Below are positions 1 through 64,000 of a stretch of 64,000 nt of DNA, one piece after another. The translations under genes were made by a program, and so were the position numbers. Origin of the DNA: Echinarachnius parma. Taxonomy: Eukaryota; Echinodermata; Echinoidea; Clypeasteroida; Echinarachniidae. A model generated the notes under the pieces. The model had not been told where the DNA came from, did no database searches, and saw nothing but the letters and a program-made list of their open reading frames with translations. Each line of letters begins with the position of its first letter. Position 1 is the stretch's first letter. The stretch covers positions 1 to 64,000 of the forward strand of contig JBAMJV010002915.1 in assembly GCA_037951105.1 (NCBI GenBank), written 5' to 3'.

Positions 1-371
1 TGGTGCGAGGTTGACTGTTCTTATTGACAAGTACATGTACATTAGAGGTTTATTTAAGGTAGACATTGTTTAGGGTTAAATGTTTAAGGTGGTTAAACAT
101 TTCCCTTATTTATAGAGGTTTAATTGAGAGCAATTGACGTAGACCTTGTTTAGGGGTATGTTTAAGGGGTTATACTTGTTTAGGGGGCAAAATTGTCAAA
201 AAAAACACGCGATAATACTCGAATAGGGTATAGATTTGACCAATGGATAAAACTTGTTTAAGGTGAGTTTGAAAAACCTGTGGTCGCGCGTGAGTACAGC
301 AATATATTTGAGTGCCCCCCCCCCCCCCCCCCCCGCCCCCTCCCCGGGATTTCAGTGGAGTGGTCATTATT
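1..371. other. Unassigned AT-rich flank with a C run
   Basis: No gene was seen. Variants of TTGTTTAAGG recur, and a run of about 20 C lies near 315-336. Copy 1 homology with copy 2 cannot be followed left of about 790. Confidence 0.4.
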
Positions 372-743
372 TTAAATGGATCTAATAGCATTGTCCAAAT
401 CCACAAAACTTCATTATAATAAAGTGTGTGGTTCTCTTATACCTTGTCTTTGATTTTTGGAATTTGCCTATCGTTAGAAAGATGTTTACGAATTAAGTGT
501 TACAATTTCTAACTATCCACTGGCCATAGTCATAAATGTGTACAAAGGCAGTGCAAAGAGTTAGATACGAATACTATGACTTTGCATTTTCGCTCATTAC
601 TCGGCAACATAATAGATAACATCTATTTAACGTGAAATGTTCACTCATTATACTCAGTGGACAAAGCAGATCATAACAATGCATATTTATCAACTATTAT
701 ATCACCTTTTGCACAAGTCAACACAGCTACTAGATCCTTTTAA
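372..743 (+). mobile_element. TTAA-type MITE, family B
   Basis: It is flanked by TTAA. The left end reads AAATGGATCTAATAGCATTG and the right end CAGCTACTAGATCCTTTTAA. It belongs with the other family B copies (consensus end AAAGGGAYCTAGTAACWTTG, about 370 bp, no ORF). Confidence 0.7.
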
Positions 744-904
744 GCATTGACATTAAGTTCAGTAAATAATACAATAAGAATACCTATTACAACTAAATCA
801 TTGTTTGTTTGATAAAATCCATGCAGAAACAGCTCGAATATCTCTCACAAATCATTTCATTTTCAAAAATTTCTTTCGATGTAAATTTAGATAATTATCT
901 AGAT

Positions 905-1012
905 ATGGCGGAGAAGCGAGACGTGTCTCTGTCCATCCTTGCAAGTGATGGGACCGATGTCAAGAGCGGTGTGTTATCCCTGCTTCAGAAGAGAACCACG
1001 CTACTGTTTAAA
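905..1012 (+). CDS. Copy 1 exon 1: N-terminus and first PH strand
   Basis: It encodes 36 residues beginning MAEKRDVSLS and ends FK before a GTAAGT donor (phase 0). I chose the ATG at 905 because homology with copy 2 in protein terms begins at exactly this Met. The open frame upstream (809-904) is not conserved as protein between copies. Both copies read TATCTAGATATGGCGG here, so a TAG acceptor two bases before the ATG may join an unseen 5' UTR exon. Confidence 0.8.
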
Positions 1013-4000
1013 GTAAGTGACCAGGTGGATGTATTTTTAATTGTACTTAAATTTATGTTGGACTTAATGTAACTATTATGGAACTCCATTATAAGCTTTG
1101 GAATTAACCATTATTTAAGAGAAAAGTGCAACGACTTTCAGTGAAGTTTACACCATTACTACTAAATCTCCATGATAACAAACAAATAGCTATGCTTTTA
1201 AACAAAATAAAATGCTTTAAACATTATGTTAATAGTTCACAAATGCTTCTCATTGTTATAAGTCGAACTTAGGATTTAAGTTCAACTAAGGATATGTGTG
1301 AAACATCCTCGAGGGATGTTGTTCACTTGACAGGCCCAAACATCAGTGGCTCAACTTCAGTCCAAGCTTAAACGTGCACCTGTAGAGTGTCAGCTATTGC
1401 CCAAAATTAAATTTGAGACTTCAATCCTGTACTGAAATCATTGTAAGATTGTCCGAATGATGTGGGAAAGTCTCAATGAAAAAGAACACTGCTTTCCTGG
1501 TTAAAAAGCGAAAATATTCGTCAACCTTTACAACAAATTACTGTGTGACGTTTATGAGGTTTATGACCGTCCATTAACGTTCTTGAGCTGAATGAAAGAT
1601 ATCGTCATACTAAAGGGGAATTTGAGAAAAAATCTAACCCTATTTTATCCTTCTCTTAACATAAGCTAAACAACACGGTAGAAGAGAAACGAGGGGAAGC
1701 TCCAAGTAATTTTCGTGGAGTTAGACACTTTACAAAAAGAAATACACAATTACCAGCAACCAGTTAAACCAGTTCACCCGTGTGAATTTGACTAGCAAAT
1801 TGATGGTAGTAATGTACCACCGTCGATCGTTTTTCCTTATTAGACATACAGAGAAAAGGACGCTTGACATTTCAATGAAATGGTTCAACTTGTCACCAGT
1901 AACAAGTATTATGTCCTTTTGATTTGAGGATTGAAGGGTTCTATTAACTTTGTTGACATGACTGTGCAAAAAGTGATGAGTGGTTGATACAATGTATATT
2001 GTTGTTATCTGATATATCCAATGGGGGTTGTGTGAACATTTCAAATTAAATGGAAGTTGTATGGAAGTGATATACACGGACTCACTGCACTCACTTTGTA
2101 CACGTTTCGCAGTCCAGTGGATAATTTAACATCATAACACTTCAATTGTAAATATCTTACTAAAAAAATAAGGGAAATTTGAAAAAAACCGAAACCTGTC
2201 CCATGTTTTCATTGTAAATACGAATACAACAAGGTATGAAAGGAACCCGCTAGAATTCCAATTTGATTTTGAGCATTTGGACAATGTTACTACGTCCCTT
2301 TAAAAGGAAATATTTTTACTGGTGACTTGTTAACTAATTTAACTTAAATGTTAGTCAATGAAGTAAGAACTAGCATATCTCTGGTTGTGCATGGCAAATC
2401 TAATATGCGCAGACTAGTTTTACTGGTTATTGGTAATGTCTGTGGTTTTAGTCTAGCTTATAGATGATACATTCAGTATAATGCCGAGCTTTGTTGAACG
2501 TTCAGTTCAATGGATTAATTATTAATACACAATCATATCGACTTTAAAAATGGTATTTGTTCCATTCAAAAGTTCATTGCATTTCCCTTTAAATGTTCCG
2601 TAAAGACCCTTATTGCTCAATTGCTGAAATACTTACTACTTAATTTGCTTAATTACTTTTTTTGTATAATTACTTAATTCACAAGTACAAAATAATAACA
2701 TAAACAATGGCATTTTTAACAACACAATGACAACTGCTAAGCCTCCAGACTAACAGGGAATTTCCAGTCTACTTGCTTATGAGCAGTTACATGTGCTAAC
2801 TTAATTATTACAATTGCACATAATCAAGCAGTTTATTTCGGGGCTTCCCAAGGCTGTATCAACTGCGCATTAATAATTTCCTTCATTTCCAGCCATTGTT
2901 AAAGTTTAGTAAATCATTAAAGGAATGTAGTGACATTGTCAAAATCCACACATTTGTCATAATGACAACATATTTCTCTGTAAAACACCCCCATTGTTTT
3001 TCTTCTCTAAATGTATGTTTTTTTAAATGACATTTACGATTGAAGTGTTCAAATGTTTAACTTTCTAGTGGATATTCATAACCGTGTACATAGCTAGTGT
3101 AATGAGTTTTGGGAACATCACTTTGCACTTTTTTTCACTACTCGGCCATATAATATCCATTTAATGTAAAGAGAGTACAGTTTTGGTCAAACTGAATTTT
3201 AGTAATCAAAAACCTCCACCATTACATTACAAACTAATAATTTTAACTCCACCATGCTCGAAAGGAATAAAACATTACGCATGACTAAGTAAAAAGCATG
3301 TTATCATTCAAAAAGAGCCATTAAAACTCAAGAGGGCGCTCTCTAAACACTCATCGGTTTCAACCATTTTAAATAAAATTGTGTGCATGTAATTTTTTGT
3401 TGAAATAGTGATTAGAAAACCTATTTTGTAAATTTTGGAAAAGAGGAAGCATTTAAACACAATTTTATTCAAAATTGTCTAATATTTTCGGGGCCCCACA
3501 TTTATTACAAATTGTTATGTTAACGGATATCCATTTCTGAACCGATTTTGATCAAATTAAGTTTATTCTGTCATTAGAATTGTATGCTCTTTCGAATTCG
3601 ACACTAGGTTTGTCATTATCTCACAAAAAAGATATTTTGTGTTGCGCCCTCTACACCAAAACTCAACTATCCCTTTAAAATTATCACACATTACTCAGTA
3701 GACATATCCTATCAACAATACACATTGTATGAACCATTCATTACTTTTTGCGCATGTCAACAAAGTTGCTAGATCCCTTTAACCCTTCCTTTTGATATAA
3801 CTATACGTAATAAACCAAGTTCCGATAATCAACGGGTTAATGTCGTTACTAACGTTTTTCCTGAAATTGAATGGAAGTGTAATTGTGCGTTGCAAAAGGA
3901 TAAGAGTGTCTTTAAACATAGTTTCGGTTCGACTTTGTGTAGAAATATCATGGTTTTGTACCTTGAATTGTGTGGTTTCGATCGTTGCTTTTGTGCGAAA

Positions 4001-7000
4001 GACACTTATTACATTATCAACATAACATCTAAATTGCAATTCAAACTTTAATTTAAGAAGCTTTTTCTTTGACATTTTCATACATCACAATTTGACGGAT
4101 CGGATCATGATACATTTTATCAACCATGCACCAGCGTTTGCACATTTCAATTACACAGTTTCTAAATCCCTTAAAACATCTTCTTTTCATACATTTACAA
4201 GGGTCTAGTATCTTTGTTGACACGTACAAACACTGACATGCTGACGGAGGTTTTTATAACGTGTCTGTGTACTTGTGTTACCTGATATGTCCAGAGAGTA
4301 CTATGTGCAGCTGAGAATGTATGCTTGCTACTTAAATATCATGAGACTGAGTAATGGTAGAAAATTAACACAAATTATATTTGCTAATTTATTGCATGAA
4401 CTTTGTACACAGTTGAGTTTCTCACGTGAGACTTTCAAATCCAAACAATTAAATCGGGATCATAACTATAAAAAAGAAGATATTCGGAGAACAAAAACCG
4501 GTACCATGCTTTTTTCGGTAATACGAATACACAGAGTGCATTTTGTGAGTACCACTAAGGTTCTTAGTAAATTGTGTGCATTTAAATGTTACTCCTTCCC
4601 TTTCAGTAGAAACATAACTATACTTGTATTGTTGAATAGGGAAGCTATGAACTATGCCCGTTACACTGGCGACTGCTCTGCTACGCGGGAGACGTTTACA
4701 TGCTCGGCTACACAAGACAGCAACCCGGGCTGAAACCGGCCAAGAAACTCAGCGTCCGGGGATGCTCCACGGACCTCGCCTTACCCACCAAGGCAGTCGT
4801 ATACCGACATAGCAACGAGAACTTCCTCTGTATACAGAAGGGCGAGAATTTGACATTTCTTCACGCAGAAAACAGGTTTGTTTACAAATCGTGCTTTTAT
4901 TCCTGATAGGATTATGGCATTTTACTTCATACATAATTTTATTTTAAAGGTAGGCTGACAAGAAAACTGCCTAAAAATTGTGTGTTACTGTACCTAAGGT
5001 AGATTTTCATGAAGATTACTAATACAAACATATTTTCCTCGTGGGAAAACCCGGTAAAATGAAAAGAATCAACTTGTAAATTCAGTTTCGGAACCCCCGT
5101 AAACAAATTGAGTCCGGGCGAAAAAGTTTAGCTCGGTCATAGACGTACACGCTGAGTGCAATACTCACGTTGACAGAGAGATATTATTTCGATTTGTTTC
5201 AATATTTGCAAACATTTGTTTAAGTTTATATCATGGACGATATACACTCAGATGTGTAGCTGAATCCTGCTACAATTAATTTCTTAGCAATTCTTAGGCT
5301 TTTTCAGTTAAGCCTCAATTTACAAGCAAATACGATTTTGTTTTACTAGCAAGTCATAGGCTCTGCATGTAAACCATGCACGTTCCTCCGTGTTGCGGTA
5401 TTCTTGTGATGTCATGACCCGGGTGACACGTGCGCACATTCCCGCTCCGCTATAAATAACTTTTTTAGGAGCATGGAACGCCGATGCGAAAAAAAGGCAA
5501 AAAAGTTGCATGAATTTTACCTTTTATGCCCAACTTAAGGATTTCTTTGAAAAAAAGAGTGTGGTATATCAATAAAGGCACATATTTAAAGCTATAAACC
5601 TGAATCAAAGCCGGGATTTCACTATACCTTTAATACATTTGAGGCATTTGGCATACCAATTGTTATCATGTTTAGATTTATATTATTGAGTTTCATACCA
5701 AAACATGTTAACCCATTCCCTTCGGGGTTCTAAGATCCGCAAATACATTGTACGAAGCCCACCAGGTTTCCATAGACAAGTGGTTAAAGGGAAATGAAAC
5801 AATGGAAGTTTCGCTTACTGTTACTGACACTTATATCTTGGGTATCACTAATACTGGACATACTAATTTTTATGAACTAACTATGAACTGTTTCCAATGA
5901 CCACTGGAGGCTGCCATGTTTTCCAACAGTACCGCTTAAAACCTTCTAATGGAGTTATGTATGGCAGTGTATGGTACAGTTGGAAAATATCGGAGCCTCC
6001 AAGGTTCAGTGAAAACAGATGATAGTGGTATAAATAACATTGATTATTTCCATTATAAGTTATACCTAAGAGGAAATCGTCGGTCGGCAAATGAAAGGGC
6101 AGTTTGGGCGATAGTATCGACAAATATCGTTTTTCGTTTTTTTGCATATTCGGATAGAGTATCAAAATACCTTTCCAATGATGTTTTCAAATTTTCCAGA
6201 TTTGCCCGAAATCCGGAGATAATCCCCAATAATCAAAGGGCGATATCGCCAAACTGCGCGATTTCGGCAATTAAAAGGGCACTATCGCGCGCGCCCTTCT
6301 TCACATTCGCAAAGTGGAGTGAATTTCGGCAAATGAAAGGGCACTCCCTATACCGTACTGTGTTGAAGGGCGCATACGTCTATGCAGTGTGTAGTGTAAG
6401 AGCATCTCCTTGAAGATCATAATTGTGTTTTTTTTAAAGGCGTATCATAGCATAAGATATGTTCACATAATCAACAAGTTTCCCAGATATAATCTGAATG
6501 CAAATTTATGCAAATTTATGAAAATTTATGCAAATTAGGGAAGCCATTTTGTAAAAATATCATCTATGATATTTCATCCATCAATGAATATACTTTTACA
6601 TTTTTTTTTCTCTCTTTGTTCATGTTGTAAGGGTTAAGGATGATGTTAAAATTATTCGTGAGGTGACATATGACTTTGTGACGTCATGATATGCAAATTG
6701 GCCATAAATTTGCATAAAACTCCATTTTCTTTAGATATAATGATGATTATATCATGATATTACCTGAAAAATAAACGTTAGTCAATATCTATATATCAGA
6801 ACCGCAGAGTGGAATTCATCTCAATGTGATAACAATAGTAATACCTTCCCTCCGCATCTTTTTATGCAAATTTATGCAAATTAGGGTAGATTTTTCTGAA
6901 AAAATATTATATGTGATATTTCTTACAGCAAGTAAGATATATGAACACATAGTGTCGCTATTTTGATGCTGTAAGAGTCAGTGATCGTGATCGAATTATA

Positions 7001-10000
7001 CATGACGTGGCCAGTTGAATTTGTGACGTCACAATATGCAAATTATGACATAAATTTGCATAAAAACTGAATTTCATTGCATATGATGATGATCAATGCT
7101 ACATTATACCCCCAAATCAAATTTGTATTAATGTCTCTATATCAGAAACGCAAAATAGTAAAATACATTGAAATATGAAGATATCATTCATATTTTCTCT
7201 CCGTATCATCTTATGCAAATGTATGCAAATTATGGTAGCCATTTTGAAAAAAAAATAATATTTGATATTTCATCCATTAATATAAATACAATAACGTCTA
7301 GTGTCTCCATGTTTTGTTATAAGGTTGAAAAGGTTAAACATAAAGCTAAAGATAAATATCAGGCTACAGATAAAGGCGACTAGTTGAGTTTGTGACGTCA
7401 TAATATGCAAATTAGACCAGATATTTGCGTAAGACTGCATTTTCATTACATGTAAAATGTAATGATGATACTTTGTTATGCCCCAAAATAAAACTGAACT
7501 CAATGTCTTTATAGTTATACTGACAAACGCAGAGTGGAAGATATTCGAATGTTATGAACAAAGTTTGTTTTCTTTCCGTATTGTTCAGCGTAAATGTATG
7601 CAAATTAGGGTAGCCACTTTGGAAGAAAAAAATCTTTGATATTTCATCCAGCTATGAATATACATTACCGAATAGTGCATATATATACTCATATATACGA
7701 GAAAGGATCCTGATGGAACTATGGATGTGTTAACCAATTGACTTCGTGACATCATAAGTAATATTGTTTTGCCGTAAAAAAAAAAAAAAAACATTTCTCT
7801 ATATCAGAAAAGGAGTGTAAAATACATTCACATGTGATTATTATTTTTTGCTCAAGCTTTCTGTACCGTCTGTAATGTCACAATTCATGCAAAATTAATC
7901 TAGTTGCCGACAATAGTATAGCAGTGACATAATGAATCTCAATAACTATTGGAGATAAATTTATATAAGATTCCACACCCACACAGCAGCTACCTCAAGG
8001 CAATATACCACAATTCCTCCCCCAGGATGGTGTTTCACAACAATCATTAGTTAAATGTATCGCTAAGTTGGACGTAAAAAGTTTTAAGAGGCATTAGGTT
8101 CTTTGAAAAGTTGTTTTAAAAGTCCTTTTTCAAAGGCATAAAATATTCTTATTATTTTCTATTATCAAGGAGATTCCATGTTGTTGATGTAAAATATATA
8201 TATGACAGTCTAAAAGCGTTGATATTTTATTTCGGGCTACACAAGTCATGGCTTTCCGTAATAGTTCAGTCCAACTTAGAGTTAAGTTCAACATCTTTGT
8301 GACCCCCCCTCCCCCACCCCCCCCCCCCCCCCCAGTTGTGTGTGGTCGCGGTATCAGCTGGCTTCATCCTTTCATTTAAAGGGCCCTGCAACCCAAATGC
8401 ATGTTGTCCTCTGTTCATCTGTATTAGTGTACACATTCAATATTTGTAAACGGTTTGAACCAAATATGTTTTGTATATTTTTAAACATTTTATCATTTAT
8501 TTGTCTTCATGTTGCTAAGCCCCACCTCCTAAAAAACCCTCCAGAGCAAATTCTATTGTAGACCTGCAGTGACATCATTTGTCAATCACTGGTCAGCTAC
8601 CATGATTTGGCTAATAACAATAGCATCACACGGTTGAATAGAATACCAACTCACACAACTTCAATTACAATAGCTGTTGCTATGTCAGAAGAAAAGCACT
8701 GTCTAAGCTATTGTATGGAGGTATGCAGGGCATGTTTTTGTGTGGATGTTCTTTTTGTACTTTCATCTTTTGTTAATCCCATGGTAGCTGACCAGTGATT
8801 GACAAATGATGTCACTGCAGGTCTACAATAGAATTTGCTCTGGAGGGTTTTTTAGGAGGTGGGGCTTAGCAACATGAAGACAAATAAATGATAAAATGTT
8901 TAAAAATATACAAAACATATGTGGGTCAAACTGTTAACAAATATTGAATGTGTACACTATACAGATGAACAGAGGTCAACATGCATTTGGGTTGCACGGC
9001 CCCTTTAATATAATTTCATTTATTGACTCATAACACCAAAACAAGGAAATAATTTACAATGTAAAACAAAACAAATAAATAATACATAAATATAAAGATT
9101 GTACAATACAAATAAATGAGATAGGAATATGAGAAGGGACCATAATTAAAGATAAAAGAATCTTGGTGGGGATGGTCTTTATTTATTTATCAAAATATAA
9201 TGTTCCCGGCAGTCGAATTACTTTGTTAAATCTAGAAATAAGGTTATTGAAAATAGTTTTGCATCCAAAGCACATGTTATATGGTGAATACATTATATAA
9301 GTGCTGAAGAGGTGGAGTGTTGAGGCCTGAAGCCAAACTGATTAGAAAATAACAAATTTCTTTGTTTTGATTTCTTTTTTTACCAAGTAAATTGTTTATA
9401 ACCTTCCATGTAGCAGACATATTACCTATAGTATCTTTAAATTTAAATTCTTAATATTTTCTTTCTGCTTTACGAGACTCAAACGTGAACTTGTTTCTCA
9501 TCTTTGTATACTTTCTATCAGAGGGATTTTTAAAAATCTATCGTTTATACAAATTCAACTTCTTCCTTGACATAGTTTTAAATGAGAATGAAACCAAGGT
9601 TTCTAAAATGTATTTTTTTCTATATATATTTACTATGGGAAAACATTCATCGTATAACGACACAAAAATTGCTAAAAAGGTATTGTAACACTCATATTGA
9701 GAAGACCATTTAACATTACTTAGTTTATGGCAAAATATAGCAATATTTGCATCAGTTATTGCACGTTTTTTAATAAAAGAATCGGAATTGTTTGTACGCT
9801 AGGTGATCGCTTACATCAGAAATAAATATACCTGAGTGAATAACATCGTCCTCATTTGTTAAAACATTGTCTGAAACAGAAGCCGATTGACTGGTAATTC
9901 GTGTCGGAGCTTTGATAAGTGGCAAGTGCTGTATCATCGAGGAATGTTTTCACCACGACAACGATGGATGCCCGGGAGGGCAGGGGGGGGGGGGGGGGGG

Positions 10001-13000
10001 GGTACACTCATGTATAATGTAAAACGGATATTTGCCGCTTAAAGGGGTCTTGAAAACCAAATGCATGTTTACTCCTGTATATGTATTGGTTTACACATTT
10101 GTAATTTGTTTTCGAAATTTTAAAAATATGTTTCGTATATTTTTAAATATTGTATCATTTATGTTTCTTCATGTTGCTAAGCCCCACCTCCTAAAAAAAA
10201 AACCTCCAGAGTGAATTCTATTGTTGACTGGTGGTGACATCATCTGTCAATCACTGGTCAGTTACCATGAGATTAGCAAATTAGATGAAAGTACAGAAAG
10301 ATCATGCACACAAAAGCATGCCCTGCACGCCTCCAAACAATAGCTTAGACAGTGCCCTTCTTCTGACAAAGCAACTGCTATTGACATTGAAGGTGTGTGA
10401 GTTGGTATTGTATTCAACCATGTGATGTTATTTGTAACTAAGTAGTGAATGACTGATGGGACTGATGTCACAACCAGTCAACAATACAATTTTACTCGGG
10501 AGAGGTTATCAGAGGTCGGGGGGGGGGGGGGGGGGGGGGGCTAGCACTATGGCGACAAATAACTAATAAAATGTTTTTAAATATACAAAATATGTTGGGT
10601 CAAATGGTTTACAAATAGTTGACGGAAGATAACATGCGTTTTGGTTTACCTGGCCACTTGAAAAAAAAAAAAAACCCGTTTTCACACCCGATTGCTGCTC
10701 TAAAGATACCCGACTCTCAAAAAATGCCGCTCTTTAGACCCCCGGAATGAATTGGCTAAGTAGTATGAAGACATATTAGTTTAAATGACCATTTCAACAA
10801 AATATTACATTATTATAAATGCTAATTAAGACATTCCCCACTAAGCCCTTCAAAAACAACCAATTACAACAAAACTTGTCTAATTTGACTTCTATTATAC
10901 ACACAACTTGAAATTATGTCACATTTCTGCGAATTCGTAATATTCTATGTACAACAATTAAAATAGCATCGTTTATGCAACAAAGCTATGTAAATAAATG
11001 CAATTCTAGTAACGTAAATTGTTAAATTGTTAAATCGTGTCATAATACCATTCAGGAAAAGGTCCTTTTATGTACACGTCAAAAATATTCTTAATTTATT
11101 TTTATTCATTAGAACTTTTCATGCCTCTATCATGATGTTCACGACAACATCAGCTTGTCACCAGCGATTATAAAATATTAAACACGTAGTATAAATTAGT
11201 ATGCCAAATGTATGTCCCTACAATACACGTTTAATAAGGGCGCGCGTATGACGGGCCAATAGTTGTATAGTTTCCTGCGCCCCGATTGGTCAAAACCGTA
11301 CATCTACACCGTGGATGTATCGATGTATAGTTGTACATACTTATGTCATGTTTGGCCCGTCATATACGCGCGCGATATTGTCCTTCTTATCATGCGTATG
11401 CGCGGTGATTATGCATACGAAATCGGCTCATGAAAGGGCGATATGCAAATCGCCCTTTTATACATGATGCGCACTTTGGACTTTGCTTAACGCGTAATAA
11501 GGGTGATGTAATAAAAGTTCATTTTCTTCGTTTTAAAACATAGATTTGACCTGTAAACCAAACACGGCGTTTATTTCTTATCACTTCATCATGTATTAAG
11601 CACACAACTTAATTTACTCATAATATATGAAATATAATGAAAATTTCCTTTACTTGTAAAAAAAACATGTATCGGTTTTTGCTATCGATAGCGTCATAAT
11701 GCCCTTTCATTTGCCGACCGACGAAATAATATACGACTACGCTCAACGGGTATGATGCACTTTTCAGTAACAGTAAGCGAACATTATAGCGTTTGGCCCC
11801 CCTCTTTAATCTAGTGAAACAAAGTTAAATTGATGTCAGACTTTATCACCTACTACTTATTGATTTTTACCACGGTATAAACAAAATGCTTTTCAATTCA
11901 ATCATGAATAATTGTTCATAATAGGGGCTCCAGACAATTGAAATATCCAAATCCGAGTTAATGATCCTGTCACCATAGGCCAAACTAGATTTTGGAAATT
12001 GATAGCAGATTCGAACTCCGCTAAAGTGTGCAATTCATTGGCCAGCTTGCTGCGGTTAATTTCATTTATTCATATAGGTTTGTTTGTGTTTCCGAGAGTC
12101 AATTAATAGCTTTTTATCATAGAATCGAGTTGTTCATGTTCGGAATATATAAAAAAAAAAAAAAAAACATGACTTGATAAGAATATTGGTGCAATTATAA
12201 TTCAATAGCAACATGTCTGCGCTAGACGTACACTTATCAATTGGTAGTGATACTTTTTCTATTATTTCGAAAGATGCATTAATTGTCCCTTTCTCCTAGA
12301 CCACTCTCTTACATGTCCAAACCTAACCCAAACTGCCACAAAAACAACAAAAACAGCATATTATTGCCTTCTCTTGCGCAGACGGTCACGTGATAAGTGG
12401 GTAGATGCGATTCGCCAAGCACTCACCGGACATACCAACCACGCGAATAGTGTCCGCGGCACTGCCGACACCCAGCCTAGGCATGCAGGACCTGGACTGG
12501 TGAACCAACATCGTAGAACCGCTCCGGCTGGCAACTTTCCCAAGACGCGGCCCGGCCCTACGCGAGAGGACTCTCTAGATTCCGTCCACATCCCTTCCAG
12601 CGCACGCGCCTTACAGGAGGAAACAGATCGGAGAAGGTCCAGTGGATTGGTAAGAGCTGCTGTCTACCCAAGACGATCACTTTAAATATATATTTCCCGT
12701 AAAACCCAGCCTGTGTATAACCAGGACAATTCCTGAACGTGGTAATATTGCATGTAAGTCACAATGGAACATAGCTTCGACTACACTCTTTCTAAGGCAT
12801 TTTGATGAAGTTCTTATTATAATTATGAACATTTCAATCCATATTATATTTCAAACCTATGCATGTCGTAAACATATACTTTCTACTTTCACGCAAGGAA
12901 ATGTGTGACTTAACCGCAGCGATAATCAGCGTACATTCACATGATTTATGTGACCAAATTTTATATAATTATTTCAGATGTAACAGACAATAAATATGAC

Positions 13001-16000
13001 GTTTGTTTCGGGAATAAATCCTCTATTTGCATCGATGACTTTTAAAGTGAGAAGCTCAAAATGATGAGACCATCACAAGTATTTTATACCAATATGCATG
13101 CAGCCCCATTTTAAGAACTTGCATGCATGACTCTAACATTTGTAAACTATCTTATATTTATAATACAGAGGTACAATTCCACGGCTCCGTCCTTTGTGTC
13201 ATCTCCAAACACCCTTCAGTCGACACAACTATCCCGGGCACACTCTCTGCACGGCATATACAGCGACGAATCAACCTACTCTGGTTTTGAGGAATGTGCG
13301 TACCTGGAGCCCAATAACGCAGGGCCCCGGGTGTTGAAGTCACAACTGTCAAGGAGTGAACCAAACTTGGAACAGCTCTACTTGCCCGGGCTATACGAAC
13401 GGGCCAGATCACCGGGAGGCACAGACTCAGAGGACTGTTACGAGCAGGTCAGCGACAAGGACCAGTATATCGAGATCATTGACGACGATGATCAGTCTTC
13501 CGCACCATCTGTCGTTCACAATTTGCCCGGGAAACAGATAGAGGATGACATTTACGATGATGTTCCTGAGAGTTCAAAGAAGAACGACGCGCCTCCTCCG
13601 CCCCCGCGCGATTACGAAAATTTCGAAGTTGCTCTGCAGAAGAAGCCTGTCAGCAAAAAGAAGCGTGCTCCGCCTCCACCAGAGCCCAAGGTCGATAAAG
13701 CGAAACCTTTGACTAATCCTGAGACGGACCCTCCAAGAGTTCCGAATAGGCCCGGGAGTGTATCAAACCTCCACAATAATGATTACATGGACTCAATCGA
13801 AAGGGAAAAGACGGTGTGCCTCGACAAACCGAGTCACGCTAGTCGGCCATACATGGAGACGGTGAAACCGAGCATGGACAATCGACGGGCAAGCGATGCT
13901 GTGACTGAACCTCTGTCTGAATACGTTGTGTAAGTTGTATACATTCGCCCGGATTGTTCATGTTAAATAGAGTTGATCAATATGTTTGATGTCTAGCCTT
14001 AAAGGTGAATGACAGTAGTAGGAAACGCCCCACCCCCCTAAACATGAAATGTACGTTCTTATTACCAACCATGTGAAAGACTATAATTGTACTAATATAG
14101 GATTATACAAATTTGGCCAAGAAACCGCCTACTAATTGATATATTTGCAAAATTATAAATTGTTCCGCTGCGGATAGATATCGCCAACGCGGAATCGCGC
14201 ATACGTTACGTGCAATTTGACCACATCGCCATACGGGCTTGTCCCTAGCCGCGCGGACAGCTGCGAACGGGCGGGTGGATTTAGTCATTTCACGGGCGGG
14301 TATTGGATTTCTTCCGATATTTCTGCATTTAACGCATCGTTAGGTTCGGATTTTACCACACAAGCCCTTTGTAGATACTTATTTAACAATATTGATCAAT
14401 TATAAATGTTTTCTGTAACTTTCCCAAAACTGTTATTCATCTTAAACATGGAGTGGGGGATATCATATTTGCAAGTATGATTAACATAATATCAGCGGAT
14501 TTACTTAATTATTATGCGTTATAAATCTACTTAATTGATCTTAAATGAAGGACAATTTTTTGTTAGAATCTTAAATGTTTTTAAAAGTCATGAAGGTCAA
14601 ACGTGCCCTAGTCTTGTTTTGTAATAAACCATTGACTAGTGATTTCTTTATGATTATAACATGCATTTCCAGGAAGTTTCGCAGCGAACTTTTTGAAGTC
14701 GATGGGGTAATGGTGTCTGTTCCGAAGGCTGCACTATCTCGAACCACGATCAAGCTCGTCTGTGTTGGAGATCAAATCTGGTAGGAGAATGTATTCGTTA
14801 TTACAAAGCAGATAGTTAAGTATCATATTAGGGTCCCGTTTAATACAACTTGCCAAATGCCTGTAAATGTCCAAATATTGTAACTGACAGGTCAACAGCC
14901 ACTCGGCATGGAGTATTGCAACTGTTACCATGGCAGTTACAGTAATTGGACATTTATGACAAACGGGGCACTGGGCCCCGTTGCAGAAAGAATTGCAATT
15001 AATTGGAAGTAAGAATGTATGCACAAGTTTGGAGAACCAATACGATTCTCGCATTTTGTGAAATGTTTGGACTTGCAAATACTCGCAACTTTACTGTAAA
15101 CAAATGGTAACTTTTTGCAACGGGGCCATGAAATGCTAGCGATCGCACACTACTCATTTCGTAGCTTTATACCATAGATGTCTACGAATTCTTAGATAAA
15201 AATGTATATAATACAGTCGTATATTATAAAGTCTTAAACACCCTTTATACCCATGAATATGCACTTAATTGTGTGATCGATACAATATATCGGTACAGGT
15301 CGGTGCAGTTTATGGTAGTGGCGCTCCAGTCGCAAACTTAATATTATTAAGGGAAAAGTTCAATTCTTGTGTAGAAGGTGCTTTCGAGAATGTCCTTGTT
15401 TGTGAGGTAATGAAACATAAAACATTTGACTGATTGTACACATATTCGGGACCAACTTTTATTCATTGTAGTATTTAAAGAACATGTTGTTAAATCCCCC
15501 ATTTTTGTATTTTTACCAGAATATATACTCTATCCATTGGTTAAGTATTTATTAAAGTGTTAATATACGGTAATCCTTTTCTTATATTGTCCTTTCTAGT
15601 GTGGCAGCCCTGCACATCTCCAAACTGCAACGGAAGTTACATGTTGGTGACGTCATCACAAAGGTCAACGCCCAGAACCTTCCGTCTGTCAATTTCTGTT
15701 ACGACCTCTTCCAGACTACAGACGAAGCTGATGTGCGTATATTTCATCATTCATATTTGAGGAACTTAGCTCCAAAGGCGCCAAATCCAATTTCCCGAAA
15801 AAAAATGAGTTAACGCTGTCAGTACATTTCAAATATGATTACGCTTCGTAGCTATCTAGAAATCCAAATGTTATGATAAAGTACACAATCAAAATCAAAA
15901 TATGGAACGTTTAATTTTCATTTTACCATATGCATGTGTACAAAGTCGATAAACCTCGTTTTCTCCGATTTGAAAAGTGTATTAAGCGCCTTTTTAATCT

Positions 16001-19000
16001 CGTCATTAAACACGACACTAAACCAATAACAGCAACAACACGACCACCAAAACAAAGTCCAACATAAACACCACCACCAACTACAACAGCACCAACGATC
16101 AGTTCAGATATTGGTAAATGGGGGGAGAGGTGGGGTAGGGGGTGGATGGGTCCGGGACGAGGGGGTCAAGATTAGTGACAATTATTTTATATATTGTATG
16201 CATTTCCATGCAATTATACGCAAGTACCATTATATATATATGTTACTCATCACCCAGCTAGTAATACAACTCGATATCCCATTTAGCACCCACACATTTT
16301 ACAACTCGGTACTCTACGTGGTAACCAACTCGACACCCAATATGGGCCAAAACTGCGTACTTTAATCGGTACTGAAGCCGAACGAAGTTTGACAAATATA
16401 ACACAATTCCCATTCTGGTAACGAACTCAAATCCCACATGAACGCCAAACTTGGCGCCAAAATTGGTGCCCGGATTGCCACCCGTGTTGGCGTCATATAT
16501 TTTGCACCAACCACCATGCAATTGATACGTTAATCGGTGGTCAACTAGGAAACTATTCCGGCTTATTATTCTTAGTATTGCATTAATGTGTAGATCTAGA
16601 ATCTCCTAAGCTAGGAGTTGATGAACTCTATGTCAATGCAGAAATGAGACCTTGGGCATAACAAAACATAATATTTGTCGGGTATATTTACCAGTATATC
16701 AACACAAATGTGTCACACTGATCGGTACCCAATGAGGCTTCTATTAAATTAAGCTCCAGCTCACGCACCAAATTATAACCTAATAGGTACCATACAGTGT
16801 CAATATCTGCACATAAGCTGATATCAAACATGAAGAGGGGGCATTGTCTTAGTTTCGACTGATTGTTTAACTCAATATAAGGTAACACTTACAAGTCAAA
16901 TTTGAAATGTGTTAATTTGATCTTATTTTACGCTTATAGGTTCGCCTACTCGTGAAGCGTGTGCCACACGGCACACTGAGTCATGTGACTATGACTGCCA
17001 ATGGGAACATCGCTTCGCTTGGCCTCCAATTCGAAAATAATGCTCAAGGCATTGAGGTAGGAGAGCAAACAATTTCAACTATTGTATTCAAAATTCAGGC
17101 CTATTGCATTTTTGGATACAAAAAACAGATTTGTTATTGGCAATTATTTCAACAAATGTTAATGTACTTGTACTATAGAAGGTATCGTAGTAACACTTAC
17201 AACAGGGCCCAGTAACTGCACTATAACCAGTTGTAATGATGATTTGTAATGATTACTTATACATAATACCTGACCATTATCGTCAATAACATTACTAGTG
17301 CCCATGGATCAAAACGTATGCGCTCAGAAGCCCTGTATTAAGCGCGATATAAATGCAAGCTATTATTATTATTATTATCATGTATTTTTACTATGTTTAT
17401 GAGAAGAGTTTATACTGCAGCAAACCTGATGATAAATTATTTCACAATCTTACATTCGGATTTCTTACAGTTGACCCCACAATGATTTGATTTTCTCATG
17501 CAGATAACAAAGATACAGAACATTGGACTGGTCGCAAAGAGTGGGCATCCTTCTCAGCCAAGAGCCTGCGGTATCGTTAACGGAGGTACCCCGGTGAATT
17601 GGGGTCTCGTAGAAATCAACCAGTCTCCCATTTCACTTGAATCAACTCCACAAGAGGTACAGTAAAGGGGTAGTAGAGATTTGGTAAGGCTGATCTTTAG
17701 AACCAAAACCTGCACAATAACATTACAAACTACTAGTTATAACTTCAACATGCTCAACAGGTATAGACAATTAGAAACGACTCAGTAAGACGCATGTTAT
17801 CATTCAAATAGAGCTATTAAAACACGAGAGGGCGCTCTCTAAACAAACATTGGTTTCAACCTTTTTTCATACAAAATTATGCATGTGATGCTTTGTTGAA
17901 ATAATGATTAAATATAGAGATCATCAACAACTATTATAAAAGCCTCTTTTGAAAATGTTTGAAAAAGTGTAAGCATTTTATTTATGAAAACAAAAATCAT
18001 CGAATAAATCTGGGCCCCAGATTTATTCCGATCGGATATATTTATTAATATTTCAGCCGTTTCTGAACCGATTTTGATGAAACAGAGTTTACTCTGTCAT
18101 TACAATCGTATGCTCTTTCAAATTTTACATTTAGTGTTTTATTATCACAACAAAATAATTTCGTGCAGTGCCCTCTATACCAAAACTGAACTACCCATTT
18201 AATTGTATAGATTGCAATTCTCTCTAACATACAATTGTCAAAGCGAACTCGGAATAAGAAATACATTTTGTACATTGCAATCCTCTGTACCAAGTATACC
18301 ACGTACATGCACATTGACAACGCGAACTAAAAAAAAGAGGTTTATTTCTGCTTTGCAATTCTTTCTACCATTCGTACTACCATGGCTACGTACATACAAT
18401 TTGGCAGCAAAGGATAAAAGTTGAGAACGAGAGGGCTCCGGGTTTAGTTCAGTGAGCTATGTAATAGACATACAGTTTACTGATCACTGTCCCGTCTCAA
18501 CCTCTCACAAATGGGTGGGTAGTAACACTGCATATTCTCATAATTTAAAGTGCAATACACAGCTTAGAAGATATCACAAGTCATATCAAACAGAACTGCT
18601 AGTATTGTTGCAACGAACCCTCTTATAAAGTCGCTCAAGCCGAGCTGCTGAGAAAAAGTGGAGACAATATTTAAATTGTTATATGCACAGTCTATTGTAT
18701 TTGATGGATTTCTGACTCCTTTCTGACTCTGAAAGATGCGGCTTTGTAAGGGTTTATTTTTTTGTGGTAACATGTAACAAAAGGACATACAATTGCAAGG
18801 GATACAGATTATGTATAGAGGATAATGTTGCTACACGGTGGTGAAGTGTGGTCGGTTGATTGAGGGACACGCGAGTTATTGTAATGTTATTTGTGTTTTT
18901 CTCGGTTTTTTCTAATTCTTTGTTGGCAGCACATGCTCACGTAATAAACCTTAATTGTACAACATGTTACAGTGTACAGTGCTAACTGTTAACAGTGTTC

Positions 19001-19828
19001 AAGGTGTGTTTCACAGTGTGTTCAGTGTAATGAGTGTTGACACTGTTAAAACGCTAGAATTGAACACTGTCCACACGTTGTGTTTACACTTTGCCATATG
19101 GTGTGAACAACTTGTGTTCATACCGCGGCATACTATGTTATATCCGGAGGGTTACGCAATGGTTCGTTATATTCATTTAGATATGTATGACAACAAAAAC
19201 TGTTACATAACGTGCCCCGGATGTCACGGAAGCCCCGACATATACGTTATACCTTTTATGTGTACATGGTGGCCTTTCGGCAGAAATATTGAAATTTACA
19301 ATGATGATATAGCCATATACACCTCGCCTCGAGTTCTTATTTCGTATACTTATGGAACGTTCGATCAAAGGTCACACACACATTGGTTGTGTTTTTTATT
19401 AATGCTTATTGGTTTACGTATAACACCACTTTTGCACATACTCTACACCGTTAGCAAATTAATACAGACGGGTAAATCATTATTTTCTAGCAATGCACGA
19501 ACGTTTAAAGCAGCGCTCTTACAAAATATTATGGTGAATATGGCACAGAGAATGATGCATGTACTAACAAGGACATAATATAATTAGGTATGAGAACATA
19601 AATAACAATTATGATTATTTATATATGCGTGATAATACTGATATTAAATTCACAATAATTGTCAATAATATGAAATATATCTTTGTTTTGTTCGTTGTAT
19701 CTTTAATGCAGGTAATGGAACGACTCCGATCAGCCGGCTGCGAACTTGCACTCGTGTTTCTTCCGATGGACATCGTTCATCTATTTAAGGAAAAATATTG
19801 TGATGATAAGGAAGATTGTTGTGGGTGA
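905..19828 (+). CDS. PH / tyrosine-rich linker / PDZ-like adaptor protein, copy 1 (nine exons, span)
   Basis: I predict a 666-aa protein from nine exons: 905-1012, 4640-4875, 12382-12649, 13169-13929, 14673-14780, 15600-15732, 16940-17056, 17504-17656 and 19712-19828. The exons sum to 2001 nt, with matching phases at every GT-AG junction and one stop. Residues about 19-130 form a PH domain: an N-terminal strand ending LLSLLQKR-like, a variable-loop segment, and a C-helix RDKWVDAIRQAL with the invariant Trp at 121. Residues 205-458 are a low-complexity linker with about 13 tyrosines and proline-rich SH3-type motifs. Residues 459-550 hold a PDZ-like module (VGDVITKVN at 509-517). Residues 562-646 hold a second one (LGLQF, then GLVEIN). 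By family knowledge, PH domains bind phosphoinositides or proteins, and pY/PxxPxR linkers recruit SH2 and SH3 proteins. A scaffold or adaptor role is inference. No named orthologue is recognised. No signal peptide or membrane segment is seen. Confidence 0.85.
1368..1735 (+). mobile_element. TTAA-type MITE, family C (decayed, copy 1 intron 1)
   Basis: It matches the better copies at 35606-36152 and 42766-43325, including CACCTGTAGAGTGTCAG at the left and CGTGGAGTTAGACACTTTAC at the right. It is absent from the matching place in copy 2. Confidence 0.6.
1931..2303 (-). mobile_element. TTAA-type MITE, family B, reverse (copy 1 intron 1)
   Basis: It begins CTATTAACTTTGTTGACATG and ends GACAATGTTACTACGTCCCT before TTAA. 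The aligned place in copy 2 (near 34000) lacks it. Confidence 0.7.
2917..3782 (+). mobile_element. TTAA-type MITE, family B, interrupted by family A
   Basis: The outer element runs from TTAA at 2917 to TTAA at 3779-3782, with family B ends. Its halves are separated by the family A element at 3166-3679. The empty site in copy 2 reads CCATTAATCCCTTCC, matching CATTAA...TTAACCCTTCC here, so it inserted at TTAA in copy 1 only. Confidence 0.8.
3166..3679 (+). mobile_element. TTAA-type MITE, family A, nested in family B
   Basis: It begins AAAGAGAGTACAGTTTTGGT and ends AAAACTCAACTATCCCTTTA. It has the family hallmark GAGGGCGCTCTCTAAAC in the middle. It splits an older family B copy, which gives the relative age. 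Confidence 0.75.
4199..4609 (-). mobile_element. Decayed family B element shared by both copies (copy 1 intron 1)
   Basis: It runs from TCTAGTATCTTTGTTGACAC to TGTTACTCCTTCCCTTTCAG. The matching segment in copy 2 is 37902-38213, so it predates the duplication. Confidence 0.55.
4640..4875 (+). CDS. Copy 1 exon 2: central PH domain
   Basis: The exon follows the acceptor GAATAG and ends at AG|GTTTG (phase 2). It encodes 78 codons: GSYELCPLHWRLLCYAGDVY, then a loop with QQPGLKP and SVRGCSTDLAL, then ENFLCIQKGENLTFLHAEN. The alternating hydrophobic pattern and position fit PH strands 2-7. Copy 2 carries one extra Ser at the 5' edge. Confidence 0.8.
4944..5632 (+). mobile_element. TTAA-type MITE, family E (copy 1 intron 2)
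   Basis: It is flanked by TTAA, starts AAAGGTAGGCTGACAAG and ends GGGATTTCACTATACCTTTAA. It is about 690 bp and matches 23812-24554 over its whole length. It has no open coding frame. Confidence 0.8.
5808..6130 (+). repeat. Left member of a distant inverted repeat in copy 1 intron 2
   Basis: TCGCTTACTGTTACTG (about 5811) and CGTCGGTCGGCAAATGAAAG (about 6077) recur in inverse orientation at 11700-11783. The pair could be inverted copies of one element or the ends of a 6-kb element. Confidence 0.55.
6480..7900 (+). repeat. Tandem array, about four units of about 350 bp
   Basis: Each unit holds a TATGCAAATTTATGCAAATT-like segment (starting near 6506, 6861, 7211 and 7585). About 150 bases on it has TTTGTGACGTCATAATATGC or a variant. 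The CRE-like TGACGTCA and octamer-like ATGCAAAT words recur in the first three units. The fourth is worn. No ORF is kept between units. Confidence 0.75.
8376..9008. mobile_element. Foldback TTAA element, family D (copy 1 intron 2)
   Basis: Arms of about 225 bp (8380-8606 and 8780-9004) are inverted copies around a spacer of about 170 bp. The ends are TTAA-AAGGGCCCTGCAACCC and GGGTTGCACGGCCCCTTTAA. Open frames inside are by-products of the inverted repeat. Confidence 0.85.
9009..9945 (-). mobile_element. LINE (non-LTR retrotransposon) remnant
   Basis: On the minus strand, fragments of the endonuclease C-terminus (KAPTRITSQSASVSDNVLTN, then SGIFISDVSDHLAYKQF) lie at about 9945-9780. The usual basic linker follows (NPSDRKYTKMRNKFTFESRK near 9540-9475, TWKVINNLLGKK near 9415-9375). 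Most of the reverse transcriptase is missing. A probable 3' tail with AATAAA reaches 9009. Stops and frameshifts interrupt it, so it is dead. The motif style is CR1/Jockey-like. Confidence 0.8.
10039..10662. mobile_element. Foldback TTAA element, family D, second copy
   Basis: It has the same arms as 8376-9008 with more decay and a G run inside the right arm. The central spacer is in the opposite orientation, which means the whole symmetrical element inserted the other way round. Confidence 0.8.
10663..11232. other. Unassigned intron sequence
   Basis: This is an AT-rich stretch of copy 1 intron 2. No gene, inverted ends or repeat matching other parts of the window was seen. Confidence 0.4.
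11233..11790. repeat. Inverted-repeat sequence, GC-rich ends (copy 1 intron 2)
   Basis: GGCGCGCGTATGACGGGCC at about 11239 is matched by GGCCCGTCATATACGCGCGC at about 11352, giving a stem with a loop of about 100 bases. Right of it, TGCCCTTTCATTTGCCGACC and AGTAACAGTAAGCGA mirror the sequences at 5808-6130. Confidence 0.6.
12382..12649 (+). CDS. Copy 1 exon 3: PH C-helix and start of linker
   Basis: It follows the acceptor TTGCGCAG and ends before GTAAGAG (phase 0). It encodes RSRDKWVDAIRQALT, the PH C-terminal helix with its signature Trp, and then a polar, Arg-rich linker. Compared with copy 2 it lacks 81 nt (27 codons) right after the helix, an in-frame difference that removes a Ser/Tyr-rich stretch. 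Confidence 0.85.
13169..13929 (+). CDS. Copy 1 exon 4: tyrosine- and proline-rich docking linker
   Basis: It follows AATACAG and ends before a perfect GTAAGT donor (phase 2). Candidate SH2-binding tyrosines in the joined protein are Y249 (YLEP), Y295 (YEQV), Y304 (YIEI), Y333 (YDDV), Y353 (YENF, a GRB2-like YxN), Y410 (YMDS), Y432 (YMET) and Y456. APPPPPR (345-351) fits a PxxPxR SH3 ligand and RAPPPPEPK is a second proline patch. YEQV and YIEI lie five residues apart, loosely ITAM-like. Phosphorylation is inference. Confidence 0.85.
14090..14405. repeat. Interspersed repeat, family I (copy 1 intron 4)
   Basis: TTGGCCAAGAAACCGCCTAC and the closing ATTGATCAATTATAAATG match the related repeats at 24620-24880 and 52185-52530. 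It is missing from copy 2 intron 4. Confidence 0.5.
14673..14780 (+). CDS. Copy 1 exon 5: start of first PDZ-like module
   Basis: It follows TTTCCAG, ends before GTAGGA, and has phase 2 on both sides. It encodes KFRSELFEVDGVMVSVPKAA and then LSRTTIKLVCVGDQI. Only three base changes separate it from copy 2, one of them changing an amino acid (Met to Val). The split codon joins directly to exon 6 as TG|T (Cys). Confidence 0.8.
14831..15127. mobile_element. Inverted-end element GGGTCCCGTTT/AACGGGGCC (copy 1 intron 5)
   Basis: It starts GGGTCCCGTTTAATACAAC and ends TTTTTGCAACGGGGCC. It holds an inner GGGCCCCGTTGCAG, so two related copies may be nested. The matching element in copy 2 is 42115-42353. 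Confidence 0.55.
15600..15732 (+). CDS. Copy 1 exon 6: PDZ-like core with VGDVITKVN
   Basis: It follows TTTCTAG and ends before GTGCGT (phase 0). It encodes VAALHISKLQRKLHVGDVIT, then KVNAQNL and the segment to TTDEAD. The VGDxIxxVN pattern is the typical strand-4 and strand-5 signature of PDZ domains. No canonical GLGF loop precedes it, so it is called PDZ-like. Confidence 0.8.
16940..17056 (+). CDS. Copy 1 exon 7: end of first and start of second PDZ-like module
   Basis: It follows TTATAG and ends before GTAGGAG, with phase 0 on both sides. It encodes VRLLVKRVPHG, a PDZ-type last strand, and then a linker to SLGLQFENNAQGIE, which resembles a PDZ carboxylate-binding loop and second strand. 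Four base changes separate it from copy 2. Three are silent and one gives Pro to Ala. Confidence 0.8.
17504..17656 (+). CDS. Copy 1 exon 8: second PDZ-like module
   Basis: It follows CATGCAG and ends before GTACAG, with phase 0 on both sides. It encodes ITKIQNIGLVAKSG, a Ser/Pro insert, then NWGLVEINQSPISLESTPQE, which parallels the GDxIxxVNG and helix-2 part of PDZ folds. A TTAA-type MITE begins only about five bases after the donor. Confidence 0.8.
17662..18202 (+). mobile_element. Family A MITE directly after exon 8 donor (copy 1)
   Basis: It starts AAAGGGGTAGTAGAGATTTG and ends CCAAAACTGAACTACCCATT before TTAA-like bases. It is shared with copy 2 (46322-46754), so it is older than the duplication. 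The copy 2 version has lost about 105 internal bases. Confidence 0.75.
18203..19711. other. Intron 8 of copy 1: motif-rich, no gene
   Basis: A 207-codon open frame (18955-19578) is not kept in copy 2 and is treated as chance. The segment 18960-19110 is dense in AACAGTGT and GTGTTGACACTGTT words, which are short inverted motifs present in both copies. Confidence 0.5.
19712..19828 (+). CDS. Copy 1 exon 9: last PDZ-like strand, acidic Cys tail, stop
   Basis: It follows TTAATGCAG. It encodes VMERLRSAGCELALVFLP, a PDZ-type helix and strand, then DIVHLFKEKYCDDKEDCCG and TGA at 19826-19828. A single base (His to Gln) separates it from copy 2. No canonical AATAAA lies close downstream. Confidence 0.85.
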   Translation, partial: VMERLRSAGCELALVFLPMDIVHLFKEKYCDDKEDCCG

Positions 19829-19884
19829 CACAATGGCGTTTTTGTTTTTACTTTGTTTTTATATTTATGCGGCAGACGCTATAT

Positions 19885-20125
19885 CTATACTCGGGCCGAC
19901 CAAAATCCCAACAACGACCCGAACACGACATCCCGAAACACGACCCGAAACATATCTTCAATCATGATTCCAAAAACGACCCCCAACACGAGCCGAAAAC
20001 GTTTCAAACACGACCCTGACAAAACACGACCCCAAACAGAACCCCAAACTACACCATAAAGATGACCAAAACACAACCACAAACATGAACACAAAGACGA
20101 CCCCCAAAACGAGACCAAACACGAT
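19885..20125 (+). repeat. Irregular ACGACCCxAAAC minisatellite in copy 1 3' flank
   Basis: It is a purine/C-biased run of variants of ACACGACCCCAAAC. In copy 2 the sequence passes straight from TGACACA to AAGACGACCCCCAAAACG, so about 260 bases are absent there, with short ACACAA homology at both joints. Confidence 0.65.
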
Positions 20126-20295
20126 TCAGACCGAAAGTCTCAATTCCCTCCTCCGCCATCTGTACTTATCACAGTTCATCACTCTCATGTTCTCCTGAAT
20201 GAAATAATAGAATAGTCAACTACATATTAAATTATTTAGACAGTCATCGTTCTTTTATTCTTCGAAATAACACAGACTTTAATACTTCATAACGT

Positions 20296-20795
20296 TTAAA
20301 GGGATAGTCCAGTTTGGGTCAAACTGAATCATTACAAATTGATAGTTATTATATAACTCTGGCATGCCCGAAAGGTAGACAAACTTACAAACGGTTAAGT
20401 AAATAGCCTGCTATCATTCAAAAAGCAGCCGTTAAAGCACAAGAGGGCGCTCCCTAAACAAATATTGGTTTCCACAATTTGTTTATTTTAACAATGGGAA
20501 TGTGATATTTGGTTAAAATAATGATTCAATATCAGAATCATCAACAACTCTTTAAAACCTCTTGGTACATTCTGGAAAATGTAGGCATTATATCGATGTT
20601 TTCTTAAATCATCGAATAAATGTGGGACCCACATTTGTTCCAATCTCATATATTTATTGATATTTCAGCTGTTTCTCAATCGACTTTAAATCGTCATTAA
20701 AATTGGGTGCTTTTTCAAATGGTATACTTAGTTTTTCGATCATTCACTCACAAAAATATTATTTCTTAACCCTCTAAACTACAACTGAACTATAA
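20296..20795 (+). mobile_element. Family A MITE, 3' flank of copy 1
   Basis: TTAA is followed by AGGGATAGTCCAGTTTGG, and the element has the GAGGGCGCTCCCTAAAC hallmark. It is shared with copy 2 (48597-49100). Confidence 0.7.
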
Positions 20796-20999
20796 AGATC
20801 TAAACTACACTACCACTTGATAAATATGAAGTAGTCCTTACATTACATATTAATGATACCATATTAATATGCGCACAATCACGAGTTTGAACTCAATTTT
20901 AAATGTTAATCCTAGAAAATAATGCCGAACAAGCTAACACTTATGCAAATATTCATTATATAATGCTAAGTATGTATTCTTACACCAAACACATGTGCA

Positions 21000-21518
21000 T
21001 AAAGGGGTAATACAGTTTTGGTAAGGTTGAACTTTAGTAACCAAAACCTGCACAATCACACTACAAACTAATAGTTATAAATCCACCCATTCTCGAAAGT
21101 TATAGAAAATTACTAACGAAAGCCTGCTGTCATTAAAAAGGAGCCATTAAAACACAAGAGGTCTCTTAAAAAGCATTGGTTTCAACCATTGTTCATACAA
21201 AATTATGCATGATGTTTTGGCGAAATAATGATCAAATAAACAGCTATTTTAAAACCTCTTTTGAAAATTTTTGAAAAAGTGTAAGTATTTGTTTGATTTA
21301 AAAAAAAAAACATCGAATATATCTAGGCACTATAGATTTATTACGATCGGATATATTTATTGTTATTTCAGCCGTTTCTGAACCGATTTTGATCAAATAA
21401 GTTTGTTCTGCAATAAAAATATTATGCTCTTTCATATTTTACACTCACTTTTTTCATTATCTGACAACAAATTATTTCGTGTAGCGCCCTCTATACCAAA
21501 ACTAAACTACCCCTTTAA
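21000..21518 (+). mobile_element. Family A MITE, 3' flank of copy 1
   Basis: It starts AAAGGGGTAATACAGTTTTG and ends CCAAAACTAAACTACCCCTT before TTAA-like bases. The copy 2 counterpart (49303-49775) lacks its right end. Confidence 0.75.
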
Positions 21519-22340
21519 ATAAAGGCAAATATACTGAAAATGCTAATACGCAAAACAATTATCGCACTTGGACAATTTATATTTGTGTACGTTAATTTAT
21601 ATCCAAACATGTTCGATATTCTTTGTTTCCTAAGAATTAATTTACAGTGACACAAAGCTTGTGGACATCTGAATACTCTTTAAGATGTTTTGCATATTTA
21701 TAAGGCCGTAATGGGGCTATGTTGAATCTAGGTGGTACGCCTTGCCTTTGTTTCCAAGCGTGAGCGAGATACTCACACAGCATTACTATGTAGCGTATTA
21801 AAGCCGCAGAGCGCGCGGTCTGTACATCAATAGGGAGTTTTGGGTTGACGACGGTTTAAAATAACGCGACGCACTGTACTTTCGCCTGAACGAGACTTGA
21901 GTGTAAGTACGTTACCCTCACACGTACTCGTAGGTGTCATGACTATATCAGAAACAAACAATACAGGAACTAGAAAATCATCACGTTCTCCGACCACTTT
22001 TTGGAACGGACGTCATGTTAGATGAGTATAAGGTCGCGAACAAAACATCGCGACGGAAACATATTAACTTGCAGACGTCGCAGGGGTTTGGGTTAGCGTT
22101 AGGGTTATATTAATCCAGTACTAAGCATTATTGTCGATGTAGTCGAGGCCAGTTCTGTCTTTCCTATTATACAGTATTGTAATCATAATGATGATCCAAA
22201 GGTATATGTTTCTATATGTGTACGTTATATAATTGTATAACACGCCAAGTACTCATTATCATGTGTGGCTTATAGGTTAACTAATGTTCCGATAGTGAAC
22301 CTAACCCGTTCAGGACGGACTAATTTTTACTAACTTGATT
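21519..22340. other. Segment present only beside copy 1
   Basis: It includes GC-richer sequence around 21720-22090 with no recognisable ORF. The copy 2 flank jumps from CATTATCTAACATG to CCATAGACCTAAGCCC, so about 870 bases including the end of the preceding MITE are missing there. Confidence 0.5.
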
Positions 22341-23811
22341 CTTCATAGACCTAAGCCCATATTTTTTTCGGGACTAGTCCTCAACGGGTTAATGTGTAAC
22401 TTTGTGAATTTTACTTAGTTTCATGAGCAGGCTTTACTAGTGTTAAAATCACTAGAACATAATGTAGTTCAAATTTAGAAAATACATATTGGTACTATTA
22501 TAATCGTGCGTCCTATTAACAAACGTGGTATAACTAACTTACTCACGACATGTTAATGTATGTATATATATATCATGAAGTCGGAATATTTTACACGCTT
22601 AATATGTACACTTATAGTAAATTTAAAATAGTGTTTTTTGGGGTACATTTTGGTATGAGGAATAATTGTACAGTATGTAATATAATATAGGTCAGAATAT
22701 TAAGAACAATGCAGTACTACGAATTGAGTTTGTTAGCGCGGTGGTGATATGTGTACAAGTTGAATAAAACAGATTGTTTTTTCCGCGTAAGAATGTTTTA
22801 GAATTAAACACATGATTAAAAAAAAAATGAAATTGAAATGTTTACATTGAAATAATAATCGATTGATTTAATATCAAACATGTGTCTCTGCGTGATGCTT
22901 TATATCCCGATACTGACGTATGGTGTATGTTATTAACCGTATTACCGTGATTGTTTGTATTGTGGGAACACTTATAGTTCCGAGGAAAGCTTATATTAAC
23001 ACTATCAAGCCCAAAGGGGACATATTGTGCCCCTAACCATACTTCCATACCACTTTACCAAATTTGGTGACTTTTCCTAAAATCTCATTGCGAACATTTT
23101 GATATAAAGTTTGAATGGATTGGCCAATTTCCGTTGTCATGGTAACCATCAATTGAAGAGCATATTTTTAAATTTTGTTTAATTTTTTGTTTTTCGTTAA
23201 GTATGTTTTTTTTTTCTGGCCAAATTTCATGAAAATCATTGGTAAGAGGTTGCTATGAACTGAAATTAATTTCCTCAAGAATTCTTTTTCTTTCTTCTTT
23301 GTTGTTAAAGACACAATGGCGCACAACAATGGAAATAAAACGAATTTGATCAAATATAGTTTCGATGTATTTTTATGATATTTTTGTGATTAAAATCTAC
23401 TAATGTGGTTTTTCGTGATGTCTACACACATTTTGAAATGAAAAATTCCACTTTGGTTCAAGGTCATAGGGTAAAACATTGAATAAATTGCATACATACA
23501 TTATTGTGTACTGTAATGTGTCTGCTAACTCGTATGAAGGTCACCTCCACTATGAATTTGCGGACCGTATGGGTCCCTAACACCCATCAAATTCCACAGA
23601 AATGTTATGATCTATAATCCAGAAGATGTATTCCAGTTAAATTTGCCTACTTATATCAGTCCATTTGGCGTAAACAGCTCAGTAATGTCTGAAATACAGA
23701 CTCTGAATTCAGAACATTTGCTCATGATTTTCATCATATTATCGGTAATAGCGCCCTCATATGTTGACGGTAAGAAATGTTTATGATTGCAACTTCTAGG
23801 GCTTGACATGC

Positions 23812-24554
23812 TTAAAGGTATGGTGACAAGAAAACTGCCTCAAAATTGGGTTTTACTGTATCTAAGGTAGATTTTCATGAAGATTACTAATACAAACATA
23901 TTTTCCTCGTGGGAAAACCCGGTAAAATAAAAAAAAATCAACTTGTAAATTCACTTTCGGAACCCCCGTAAAAAAACTGAGTCCCGGGCGAACAAAAAAT
24001 GACGTCATCTTTGTGACGTCACCTGCAGGCAATCGCAGTTTAGCTCGGTCATAGACGTACACGCTGAGTGCAATACTCACGTTGACACAGAGATATTATT
24101 TCCATTTGTTTCAATATTTGCAAACATTTGTTCAGGTTTATATCATGGACGATGATATACACTCAGATGTGTAGCTGCATCCTGCTACAATTCATTTCTC
24201 AGCAATTCTTAAGCATTTTCAGTAAAACCTCAATTTACAAGCAATAACGAGTTTGTTTTACAAGCAAGTCATATAGGCTCTGCATGTAAACAATGCACAT
24301 TCCTCCGCGTTGCGGTCTGCATGTGATGTCATGAATGAATCGGGTGACACGTGCGCACATTCCCGCTCTGCTATAAATGACTTTTTTTAGGAGCATGGAA
24401 CGCCGATGCGAAAAAAAGCAAAAAAGTTGCATGAAATTTACCTTATTTTCCCAACTTAAGGATTTCTTTGAAAAAAAGAGTGTGGTATATCAATAAAGGC
24501 ACATATTTAAAGCTATAAACCTGAATCAAAGCCGGGATTTCCTCCCTCCTTTAA
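23812..24554 (+). mobile_element. TTAA-type MITE, family E, copy 1 flank only
   Basis: TTAA target duplications are exact: CATGC-TTAA-AGGTATGGTG at the left and CTCCT-TTAA-CATGTG at the right. The empty site beside copy 2 (about 52120) reads CATGCTTAACATGTG. It therefore inserted after the duplication. Confidence 0.9.
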
Positions 24555-24619
24555 CATGTGCGCAACATATGAAAGTGGTTGATATAATAATAAAATAATT
24601 GAAGATGGGGGGGGGGGGA

Positions 24620-24880
24620 ATATTTTGGCCAAGAAACCTCCTATTAATTAATATAATTTGCAATTTAGAAAACGATCTGTAGATAAAGATCGATATCGCC
24701 GACGGTTATATTTTGAAAGTTTCGTCCGCACATTATATGCAAAGCACACGCAAACCCCTCCGCGCGTGCCAGAACGCTGCTAGCCGATCTTGTAACCATT
24801 TTAAGATGTTATGGTTCATATTTTACCACATAATTCCTCTTTTATACTATTTCAACCTCGTTGATCAATTTGTTTGGCAA
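24620..24880. repeat. Interspersed repeat, family I
   Basis: TTTTGGCCAAGAAACCTCC to TTGATCAATTTG is related to 14090-14405. It is shared with the copy 2 flank at 52185-52530, where about 90 extra bases are kept. Confidence 0.5.
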
Positions 24881-25041
24881 ACAGAGTAGATTTCGATAAT
24901 TTTCACAATAATGTTCATGGCTTTAATGGATGGACAAAAACAAAAGGGGTGCTTGTAAGTCCTCATCTCCTAGCTGCCTATATTTGGTCTGTTTCTACTG
25001 ACAACAACAAATACTTTTCCTCCAAATTACATAATATCCTT

Positions 25042-25465
25042 AATGGATGAGAACAAATAAGCGGGTCCTCGCCACTTATATCCCTGCCACACCGACTGAA
25101 GATATTATACGCTCCTACTGCGCTCCGAAAAATATGGAAGCACCAGGCGAAGCGTAGTCAGAACGAATTGAGGACGCAGTGAGAGCGGCTTTCATTTGTT
25201 TCCATTGTAGCTTCCACTGCGTTGCCAACTCGATCTCAGAGACCATTTTACGCTTTGCCCCGCGCTTTCACCCTGGTCAGGAAGCAGTAGGAACGTCGCG
25301 TGATCGCGGATACGTGTACCATCGATAACTGTTATCGATGGTACAGGTATCCGCGATCACGCGGCGTTCCTAATACTGCAACCTGACCAGGGTGAAAGCG
25401 CGGGGCAAAGCGTAGTATGGTCTCTGAGATCGAGTTGGCAACGCAGTGGAAGCTTTAGAGAACGG
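25042..25465. repeat. Near-perfect 120-bp-arm hairpin repeat at the end of the duplicated block
   Basis: Arms 25209-25328 and 25335-25454 meet at ATCGATAACTGTTATCGAT with almost no loop. The same repeat sits at 61111-61525. Homology between the two flanks stops just after the hairpin, which places it at the duplication boundary. Confidence 0.85.
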
Positions 25466-25590
25466 GAGGGAATCGCGATGAGCTACCATGATCGCCAAAC
25501 CTCTGCGCTTGTTTTAAGCATTATAGTAGGCCAGAAAAGGGGTGTTTACTGCATTTTTGGGGTACGACTGTTTTACTTGGCATACATATT

Positions 25591-25853
25591 CCGTGGATCA
25601 AAAGAAAACAATTCATCTAAAGAGACGCTCTGTATCTTTGCAAATTAGGCCCAATTTCCATAAGTTAGGCTATGCAAATGTATTTATGAGAATTGGATAT
25701 TCTATGAAAATGGTGTTTTTTTATTCCTTGGATCAAAATAAGAAAATTCATCCAAAGAGACACTCTGTATCTATGCAAATTAGGCACATTTTAAATAAAA
25801 TATGCAAATTCATTCATGGAAATGGGATATTCTATGCAAATGTGTTTTTTATT
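25591..25853 (+). repeat. Two-unit tandem repeat of about 135 bp
   Basis: TGGATCAAAA, GAGACACTCTGTATCTATGC and GGATATTCTATG recur in order at 25591-25726 and 25727-25853. Confidence 0.7.
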
Positions 25854-27369
25854 GAGATATCTACAGGAGAAACATTTGAAAATAGATGACAAAGGGTATA
25901 TCAAGGCCAGTGGATCAATCTAGCAGATTATTTTAACGTTTGGTGACCATCTAACCCCTGAAATTCAAGATGGCCACCGACAGCAATGTTACAAATTCGC
26001 CCATTTTGTGTTATTGTTGAACTCTATATCTGTATAATATGTCTAGTAAAATCATTACTGGGATGTCAAAATCAATCGTTGACTCATCCTTGGAACAAAC
26101 AAAGAAAATATTTAAAAAGAGACTCACAATTCCTATACTCATTAGCATAATTTATGTATAATGACACAGACATGTAATTTATTATGATATTATCGTCTTC
26201 ATTGAAATACTTTAATTGTAACATTCCTGCGGCGGCCACCATGGATTTGTGAAACAAGATGACTGACAATGCTGACAATAACTTGCTAAAACTTTTACTC
26301 TAGTTAATACATCAATTATAAATACTACAATTTCATAATATATCACATTTGTGTACTAATACATGCATTATGCAAATTCGGCTAATGTACATAGTTAAAG
26401 GGTGCTTCTTTTGATGCTCTTCTTCGTCTGTTCCAAGGACGGGTGCAAAATTGATTCAGACATCCAAACAATTGTTAAAATAGAAACATCACACATGTTT
26501 GTTCCATAAATAGTTTAAAAGTAAAACAAAATATACAAAATGTAACATTGGCTTTTTACTCTAAATTATAATTCCCGTTTTTCACCTCACAAGCCAAATT
26601 ATCATTACACGAAAATAATAAGGTATCCAACACCCGAAAATGTTATGTCTTTGATAGTTTAGCATGATTTTATTCCCACCACCAGAACACCACTTCCCTT
26701 ATGTTCAGGTTTATTAGTTGGTAAGTACCTATGGATCCCATACAAGTATTTTCCTGGAAAACCAATCAAAACAAAACTGTAATGTTGCAAAAACGCAGTA
26801 AACTAATAAATGCATGGTCAACCTTGCTACCATGGAAATTGTAGTGAAGCTCTCAGTATCGAAATGAACGTGGTATCCGATCAACGCATTAATTAACTGT
26901 TATTTCTGGTTTAGATCGAATTAATAGGAATACAATGCGCGGCAAATGTATCACATAAACAGATACATTTAGTGCGAAGAACGTGCATTCAAACTAGTGG
27001 TGAGCTGCCTTTTATCCCTCATCAAGCTACCCATATATTAAGTGCCAAGTTCATGCGTTCACGCAATGGTAATAGAGTAATTGAACATGACCATTGTGTA
27101 CTTATTCGAAATGACCCTATTGTTCAGTGCACACCATACTGTTCAATAATGGACCAATTGCTTTTCAATGGATTCATTTTAAATCCCTTCCAAACAAATA
27201 ACTGTGGCCTTTCAAGTATTACCACGTTACAAAAGTTAAAGGACAATAAAATCCAGACAAATTGCTGTATGCTCTATAAGACACTAAATAGGATGAATAG
27301 TCTCTGAAAATGTTAGCACAAAAGGTCAAGAAAAAGGAAAACCATGGCTCTTTGAATAGAGCCATTTAT
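25854..27369. other. Spacer, no confident gene
   Basis: It holds a weak inverted pair (ATCCTTGGAACAAACAAAG near 26091 and GTCTGTTCCAAGGAC near 26428). A 111-codon open frame at 26972-27307 matches nothing I know. Confidence 0.4.
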
Positions 27370-27880
27370 TTCAACGAGTGACTCAAATTGGCAACGCACT
27401 CTGGCAAAGTTGTGGACTACTCCGCATACTTTTTGTACACAAACTTTCAATTTTGACGTGGGGTAACACCCACGTAACGTTATTAGATAAATTGTTGTTA
27501 TTGCAAAAGAAAGTACTTCGTGTTATCTTTAATATGGCCCACGCTCTCACACAGACTTGTTATTTGTTTTATATAATAATATATTACAATCAAGGACCTA
27601 CATTTATTTCAACTTGGTCAATGTATGTATAATTATAATTACAATACCTTACCCGCAATTTTTGATGAAATGTAAAAAAAAAAAAAAAAGTACCAAACAA
27701 AACATTCGGGATTATTCGATTTGCCCTTATTAAGAACGTTGTTAGCTCAAAAAACAATGGTCCCAAATTTTGGAAAACTCTCAATGAAAGTATTAAAAAT
27801 ACAACTTCATTTAATTTGTTTAAGAAAATAATTAAAATATCATTATTGCAATCTTACAAAACCCATTACATTTAGACAAA
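27370..27880 (+). mobile_element. LINE remnant: end of reverse transcriptase region
   Basis: WGNTHVTLLDKLLLLQKKVL is the typical end of a non-LTR reverse transcriptase thumb. About 200 bases on, NGPKFWKTLNESIKNTTSFN and LFKKIIKISLL match the usual C-terminal block. The parts sit in different frames with stops, so it is dead. Confidence 0.8.
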
Positions 27881-28079
27881 TGGTTGTCTCCCTATGTACT
27901 GTTTCATTTGTATTATTCATATTTTGTTAACAATAGGTCATCATCTATATGTAAGTGTTTTAGTTTATGGAAAATTGCCTTCCAACTTTTGTTTTGTTTT
28001 AAAGAAGGTTGAAGTTGATACACGTAGCTACTCCATTAACCATCATTTATCAGCTCTACCACATTCTATATCAAAATGA

Positions 28080-28795
28080 AAGAAGAATCGTACTATCTGA
28101 TATAAGTTGCTGTACAATGTTTACAGCATCCCCTTTTCCCCAGAACTATTGCCAAGCATAACAGCTTTAATTCTGACGGTGATAGTGTACTAATTCTTGC
28201 TCGAGGCTACAATTATAGTTTAGTGCATGCTTTTGGACTAGAGACTTATGGTGAATAATGGTTATATTTTAGCTAGAGACTAATATCGGTGAAATCCGAG
28301 TTTTAACCTATGTAGTGACAGCCAAGCTTGGCATAACCATCACCATAGCAAGGAAAGGGAGAAGAAGTGATACGAAACGTCGTGGATGTGAACCAAGGCA
28401 ATCTTGAACAAATTCTCCCAAGATGAATGTATTTTCTGTGAGAAGACATACGCTAAGGGTTGGGGCAAGACCCCGAGGCCAACCCGCAGTTTCACAGCTT
28501 CGCAGAGAAAGACTCGGGGTGGAAGAAAATGTAGCTAATAGCAATAGCGCTTGGAACCCACTTGGAAAGATACACATCCATCGTAAGATTAACAACATTG
28601 ACGTCTTTGCAGCTGGTGCTCGCTTCCAGATGTGAGCATAGAAGTGTACATGCAACTTATATCAGATGGTAAGATTCTTTAACATTCTTACATTAAGCAT
28701 GCTGCCAAGAGAGGTCCAATGCAATTTTTTACCTTAAATTGATTTAAACATTTACCTTAACACGCAGGTTATGTTTCTGTATTGAAGAGATAGTT
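28080..28795. other. Spacer with a GC-richer patch at 28340-28640
   Basis: Open frames exist on both strands (70 and 115 codons) but neither shows a known motif. It could be a captured exon fragment. I assign nothing. Confidence 0.35.
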
Positions 28796-28802
28796 GAGTT
28801 CT

Positions 28803-29327
28803 GGTAAAGAGAGTACAGTTTTTGTCAAACTGAATTTTCATAACCAAAACCTGCACCATTTCATTACAAACTGATAGTTATAACTCCACCATGCTCGAAA
28901 GGAATACAAAATTACAAATGACTAAGTAAAAAGCCCGTTATCATTCAAAAAGAGCCGTTAAAACCCTCATCGGTTTCAACCTTTTAATCAAAAATATTGT
29001 GCATGTGATGTTTTGTTGAAATAGTGATTGAATAGAGAGATAATCAATAATTTTGGTAAAAACCTCTTTTGTATATTTTTGAAAATTTAAAACAATTTTA
29101 ACTGCTGGTTCAAAATTATCGAATAAATGTGGGACCCCACATTTATTACAAATAGTTGTAATGTAAATGTTTATGGATTTTTCAGCCATTTCTGAACCAA
29201 TTTTGATCAAATATAGTTTATTCTGTCATTAAAATTGTATGCTCTTTCAAGTTTGAGACTCAATTTTCATTATTTCACAAACCAATTTGTGTAGCGTCCT
29301 TTATACCAATACTCAACTATCCCTTTG
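28803..29327 (+). mobile_element. Family A MITE
   Basis: It starts TAAAGAGAGTACAGTTTTTG and ends CCAATACTCAACTATCCCTT. The GAGGGCGC hallmark is lost by a short deletion. Confidence 0.7.
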
Positions 29328-29669
29328 AGTTCAAGTGTTTTCTTTCAACTTGTAACATGGTATTGTTTTAATTGTGCTGAACAAAAATAGTCTAACCTTT
29401 AACCATGATATTTAAATTAATGAATAAACAAGCATACATACACAAGAATCATACAAAATGGACAAGAACTACCTTACATAAAAAGTATAATTTATAAATA
29501 GATATGTGGCGGCCATTTTGGAAATGTGCCCATCTGACCCCATGTGACCTTTTTGTTTGCTGGCCACATGGATATACTAGGGGTCCTAGAAATCATAATG
29601 ACCAATAGTTTTAAGGGGGTGCATTGGAACCGCTTTTTCCTACTGGACTACTGGTATCGTTGGAGAGAT

Positions 29670-30389
29670 CGAGATAAAGGGGTTCTCATCCAACCCACGT
29701 AGGCGTAGCGCAGACGTAGGGCAGTACATTTTCTTACGCGGCCATATGTTCTACGTGGGTAAAGTTTACGTGGGAGTGGTCACATCACCTGCGTCCGGTC
29801 CACGTAGAAAATTACTTTGTTCTTTCACGTGGGCAGTGCGTGGGTAGTACGTAGGTGCTACGCGGGTGGCGGACAGGCGCTACGCGGGCAAGACATAGGG
29901 GGACAGTGTTGAGTACGTGGGCAGTGCATGCATAGTTCGTGGGTGCTACGTGGGTGCCACGTCTAATGTCTAATTTGTCTCCACGTAGGAAAATGAAGGC
30001 AACGCGGGGGTCAGGTAGCTTAAAATTATTTGCGTAGTGCGCAGAGGCCACCCGCTGGGGGCCACGTACAACCCCTAAATATCTAGGTAGACCCCTCGCT
30101 ACCAGTGCTCCTCGCTACGCCTACGCGGGTCGGATGAGACCACGGCTGGGAGTGGTCACGTAGAAGAGACATATTTTCGAGGTGTTCACGTGGGCAGGAC
30201 GTGGGTGGCGCGCAGGTGCTACGCGGGCAATGACGAGGGGGTACTGGTCATGGTGGTGATCACGTGGGCAGTGCGTGCGTAGTGAGTGCATAGTACGTGG
30301 GTGGTGCACAGGTGCTACATGGGTGCTTCTCTATCTGATATAACCTGCAAATAATAAAGAAATTTCGCAAGTACTACATACAACCCCCC

Positions 30390-30422
<33 letters not shown>

Positions 30423-30660
30423 TCCGCATGTACCCCCAATGCACCAGCCACGAGGTAGTCGCGAGAAATTATCGCAGACCAACAATTGTGCATGTCCAAT
30501 TTTTATAAAATGAAGGCTACGCGGGGATCAGGTAGCTTGAAATTGCCTGCGTAGCGCGCGCGGGCCACCCACGGATGGTCACGTACAACCCCACAATATA
30601 TACGTGGACCCCTCGCTACGCCTATACGTGGATCGGATAAGACCATGGCTTTACAAGCTG
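29670..30660. repeat. ACGTGGG-rich repeat with inverted and direct copies
   Basis: GTTCTCATCCAACCCACGTA (29679) and its inverse at about 30115-30142 bound a block packed with CACGTGGGCAGTGCGTGGG-like words. A segment of about 150 bases starting AAAATGAAGGC (29991-30150) repeats directly at 30506-30655. A C run of about 35 lies at 30386-30420. Confidence 0.7.
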
Positions 30661-31184
30661 GTAAGTTAGCAACTAAAGTATTCATTTCCTTGAAATTATG
30701 AGGTTCATACAGATTTAGTTTCACTGCTCTGCATTGTGAGAAACTAACGTGTCTGTTTCAAGTAGCACAACTGTAGTTTCATTGCTTTTGTAGCGTTAAT
30801 CGTGTGATCTTGCAAAGTGTGCACTGTTTTTTCATGGTACTACATCTGACGCCTCCCTGATTTTGCACTCGCCCATTGTTTTGATTTACTTGTCACTGGT
30901 AGTAAAGACCCAACGTACGTTGGTTTTCTGTGGATCGATTTGGAGCGGACTAATCATTGTTACTTGCGTTGTGTTTAAAAGAGACTTGCAACTCTTAATT
31001 GTATGCATTGTATGGTGAATTTAATTGTGAGTTTAATTGTATGCATTGTATGGTGAGTTTAAACTGAATTTATAATTGTAATCAAAATCTGATTGTGTTA
31101 TGAAAGAATTCGATAAGTATGCAGTGATCGTCGAATACCAAAAATAACATCGCGAGACATAATTGTCTTGTGTTTATTTGTTAA

Positions 31185-32009
31185 TTAAAGGTAAAGGGGA
31201 GTTTTGGTAATTTCCAAAGTGCCCCCCCAACATAAATTGTAACGGATTTGGCTGATTTCAATTCCATATGAAAGATCATCGAAAAAAACATGGGAAATAA
31301 TAATAATTCCCATTCAAATGCTCTAATTGTTGTGAAATTTACTTTCAAAATATCATATAAAAGTGGTTGACGCCCGGGTATCACTTTTTAGAGAACGCTA
31401 GTGCGAGGCACTAGCGTTCTATGTCCTCCTAATAAAGGACTGAAACCAAATATTTGTGTGCACGCTAAGTGTGCTTAAAACTATACATATTATACGGTAC
31501 TTACCAGCAATTTACTCTCCAATATGTGATCCAACTACCGGGTGGATTAAGATTATGATTTGTCCTTCCATTCCGCAAAAAATTAGTGATATATGCGCCT
31601 CATGGACCAGTCGCTCCGTGTGTTAGCGCGACTGTGAACGAAAGGCGTACGAATTCGAATGGGGCTTGCGTCAACGGCAGTGTTGGAGTCATACTTCTAT
31701 GGTTGCGATACATACTATACACGTACTACTGTATAGTATTACCGCACACTGCACTACAGTCCCGTATTACCGCACACTGCACTATACAGTCCCGTATTAG
31801 GACCTACAACGCTAGTGCTTCGCGCTGAGTTAATTTGACACTTCGAGTTGTAACGGCTCTTTTTGAATGATAACAGGGGTTTTACTTTGTCGTTTGTAAT
31901 TGTGTATACTTTTCGAGCATGGTGAAGTTATAACTATTAGTTTGTACCGTAATGGTGAAGGTTTTGGTTACTAATGTTAAGTTTGACCAATACTCAACTA
32001 TCCCTTTAA
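31185..32009 (-). mobile_element. Composite TTAA element (family A end plus a different end), reverse
   Basis: It matches 51179-51939 in inverse order: a unique end, a middle block bounded by ACGCTAGTGCG-type palindromes, then the first 170 bases of family A. The ends are TTAAAGGTAAAGGGGAGTTT and CAATACTCAACTATCCCTTTAA. Confidence 0.75.
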
Positions 32010-32224
32010 TTTCGATATATTTCCAAACAAAGATTTAACCAAGAGAAGGAAAAGATAACAACAACAATTTATGATACTTTTTGATTTTTTTTTCCCATCT
32101 GTTGACTTGTATACCTAAGCTTGATTAAATATTTTTCAAACACCAGGAAGTGACATTTCCTTGAAAATGAATGTCATTATTTCAACTGTTTTCATTATAT
32201 TTGTTTAGTAATGTTTGTTTCTTA

Positions 32225-32603
32225 TCATCTAGTAACTTTGTTGACATGAGCAAAATGTGACGAATGGTTAATGCAATGAATATTGTTGTTATCTCATATG
32301 TCCACAGGGTATTGTGTGAAAATTTCAAGTCAAATGGACATTGTATGGCCAAGTAATGAGCGAAAATGCAAAGTGATATTCCGTAACTCACTGCACTCAC
32401 TTTGTACACAGAAGAAAAACTCGCCCGTAGTTGTTCTTATCTGAATACTTCAATCATACATATCTTTGTAACGAAAGTGAAATTTGAAAAAACGAAACCT
32501 GTCACGTGATTTTATTGTTAATAAGAATACAACAATGTATAAGGGAACCGCTAGAATTAGAATTTTATTTTGAGGATTTGGACAATGTTACTAAGTCCCT
32601 TTA
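32225..32603 (-). mobile_element. TTAA-type MITE, family B, reverse
   Basis: It starts CTAGTAACTTTGTTGACATG and ends GACAATGTTACTAAGTCCCT before TTAA. It is close to the copy at 34862-35247. Confidence 0.75.
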
Positions 32604-32609
32604 ATAACT

Positions 32610-33240
32610 TGTAAATATTGTGATCTGCCTTGATTTTTTCAATAAAACACACAAATATAAAACAAAAAATAACCGTTTTCATAACAAGGAAGTTATTTGT
32701 TGTAAAGGCCCTTCATCACTTCGATTTGTAATGCGATGGAGATATTTCAAATGGTTGTGTGCTCATATGAGTATGGGCCATCTTCTACCATGTACCAAGT
32801 ATAAGTGAATCCAAAATGTGACCTTACACAACAAACAACGGTTAAGGCGCATTGGTAGTTTATCTTTTATTAGCTAAAAAAGAACACAGTGTTTTTCTTT
32901 TTGGTACTTACTGAATGAGAGTATCAAAATTAACTTCTGTGAAAATTGAGTGTCAAAAACTATGTTTTAATATAATTGTTCATTAAATAAAAATTATCAG
33001 ATTACAGCGCTTGAATAAATGCCGATATTTGCAGCGGCCCGTTTTATTATATGACCATTTTGTTTATAACAAATTGTGAATGCGATCTTTTGTTAAAGTA
33101 ATGATTCAATAGAGAGATCATTAACAACTAAACATCTTTGGTATATTTATGAAAGAGTTTAGGCATTATATAAATGGTGTGCTTAAATTGTTGAACTAAG
33201 CTAGCGGGCATTTATAAATATGGGCCCAGGTTACTAAACA
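32610..33240. other. Upstream region of copy 2
   Basis: It contains a worn family A-like segment (about 33050-33230, with AATAGAGAGATCATTAACAA). No promoter element could be called. Confidence 0.4.
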
Positions 33241-33370
33241 TATGGATAATTTTCAAAATTATTCAATGTTATTTTGTTTTGATAGGAATTTCGGCAGAAA
33301 CAGCTCGAATGTCTCTGACACAAAAATGATTGTCAGTATTGTTTGTTTGTATGTAGGACAGTATCTAGAT

Positions 33371-33478
33371 ATGGCGGAGAGGCGAGAGGTGTCGCTATCC
33401 ATCATTGAAAGTGATGGGACCGATGTCAAGAGAGGTTTGTTATCCCTGCTTCAGAAGAGAACCCCGCTACTGTTCAAA
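33371..33478 (+). CDS. Copy 2 exon 1
   Basis: It begins MAERREVSLSIIESDGTDVK and ends FK before GTAAGTGA (phase 0). The same 36-residue length as copy 1 supports this start. The RGLLSLLQKRTPLLFK segment fits the first PH strand. Confidence 0.8.
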
Positions 33479-36400
33479 GTAAGTGATCAGGGGGATATCT
33501 TACACATATGTTAAGTTGAACTTAAATTTAGGTTGAACGTAAAGATATTGAAAGCACTTATTAGTCTTTGACTCAACAATTATACAGAGCAAAAGTGCAA
33601 AGACTTTCAATGAATTTGACATGAATACTATTACATCTCAATAACAATAGAAACAAACTATGCTTTTAAACACAATCTAATGCTATATTTACAAAATGAT
33701 GCATACATTTCTAGCAAATAATTGCTTTCCATAATTTCAAGTCCAACTTAGGATAGAGTTTAACTAAAAGTCGGAATTGTTCACTCGACAGGTCGAAACT
33801 CTCATCAGTGGCTCAACTTTACCATGTTTAGTAAAAGCTAAAAAGGACACAAACTACCAGTAACCACTTAAACCAGTTCACACCTGTCAATTTTACTAGC
33901 ACTTTGATGCCAGTCATGCACCACGTTAGATTATTTTTCTTCAGTAGACATACAGACAAAAGGATGCTTGACATTCCAATAAAATGATTTAACACGTCAC
34001 CAGTAATAGTATGGCCTTACTGGTGACTTGTTAACTCATTTCACTGGAAGTTTAGTCTATGAAGAAACAATAAGCCATATCTGATGGTGCATCACATACA
34101 TCAATGGGCTAGTCAAATACATGTGTAGACTGGTTTTACTTGTTATTGGTAATTTATTTTTAGTCTAGCTTAAAGGGGACCACCAGGCAAAGAACAACAA
34201 ATAATTATATGTTTTGGTATCCTTGTGTTATATCAAATATATGCCCAACATTTTGCAAAAGGTAGTGTAATTCATTCATACACAGTGCGAATAATTACCA
34301 CCTTTTACGGAACCATATTATAAAGCTTCGTGGTTCCGTTTGCGTTTGCGAGTGCGCCAATTATATTCACGCGTACGTTTGGAGATAAAATAATCACGGA
34401 CACATCATTCATCCTAGAAAGAAGTCTTCGTATGCAGACCCCATAAAGACATGTTGTAGTATGGTGATGCTTTTTTTCGAATTATATATTTTTTTTGGAA
34501 ACATATTTTTCTGAACTTGTTGGTGGAATGGACTAAGTAAATGGTTACCTGTCAATTATAAGAATATAATTTGTGGGTGGTGGTACCCTTTAAATTGACA
34601 CATTTAGTACGATTTTGGCCAAAGAGTTTAACTTAAATGTAAATGGGGCAATTACTATAATACACAAACTAAACTCCTTTAAGTATCACAAATAATGTGG
34701 TATTTGTTCCATTGAAAGCTTCATGGCATGTCCAATTACATTTTCCGAAAGCAACCTTATCACTTAATTCATTTAATTATTTATTTCTTACTAACTGACT
34801 AATTCGGAAGTACACATTACATAAACAATGGCAATTTCTAACAACATAATAACAACAACTATTAAAGGGACTTAGTAACATTGTCCAAATCCTCAAAATA
34901 AAATTTTAATTCTAGCGGTTCCCTTATACCTTGTTGTATTCGTATTAACAATAAAATCACGGGACAGGTTTCGGTTTTTCAAATTTCCCTTTCGTTACAA
35001 AGATATGTATGATTGAAGTATTCAGATAAGAAAAACTCCGGGCGAGTTTTTCTTCCGTGTACAAAGTGAGTGCAGTGAGTTACTGAATATCACTTTGCAT
35101 TTTCGCTCATTACTTGGCCATACAATGTTCATTTGACTTGAAATTTTCACACAATACCCTGTGGACATATGAGATAACAACAATATACATTGCATCAACC
35201 ATTCATCACTTTTTGCACATGTCAACAAAGTTACTAGATCCCTTTAAACTTCCATCAGACTATAGGGAATTTCCAGTTTCCTTGTTTATGTGCAATTACA
35301 TTCGCTTACTTACTGATTACAATTACACATAATTCAGGCAGTTTATTTTCAGGGGCTTCCCAATGATGCAGTTTGGCATTAAAGATAGTCTCCTTCATTT
35401 GTAGCCGTTTTCAAGTTCAGTAAACCATTAATCCCTTCCACTCGAGTTTGTGAAATCCTCACAGCCTTTATTCATAAAGCACTATGTTCCAGTAAGCAAC
35501 GGGTAAATATAATTAATACTGTTTTACTGAACTTGAATCTAAGTTTAATTGTGGCTTGCAGATAGAGGAAAGTATCTTTATACAACCCTACACTCTTACA
35601 AATACTTAAAGTGATACCTGTAAAGTGTCAGATATTGCACAAAATTACATTTGAGACTTCAATCCTATATCAATATCATTGTAAAATACAATTGAAAGAT
35701 TTGTGAAAGTTTGAAAGAAAACGAACACTGTTTACCTAGTGAAAAAAACGAATATTGAGTTCATATTTTATCACCGAATACTGATGGTCTGCCATACTTT
35801 TGTAATGAATGATCCGTTTGAGATATTAGCACCCGTGTATTTTTACACACGTAGTACATAATTCATGGAATTTGAACTCGCTCGGCTCAAAGTTCAATCT
35901 CCGGAATGTTCTCACGGGTGCTGCATGCGGACGTTCTCAGCTAAGAAAATTGTACCTTTTTTCAATTGCGTTGATTAACGCTTTAGAAATAATGATTTTC
36001 AATGATAATTATCTTCATACTAAAGGGACATTTGAAAAAATCAAACCCTATTTTATTATTCTCTTACCATAAGCTAAACAACACGGTAGAAGAGAAACGA
36101 GGAAGCTCCAAGTAATTTTCGTGGATTTGGACACTTTACAGGTATGACTTTAAACAATTGACAAAATAAAATTCGTAAAAACATGGTCTTATTTGACAAA
36201 CTTTTAATTTGTCAAATACATTTGTCATGCAAGCAGATTTCCTTGACAAGTGTTTATGGAAACATGTTTTGCCATTTGACGAGTTTTAATTCGTCATGAA
36301 AAGTGGTCTTATTTGCCGAATTTTCATTTTGATTCGTCAGCGAAGAAAGTAATTTGTCATGAATATAAATTAATTCGTAATGTATGAACAATATTTTGTC

Positions 36401-39400
36401 ATGCACGACAATTTAATGTGTCATGCAGCTCTGCACGGTAACCCACTGCAAGACGAATGATTTGTATCGCTGAAAACAAATTTGTCATGCACAAAGTTGT
36501 CACACACAAATTTCACATCTGTACTAGATATCTGCCGTCTACGTGCCTTTGTTGACATAATTAAGTGTTACTTCAGTTGTCACTTTGTCTTTGTCGACTT
36601 GTGTCTTGACTCGATCGGTAGATATAGGCTAGATAGTTAGTAGTGCCAGTAACATTAGTGCGGTTCTTCACTCAAACTTAAATTTGTGCATGCAAATAAA
36701 GTTATGCATGCATGCAGCGCATTATCAGTTCAGTACTACACAGATTAATTCCAAAAGGTGCTAAATCCATGTTTTGCACTTCGGAGAAAAATAGGTTTTT
36801 CCAACGTTGTACACGTGCTTATGCTTACACGAGAATATGAACATTGATTGTTCAAAATTTTGATTTTGATTGAATATTTTTTCCTTAAATTGTGGATTTC
36901 TAGATAATGAACTGGTATTGTTAACTTATTGGTACGAAATGAGGATTTGGCGCATTTTGGAACTACAGTACACACTTACACACGTTATAGTGCGTTATAC
37001 GCATATGGTAAGTACGTTCGTATAGTACGGTACTAGTTGTGTACATAATATATTTGTGTATGAGTACCGCGCGGTGCGCGCGTTAGCGCGAGTTTGCGAT
37101 CGAATATCGATATCAAAATTAAACATATTGCTATACAGGGCGCATGCGCACGATATGATTTCTGACAAATCTTTCATTCCAAAATTCGTATTGTATGTCT
37201 AAATTTGTCCCTTAATTTGTCCTTCCTGATAAGATTCGTCGTCCTCAATCGGACTGACCATATCCATTTGTCAATTCGTGCTTGTTGGATTCGTCAGTTA
37301 AAGAAGTTTGTCAAAAATGATTTACATTCGTTACCTAAAGACGTGAATAACTAAGTAATTTGTCAAACTACTTAACTGATTTGTCAATTGGCATAAAGTT
37401 ATCGTCATGATAGCGTGACGAATTTTACAGCCACTTTGACAAATCTTGCCCAAGCTTGTCTAAACAACTCTAAGAGTGTAGTCTCGGTTCGACTTTGAGT
37501 ATAAAGGCCATCATGTTGTGTATTGAATGATGTGGTTTCGATCGTTGTTTTTGTGCGAAAGACACTTATACTTACAATTCTTTAAATTTGCAATATAAAC
37601 TTTTGTTAAAGAATGTTCAGTATTTGATTGTTCAGTATTGAATGTTCAGTATTTGATATCATTGTTTGTTAGTTAGTATGTTTTGAAATATTTACAGTAT
37701 TGATGCGGACCTATATATATTATGTTATACAAGTGGTTCAGATCCAAGTATGATACAAGAAAATAGAACATAATATGTATTACAGTCATGTTCAATAAAC
37801 ATGTCTCAGTATGCTTAAACGTGTGTTTACGTTACCCTAGGTCATTCTAAGTGATACATTGTTGAAAATTAAACACTTTCCTGTCAAGCCGTTTGAATGA
37901 TTCTAGTACATTTGTTGAAATATGCAATAACTGACGAAGGGTTGGTAACTTGTGCATTTTTTCGATATGATATGTCCACAGGCTTATGCGTGAGATTTCC
38001 ATGCTAAATAATATATCATGAGTTACAGTTGTAAGTCTCCAATGGAGACTTTCAAATCCAAATTCTTCAATCATAAATATCAAAAAAGACGTCCACATAA
38101 CCCAAACCCGTTCCACGCTTATGTCGGTAATACGAATACAACAAGTACATGTGTTGAGTACCACTAGGGTTCTCAGTAAGTGTGGATTTTTATAATGTTA
38201 CTCCATCCTTTTAATGGTGCCGTCACATCGAGGCTACGCTTCTACTGCGCTCTAGACAATAGCTGATCACAAGCACTGGAATGTATCTGCAAAATATCTT
38301 TTGTCCAATGAGGATCTTTAATGGGAAGATTATCTCACTTGCTCGAAAAGAAAACCTCCCATGCATGCACAGACAATACCGCCCTGAACAATAGTCACCT
38401 CTACGCTTTTACTACGTTTATTTTGGGGGTGTCCAAAATGAACGTGGCAATGCCACAATCTGAGCTTTTGTCAGGGAGCCATTGTATGTTCATGCATGAG
38501 AGGCTATCCTTTCACGCGTGTGCAATAATCCTCACATTCATTCGTCATTTAACAAAAGACATTTTTATAAAAGGCCACTCAAGCTACTCGTTCCTACAAT
38601 GCTTCGCCTCGCACTTCCATATTTATGAATGGGGATTAGGAGCGCAGTAAGAGCGTAGCTGATGTGACGGGGGTATAAGTGGAAACATAATTGTACGTTT
38701 ATTGTCGAATAGTCTGGAGGCTACCAATTATGGCCGCTTTACTGGCGGCTGGTCTGCTACTCGGGCAACGTGTACATGCTCGGCTACACCGGACAGCAAC
38801 CCGGGCTGAAACCGACCAAGAAACTCAGCGTCCGGGGATGCTCCACGGACCTCGCCTTACCCACCATGGCGGTTGTTTCACGACATTGCAACGATAACTT
38901 CCTATGTATACAGAAGGGCGAGAGTTTGACATTTCTTCACGCAGAAACCAGGTTTGATACGAATCATGTTATTATCCCTGATTAAAGCTAAATAACTTCA
39001 TGGGCTTTCGTAAAAGGTTTAAGTCCCGCCAAACTGCACTGTTCATATTTCAACGTGCCGCAGTGATTTGGTTTCCTCTCATGTGGGAACGTATTATTTT
39101 CCGTTTGAAATGTTTTTTTCGAGAGCCCGGCGGTGTCAGTTAATTTTGAAATGTGTAAGTGGGCGTCGATCATGGGGAGGGGGGGGGGGGGGGGGGATAT
39201 ATATTTGAGGTGGGGGATGGCCTGTATTATTATCCCCCCACCCCCCCCCCCCCCCCCCACCCCCCCAATATTTGGGGTTCAAAATATATAATAACATTTA
39301 AAATGTTTCGTTATGTGAAAGTTGATACAATAGTCTTTTTTAAACCACATCTTGAGATTGCTTAACTGCCCAAATCCAAAATCTTCCGGTGGCTGCGCCT

Positions 39401-42400
39401 CCTAGACCCCCATTAAGGTCACTTGAACCGATCCCCGTATACATTTGATAGTTTACTTCCGGACTTCTCGCTATGCCCACTAAATTTGAGCTAAATATAT
39501 AACTATATATTTCCTATTTACATAAGGACATATTTAGATCTGGATATGAACAATCTAAAAGTTTCCGGGGGCTCTGCCCCCTGGATCCCATTAAAATTCC
39601 CAATGTAGGTATCCTTTCACTGATTCCATTCACGGTTCCATCAGGGAAAGGTTTTTGTGCCCCCTACATGTATATGTATATGCTCGGATACAAGTCAACA
39701 GACGGGAAATAAACTCAAAACGAATCATCAATGGTTGTTGTTATCTTTTCCTTTTCTCGGATAATCTGTGTTGTTGTTTGTTCCTGGACAATTTCGTAAC
39801 TACATACTTTATGTTTGCCTTCTCCTGCGCAGGCGGTCACGTGATAAGTGGGTGGAGGCGATTCGCCAAGCACTCACCGAACCTACCTACAGTTCATCGG
39901 CCTCTTCCACCTATTCCGCCGATACCCTTGACTCGAACCTCATACATACCTACCACAATGACTCCCGGTTCAACGCGAATAGCGTCCGCGGCACAGCCGA
40001 CACCCAGCCTAGGCATGCAGGACCTGGACAGGTGGAACAACATCGTAGAACCGCTCCGGCTGACTACTTTCCCATGACGCGGCCCGGCCCTACGCGAGAG
40101 GATTCTTTAGATTCCGTCCACATGCCTTCCAGCGCACGCGCCTTGCAGCAGGAAGCAGAACGGAGAAGGTCCGGTGGGTTGGTAAGAGCTTTTGTTTGAA
40201 TATTAACCCACCCATAACGATTTTTCGTATAGATATATTTTCCATAGACCATAGTCTTACCGGGTCAAGTCCTGGACGTGATAAGTCAGAATGGAACATA
40301 ACTATGACTATGTTATTTATAATGCATTGCAATGGAGTTCTATAGTATGAACCTTTCAATCCAAATTTCAGTCCTGATATTTTAAACCTATGCATACCAA
40401 ATACCCTTTCTACTTTCAAGCAAGGAGACATGTGACCAAACCGCAGCGATAATTAGCATACATTCATGTGACATAATTTCATTTTAACAATATTCTTCCA
40501 GACCACACTTACAATAAATATAAGGTTATTTTTGGAACCAGTCCTCTAATGGCATTCATGCCTTTTAAGGTGAGAAGCGCATTATAATTATGATCATCAC
40601 AATGATTTCACATCAAGATAAACGTACATGCATGACTCTTACACACGTAAATATCTTCTTGTTATGATACAGATCGAGGTACAATTACACAGCTCTGTCA
40701 TTATGATCTTCAAAATGAGTTCATATCATATGAACGTGTACGCATGACGCTTACATATAATCTTCTTGTTATAATACAGAGGTACAATTCCACGGCTCCG
40801 TCCTTAGTGTTGCCTCCAAACACCCTTCAGTGGACAGAACTATCCAGATCACGCTCTCTGCGCGGCATATACATAGACGAATCATCCTACTATGGCTTAT
40901 CAGACTGTATGTACGAGCAGCCCATTAGCGTAGGCCCCCGCGTGTTGAAGTCACAACTATCAAGGAGTGACCCAAACTTGGAATACATGTCCTTGCCCGT
41001 GCTACACGAACGGACCAGATCCCTGGGACGCACGGACTCAGAGGAGTGTTACGAGCTGATAAGCGACACGGACCAGTTTATTGAGGTCGCACCATCTGTC
41101 GTTCACAATTTGCCCGGGAAACAGATAGAGGAGATTATTTACCACAATGCACTTCCTGAAAGTTTTGGGAAGAACGACGCGCCACCTCCTCTGCCCCCGC
41201 GCGAAAACTGTCACGTTGCTCTGCAGAAGAAGCCTATCATCACGAAGAAGCGTGCTCTGTATCTACCAGAGCCCAAGGTGAACCCTTTGAACAATCCCGA
41301 GACAGACCTCACCATACTTCCGAATAGTCTCGGGACTGGCATGACTGGAACAAGTGAACGGAGTGTATTCGACCTCTCCAATAATGATAACAGCGACATG
41401 GACTCAATCGAAAGGGAAAAGACGGTCTGCCTCGACAAACCAAGTCACGCGGATCGGCCATACAAGGAGACGGTGAAACCGAGAGCGAACAATCGACGGG
41501 CGAACGATGCTCTGTCTGAATACATTTTGTAAGTTGTATACATTCCCCCGGTCCTTTTCATTGAATAGAGGCGAGCGATATCTGTGCTTAGGGGAGGGGA
41601 GATAACATTCCTAACAGATTGTCAGCGGGTTTCACATTTTTAACAGAATTTGAAGCGGGTATCACATTTGCAAGTTTTCCTAACAGAATATCAGCGGATT
41701 TACTTATTTTCCATTCGTTATAAATCAACTAAACAAGTTTGAAGGTCATTTGTTTTTTAGGAACCCGTTCACTTCGAGATTCTGTAATCCCCATAGACGT
41801 TGTACATACGCCACCCGGTTCCCTCAAGTAACGGGTTAAATTGGGTGATTATGGTTATAATCGTCATAAAGGTCGAACCTGTTCCATGCTTGTTTAGTTG
41901 TTTTGTAATAAACCATTGACTAGACTTTTCTTTATGATTATAACATGAAATTTCAGGAAGTTTCGCAGCGAACTTTTTGAAGTCGATGGGGTAGTGGTGT
42001 CTGTTCCGAAGGCTGCGCTATCTCGAACCACGATCAAGCTCGTCTGTGTCGGAGATCAAATCTGGTAGGAGAATGTATTCGTTATTACAAAGCAGATTGT
42101 TATGTTACAGATCAGGGTCCCGTTTCATAAAACTCGGCATGGAATATTGCAACTGGTGCCATGGTAGTTACAATAATTGGACATTTACCAATGTTTACAA
42201 GAATGAAAAACGTTTTATAAAAATAATTGAAAGTGAGAATATATGCACAAGTTATGAGAACCAATACGATTCTCGCATTTCGTGAAATGTTGAGAGTTAC
42301 AAATAATCGCAACTTTACTGTCAACAAAATTGTTAACTTGTTGTAACGGGGCCATGAACTGCTCATTTTGTAGCTTCATACCACAGTTCGGAGTTCTTAG

Positions 42401-45400
42401 ATAAAAATGTATCTAATACATTCGTATACTATAATGTTTAAACACCCTTTATACACATGAATATGCACTTAATTGTGTGATCGATATAATATATCGGTAC
42501 AGGTCGGTACAGTTTATGGTAGTGGCGCTCCAGTCGCAAGATTATTTGAGGGGATAGTTAAATTCTTGTTTAGAAGGTGCATCGAGAATGTCCTCGTTTG
42601 TGAGGTAATGAAAGATCGTACAAATAGTCGGGACCAACTTTTATTCAATATAATATGTAAAGAAAATATCGTTAAATCCCCCATTTTTGTATTTTTACCA
42701 GAATATTTGTAATTGGATTTGTCTAATAATATACTCTATACATTGGTTAAGTATGTATTAATGTGTTAAAGGGATACCTGTAAAGTGTCAGATATTGCAC
42801 AAACTGACATTTGAGACTTCAATCCTATATCAATATCATTGTAAAATAGAATTGAAAGATTTGTGAAAGTTTGAAAGAAAACGAACACTGTTTACCTAGT
42901 GAAAAAAACGAATATTGAGTTCATATTTTATCACCGAATACTGATGGTCTGTTGTAGATTTGTCGCAGTAATAATCATCCGTTTGATCTTGCCGATATCC
43001 GCCCCCGTGTATACAGCTACAGACGGTACGGCATTCATGGAATTTGCGCACGCTAGGCACAAAGTTCAGTGGGTCGGGAAAATTTCCCACGCGCGCTGGC
43101 AGGACGTGTTCAGCGACGACAATTGTACTTGTTATCAAAACCGTTAGCTAACGCTTTTGAAATAATGAATTCAATGATAATTATCTTCATACTGAAGGGA
43201 CATTTGAAAAAACCGAACCCTATTTTATTCTTCTCTTACCATAAGCTAAACAACACGGTAGAAGAGAAACAAGGAAGTTCCAAGTATTGTTCGTGGAGTT
43301 ATACACTTTACAGGCATGCCTTTACTATACGGTAATCCTTTTCTTATATTGACATTTCCAGTGTTGCAGCCCTGCACACCTCCAAACTGCAACTGAAGTT
43401 ACATGTTGGTGACGTCATCACAAAGGTCAACGCGCAGAACCTTCCGTCTGTCAATTTCTGTTACGACCTCTTCCAGACTACAGACGAAGTTGATGTGCGT
43501 ATAATTAATCATTCATATTTGAGGAGCTTGGTTCCAAAGGCGCCAAATCCAATTTCCAGAAAAAAAAGAGTTTACGATGTCAGTACATTTCAAATATGAT
43601 TACGCTTCGTAGCTATCTAGAAATCCAAATGTTATGATAAATTACACAATCAAAATCAAAATTTGGAACGTTTCATTTTCATTTTACCATAGGCATGTGT
43701 ACAACCTCGGAGAAATCTGTTTTTCTCCGATTTGAAAAGAGGATTAAGCGCCTTTTTAATCTCGTCATTTATTTAGACACTAAAACAATAACAGCAACAA
43801 CACGACCACCAAAACAAAGTCCAACATAAACATCACCACCAACTACAACAGCACCAATACACGTTAATTATTTATAAAAATGGTGATCAGTTCAGATATT
43901 GGTAAATGGGGGAGAGGTGGGGTAGGGGGTGGATGGGTCCGGGACGAGGGGGTCAAGCTTAGTGACAATGATTGTATATATTGTATGCATTTCCATGCAA
44001 TTATACGCAAGTACCATTATAGATATATGTTACTCATCACCCAGCTAGTAATACAACTCGATATCCCATTTAGACCCCACACATTATACAACTCGGTACG
44101 TGGTAACCAACACGACACCCACTATGGGCCAAAACCGCGTACTTTAATCGGTACTGAAGCCGAACGAAGTTTGACATATTATATAACAATTCCCATTCTG
44201 GTAACGAACTCAAATCCCACATGAACGCCAAACTTGGCGCCAAAATTGGTGCCCGGATTGCAGGGGCGTCGATCACGGGGGGGATGGGGGGGATATATCC
44301 CCCCCAATATTTGAGGTGGGGGGGATGGCCTGTATTATCATCCCCCCAATATTTGGGAGGGTAAAAAAAAAAAAAAGAAGTATACTGGCGCATGTAATTG
44401 TGCTTCAGGCTACCATAAGCAAAACAAGAAGTGCGATCCGCCCTTTGGTTTTCTGCAAACTTGATTTCATTAATTGTGTTTATCTATAACACGGTAACTC
44501 AGAAACAAGTTTATAAAACGTGAAATTGATGCCTTAGGTATGCTCCAGATTGCACAATTTCAAGCCCCAAAATGCAATAGCTTCCTACCGTGGGAGGGGG
44601 GACACCCCCCTCCCACACCCACCCCCCCCCCCCCCCAGGCGCGGATCTACGGGGGGGGGGGGGGGGGGGGGTTAGGGGGTTTAAACCCCCCCCCCCCCCT
44701 TGGGCTGCCAAGTGAAAATGTGATGTGCATAGACAAACGCCATCATGGGTTTAACCCCCGCCCCCCCCCCCCCCCCTTGGGCTGCCAAGTGAAAATGTGA
44801 TGTGCATAGAAAAACGCCATCATTGTGTCCAGACCCACACAGTAACCGTATCGTCATTGGGTCAAACCCCCCCCCCCCCCCCCACCCCTTAGCAAAATAG
44901 CCCCCAAAAAAATCGCCTCGCCGCTACGCGGCTCGTGGACGATGCTCCGCATCGTCATTGGGTCAACCCCCCCCCCCCTTAGCAAAATAGCCCCCCCAAA
45001 AAAAATCGCCTCGCCGCTTCGCGGCTCGTGGACGAGGCTCCGCCTCGTCATTGGGTCAAACCCCTGATCATCCCCCCCAACCATGAGAAGAAATCAACGC
45101 CCTTGCCGGATTGCCACCCGTGTTTGCGTCATATATTTTGCTCCAAACACCATGCAATTGATACGTTAATCGGTAGTCAAATAGGAAACTATTCCGGCTT
45201 ATTATTCTTAGTATTCCATTAATGTGTAGATCTAGAATATGCTAAGCTAGGAGTTGATGATCTCTATGTCAATGCAGAAATAAGACCTTGGGCATAACGA
45301 AACATAATAATTGTCGGGTATATTTACCAGTATATCAACACAAATATGTCACACTGATCGGTACCCAATGAGGCTTCTATTAAATTAAGCTCCAGCTCAC

Positions 45401-48373
45401 GCACCAAATTGTAACCTAATAGGTACCATACAGTGTCAATATCTGCACATAAGCTGATAGCAAACATGAAGAGAGGGGCATTGTCTTGGTTTCGACTGAT
45501 TGTTTAACTCAATATAAGGTAACACTTACAAGTCAAATTTGAAATGTGTTCATTTGATCTTATTTTACGCTTATAGGTTCGCCTACTCGTGAAGCGTGTG
45601 GCACACGGTACACTGAGTCACGTGACTATGACAGCCAATGGGAACATCGCTTCGCTTGGCCTCCAATTCGAAAATAATGCTCAAGGCATTGAGGTAGGAG
45701 AGCAAACAATGATTGTATTCAAAATTCAGGCCTATTGCATTTGTGGATACAAACGAATTTGTTATCGGCAATTATTTTAAAACAAATGTTATTGTACTTG
45801 TACAACAGAAGGAATCGTAGTAACACTTACAACAGGGGCCCAGTTCAAACACTACAGCCAGTTGTAATGATGATTTGTTATGATTTTGTATAAATAATAC
45901 CATCATCGTCAATTACATTACTAGAGCCCATGGAACATTACGTATGCGCTTGGAAACCCTGTATGTATACAAACCCTGTATGTATGAAACCCTGCAATAA
46001 AAATGCAAGCTAATAATTATTATGATTATTTGTATTATCATGTATTTTTACTATGTTTACGAGAAGAATTTATACTGCAGTAAACCTGATGATAAATTAT
46101 TGCACAATCTTACATTCTGATTTCTTATAGTTGACTCCACAATGATTTGATTTTCTCATGCAGATAACAAAGATACAGAACACTGGACTGGTCGCAAAGA
46201 GTGGGCACCCTTCTCAGCCAAGAGCCTGTGGTGTCGTTAATGGAGGTACCCCGGTGAATTGGGGTCTCGTAGAAATCAACCAGTCTCCCGTTTCACTTGA
46301 ATCAACTCCACAAGAGGTACAGTAAAGGGATGGTAAAGATCTGGTAAGGCTGATCTTTAGAACCAAAACCTGCACAATAGCATTACAAACTACTAGTTAT
46401 AACTTCAACATGCTCAACAGGTATAGACAATTAGAAACGACTCAGTAACACGCCTGTTATCATTAAAATAGAGCCATTAAAACACGAGAGGGCGCTCTCT
46501 AAAAGCTCTTGAAAAAGTGCAAGCATTTTTGTAATAAAAACAAAATCAACGAATAAATCTGGGCCCCAGATTTATTCCGATCGGATATATTTATTAATAT
46601 TTCAGCCCTTTCTGAACCGATTTTGATGAAACAAAGTTTACTCTGTCATTACAATCGTATGCTCTTTCAAATTGTATATTTAGTGTTTTATTATGTCACA
46701 ACAAAATAATTTCTTGCAGTGCCCTCTATACCAAAACTGAACTACCCCTTTAATTGTATAGATTGCAATTCTCTCTAACATACAATTGTCAAAGCGAACT
46801 CGGAATATGAAATAAATTTTGTACATTGCAATCCTCTGTACCAATCATACCACGTACATGCACATTGACAACGCGAACTCAAAACAAAAGGTTTATTTCT
46901 GCTTTGCAATTCGTTCTACCATTCATACTACCATGGCTACGTACATACAATTTGGCAGCAAAGGATAAAAGTTAATTGAGAACGAGAGTGCTCCGGGTTT
47001 AGTTCAGTGAGCTATGTAATACACATACAGTTTACTGAGCACTGTCCCGTCTCAACCTCTCACAAATGGGTGGGTAGTAACACTGTATATTCTCATAATT
47101 TAAAGTGCAATACCCAGCTTAGAAGATATCACAAGTCTTATCAAACAGAATTGCTAGTATTGTTGGAACGAACCCTCTCATAAAGTCGCTCAAGCCGAGC
47201 TGCTGAGAAAAATGGAGAGAAGATTTAAATTGTTACATGCACAATCTATTGTAATTGATGGATTTCTGACTCCTTTCTGACTCTGAAAGATGCGGCTTTG
47301 TAAGTGGTAACGTGTAACAAAATGACATACAATTGCAAGGGATAGAGATAGTCGTAGAAGCTAAAAACAATTATGTATAGAGGATAATGTTGCTACACGG
47401 TATTGAAGTGTGGTCGGTTGATTGAGGGACACGCGAGTTATTGTAATGTTAATTGTGTTTTTCTCGGTTTTTTCTAATTTTTTTGTTGGCATAACTTGCT
47501 CAGGTAATAAACCTTATTTGTACAACATGTTACATTGTACAGTGTTAACTGTTAACAGTGTTCAAGGTGTGTTTCACATTGTGTTCAGTGTGATGAGTGT
47601 TGACACTGTTAAAACGCTAGAATTGAACACTGTCCACACGTTGTGTTAACACTTTGCCATATGGTGTGAACAACTTGTGTTCATACTGCGGCACACTATG
47701 TTATATCCGGAGGGTTACGCAATGGTTCGTTATATTCATTTAGATATGTATGACCAAACAAACTGTTACATAACGTGCCCCGGATGTCACGGAAGCCCCG
47801 ACATACGTTATACCTTTTATCTGTACATGGTGGCCTTTCGGCAGAAATATTGAAATTTACAATGATGATATAGGCTAATACACCTCGCCTCGAGTTATTA
47901 TTTCGTATACTTATGGAGCGGTCAAAGGTCACACACACATTGGTTGTGTTGTTTATTAATACTTATTGGTTTACGTATAACACCACTTTTGCACATACTC
48001 TACACCGTTAGCAAATAAATACAGACGGGTACATCATCATATGCTAGCAATGCACGAACGTTTAAAGCAGCGCTATTATGGTGAATATGGCACAGAGAAT
48101 GATGCATGTACTAACAAGGACATAATATAATTAGGTATGAGAACATAAATAACAATTATGATTATTATTATATATGCGTGATAATATATTAAATTCACAA
48201 TAATTGTCAATACTATAAAATGTATCTTTGTTTTGTTCGTTGTATCTTTAATGCAGGTAATGGAACGACTCCGATCAGCCGGCTGCGAACTTGCACTCGT
48301 GTTTCTTCCGATGGACATCGTTCAGCTATTTAAGGAAAAATATTGTGATGATAAGGAAGATTGTTGTGGGTGA
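33371..48373 (+). CDS. PH / tyrosine-rich linker / PDZ-like adaptor protein, copy 2 (nine exons, span)
   Basis: This is the tandem paralogue of the gene at 905-19828, predicted at 690 aa from 33371-33478, 38713-38951, 39833-40181, 40780-41528, 41957-42064, 43362-43494, 45577-45693, 46164-46316 and 48257-48373 (2073 nt, in frame). Phases and domain order match copy 1. It has a longer linker after the PH helix (27 extra residues) and a shorter exon 4. The PDZ-like half is almost unchanged. Both copies have complete frames and intact splice sites, so both could be working genes. A collapsed-haplotype artefact is possible for the very similar 3' half but fits the diverged 5' half poorly. Confidence 0.85.
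34170..34593 (+). mobile_element. TTAA-type MITE, family F (copy 2 intron 1)
   Basis: TTAA-AGGGGACCACCAGGC at the left and GGTGGTGGTACCC-TTTAA at the right. The copy 1 counterpart (TTTTAGTCTAGCTTATAG, about 2450) lacks it. Confidence 0.75.
34862..35247 (+). mobile_element. TTAA-type MITE, family B (copy 2 intron 1)
   Basis: TTAA-AGGGACTTAGTAACATTG to AACAAAGTTACTAGATCCC-TTTAA. Copy 1 is uninterrupted at the matching place (about 2740). Confidence 0.85.
35588..37481. mobile_element. 1.9-kb element with CTACACTCTTA ends and TTTGTCA-rich subterminal arrays
   Basis: CTACACTCTTA at 35588 is mirrored by TAAGAGTGTAG ending 37481. Copy 1 is continuous at this point (about 3915). Both ends are crowded with ATTTGTCAW and TTCGTCA words, the kind of subterminal repeats that transposases of hAT-like elements bind. 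No transposase frame remains. Family C is nested at 35606-36152. Confidence 0.65.
35606..36152 (+). mobile_element. TTAA-type MITE, family C, nested
   Basis: TTAA-AGTGATACCTGTAAAGTG at the left and ACACTTTACAGGTATGACT-TTAA at the right. The inverted ends are about 20 bp. Confidence 0.85.
37902..38213 (-). mobile_element. Decayed family B element (copy 2 intron 1)
   Basis: It is the counterpart of 4199-4609 in copy 1 and ends ATGTTACTCCATCCTTTTAA. Confidence 0.5.
38220..38670. mobile_element. CCGTCACATC inverted-end element just upstream of copy 2 exon 2
   Basis: CCGTCACATCGAGGCTACGC at the left and GCGTAGCTGATGTGACGG at the right. Copy 1 lacks it between CCTTCCCTTT and AACATAACTA. Confidence 0.75.
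38713..38951 (+). CDS. Copy 2 exon 2: central PH domain
   Basis: It follows TCGAATAG and ends AG|GTTTG (phase 2). It encodes SGGYQLWPLYWRLVCYSGNV and then the same loop and strands as copy 1 (GYTGQQPGLKP, NDNFLCIQKGESLTFLHAET). An inverted-repeat element ends about 42 bases upstream of it. Confidence 0.8.
39161..39285. mobile_element. Relic of the hAT-like element (copy 2 intron 2)
   Basis: GGGCGTCGATCATGGGG and the following G and C runs with AATATTTGGGG match the first part of 44261-45105. The right end is missing. Confidence 0.6.
39833..40181 (+). CDS. Copy 2 exon 3: PH C-helix with 27 extra linker residues
   Basis: It follows CTGCGCAG and ends before GTAAGAG. RSRDKWVEAIRQALT is the PH C-helix. 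It is followed by a Ser/Thr/Tyr-rich insert (EPTYSSSASSTYSADTLDSN, then LIHTYHND) absent from copy 1, and then the shared ANSVRGTADTQ. The insert adds three tyrosines. Confidence 0.85.
40621..40779 (+). repeat. Duplicated exon 4 acceptor region in copy 2
   Basis: CATGACTCTTACACACG...GATACAGATCGAGGTACAAT at 40633-40686 repeats about 105 bases later as the true acceptor and exon start. The upstream version keeps an AG but its coding continuation is decayed. Confidence 0.7.
40780..41528 (+). CDS. Copy 2 exon 4: remodelled docking linker
   Basis: It follows AATACAG and ends before GTAAGT (phase 2). Relative to copy 1, YENF is replaced by ENCH, YIEI by FIEV, and YDDV by YHNA, which creates a new YxN motif at residue 353. 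YLPE arises at 393, and YMDS and YMET are changed to DMDS and YKET. The proline patch APPPLPPR keeps a PxxPxR core. The frame stays open, so this looks like change within a coding exon and not decay. Confidence 0.85.
41957..42064 (+). CDS. Copy 2 exon 5
   Basis: It follows AAATTTCAG and ends before GTAGGA (phase 2/2). It is the same as copy 1 except for Met to Val in EVDGVVVSVP and two silent changes. Confidence 0.8.
42115..42353. mobile_element. Inverted-end element GGGTCCCGTTT/AACGGGGCC (copy 2 intron 5)
   Basis: GGGTCCCGTTTCATAAAACT to TTGTAACGGGGCC. It is shared with copy 1, where more of it is kept. Confidence 0.55.
42766..43325 (+). mobile_element. TTAA-type MITE, family C, copy 2 only (intron 5)
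   Basis: The copy 1 empty site reads GTGTTAATATACGGTAATCC. Here GTG-TTAA-AGGGATACCTG opens the element and GGCATGCC-T-TTAC-TATACGG closes it. The second target copy has one A to C change. Confidence 0.85.
43362..43494 (+). CDS. Copy 2 exon 6: PDZ-like core
   Basis: It follows ATTTCCAG and ends before GTGCGT. It keeps LHVGDVITKVNAQNL. Three amino-acid changes (Ile to Thr, Arg to Leu, Ala to Val) separate it from copy 1. A TTAA-type element inserted in the preceding intron ends about 36 bases upstream. Confidence 0.8.
44261..45105. mobile_element. hAT-like non-autonomous element (copy 2 intron 6)
   Basis: The 8-bp target duplication CCGGATTG lies at 44253-44260 and 45106-45113. Ends are CAGGGGCGTCGAT and ATCAACGCCCTTG (11 of 13 matching as inverted repeats). 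The empty site in copy 1 (about 16470) reads GCCCGGATTGCCACCC. The interior is dominated by G and C homopolymers and holds a second element from 44636. Confidence 0.9.
44636..45065 (-). mobile_element. Second hAT-like family, nested and truncated
   Basis: CAGGCGCGGATCTACGGGG and GGGCTGCCAAGTGAAAATGT match the complete element at 63184-63601 in reverse. The ATCGTCATTGGGTCAA unit is present twice, with hairpins GACGATGCTCCGCATCGTC and GCCGCTACGCGGC. The far end (TAGATCCGCCCCTG) is missing. Confidence 0.75.
45577..45693 (+). CDS. Copy 2 exon 7
   Basis: It follows CTTATAG and ends before GTAGGAG (phase 0/0). It encodes VRLLVKRVAHG, the linker, and SLGLQFENNAQGIE. It is identical to copy 1 except for Pro to Ala. 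Confidence 0.8.
46164..46316 (+). CDS. Copy 2 exon 8
   Basis: It follows CATGCAG and ends before GTACAG. It differs from copy 1 by six bases, three of them changing amino acids conservatively. The same MITE sits just after the donor, so that insertion predates the duplication. Confidence 0.8.
46322..46754 (+). mobile_element. Family A MITE after exon 8 donor (copy 2)
   Basis: It is the counterpart of 17662-18202 with about 105 internal bases missing after GAGGGCGCTCTCTAAA. Confidence 0.75.
48257..48373 (+). CDS. Copy 2 exon 9 and stop
   Basis: It follows TTAATGCAG and ends with TGA at 48371-48373. It is one base different from copy 1. The 3' flank lacks the ACGACCC-rich block that follows copy 1. 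Confidence 0.85.
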   Translation, partial: VMERLRSAGCELALVFLPMDIVQLFKEKYCDDKEDCCG

Positions 48374-48596
48374 CACAAAGACGACCCCCAAAACGAGACC
48401 AAACACGATTCACCGTGTATGGGGTGATGCAGACCGAAAGTCTCAATTCCCTCCTCCAGCATCTGTACTTATCACAGTTCATCACTCTCATTTTCTCCTG
48501 AATGAAATAATAGAATAGTCAACTACATATTAAATTATTTAGACAGTCATCGATCTTTTATTCTTCGAAATAACACAGACTTTAATACTTCATAAC

Positions 48597-49100
48597 GTTT
48601 AAAGGGATAGTACAGTTCCGGTCAAACTGAATCAGTACAAATTGATAGTTATAACTCTGCCATGCCTGAAAGGTAGACAAACTTACAAACGGTTAAGTAA
48701 ATAGCCTGCTATCATTCAAAGAGCAGCCGTTAAAGCACAAGAGGGCGCTCCCTAAACAAATATTGGTTTCCACAATTTGTTTATTTTAACAACGGGAATG
48801 TGATATTTGGTTAAAATAATGATTCAATATCAGAATCATCAACAACTCTTTAAAACCTCTTGGTACATTCTGGAAAAGTGTAGGCATTATATCGATGTTT
48901 TCTTAAATCATCGAATAAATGTGGGACCCACATTTGTTCCAATCTCATATATTTATTGATATTTCAGCTGTTTCTCAATCAATTTTAAATCGTCATTAAC
49001 ATTGTGTGCTCTTTCAAATGGTATACTTTGTTTTTCGATCATTCACTCACAAAAATACTATTTCTCAAAGCGCCCTCTAAACTACAACTGAACTATAAAA
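48597..49100 (+). mobile_element. Family A MITE, 3' flank of copy 2
   Basis: It is the counterpart of 20296-20795. It keeps the CAAAGCGCCCTCTAAACTAC right part better than copy 1. Confidence 0.7.
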
Positions 49101-49302
49101 ATATAAACTACACTACCACTTGATAAATATTGAAGTACTCCTTACATTACAATTTAATGGTACTATATTAATATGCACACAATCACGAGTTTGAACTCAA
49201 TTTTAAATGTCAATCCTAGAAAATAATGCAGAACAAGCTAACACTTATGCAAGTATTCATTACATGATGATAAGTATGCATTCTTACACCAAACACATGT
49301 GC

Positions 49303-49775
49303 TTAAAGGGGTAGTACAGTTTTGGTAAGGTTGAGCGTTAGTTACTAAAACCTGTAAAATCACACTACAAACTAATAGTTATAAATCCACCATTCTCGAA
49401 AGTTCTAGAAAAGTACAAGCGAAAGCCTGTTATCATTCAAAAAGAGCCATTAAAACACAAGAGGGCGCTCTCTTAAAAAGCATTGGTTTCAAGCATTGTT
49501 CATACAAATTATGCATGATGTTTTGGCGAAATAATTATCATATAGAGAGATCATCAACAACTATTTTAAAACCTCTTTTGAACATTTTTGAAAAAGTGTA
49601 AGCATTTGTTTAATTAAAACAAAAAACAATCGAATATATCTAGGCCCTAGATTTATTACGATCGGATATATTTATTGTTATTTCAGCCGTTTCTGAACCG
49701 ATTTTGATCAAATAAGTTTATTCTGCAATAAAAATATGATGCTCTTTCATATCTTACACTCACTTTTTCATTATC
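49303..49775 (+). mobile_element. Family A MITE, truncated, 3' flank of copy 2
   Basis: TTAA-AGGGGTAGTACAGTTTTGG at the left. The right end has gone with the deletion described beside copy 1 at 21519-22340. Confidence 0.7.
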
Positions 49776-50458
49776 TAACATGTATTCTCCATAGACCTAA
49801 GCCCATATATTTTCGGGACGAGTCCTCAACGGGTTAATGTGTAACTTTGTGAATTTTACTTAGTTTCATGAGCAGGCTTTACTAGTGTTAAAATCAATAG
49901 ACAATAATGTAGTTCAAATTTTGAAAATACATATTGGTATTAGTATAATCGTGCGTCCTATTAACGAACGTCGCATAACTAACTTACGACATGTTTATGT
50001 ATGTATATCATGAAGTCGGAATATTTTACACGCTTAATATGTACACTTATAGTAAATTAAAAATAGTGTTATTTTTTGTACATTTTGGTATGAGGAATAA
50101 TTGTACAGTATGTAATATAGGTCAGAATATTAAGAACAATGCAGTACTACGAATTTAGTGTGTATAAGCGCGCTGGTGATATGTGTACAACCTGAACAAA
50201 ACAGATTATTTTTCCGCGTAAGAATGTTTTAGAATTATACACATGATGTAAACAAAAACAAATTGAAATTTGTACATTGAAATAATAATCAATTGATTTA
50301 ATATCAAACATGTGTCTCTGCGTGATGCTTTATATCCCGATACTGACGTATATGTGTCTGCTATTAACCGTATTACCGTGATTGTTTGTATTGTGGGAAC
50401 AATTATAGTTCCGAGGAAAGCTTACATTAACACTATTAAGCCCAAGGGGGACACATTG

Positions 50459-50564
50459 GGTGATTTCAAGTATGGTGTTTAGGGCTGGTGTTAGTGTTTA
50501 TCAAACTGGTGTTTGTGTGTAATAAACACTAACACCGGCCTTAAACACCATACTTGAAATCACC
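50459..50564. mobile_element. Snap-back hairpin element with 5-bp target duplication
   Basis: GGTGATTTCAAGTATGGTGT is mirrored by ACACCATACTTGAAATCACC. CATTG lies on both sides (50454-50458, 50565-50569). The copy 1 empty site reads GACATATTGTGCCC. It is about 106 bp of almost pure stem. Confidence 0.9.
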
Positions 50565-51178
50565 CATTGTGCCCATTACCATACTTCCGTACCATACTTT
50601 ACCAAATTTGGTGACTTTTCCTAAAATCTCATTGCGAACATTTTGATATAAAGTTTGAATGGATTGGCCACTTTCCGTTGTCATGGTAACCATAAATTGC
50701 AGAGCATATTTTTAAATTTTGTTTAATTTTTTGTTTTTCGTTAAGTATGGGTTTTTGTCTGGCCAAATTTCATGAAAATCATTGGTAAGAGGTTGCTATG
50801 AACTGAAATTAATTTCTTCAAGAATTCTTTTTTTTCTTCTTTGTTGTTAAAGACAAAATGGCGCACCACAATGGAAATAAAACGAATTTGATCAGATATA
50901 GTTTCGATGTATTTTTATGATATTTTTGTGATTAAAATCTACTAATGTGGTTTTTCGTGATGTCTACACACATTTTGAAATGAAAAATTCCACTTTGGTT
51001 CAAAGTCATAGGGTAAAACATTGAATAAATTGCATACATACATTATTGTGTACTGTAATGTGTCTGCTAACTCGTATGAAGGTCACCTCCACTATGAATT
51101 TGAGGACCGTATGGGTCCCTAACACCCATCAAATTCCACAGAAATGTTATGATCTATAATCCAGAAGATGTATTCCAG

Positions 51179-51939
51179 TTAAAGGGATAGTTGAGTATTG
51201 GTCAAACTTAACTTTAGTAACCAAAACCTGCACCATTACGGTACAAACTAATATTTATAATTCCACCATGCTCGAAAAGTATACACAATTACAAACGACA
51301 AAGTAAAACTCCTGTTATTCAAAAAGAGCCGTTACAACTCAAGAGTCAAATTAACTCTAGAGTACGCTAGCGCGAAGCGCTAGCGTTCTAGGTCTTCCTA
51401 ATACGGGACTGAAACTGAATATTGTTTTTGCACGCTAATTGTGCTTAAAATTATACATATGATACGGTACTTACCACCGATTCATTCTTCAATATGTGAT
51501 TCAACTATCGGTTGGATTAAAATTATGGTTTTTCCCTCCATTCCGCTAAAAATCAGTGATTTATGCGCCTCCTCGACTTATCTCCGTGTTAACACACGGA
51601 GAGAAGTCGAGGAGGCGCATAAATCACAGATTTTGAACGAAAGATGATTGCGATGGCCGCCGATGCGAACGGCGAACGTAAGCATAGGAGGACCTATAAC
51701 ACTAGCGCTTCGCGCTGGCATTCTCTAAAAGTGATGGCCGGACGTCAATCACTTTTATATTATATTTTGAAAGCAAATTTCACAGCAATGAGAGCATTTG
51801 AATGTGAATTATTATTATTTCCCATGTTTTTTGTAATGATCTTTCACATGGAATTGAAATCACCCAAATCAGTTACAATAATTTTTTTTTGGGGGGGGGG
51901 GGCACTTTGGAAATTACCAATACTCAACGCTCCCTTTAA
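51179..51939 (+). mobile_element. Composite TTAA element (family A end plus a different end)
   Basis: The copy 1 empty site is CCAGTTAAATTTGCC. Here CCAG-TTAA-AGGGATAG opens the element and GCTCCCT-TTAA-ATTTGCC closes it. The middle has a perfect palindrome at about 51567-51629 (GCGCCTCCTCGACTT and its mirror) and GCTAGCGCGAAGCGCTAGC. Confidence 0.9.
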
Positions 51940-52184
51940 ATTTGCCTACGTATATCAGTCCATTTGGCGTAAACAGCTGCTCAGTAATGTTTGAAATACA
52001 GACTCTGAATTCAGAACATTTGCCCATGATTTTCATCATATTATCGATAATAGCGCCCTCATAATTCATGTTGACGGTAAGAAATGTTTATGATTGCAAC
52101 TTCTAGGGCTTGACATGCTTAACATGTGCGCAAAATATGAAAGTGGTTGATATAATTATAAAACAATTGAAGATGGGGGGGGGG

Positions 52185-52530
52185 GGGGAATATTTTGGCC
52201 AAGAAACCTCCTATTAATTAATATATTTGCAATTTAGAAAACGATCTGTAGATAAAGATCGATATTGCCGACGGTTATATTTTGAAATGTTCGTCCACAC
52301 ATTATATGCAAAGCACACGCAAACCCCTCCGCGAGTGCTAGAACATCTAGCCGATCGGCTATCTACAAGACTCGCGGCCGGGAGAGTCCGCGGGCCAAAC
52401 AAGCTGCTCAATCTAATCGACGGCGCATGGAATTGTCCTTATTTGTCCACATTTTAAGATGTTATGGTTCATATTTTACCACAAAAGTCCTCTTTTATAC
52501 TATTTCAACCTTGTTGATCAATTTGTTTGC
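52185..52530. repeat. Interspersed repeat, family I (copy 2 flank)
   Basis: It is the counterpart of 24620-24880, longer by about 90 bases around GGCTATCTACAAGACTCGCG. Confidence 0.5.
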
Positions 52531-54383
52531 CAAACAGAGTAGATTTCGATAATTTTCACAATAATGCTCATGGCTTTAATGAAGAAAAACAAAAGAAAAT
52601 GTGCTTGTATGTCCTCACCTCCTAGCTGCCTATTTTTGGTATATTTCTACTGAAAAAATAATAAAAACAATTTCCTCCAAATTACATCATATGCTTAAAG
52701 GGGACGTCCGGACGATTTTCAGCAGTTTCCAAGGGAAAGTACAATATTTTAGGAGTCTATAACCTTTTACCCGATGAGAAGTTTATTTCTCTGTGCTACA
52801 GCGTATTGCAGAGAAATGATGTTTGTAACAGGCAGGTCGTAAAACGACATCTTTGTATGGAAGCCAGTGGAGCGAATCCGTCGATTCGTGCGGGCTTTTT
52901 TGAATAGGTTCGGTATGTGGCCGAGGAGGGTGACATAGTCACGTATTGGAAGGGGTAGTCATTCTACGTTTGTCAGTCAGATCGTTAACACATACTGCGC
53001 AGCGTATAGCTAGTTCTCTTTTTAGGGCGTTGTCATCGAGCTACAATGGATGCCTCGGGCTTTTTAAATACCGTCAAGGAGCAAGTTCAGGCGTCCCATT
53101 TTCTCGCTGTTGGAAGAGCTGGATGAGTTCGTTACTAATAAGTTAAGTGCATTTCAATTCAGTTACGAATCGTATTAATATGAATTCAGTGGAAATTTAA
53201 TTGTTAAAATTGAGTAGATAATATGCGGTTCTATGCCTTTAGAGAGAAAGAGATTCGGTAGTAGCATAAAGTTGGTTTGAAATATACACTGTTATTCGAA
53301 GTGAGGGCTGCTGTGTGAGTTTCGGCTAAGGGATTTTTGTCCGAAGGTACATGAATATTTTGTTATTCTTTATTTATTTCACTTGTGATTCTACGTTTTT
53401 GTGATATTAATGCACTGTTGTTATACCTATTTACCGTTGTTTTAGGAACCTTGTACTTGGAGCACAAGCAGAAGCTAATGAAGATCGCAGATCAGTCACC
53501 CTATGGATGGGGCACCGTGGTGGAGTACGAAGCCAACGTTCTGGCCTTCGATTCGGTCGACGAGAGAAGGATTGAAGGCCGAGGTCATGACGAGGGGCAA
53601 TGCGGCATCAATGGGCCGACTAGGAGGCTGCATAGGGGCAGCGGGTTCCGGCCATGCACTACAACGCCGTCATCTCGACGGGTTGCTTCAGGACTCTGCA
53701 GGCCCGTGCAGTCTAGGGACGCCCGGATGAAGGATGACGTCGGGTTTCCGTCGGAGGTCGGGCACCAGTCTTGCGTGCGGGAAGCCGGGGTATTGGTTTT
53801 TTTGGTGTCGAGAGGTCTCACGTGTCAAGGGCAGGCAGTGAGGCAAAGATAAGTGCTCAACCATTACCTCAACATCATTATGTTGATTATTTTGCCACAT
53901 GCAATTATGCTGAAATTGTGTCATTCACTGTGGGTCGTTTGACGGCTCTTAATAGTTATGGGGGAATGGCACGAAATTACGTTTTAAGATGTGATTGATG
54001 AGGGGTAAAGAATGCCCTATCATGTTTGGCCCGGGCAGATTGATAGTAATAGTAAGAAGAATTTAATATATTCGCTAGGGCGAATCTTGTGTTTATAGGG
54101 GGAGATACCCTGAGTATTTTGAGGAAAGGGTGTTTTTTTAATTAGAAGTACGCCCGTTGATTGAAGTTAATAATATTAGTCAGAGAAGGCTTGTTTTGGA
54201 TTGTTGAAATGTTTATTCTTGCTTATTTAAAGAAAAGTTTTAATATGAAGACGATATACTTGCCAATGATGTGTTGTCTTTTGATGACTCGTTTTTTAAT
54301 TTTGACTTGAATTTTGCATATTATTATATTGAGATACTCGAAGACCATAGGGCATAGCTCGGTTTGGATTGGGATTTTCAAGG

Positions 54384-55933
54384 TATAGTCCTGTAGACGG
54401 TCCTATACTTTGTGTATTAGACCTGGAGACGTTCTTTAGTACAATGTTTTGTTATTGATTCATATTATAGAAGGGTTTAGAAGAAATTTCAGCTTTGTTG
54501 CCACCTCGGCAACTTTGGGCAACTCTTTTTATAAGCATTATAAAGATAATTAGCTAATTTGCATATTTCTGAAATAAGGTCAGGGGTTATTTTCTATCTA
54601 GGAATAGTACAATAGTGATCAAAACTATTTTCCGAGGGTAATTTGGGGCAAGGAATCCATTCCCGGTGCTCATTTCCATGTGCCGAATGGGCAACACCTT
54701 GAAATCCAAGATGGCTGCCCCTAATTTGCATATTTATGAATATTATTGATTTTTAGTGACTACAGCCTCTAATATGTGATACTTTCAGATTATTATTTTA
54801 TAATCATGTTTTAGATATGTAGTTAAGATATTTCAGATGTGTTGCCGCCATGGCAACATCTTGATATGCATATTAGTGCATAATTAGGTTATTTACCTAA
54901 TTTGCATATTCCCCCAAATTGCATATATTGGAAACCCGGAAAGTAAAAATTACAAGTGATACCATTTTCCCAAGGTTTTAGGGGGCAACAAATCCATTTC
55001 TGATACTTATTTTCATATATCACCATGGCAACCTTCTCAAATCCAAGATGGCTGCTCATCAAATTTCACATGTTATGATACACGACTTCATTCTTTTGGT
55101 TATATTAGATCAATATTATAATTTTTGGACTTTCAATTATTGGAATTGGCAAGTAGAACACTTGAATCACAATGTAGATAGGTGCTTACAGTAAAAACAT
55201 TACAGTTTTATAAAATAAATGCTGTTAAAGTGGAACATAGCATTATCTCCATGAAAATGCAAAAGGAGGCCATCTTGGATTAATGTTGGTTGCAAAGGTG
55301 ATACATCAATGTAAGTATCATAAATGGATTTGTTGCCCCCTAAAACCTTGGAAAAGTGGTATTTCTTGTCTTTTTAACCTTCTGGGTTCACAATATACAC
55401 GATTTTACCTGATTTCTGGGAATATGCAAATTAGGTAAATAATTTAATAATGCTAATTATATGCATTGCCAGAGGTTGCCAAGGTGGTAACCAAGCTGAA
55501 GTATCTTTAATACACATTTAGAACATGACTGAAGAAAAATAAAGACAAATAATTGCTTATTTGAGGCTACAGCCACTGAAAATCAATAATATTCATAAAT
55601 ATGCAAATTAGGGGCCGCCATCTTGGATTTCAGGGTGTTGCCTACATGGCACTTGTAAACGAGCACCGGAAATGGATTCCTTGCCCCAAAATACCCTAGA
55701 ATATTTGTTTTAATTACTATTGTACTATTCCTAGATAGAGAAAGACCCTTGACCCTATCTCAGAAATATGCAAATTAGCTAATTATCTTTATAATGCTTA
55801 TAAAAAGAGTTGCCCAAAGTTGCCGATGTGGCAACAAAGCTGACATCTCTTCTAAACCCTTCTAGAATATTAATCAATAATAAAACATTGTACTAAAGAA
55901 AATTTCTAGGTCTTATTAAAATCTACAGGACTA
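54384..55933. mobile_element. 1.55-kb foldback element inside the DIRS fossil
   Basis: TAGTCCTGTAGA at the left mirrors TCTACAGGACTA at the right. Arms of about 690 bases flank a centre of about 200 bases. Inside are AATCCAAGATGGCTGCCCC and TATGCAAATTAGCTAATT words in mirrored order. Confidence 0.8.
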
Positions 55934-56595
55934 GTAAGTGGAGGTTTCCATTTAACGTCTTGCCTTTTGGTATTTCGACGGTCAAGTACGTGTTTACGTA
56001 AGTCACGCGGGTCGTCGTCACCCACGGAATTGGGGACCGCTAGGTCACAAGGTAATTATGTACCTCGATGATGGTCTCGGTTTTGCAGCAACCGATACAG
56101 AGGCACCCGATTTACTTGAGGTTGTGCACCACGATATGTTGGGATTGGGTGTTCTTAATTGTATAAAGTATGAGTCGCTGGAAACCCATTAGCTGCCAGA
56201 AGTAGCTTGGCCTGGTCTGGATCATGGCTGGAGGGTATGTATATGCATATATCTCACGAAAGGGTTGAGAAGCGATGAAATTATTCTTTTGTACATTGTT
56301 GAATTTCTGGAATGGTTGTATCCTGGTCCAAGTGAAGGAATTGGCGGACTTTGGTGGCCGGATTATTATATGTATACCGCGATGGGTAAGCTCGCTCAAA
56401 TGAAGATAAGGGAGATTTTTAATTGCTTGAATGGTTGAGCCAGTTGGCAAGCACCCCTCATGCTTAGTAAGGAAGTAGTCTTCGGATTGTCGTTCGGGTT
56501 GCAACGCCTGAACGGGATTGGAGTAATGGTATTAAGATATAAATGTTGTCTTTTTTTATGCCTCTGGCACAGTATATGGTGGGCGCGCCCACGTT

Positions 56596-57180
56596 GAGGA
56601 TGAACTGCTTGAAGCAACGGACAGGTGGTCATTTGTCGAGTCCCATAGAAGCTCCGCTTGAAGGGAGCTGGAGGCTTTGAGCAGAGTTCTGTTTTTTATA
56701 TATTATGTAGATACGAAGATGAATTGCTTGAAGCAACGGGCAGGTGGTCGTTTGACGAGGCCCATAGAGGCTCCACTTGAAGTGAGCTGGAGGCTGTAAG
56801 CATAGTGCTGTTTTTATATGTAGATACGAAGATGAATTGCTTGAAGCAACGGGCATGTGGTCATTTGACGAGGCCCATAGAGGCTCCACTTGAAGTGAGC
56901 TGGAGGCTGTAAGCATAGTGCTGTTTTTATATGTAGATACGAAGATGAATTGCTTGAAGCAACGGGCATGTGGTCATTTGACGAGGCCCATAGAAGCTCC
57001 ACTGTGATAGAGCTGTAGGCAGTGAAGAGAGTTCACTTCCGTTTTTATATGTAGATATGAAGATTTAATTGCTTGAAGCATTGGACAGGTGGTCAGTCCA
57101 TGAGACCCATAGAGGCTCCACTTGGAGAGAGCTGGAGGCAGTGAAGAGTTTGCCGGTTTTATTCGTAAGATATATTTGTG
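56596..57180 (+). repeat. Five-unit minisatellite, about 116 bp per unit, inside the DIRS fossil
   Basis: Each unit holds GAATTGCTTGAAGCAACGGG, GTGGTCATTTGACGAGGCCC and a GAGCTGGAGGC word. The middle units are almost identical, so the array has expanded or homogenised recently. Confidence 0.85.
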
Positions 57181-60100
57181 TATAATAGTTTAGTCCAGTT
57201 TAGAAGGTTGGTAAGCATGGTAAGAAGGATGTTTTTGTAACAGGTAGCCATGGAGATTCATGATATGTGTAAAATGCATGGATGTACTTTATTGTGTCAC
57301 CCTTTTTTCGGTAGAGAGAGATGCTAAGTGTTTATAGATCTCTCGTTTGGGATGGGGGTGTCCTGGTATAAAAGGAATAGATGCTTTTGGGTATAGTTGG
57401 GAGGAATATATAAATTGATTGGTCCCTCCACTAAGATTGATTGGAAAAATTGTGGATACAAACAAAAATTTGTTTGGGAATAAGTAAATGTCTTTGATGA
57501 TTTTATTGTGGAAATCGGCCTCCTTTTGGCCGAAGTTGTATAAGGATATTAATTTGTTAGTTCTTTTGGTAGATGTGAGGAAGATTGACTCTTGTGGGGC
57601 AAGGAAAGGGAGAGGAAATAACGGATTCTTTGGTAATCCTAACTATTACTTTAAATAAGTGGCTTTGAAAGTTTGTTTCTAATGCAATGTTTTGCTCTTG
57701 CAGATTAAGACCTGGATCAGACGATCAGCTCTATTTGATACTAGCGGTCGGTACCACTTCTAATCAAGAGCATTGCTACGCATCTGATCATGTGTAGGAG
57801 TGAAAGGGCTTCGAGGACGTATTATGGCGCTTTCTCTCGATGGGAGCTAATTCATTAAAAGCCTTCTGGAATCAGCCAAGCGACAGAGCACCAGAAGGGT
57901 AATCTAGAAGGACACAGTCGCTTTTGATGTGTTTATTTCTTTATGTGGGAAATACGCGACAGAAGCTGATGTAGTAGTTTTGCGCGATCTAGCGTGTATT
58001 GTTATGTCCTTGTGCGGGGTTCCTGTGTTTTGATGTAGTAAAGTCCTTGCGATGCTTTGATATATTTGTGTGGGCATTACATGTACGAGATTAATTTTAT
58101 TGTTTTTAAATGTGCGCGTGAATAGCATTGGCGCACTCGCAGATGTTTGGTTCGTGCGAAACCAGGGAATAGTGCTGGTTCCGTAAGTGGTGGAAAATAA
58201 TTGCGTTGTGTATGAATTACACAACCCTTTGTAAAATGTTGGGCATTTATTTGATATTAGAAATTGGTATTAAAATATATAATTATGTGTTTTTTGTTTG
58301 GTGGTCTCCTTTAAGGTTAGGTGGCGCCACAAGGGCTGCTAGAGCTTCCATTAATGATATGTTATGGAAGAGGCATGGTTGCTGGAGGTCTAGAAAGTAA
58401 AGATCGGTTATGTTGACGGCTCAGTTGAGCACCAGTTACAGGTCACGAGGCCTGTCAAGCATGATGCAATGAATATGTAATGAGCACGTTTTTGTTATTG
58501 GCTCAGTTGAGAAGGAAGAGCATGAAGGAGATGCTGCTCAGGCTCTTATTTGTGGATTCGGGCTGATAGGAGTTTTTGTTTTTGATGGGGCGTTAGCCAG
58601 GGATGGTTAGAGTTGCTGATGCATACGATGCATACGGTCGAAAGTTGTTTGTTTGTTAATGGTGAAGGGCAAAGTTTTTGTTCTTGCGGGTTATGTTTAC
58701 ATTGTTTGTTTTAATTAAGTCGTTTGTGGTATGCATTCGCATTTGGGAAGCCATGCGGTTGATGTTCTCGTATTGGAAGTTTATATATTTGTTGTTAATA
58801 TGTTTATATGATAACGACAATGTTCAATTATGTAGTTTAATTTGGTGAGGGGCCAATTTTGTTTTAAGTATGTATGCTCGTTTATGGCTATATTGGTTAT
58901 TGATGGTGTCTTGAAGGCATTTGCCCCTAGATTGCGCCACGTATTTCTTTAATTGAATGTATTCAATTTATTTTTGTTTTTGTTTTTTAAATGTTTTATA
59001 GTAGGATTGTATGTAATTTTGGGATTTAATATTACGGCAAGGCGTATTTATTGGTCAGTCTCAACCCCTTCTTTTATAGGTCTAGGCACACGCTGACAAG
59101 CTTTTCCATATAAGATATGGCGATCAGTGTTGTTATTCGATGAGGTGTGTTTCTATGTTGGGTGAGAGGTTTTTTGAATGGGATTGATGTATGCATGGAA
59201 CAGACGTTTATTTCTCTGCGCTACAGCGTATAACAGAGAAATGATATTTGTAACAGGCAGGTCGTAAAACGACATCTTTGTATGGAAGCCAGTGGAGCGA
59301 ATCCGTTGATTCGCGCGGGCTTTTTTGAATTCGGTTCGGTATGTGGCCGAGGAGGGTGACATAGTCACGTATTGGAAGGGGTAGTCATTCTACGTTTGTC
59401 AGTCAGATCGTTAACACATACTTATTGTTCATGATGTCATTAATAATAATGATAATAATGATGATTGTATAGATGTTTTGGTTTTTGAGGGTCGGAATGT
59501 TTTATAAGGAAGTACACCAATTTTGTGTGGGTTAGCGTTAGGTTTTCCAGAGTTTTTCTCTTATTAGTTTTTATCTCTGGTTTTTCACCCTATGCTAATC
59601 AGGCACGGTATTATCATTATTATCATTATTATCTTCGTTGTAAGAGTGTATTATGTGCTTGTATGCACAGGTTATATATGCTTAAGATATAAACGTCTTT
59701 GTGTACGTATGATTATGATGTTGGTCATGGGATTGATGTCGTTTTTGTATGCATGGAACAGACAAGACCATCAGAATCATTCACAATCAGTTTTCGAAAA
59801 AATAAGGTAATACTTCTTGTTCGAATCGGCTGCGAGCAGCCTCGAGTAGAATCTGTCCCAGGATGCATTGCGCATGACGTAGCAGCCTCACTTTCATCAG
59901 CCCTCTGCCGCAAAATTTGCAGCCCGCGGTCGTCCGGCCACCCGCCAGCGCAGCACAGGCAGCTGAACCGCTGCTGCGCGGCGGCTTTATCCGATCGAAT
60001 TTTATAAAGCGGTCTGCAAAAATGCAGTGTTTCGCGCTCAAATTCATCTTTTTATACGGCAATAAAATGACAAGTATCGATGCTTTGCTGGATTTATGTA

Positions 60101-60586
60101 ACAATATTTACGGAAATATAGTTACAGAACATTCAGAATTACCTCAGTTTTGAGCAAAATATTACTTTTGCGAAGTAAAACATTTAAAACTCAAGCGCTT
60201 GTTACGCGAGCGAGACTTTCACTAAGCGATTGAAAATAGCAGAAAATCAGATCGTTTGCGAACGTTGCCAATTTCTGGGCTGCGCTATATTATAACGTGT
60301 AGTATGCGTATCATACACGTAGTCTACCCCATTCGCAAATTGGCAACAAAAGAGCGCTAGGTTCAGTTCATCTGGTCCGAGCGAGTTAGGAAATTATCGG
60401 GAGATTATCAGCGCATTGTTTTGCCGTTTTTGCAGGTAATTGTTCTCGTATTTGTTTTAAAAGTGTTGCAAACATGTAAGTAAAATAAGAGATAGTCTAG
60501 AATAGGTACGATCGTGATAATCTTGCATTTTCGTTCCTTTTCGGCACTTTTTAAGAGTGTAACTTACAAGGCAGTTGGCGCGCTAG

Positions 60587-60847
60587 CTAGCTACCTCTCT
60601 CGCAGCGCGGGGCCTGCCGAAACTCTGGCAGACCTTCTAGTGCTCCCTCCGGCTCGAAATGATCCTCACAGACGACTCGATTCCTGCAATATTTGTACGT
60701 TTTGACGTCAAATGTGTCAATTCCAATGTTGGCGAGCCATCTAGCGCACCTTTTCCTCTCATTTGCTGGGTTGGGAATGGCGAAAAAACTCCTTTTCTGG
60801 CCATTGCCTGGCTTATTCGAACATCCAAACGCTTGACACATCGGCAT
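60587..60847 (-). CDS. THAP zinc-finger first exon (partial)
   Basis: The minus-strand frame starts MPMCQAFGCSNKPGNGQKRS and shows the THAP C2CH pattern: Cys4, Cys9, Cys60 and His63. Pro25 (FFAIP), Trp37 and Phe64-Pro66 also fit conserved THAP positions. THAP domains are zinc-dependent DNA-binding modules found in host factors and in several transposases. The open frame runs to a stop at 60587. A donor-like AG|GTAGCT at about 60594 suggests the exon ends there and continues in an exon I could not find. It lies about 260 bases inside the right end of the TTAA-flanked insertion at 52695-61110, reading inward, so it may be transposon-encoded or a captured host exon. Confidence 0.75.
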   Translation of the reverse strand: MPMCQAFGCSNKPGNGQKRSFFAIPNPANERKRCARWLANIGIDTFDVKTYKYCRNRVVCEDHFEPEGALEGLPEFRQAPRCERGS

Positions 60848-61110
60848 TTTAGCAAGCGAAGTGAAGCAAAATATAGCAGCCGCTTCACCGCGGTAGCGCG
60901 CGCAAAGTGAGGCTGATACGCCACGCCGTCACGTGATCTTTCTCGCTAGCGTACAGAAAGTGAACAGTTACGACTCAAAACTAGTGACACTAAAAATTCG
61001 ATTGTGACAGGTTTGGAGGGTGTTTTTTTATTAAAAGTAGGTAGTTTTGGTCTTTGATTTATGTAGATTATGGTAGAATTTTTTACAACTCGTCCGGACG
61101 TCTCATTTAA

Positions 61111-61525
61111 TGGATGAAAACAAATAAACGGGTCCTCGCCGCTTGTATCCATGCCACACCGACCGAACACCCCACTACGCTCCTACTGCGCTCCGAAAAA
61201 TATGGAAGCGCCAGGCGAAGCCTAGTCGGAACGAATTGAGGACGCAGTGAGAGCGGCTTTCATTTTTTTCCATTGTAGCTTCCACTGCGTTGCCAACTCG
61301 ATCTCAGAGACCATACTACGCTTTGCCCCGCGCTTTCACCCTGGTCAGGTTTCAGTAGGAACGTCGCGTGATCGCGGATACGTGTACTATCGATAACTGT
61401 TATCGATGGTACACGTATCCGCGATCACACGGCGTTCCTAATACTGCAACCTGACCAGGGTGAAAGCGCGGGGCAAAGCGTAGTATGGTCTCTGAGATCG
61501 AGTTTGCAACGCAGTGGAAGCTTCA
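61111..61525. repeat. Hairpin repeat, counterpart of 25042-25465
   Basis: Arms at 61277-61395 and 61402-61523 meet at ATCGATAACTGTTATCGAT. Homology with the copy 1 flank stops shortly after. Confidence 0.85.
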
Positions 61526-61824
61526 GAGAAACAAAACAAAACAAAAAGCTTGCTATAATTCCTAAATGTAAGGTTGTTAGACAACTTTCCTATAAAGTAA
61601 TGTTTGTTTTACTTTAGCCACCCCACCCCCCCCCCCCCTCACAAAAAGTAGAACAGAAACATACATACGTAGATATATATGGAGATCGAGATATATAACG
61701 CAGATAACGTTTGTTACATTCCATGTACACAAAGTTCACACTTTTTGTTTTATTCCTCCTAGTACCTAAGTTTTGTTTAACATTGAGAACAAAAATGGCG
61801 CATTACCGATTACTTCGATCGAGT
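61526..61824. other. Unassigned spacer
   Basis: It has a C run at about 61623-61638 and AAAACAAAAC repeats. No gene was seen. Confidence 0.4.
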
Positions 61825-62145
61825 TTAAAGGGATCTAGTAACATTGTCTAGCTCACCAACACTAACTTTCTAGGAAAACTGGCGGTTCTCACATACATTG
61901 TTGCATTCCTATTACCAGTACAACCATGGAACCGGTTTTGGTTTTCGGATTTGTTTTTTCATCAGATTTGGAACTCTCCACTGGATATTTAAAAACTGTG
62001 TACAAGGCCAGTGCAATGAGAAAGCGAATGTCACTTTCCATGTTCGCTTATTTCTCGGCCATATACCGTGAAATGTTCACGCATTACTTAGATCAGATCA
62101 CAAAGACACACATTTTACCAACCACTCATTACTTTGTCCCTTTAA
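61825..62145 (+). mobile_element. TTAA-type MITE, family B
   Basis: TTAA-AGGGATCTAGTAACATTG at the left, a truncated right end ACTTTGTCCC-TTTAA. The 134-codon frame here is fortuitous. Confidence 0.7.
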
Positions 62146-62197
62146 GCTGTGTACGGTATCTACAAATGAGTTTTCTTTATAAACGCATACGCAAATA

Positions 62198-63062
62198 TAA
62201 ACCCCTCAAAAAAAGTTCGGAATCTCAAGTTTCATCGATCATATCTCTCGTATTTTTTAATAAGAATACTCGAAATCTGTGTCACAATAAAGCCTCATTA
62301 TATACCTTTCAAACGATGCGTTATGTGTAGTGATTATGCAATTGGGGCGATTGCAGTAGCCCAGAGAATAGGGGGAGGCAGGAAGTGAAATCTCGCAAAA
62401 TGGCCCCAATGCATTCAATTTATGAGTGCAAGACTGTGTTGACCAGTTTTCTAAAGGTTAACATTCTATTGAATGCTGCCACCCTTTCCATTCATCAAAA
62501 TGGTTGAATTTGATACCATTTTAATGGAAATTATCTCTTCCTTACGATGGCATAATAATCGTAAGGATTATGCAAATGGGGTGTGTGCAGCGAACCGGAA
62601 TATGGAGATGGGTCGAGTGTGAAATCAGACAAATAAATATGGACAAAAAATCAGAGCGTTGCATTTTTTTCGAGCTTTTGGGAGGATTTTTTAGCATTTC
62701 AAATAAAATATTCATGATTTAAATTGATATCAACGGAAAGCCCAACAACTCTTCTGTATGAAAATGTGACATTTATAATGATTTTTGTAAAGGGCGGCTG
62801 CAGGGAGATGAATGTGGGGGAGCCTCAAAAGTGACTCATTTCAAAACGCTCTGATTTGGTGTCGGTATCTGTATACCATTGTGTAGAGGATGTAATGCGA
62901 CTTGAATGAGTTGGCCATGAATGAGAGGAATTCAATTGAAGACGCATAAATAGTGCCTTGAAATCAGAGCGTTTCTTATATTAAAAAAAAGTATTCTTAT
63001 TAAAAAATACAAGAGATATGATCGATCAAACTTGAGTTTCCGAACTTTTTTTGAGGGGTTTA
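62198..63062. mobile_element. TA-flanked element with 70-bp inverted ends
   Basis: TA-AACCCCTCAAAAAAAGTTCG opens and CGAACTTTTTTTGAGGGGTT-TA closes. The inverted ends run about 70 bases with only a few mismatches. The TA duplication points to a Tc1/mariner-type mover. No transposase frame is present in 865 bp. Confidence 0.85.
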
Positions 63063-63183
63063 GATAACATGTGTGTTCTCTCGCTGTAAAAGCTAACACA
63101 CATCGCTGCAATGGGTGTGCAAGCGCGCTATATGTATCAGGGAGGGAGCTGCTCATTCGCGTATGATTTCTATGATTATTGTT

Positions 63184-63553
63184 CAGGGGCGGATCTAGCT
63201 TTTTGCTAAGGGGGGGGGGGGGTTTGACCAATGACGATGCGGAGCATCGTTCACGAGCCGCGTAGCGGCGAGGCGATTTTTTGGGCTATTTTGAACCCCC
63301 GTAAGTGATGTCTTTTTGCTAAGGGGAGGTTTGACCAAATGACGATGCAGAGCATCGTCCACGAGCCGCGAAGCGGTGATTTTTTTTTGCTATTTTGAAC
63401 CCCCGTAAGTGCAGCTGTTTTCCACATCACTTTTTCACTTGGCAGCCCAAGGGGGGGGGGGGGGGGGGGGGTTTAAACCCATGATGGCGTTTTTCTATGC
63501 ACATCACATTTTCACTTGGCAGCCCAAGGGGGGGGGGGGGGGGTTAAACCCCC

Positions 63554-63587
<34 letters not shown>

Positions 63588-63601
63588 TAGATCCGCGCCT
63601 G
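63184..63601. mobile_element. Complete member of the second hAT-like family
   Basis: CAGGGGCGGATCTAG opens and GTAGATCCGCGCCTG closes. TTGTT flanks both sides. The interior has G and C homopolymers, two GCTGCCAAG-type units and hairpins such as GACGATGCGGAGCATCGTT. Confidence 0.75.
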
Positions 63602-63606
63602 TTGTT

Positions 63607-64000
63607 ACGCTCAATTGGTTACAGGACTGTGTAAACCCATACATGATTCCGAAGCCATTATGCTATACGGAGTATAATACCATATAGTACATAAAGGGAG
63701 CCAGCGAGTCAACAGAACTTTACTCCTGCCAAGTAAACATGACTGCAAACAGAACACCACTGCATGATCTTAGTACAAAACAGGATAGTACAGTCATGAC
63801 CGACTTATTCAACTTATTCAACATAGATCATGACATTTCTGCGGTATTGGGGGATTTTAGGGGCCAATAATGACAAACAAAAATATTGAAGAGGTGGCCT
63901 TCATAATGAGTCAGCAAAATACATTACAGCACATGATCATGTGTGTATGCATTTTTAAAAATATTTTTACCCTATAAACCTGGATTTTTATTTCAATGTT
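63607..64000. other. Unassigned right flank
   Basis: No gene, inverted ends or repeat shared with the rest of the window was seen. Confidence 0.4.

Follow-up and report, generated by a model that had tools for sequence, protein, structure and literature searches.

Gene structure

The window analysed here, a stretch of 64,000 nucleotides from Echinarachnius parma (contig JBAMJV010002915.1), contains two neighbouring genes that raise the question of which kind of protein they encode and whether its parts, a PH domain, a docking linker and two PDZ-like modules, place it in a known adaptor family. Both genes were reconstructed from the nucleotide sequence. Copy A (905-19828) encodes a protein of 666 aa and copy B (33371-48373) a protein of 690 aa, each in nine exons (Table 1), so that the pair begins at 905 with the ATG of copy A and finishes at 48373 with the final base of copy B's stop codon. 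GT donors and AG acceptors were present in 16 of 16 introns (eight per copy), and the intron phases after exons 1-8 were 0,2,0,2,2,0,0,0 in both copies. The original prediction of a tandem pair of cleanly spliced nine-exon genes with the same phases was confirmed, and the locus is a genuine tandem arrangement of two intact adaptor-like genes. The start codon and the 5' end of both models are not certain. In each copy the frame continues without a stop ahead of the ATG (stretches from 820 and 33286), and TCTAG followed directly by ATATGGCG, a possible acceptor, is common to both.

Table 1. Exons of the two gene models and extent of the younger block shared by the copies
Feature	Position	Strand	Basis
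Copy A exon 1, ATG, PH region start	905..1012	+	model; 5' end uncertain
Copy A exon 2, PH core	4640..4875	+	model; low-confidence fold with six strands
Copy A exon 3, C-terminal helix of PH RSRDKWVDAIRQAL and linker start	12382..12649	+	model, Pfam
Copy A exon 4, Tyr/Pro-rich linker	13169..13929	+	model, motif scan
Copy A exon 5, PDZ1-like start	14673..14780	+	model
Copy A exon 6, PDZ1-like core, LHVGDVITKVNAQNL	15600..15732	+	model, PDB, Pfam
Copy A exon 7, PDZ1-like end and PDZ2-like start, SLGL loop	16940..17056	+	model, home-made PDZ profile
Copy A exon 8, core of PDZ2-like, carrying the insert	17504..17656	+	model, home-made PDZ profile
Copy A exon 9, last part of PDZ2-like, protein ending in DKEDCCG, stop TGA	19712..19828	+	model
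Copy B exon 1	33371..33478	+	model
Copy B exon 2	38713..38951	+	model
Copy B exon 3, exceeding that of A by 81 nt	39833..40181	+	model, alignment
Copy B exon 4, linker	40780..41528	+	model, motif scan
Copy B exon 5	41957..42064	+	model
Copy B exon 6, PDZ1-like core	43362..43494	+	model, Pfam
Copy B exon 7	45577..45693	+	model
Copy B exon 8	46164..46316	+	model
Copy B exon 9, TGA	48257..48373	+	model
Younger duplicated or converted block, copy A, unaligned gaps inside	15560..25046	+	matching pieces, non-coding bins
Matching younger block, copy B, unaligned gaps inside	43322..52701	+	matching pieces, non-coding bins

Several other features were observed in and around the genes. Intron 2 measures 7506 nt in copy A (4876-12381) and 881 nt in copy B (38952-39832), and that of copy A holds inverted repeats at 8425-8959 and 8619-10432. 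Exon 1 of copy B is flanked on both sides by an inverted repeat at 32227-35239, with 380-nt arms that are 96% complementary. Intron 8 of copy A includes a 207-aa open frame (18955-19578) with no Pfam match, and copy B has no frame of at least 120 aa at the matching place. Both proteins end in DKEDCCG (19805-19828 and 48350-48373) with the cysteine pair unchanged; as a speculation, this pair might be lipid-modified.

Open frames with a length of 120 aa or more number 17 in the window. Six of them overlap exons of the two genes, the ten scanned away from the exons gave no Pfam row at E 0.01, and one more lies at 1730-2125 on the minus strand. tRNA and Rfam scans of the window gave no matches. 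A dispersed repeat family occurs at 3172, 17668, 28809, 46328, 49310 and 51186, that is, in introns of both genes, between the genes and downstream of copy B. A tandem array of a 113-nt unit in about 4.7 copies is located at 56599-57139, and a long inverted repeat at 54416-55916 (458-nt arms, 85% complementary, 585 nt between them) is possibly a foldback element.

Coding constraint and duplication history

Nine of nine exon indels between the copies were multiples of three in the nucleotide alignment, against 5 of 47 gaps in the aligned introns 4-8. Substitution rates were obtained from Nei-Gojobori counts, and the synonymous excess was assessed with Fisher tests. For the whole coding sequence dS was 0.159 and dN 0.092 (p 0.0007). 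The PH part gave a dS of 0.214, a dN of 0.087 and a dN/dS of 0.40 (p 0.010), and the PDZ-like part values of 0.070, 0.019 and 0.27 (p 0.006). For the linker dS was 0.202, dN 0.147 and dN/dS 0.73, and the synonymous excess was not significant (p 0.12). Based on the ratios and the Fisher tests, the PH and PDZ-like ends are therefore under purifying selection, whereas the linker is indistinguishable from neutral. That the copies are pseudogenes or false gene models, a reading to which the dN/dS of the linker lends something, is extremely unlikely in view of the intact frames, the matching splice sites, the exon indels that all keep the frame and the low dN/dS of the PDZ-like part. The protein identity of 96% in the PDZ-like part probably reflects mostly youth, since the exons there are barely more alike than the introns. 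Evidence for constraint comes from dN/dS and not from identity.

For alignable non-coding DNA, identity between the copies was determined bin by bin, each bin being 400 bases long. It was 76-84% at 12.3-15.1 kb (six bins with a value) and 89% at 15.1-15.5 kb. At 15.5-25.1 kb it was 93-99% in 18 of the 21 bins with a value, the other three being at 89, 92 and 91%. This younger block includes unalignable segments at about 21.5-22.3 and 23.9-24.3 kb, and the similarity stops at 25046 in copy A and 52701 in copy B. When 15100-25046 is compared with about 42.3-52.7 kb, identity jumps inside intron 5, which suggests that the 3' half underwent gene conversion or was duplicated a second time. Because non-coding identity is so much lower before 15.5 kb than after it, the half encoding the PDZ-like modules is taken to have been duplicated or converted later. 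An alternative explanation, in which the copies are separately assembled haplotypes and not a tandem duplication, would fit the divergence of only 1-7% in most bins after 15.5 kb, but not the 16-24% divergence of alignable non-coding DNA at 12.3-15.1 kb, the seven indels in exon 4 or the difference in the length of intron 2; it is considered very unlikely. The alignment is most simply read as an old duplication, after which exons 6-9 and 4-5 kb downstream of them were converted or duplicated again. Such a later event would account for the near-identical PDZ ends and the differing linkers.

The N-terminal PH domain

Pfam searches with the whole proteins placed a PH domain under the curated cut-off, at E 0.0031 and 18.4 bits for copy A and E 0.0021 and 19 bits for copy B. 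When the region was cut out, which was done for copy A only, PF00169 matched at E 1.4e-4 over model positions 9-104 of 105, with 22.7 bits against a cut-off of 25.1. A PDB search with the PH region returned seven matches, none significant on its own (best E 0.14): three to CERT, whose chains are named collagen type IV alpha-3-binding protein, two to kindlin-2 (fermitin 2), one to pleckstrin-2 and one to a nanobody. The CERT, kindlin-2 and pleckstrin-2 chains are PH chains.

Structure prediction of exon 2 alone gave a model of low confidence (pLDDT 48). It shows six strands, as many as PH strands 2-7 would contribute. None of the 96 Foldseek matches of this model reached E 0.001 or better, and the match list is uninformative. 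Among the best 50 of the 96, the PTB of CCM2 was found at rank 2 and the PH of USP37 at rank 40, amid unrelated folds. The usual phosphoinositide signature of PH domains was not evident by eye. As judged from profile searches, the presence of a PH domain, which had been predicted for both copies, is probable and the assignment fair: the cut-out of copy A argues for it in its E-value, and its score stays below the curated cut-off.

The linker and its docking motifs

The predicted tyrosine- and proline-rich linker was borne out in both copies by its tyrosine content, SH3-type patterns and disorder-like composition. It comprises 328 residues in copy A and 351 in copy B. The charge-hydropathy boundary classes it as disordered and both protein ends as folded. 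Copy A has 13 linker tyrosines and copy B 15 (13 if the cut is made on the coordinates of A, since two tyrosines in the insert of B then fall into the PH bin). Eight are common at aligned positions, and 5 of the 13 in copy A are not kept in copy B. The linker of copy A carries one YxN site (YENF, which we take to be a Grb2-type site) and SH3 patterns of class I (one) and class II (two). The YENF tyrosine is deleted in copy B, which has two other YxN sites; among SH3 patterns it has a single one of class II, PPLPPR, and none of class I. Patterns of these kinds may bind SH2 or SH3 domains.

The C-terminal PDZ-like modules

Whole-protein Pfam searches gave PDZ rows under the curated cut-off (E 0.066 for copy A and 0.1 for copy B). 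The first module, PDZ1, when cut out of either copy, matched PDZ, PDZ_6 and PDZ_Tricorn at E 0.004-0.012, likewise under the cut-off; PF00595 scored 17.7 bits (E 0.0049) in copy A and 16.8 bits (E 0.0087) in copy B, with a cut-off of 23.2. SHD1 also appeared with the cut-out PDZ1 (Pfam E 0.2 and 0.12) and was taken as a chance match. The cut-out second module of copy A, PDZ2, gave no PDZ row in Pfam, only EAL at E 0.26. All five PDB matches of the PDZ-like region were to INAD (four) or MPP2 (one), with a best E of 0.45. A profile of both copies retrieved the same five chains, which are PDZ chains, at a best E of 0.058, none of them significant alone. PDZ2 alone had no PDB match.

The modules were also scored with a home-made profile of 85 positions, built from 18 PDZ sequences, with the best domain taken as the score. 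PDZ1 obtained 11.3 bits in copy A and 10.5 in copy B, and PDZ2 obtained 7.5 and 10.3 bits. In shuffle tests, run on the modules of copy A only, 0 of 2000 shuffles were as good for PDZ1 (best 9.9) and 0 of 2000 for PDZ2 (best 5.4). The matches were partial, covering profile positions 43-62 in PDZ1 (about 20 residues) and 11-44 in PDZ2 (about 33 residues). Two controls were included: the score of the PH part did not stand out, being equalled or exceeded by 852 of 2000 of its shuffles, and the linker received no score.

By eye, PDZ1 retains LHVGDVITKVN and lacks the X-phi-G-phi carboxylate loop; LSRTTI is found where a GLGF-like loop is expected. According to PMC7138185, the third position of X-phi-G-phi is nearly always Gly in human PDZ domains, with three exceptions. 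In PDZ2, SLGL fits this loop in both copies, the GD motif is missing and an insert of about 19 residues precedes strand 4 (by eye). Both modules are called PDZ-like because PDZ1 has RTTI in place of the loop, and PDZ2 has the insert and no GD motif.

On these matches the assignment of PDZ1 is fair and that of PDZ2, the least certain, is weak. The original prediction of two PDZ-like modules is fairly supported by Pfam for PDZ1, at scores under the curated cut-off; for PDZ2 it receives support from the home-made profile and none from Pfam or PDB. It is also conceivable, although somewhat unlikely, that the protein has one genuine PDZ only and that its last approximately 120 residues adopt another fold or represent a decayed PDZ no longer able to bind peptide. 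The Pfam and PDB results for PDZ2, its missing GD motif and the insert ahead of strand 4 all fit this explanation. Set against it are the profile scores of PDZ2, of which that of copy A was reached by none of its shuffles, the fit of SLGL to the carboxylate loop and that of STPQEVMERL to the second helix (by eye). The architecture is probably PH-linker-PDZ-PDZ, the last module being the least certain.

Proposed function

With a probability of slightly above one half, the two tandem intact genes encode a cytosolic, membrane-associated scaffold, anchored by its PH domain and docking partners through phosphotyrosine, the PDZ half of which was homogenised or re-duplicated later. We infer the following mechanism. 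The PH domain would hold the adaptor at the membrane, and linker tyrosines in acidic contexts would be phosphorylated and then recruit SH2 proteins. The proline motifs of the linker would bring in SH3 proteins, and the complex would be clipped to the tails of receptors or channels by the PDZ-like pair at the C terminus. The pair of genes would have been born by the old duplication, with the PDZ half homogenised or re-duplicated afterwards.

If this architecture holds, one chain would couple the sensing of membrane lipids to tyrosine-kinase docking and PDZ scaffolding. The tandem pair, with its common PDZ end and diverging linkers, could then serve as a natural experiment in adaptor rewiring after duplication.

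Comparison with known families

Whole-protein Pfam searches, the filters of which drop most rows above about E 0.1, gave no domain beyond PH and PDZ and no PTB, IRS, DH, DEP, SH2 or SH3 row. The lack of PTB, DH, DEP, SH2 and SH3 rows speaks against plain membership in the Dok/IRS, Mint or P-Rex families. No named family with the order PH-linker-PDZ-PDZ was matched in Pfam, PDB or the open-access literature, and no such adaptor was described among the literature matches listed (titles and abstract starts). The original prediction that the protein matches no known family stands for these three sources only. Public databases probably contain an uncharacterised orthologue, which would be compatible with this reading. 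The alignment of the PDZ region was also searched against a viral contig collection and against prokaryote genome contigs. One or other of two peptide patterns occurred in 95 stretches of the former and 91 of the latter; none was confirmed in either, and neither is an animal-genome collection.

In a pairwise test against 18 PDZ domains, PDZ1 was closest to CASK, syntrophin and Shank, with X11 PDZ1 in 5th place, and PDZ2 to Erbin, PTP1E-2 and NHERF1, with X11 PDZ2 4th and syntenin PDZ2 9th. A specifically X11- or syntenin-like PDZ pair was unsupported by this test, as no family stands out. Syntenin has, as here, a PDZ pair with a short connector near the C terminus; it has no PH domain and is about 300 aa long.

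The copies could instead be fast-evolving members of a known family (of the Mint/X11, syntenin, Gab or Dok/IRS type) missed by the libraries. The ranks of the X11 domains agree with such an origin, Mint proteins likewise end in a tandem PDZ pair (PMC10820826), and PMC7260276 reports that molluscs and annelids have docking proteins of PH/PTB type that are related to Frs2. This is judged unlikely, with no single family leading the pairwise test, syntenin PDZ2 ranking low and no PTB or IRS row in the filtered Pfam output. PMC10820826 describes Mint as having a disordered N terminus and a PTB ahead of the C-terminal PDZ pair. Mint/X11 is thus similar in its long disordered stretch and PDZ pair, and differs from the copies, which have an N-terminal PH domain and no PTB in Pfam. 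The Frs2-related proteins differ by having a PTB (PMC7260276). The human PDZ table of PMC7138185 includes ARHGB, ARHGC, CNKR1-3, PREX1/2, RHG21/23, the syntrophins and TIAM1/2.

P-Rex resembles the copies in having a PH domain upstream of two PDZ domains and differs by its DH and DEP domains, for which neither copy has a Pfam row. Its full order is DH-PH-DEP-DEP-PDZ-PDZ, and we know of none among the PH-carrying human PDZ proteins from ARHGB to TIAM1/2 with the domain order seen here. The closest solved chains to PDZ1, below significance (best E 0.058), are those of INAD, a PDZ-only protein, and MPP2, a MAGUK.

Dok and IRS have a PH/PTB make-up according to PMC7260276. Both copies lack a Pfam row for the IRS-type PTB that follows the PH domain in Dok/IRS. 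The Gab, Dok and IRS families resemble the copies in an N-terminal PH domain followed by a tyrosine-rich docking stretch, and to our knowledge none has a PDZ-like C terminus, unlike copies A and B. In Gab the docking stretch is phosphorylated by receptor-linked kinases; the linkers here contain candidate motif patterns for such docking. It is possible, although tentative, that the copies form a distinct, lineage-restricted adaptor class, in which a Gab/Dok-like front (a PH domain and a stretch for phosphotyrosine and SH3 docking) is fused to a C-terminal PDZ-like pair. If the PDZ half only was homogenised recently, the tandem copies of such a class could retain the same partners there and diverge in what they dock. 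Each PDZ-like module would keep a different half of the peptide site, by eye the GD-I-VN strand in module 1 and the GLGF-like loop in module 2.
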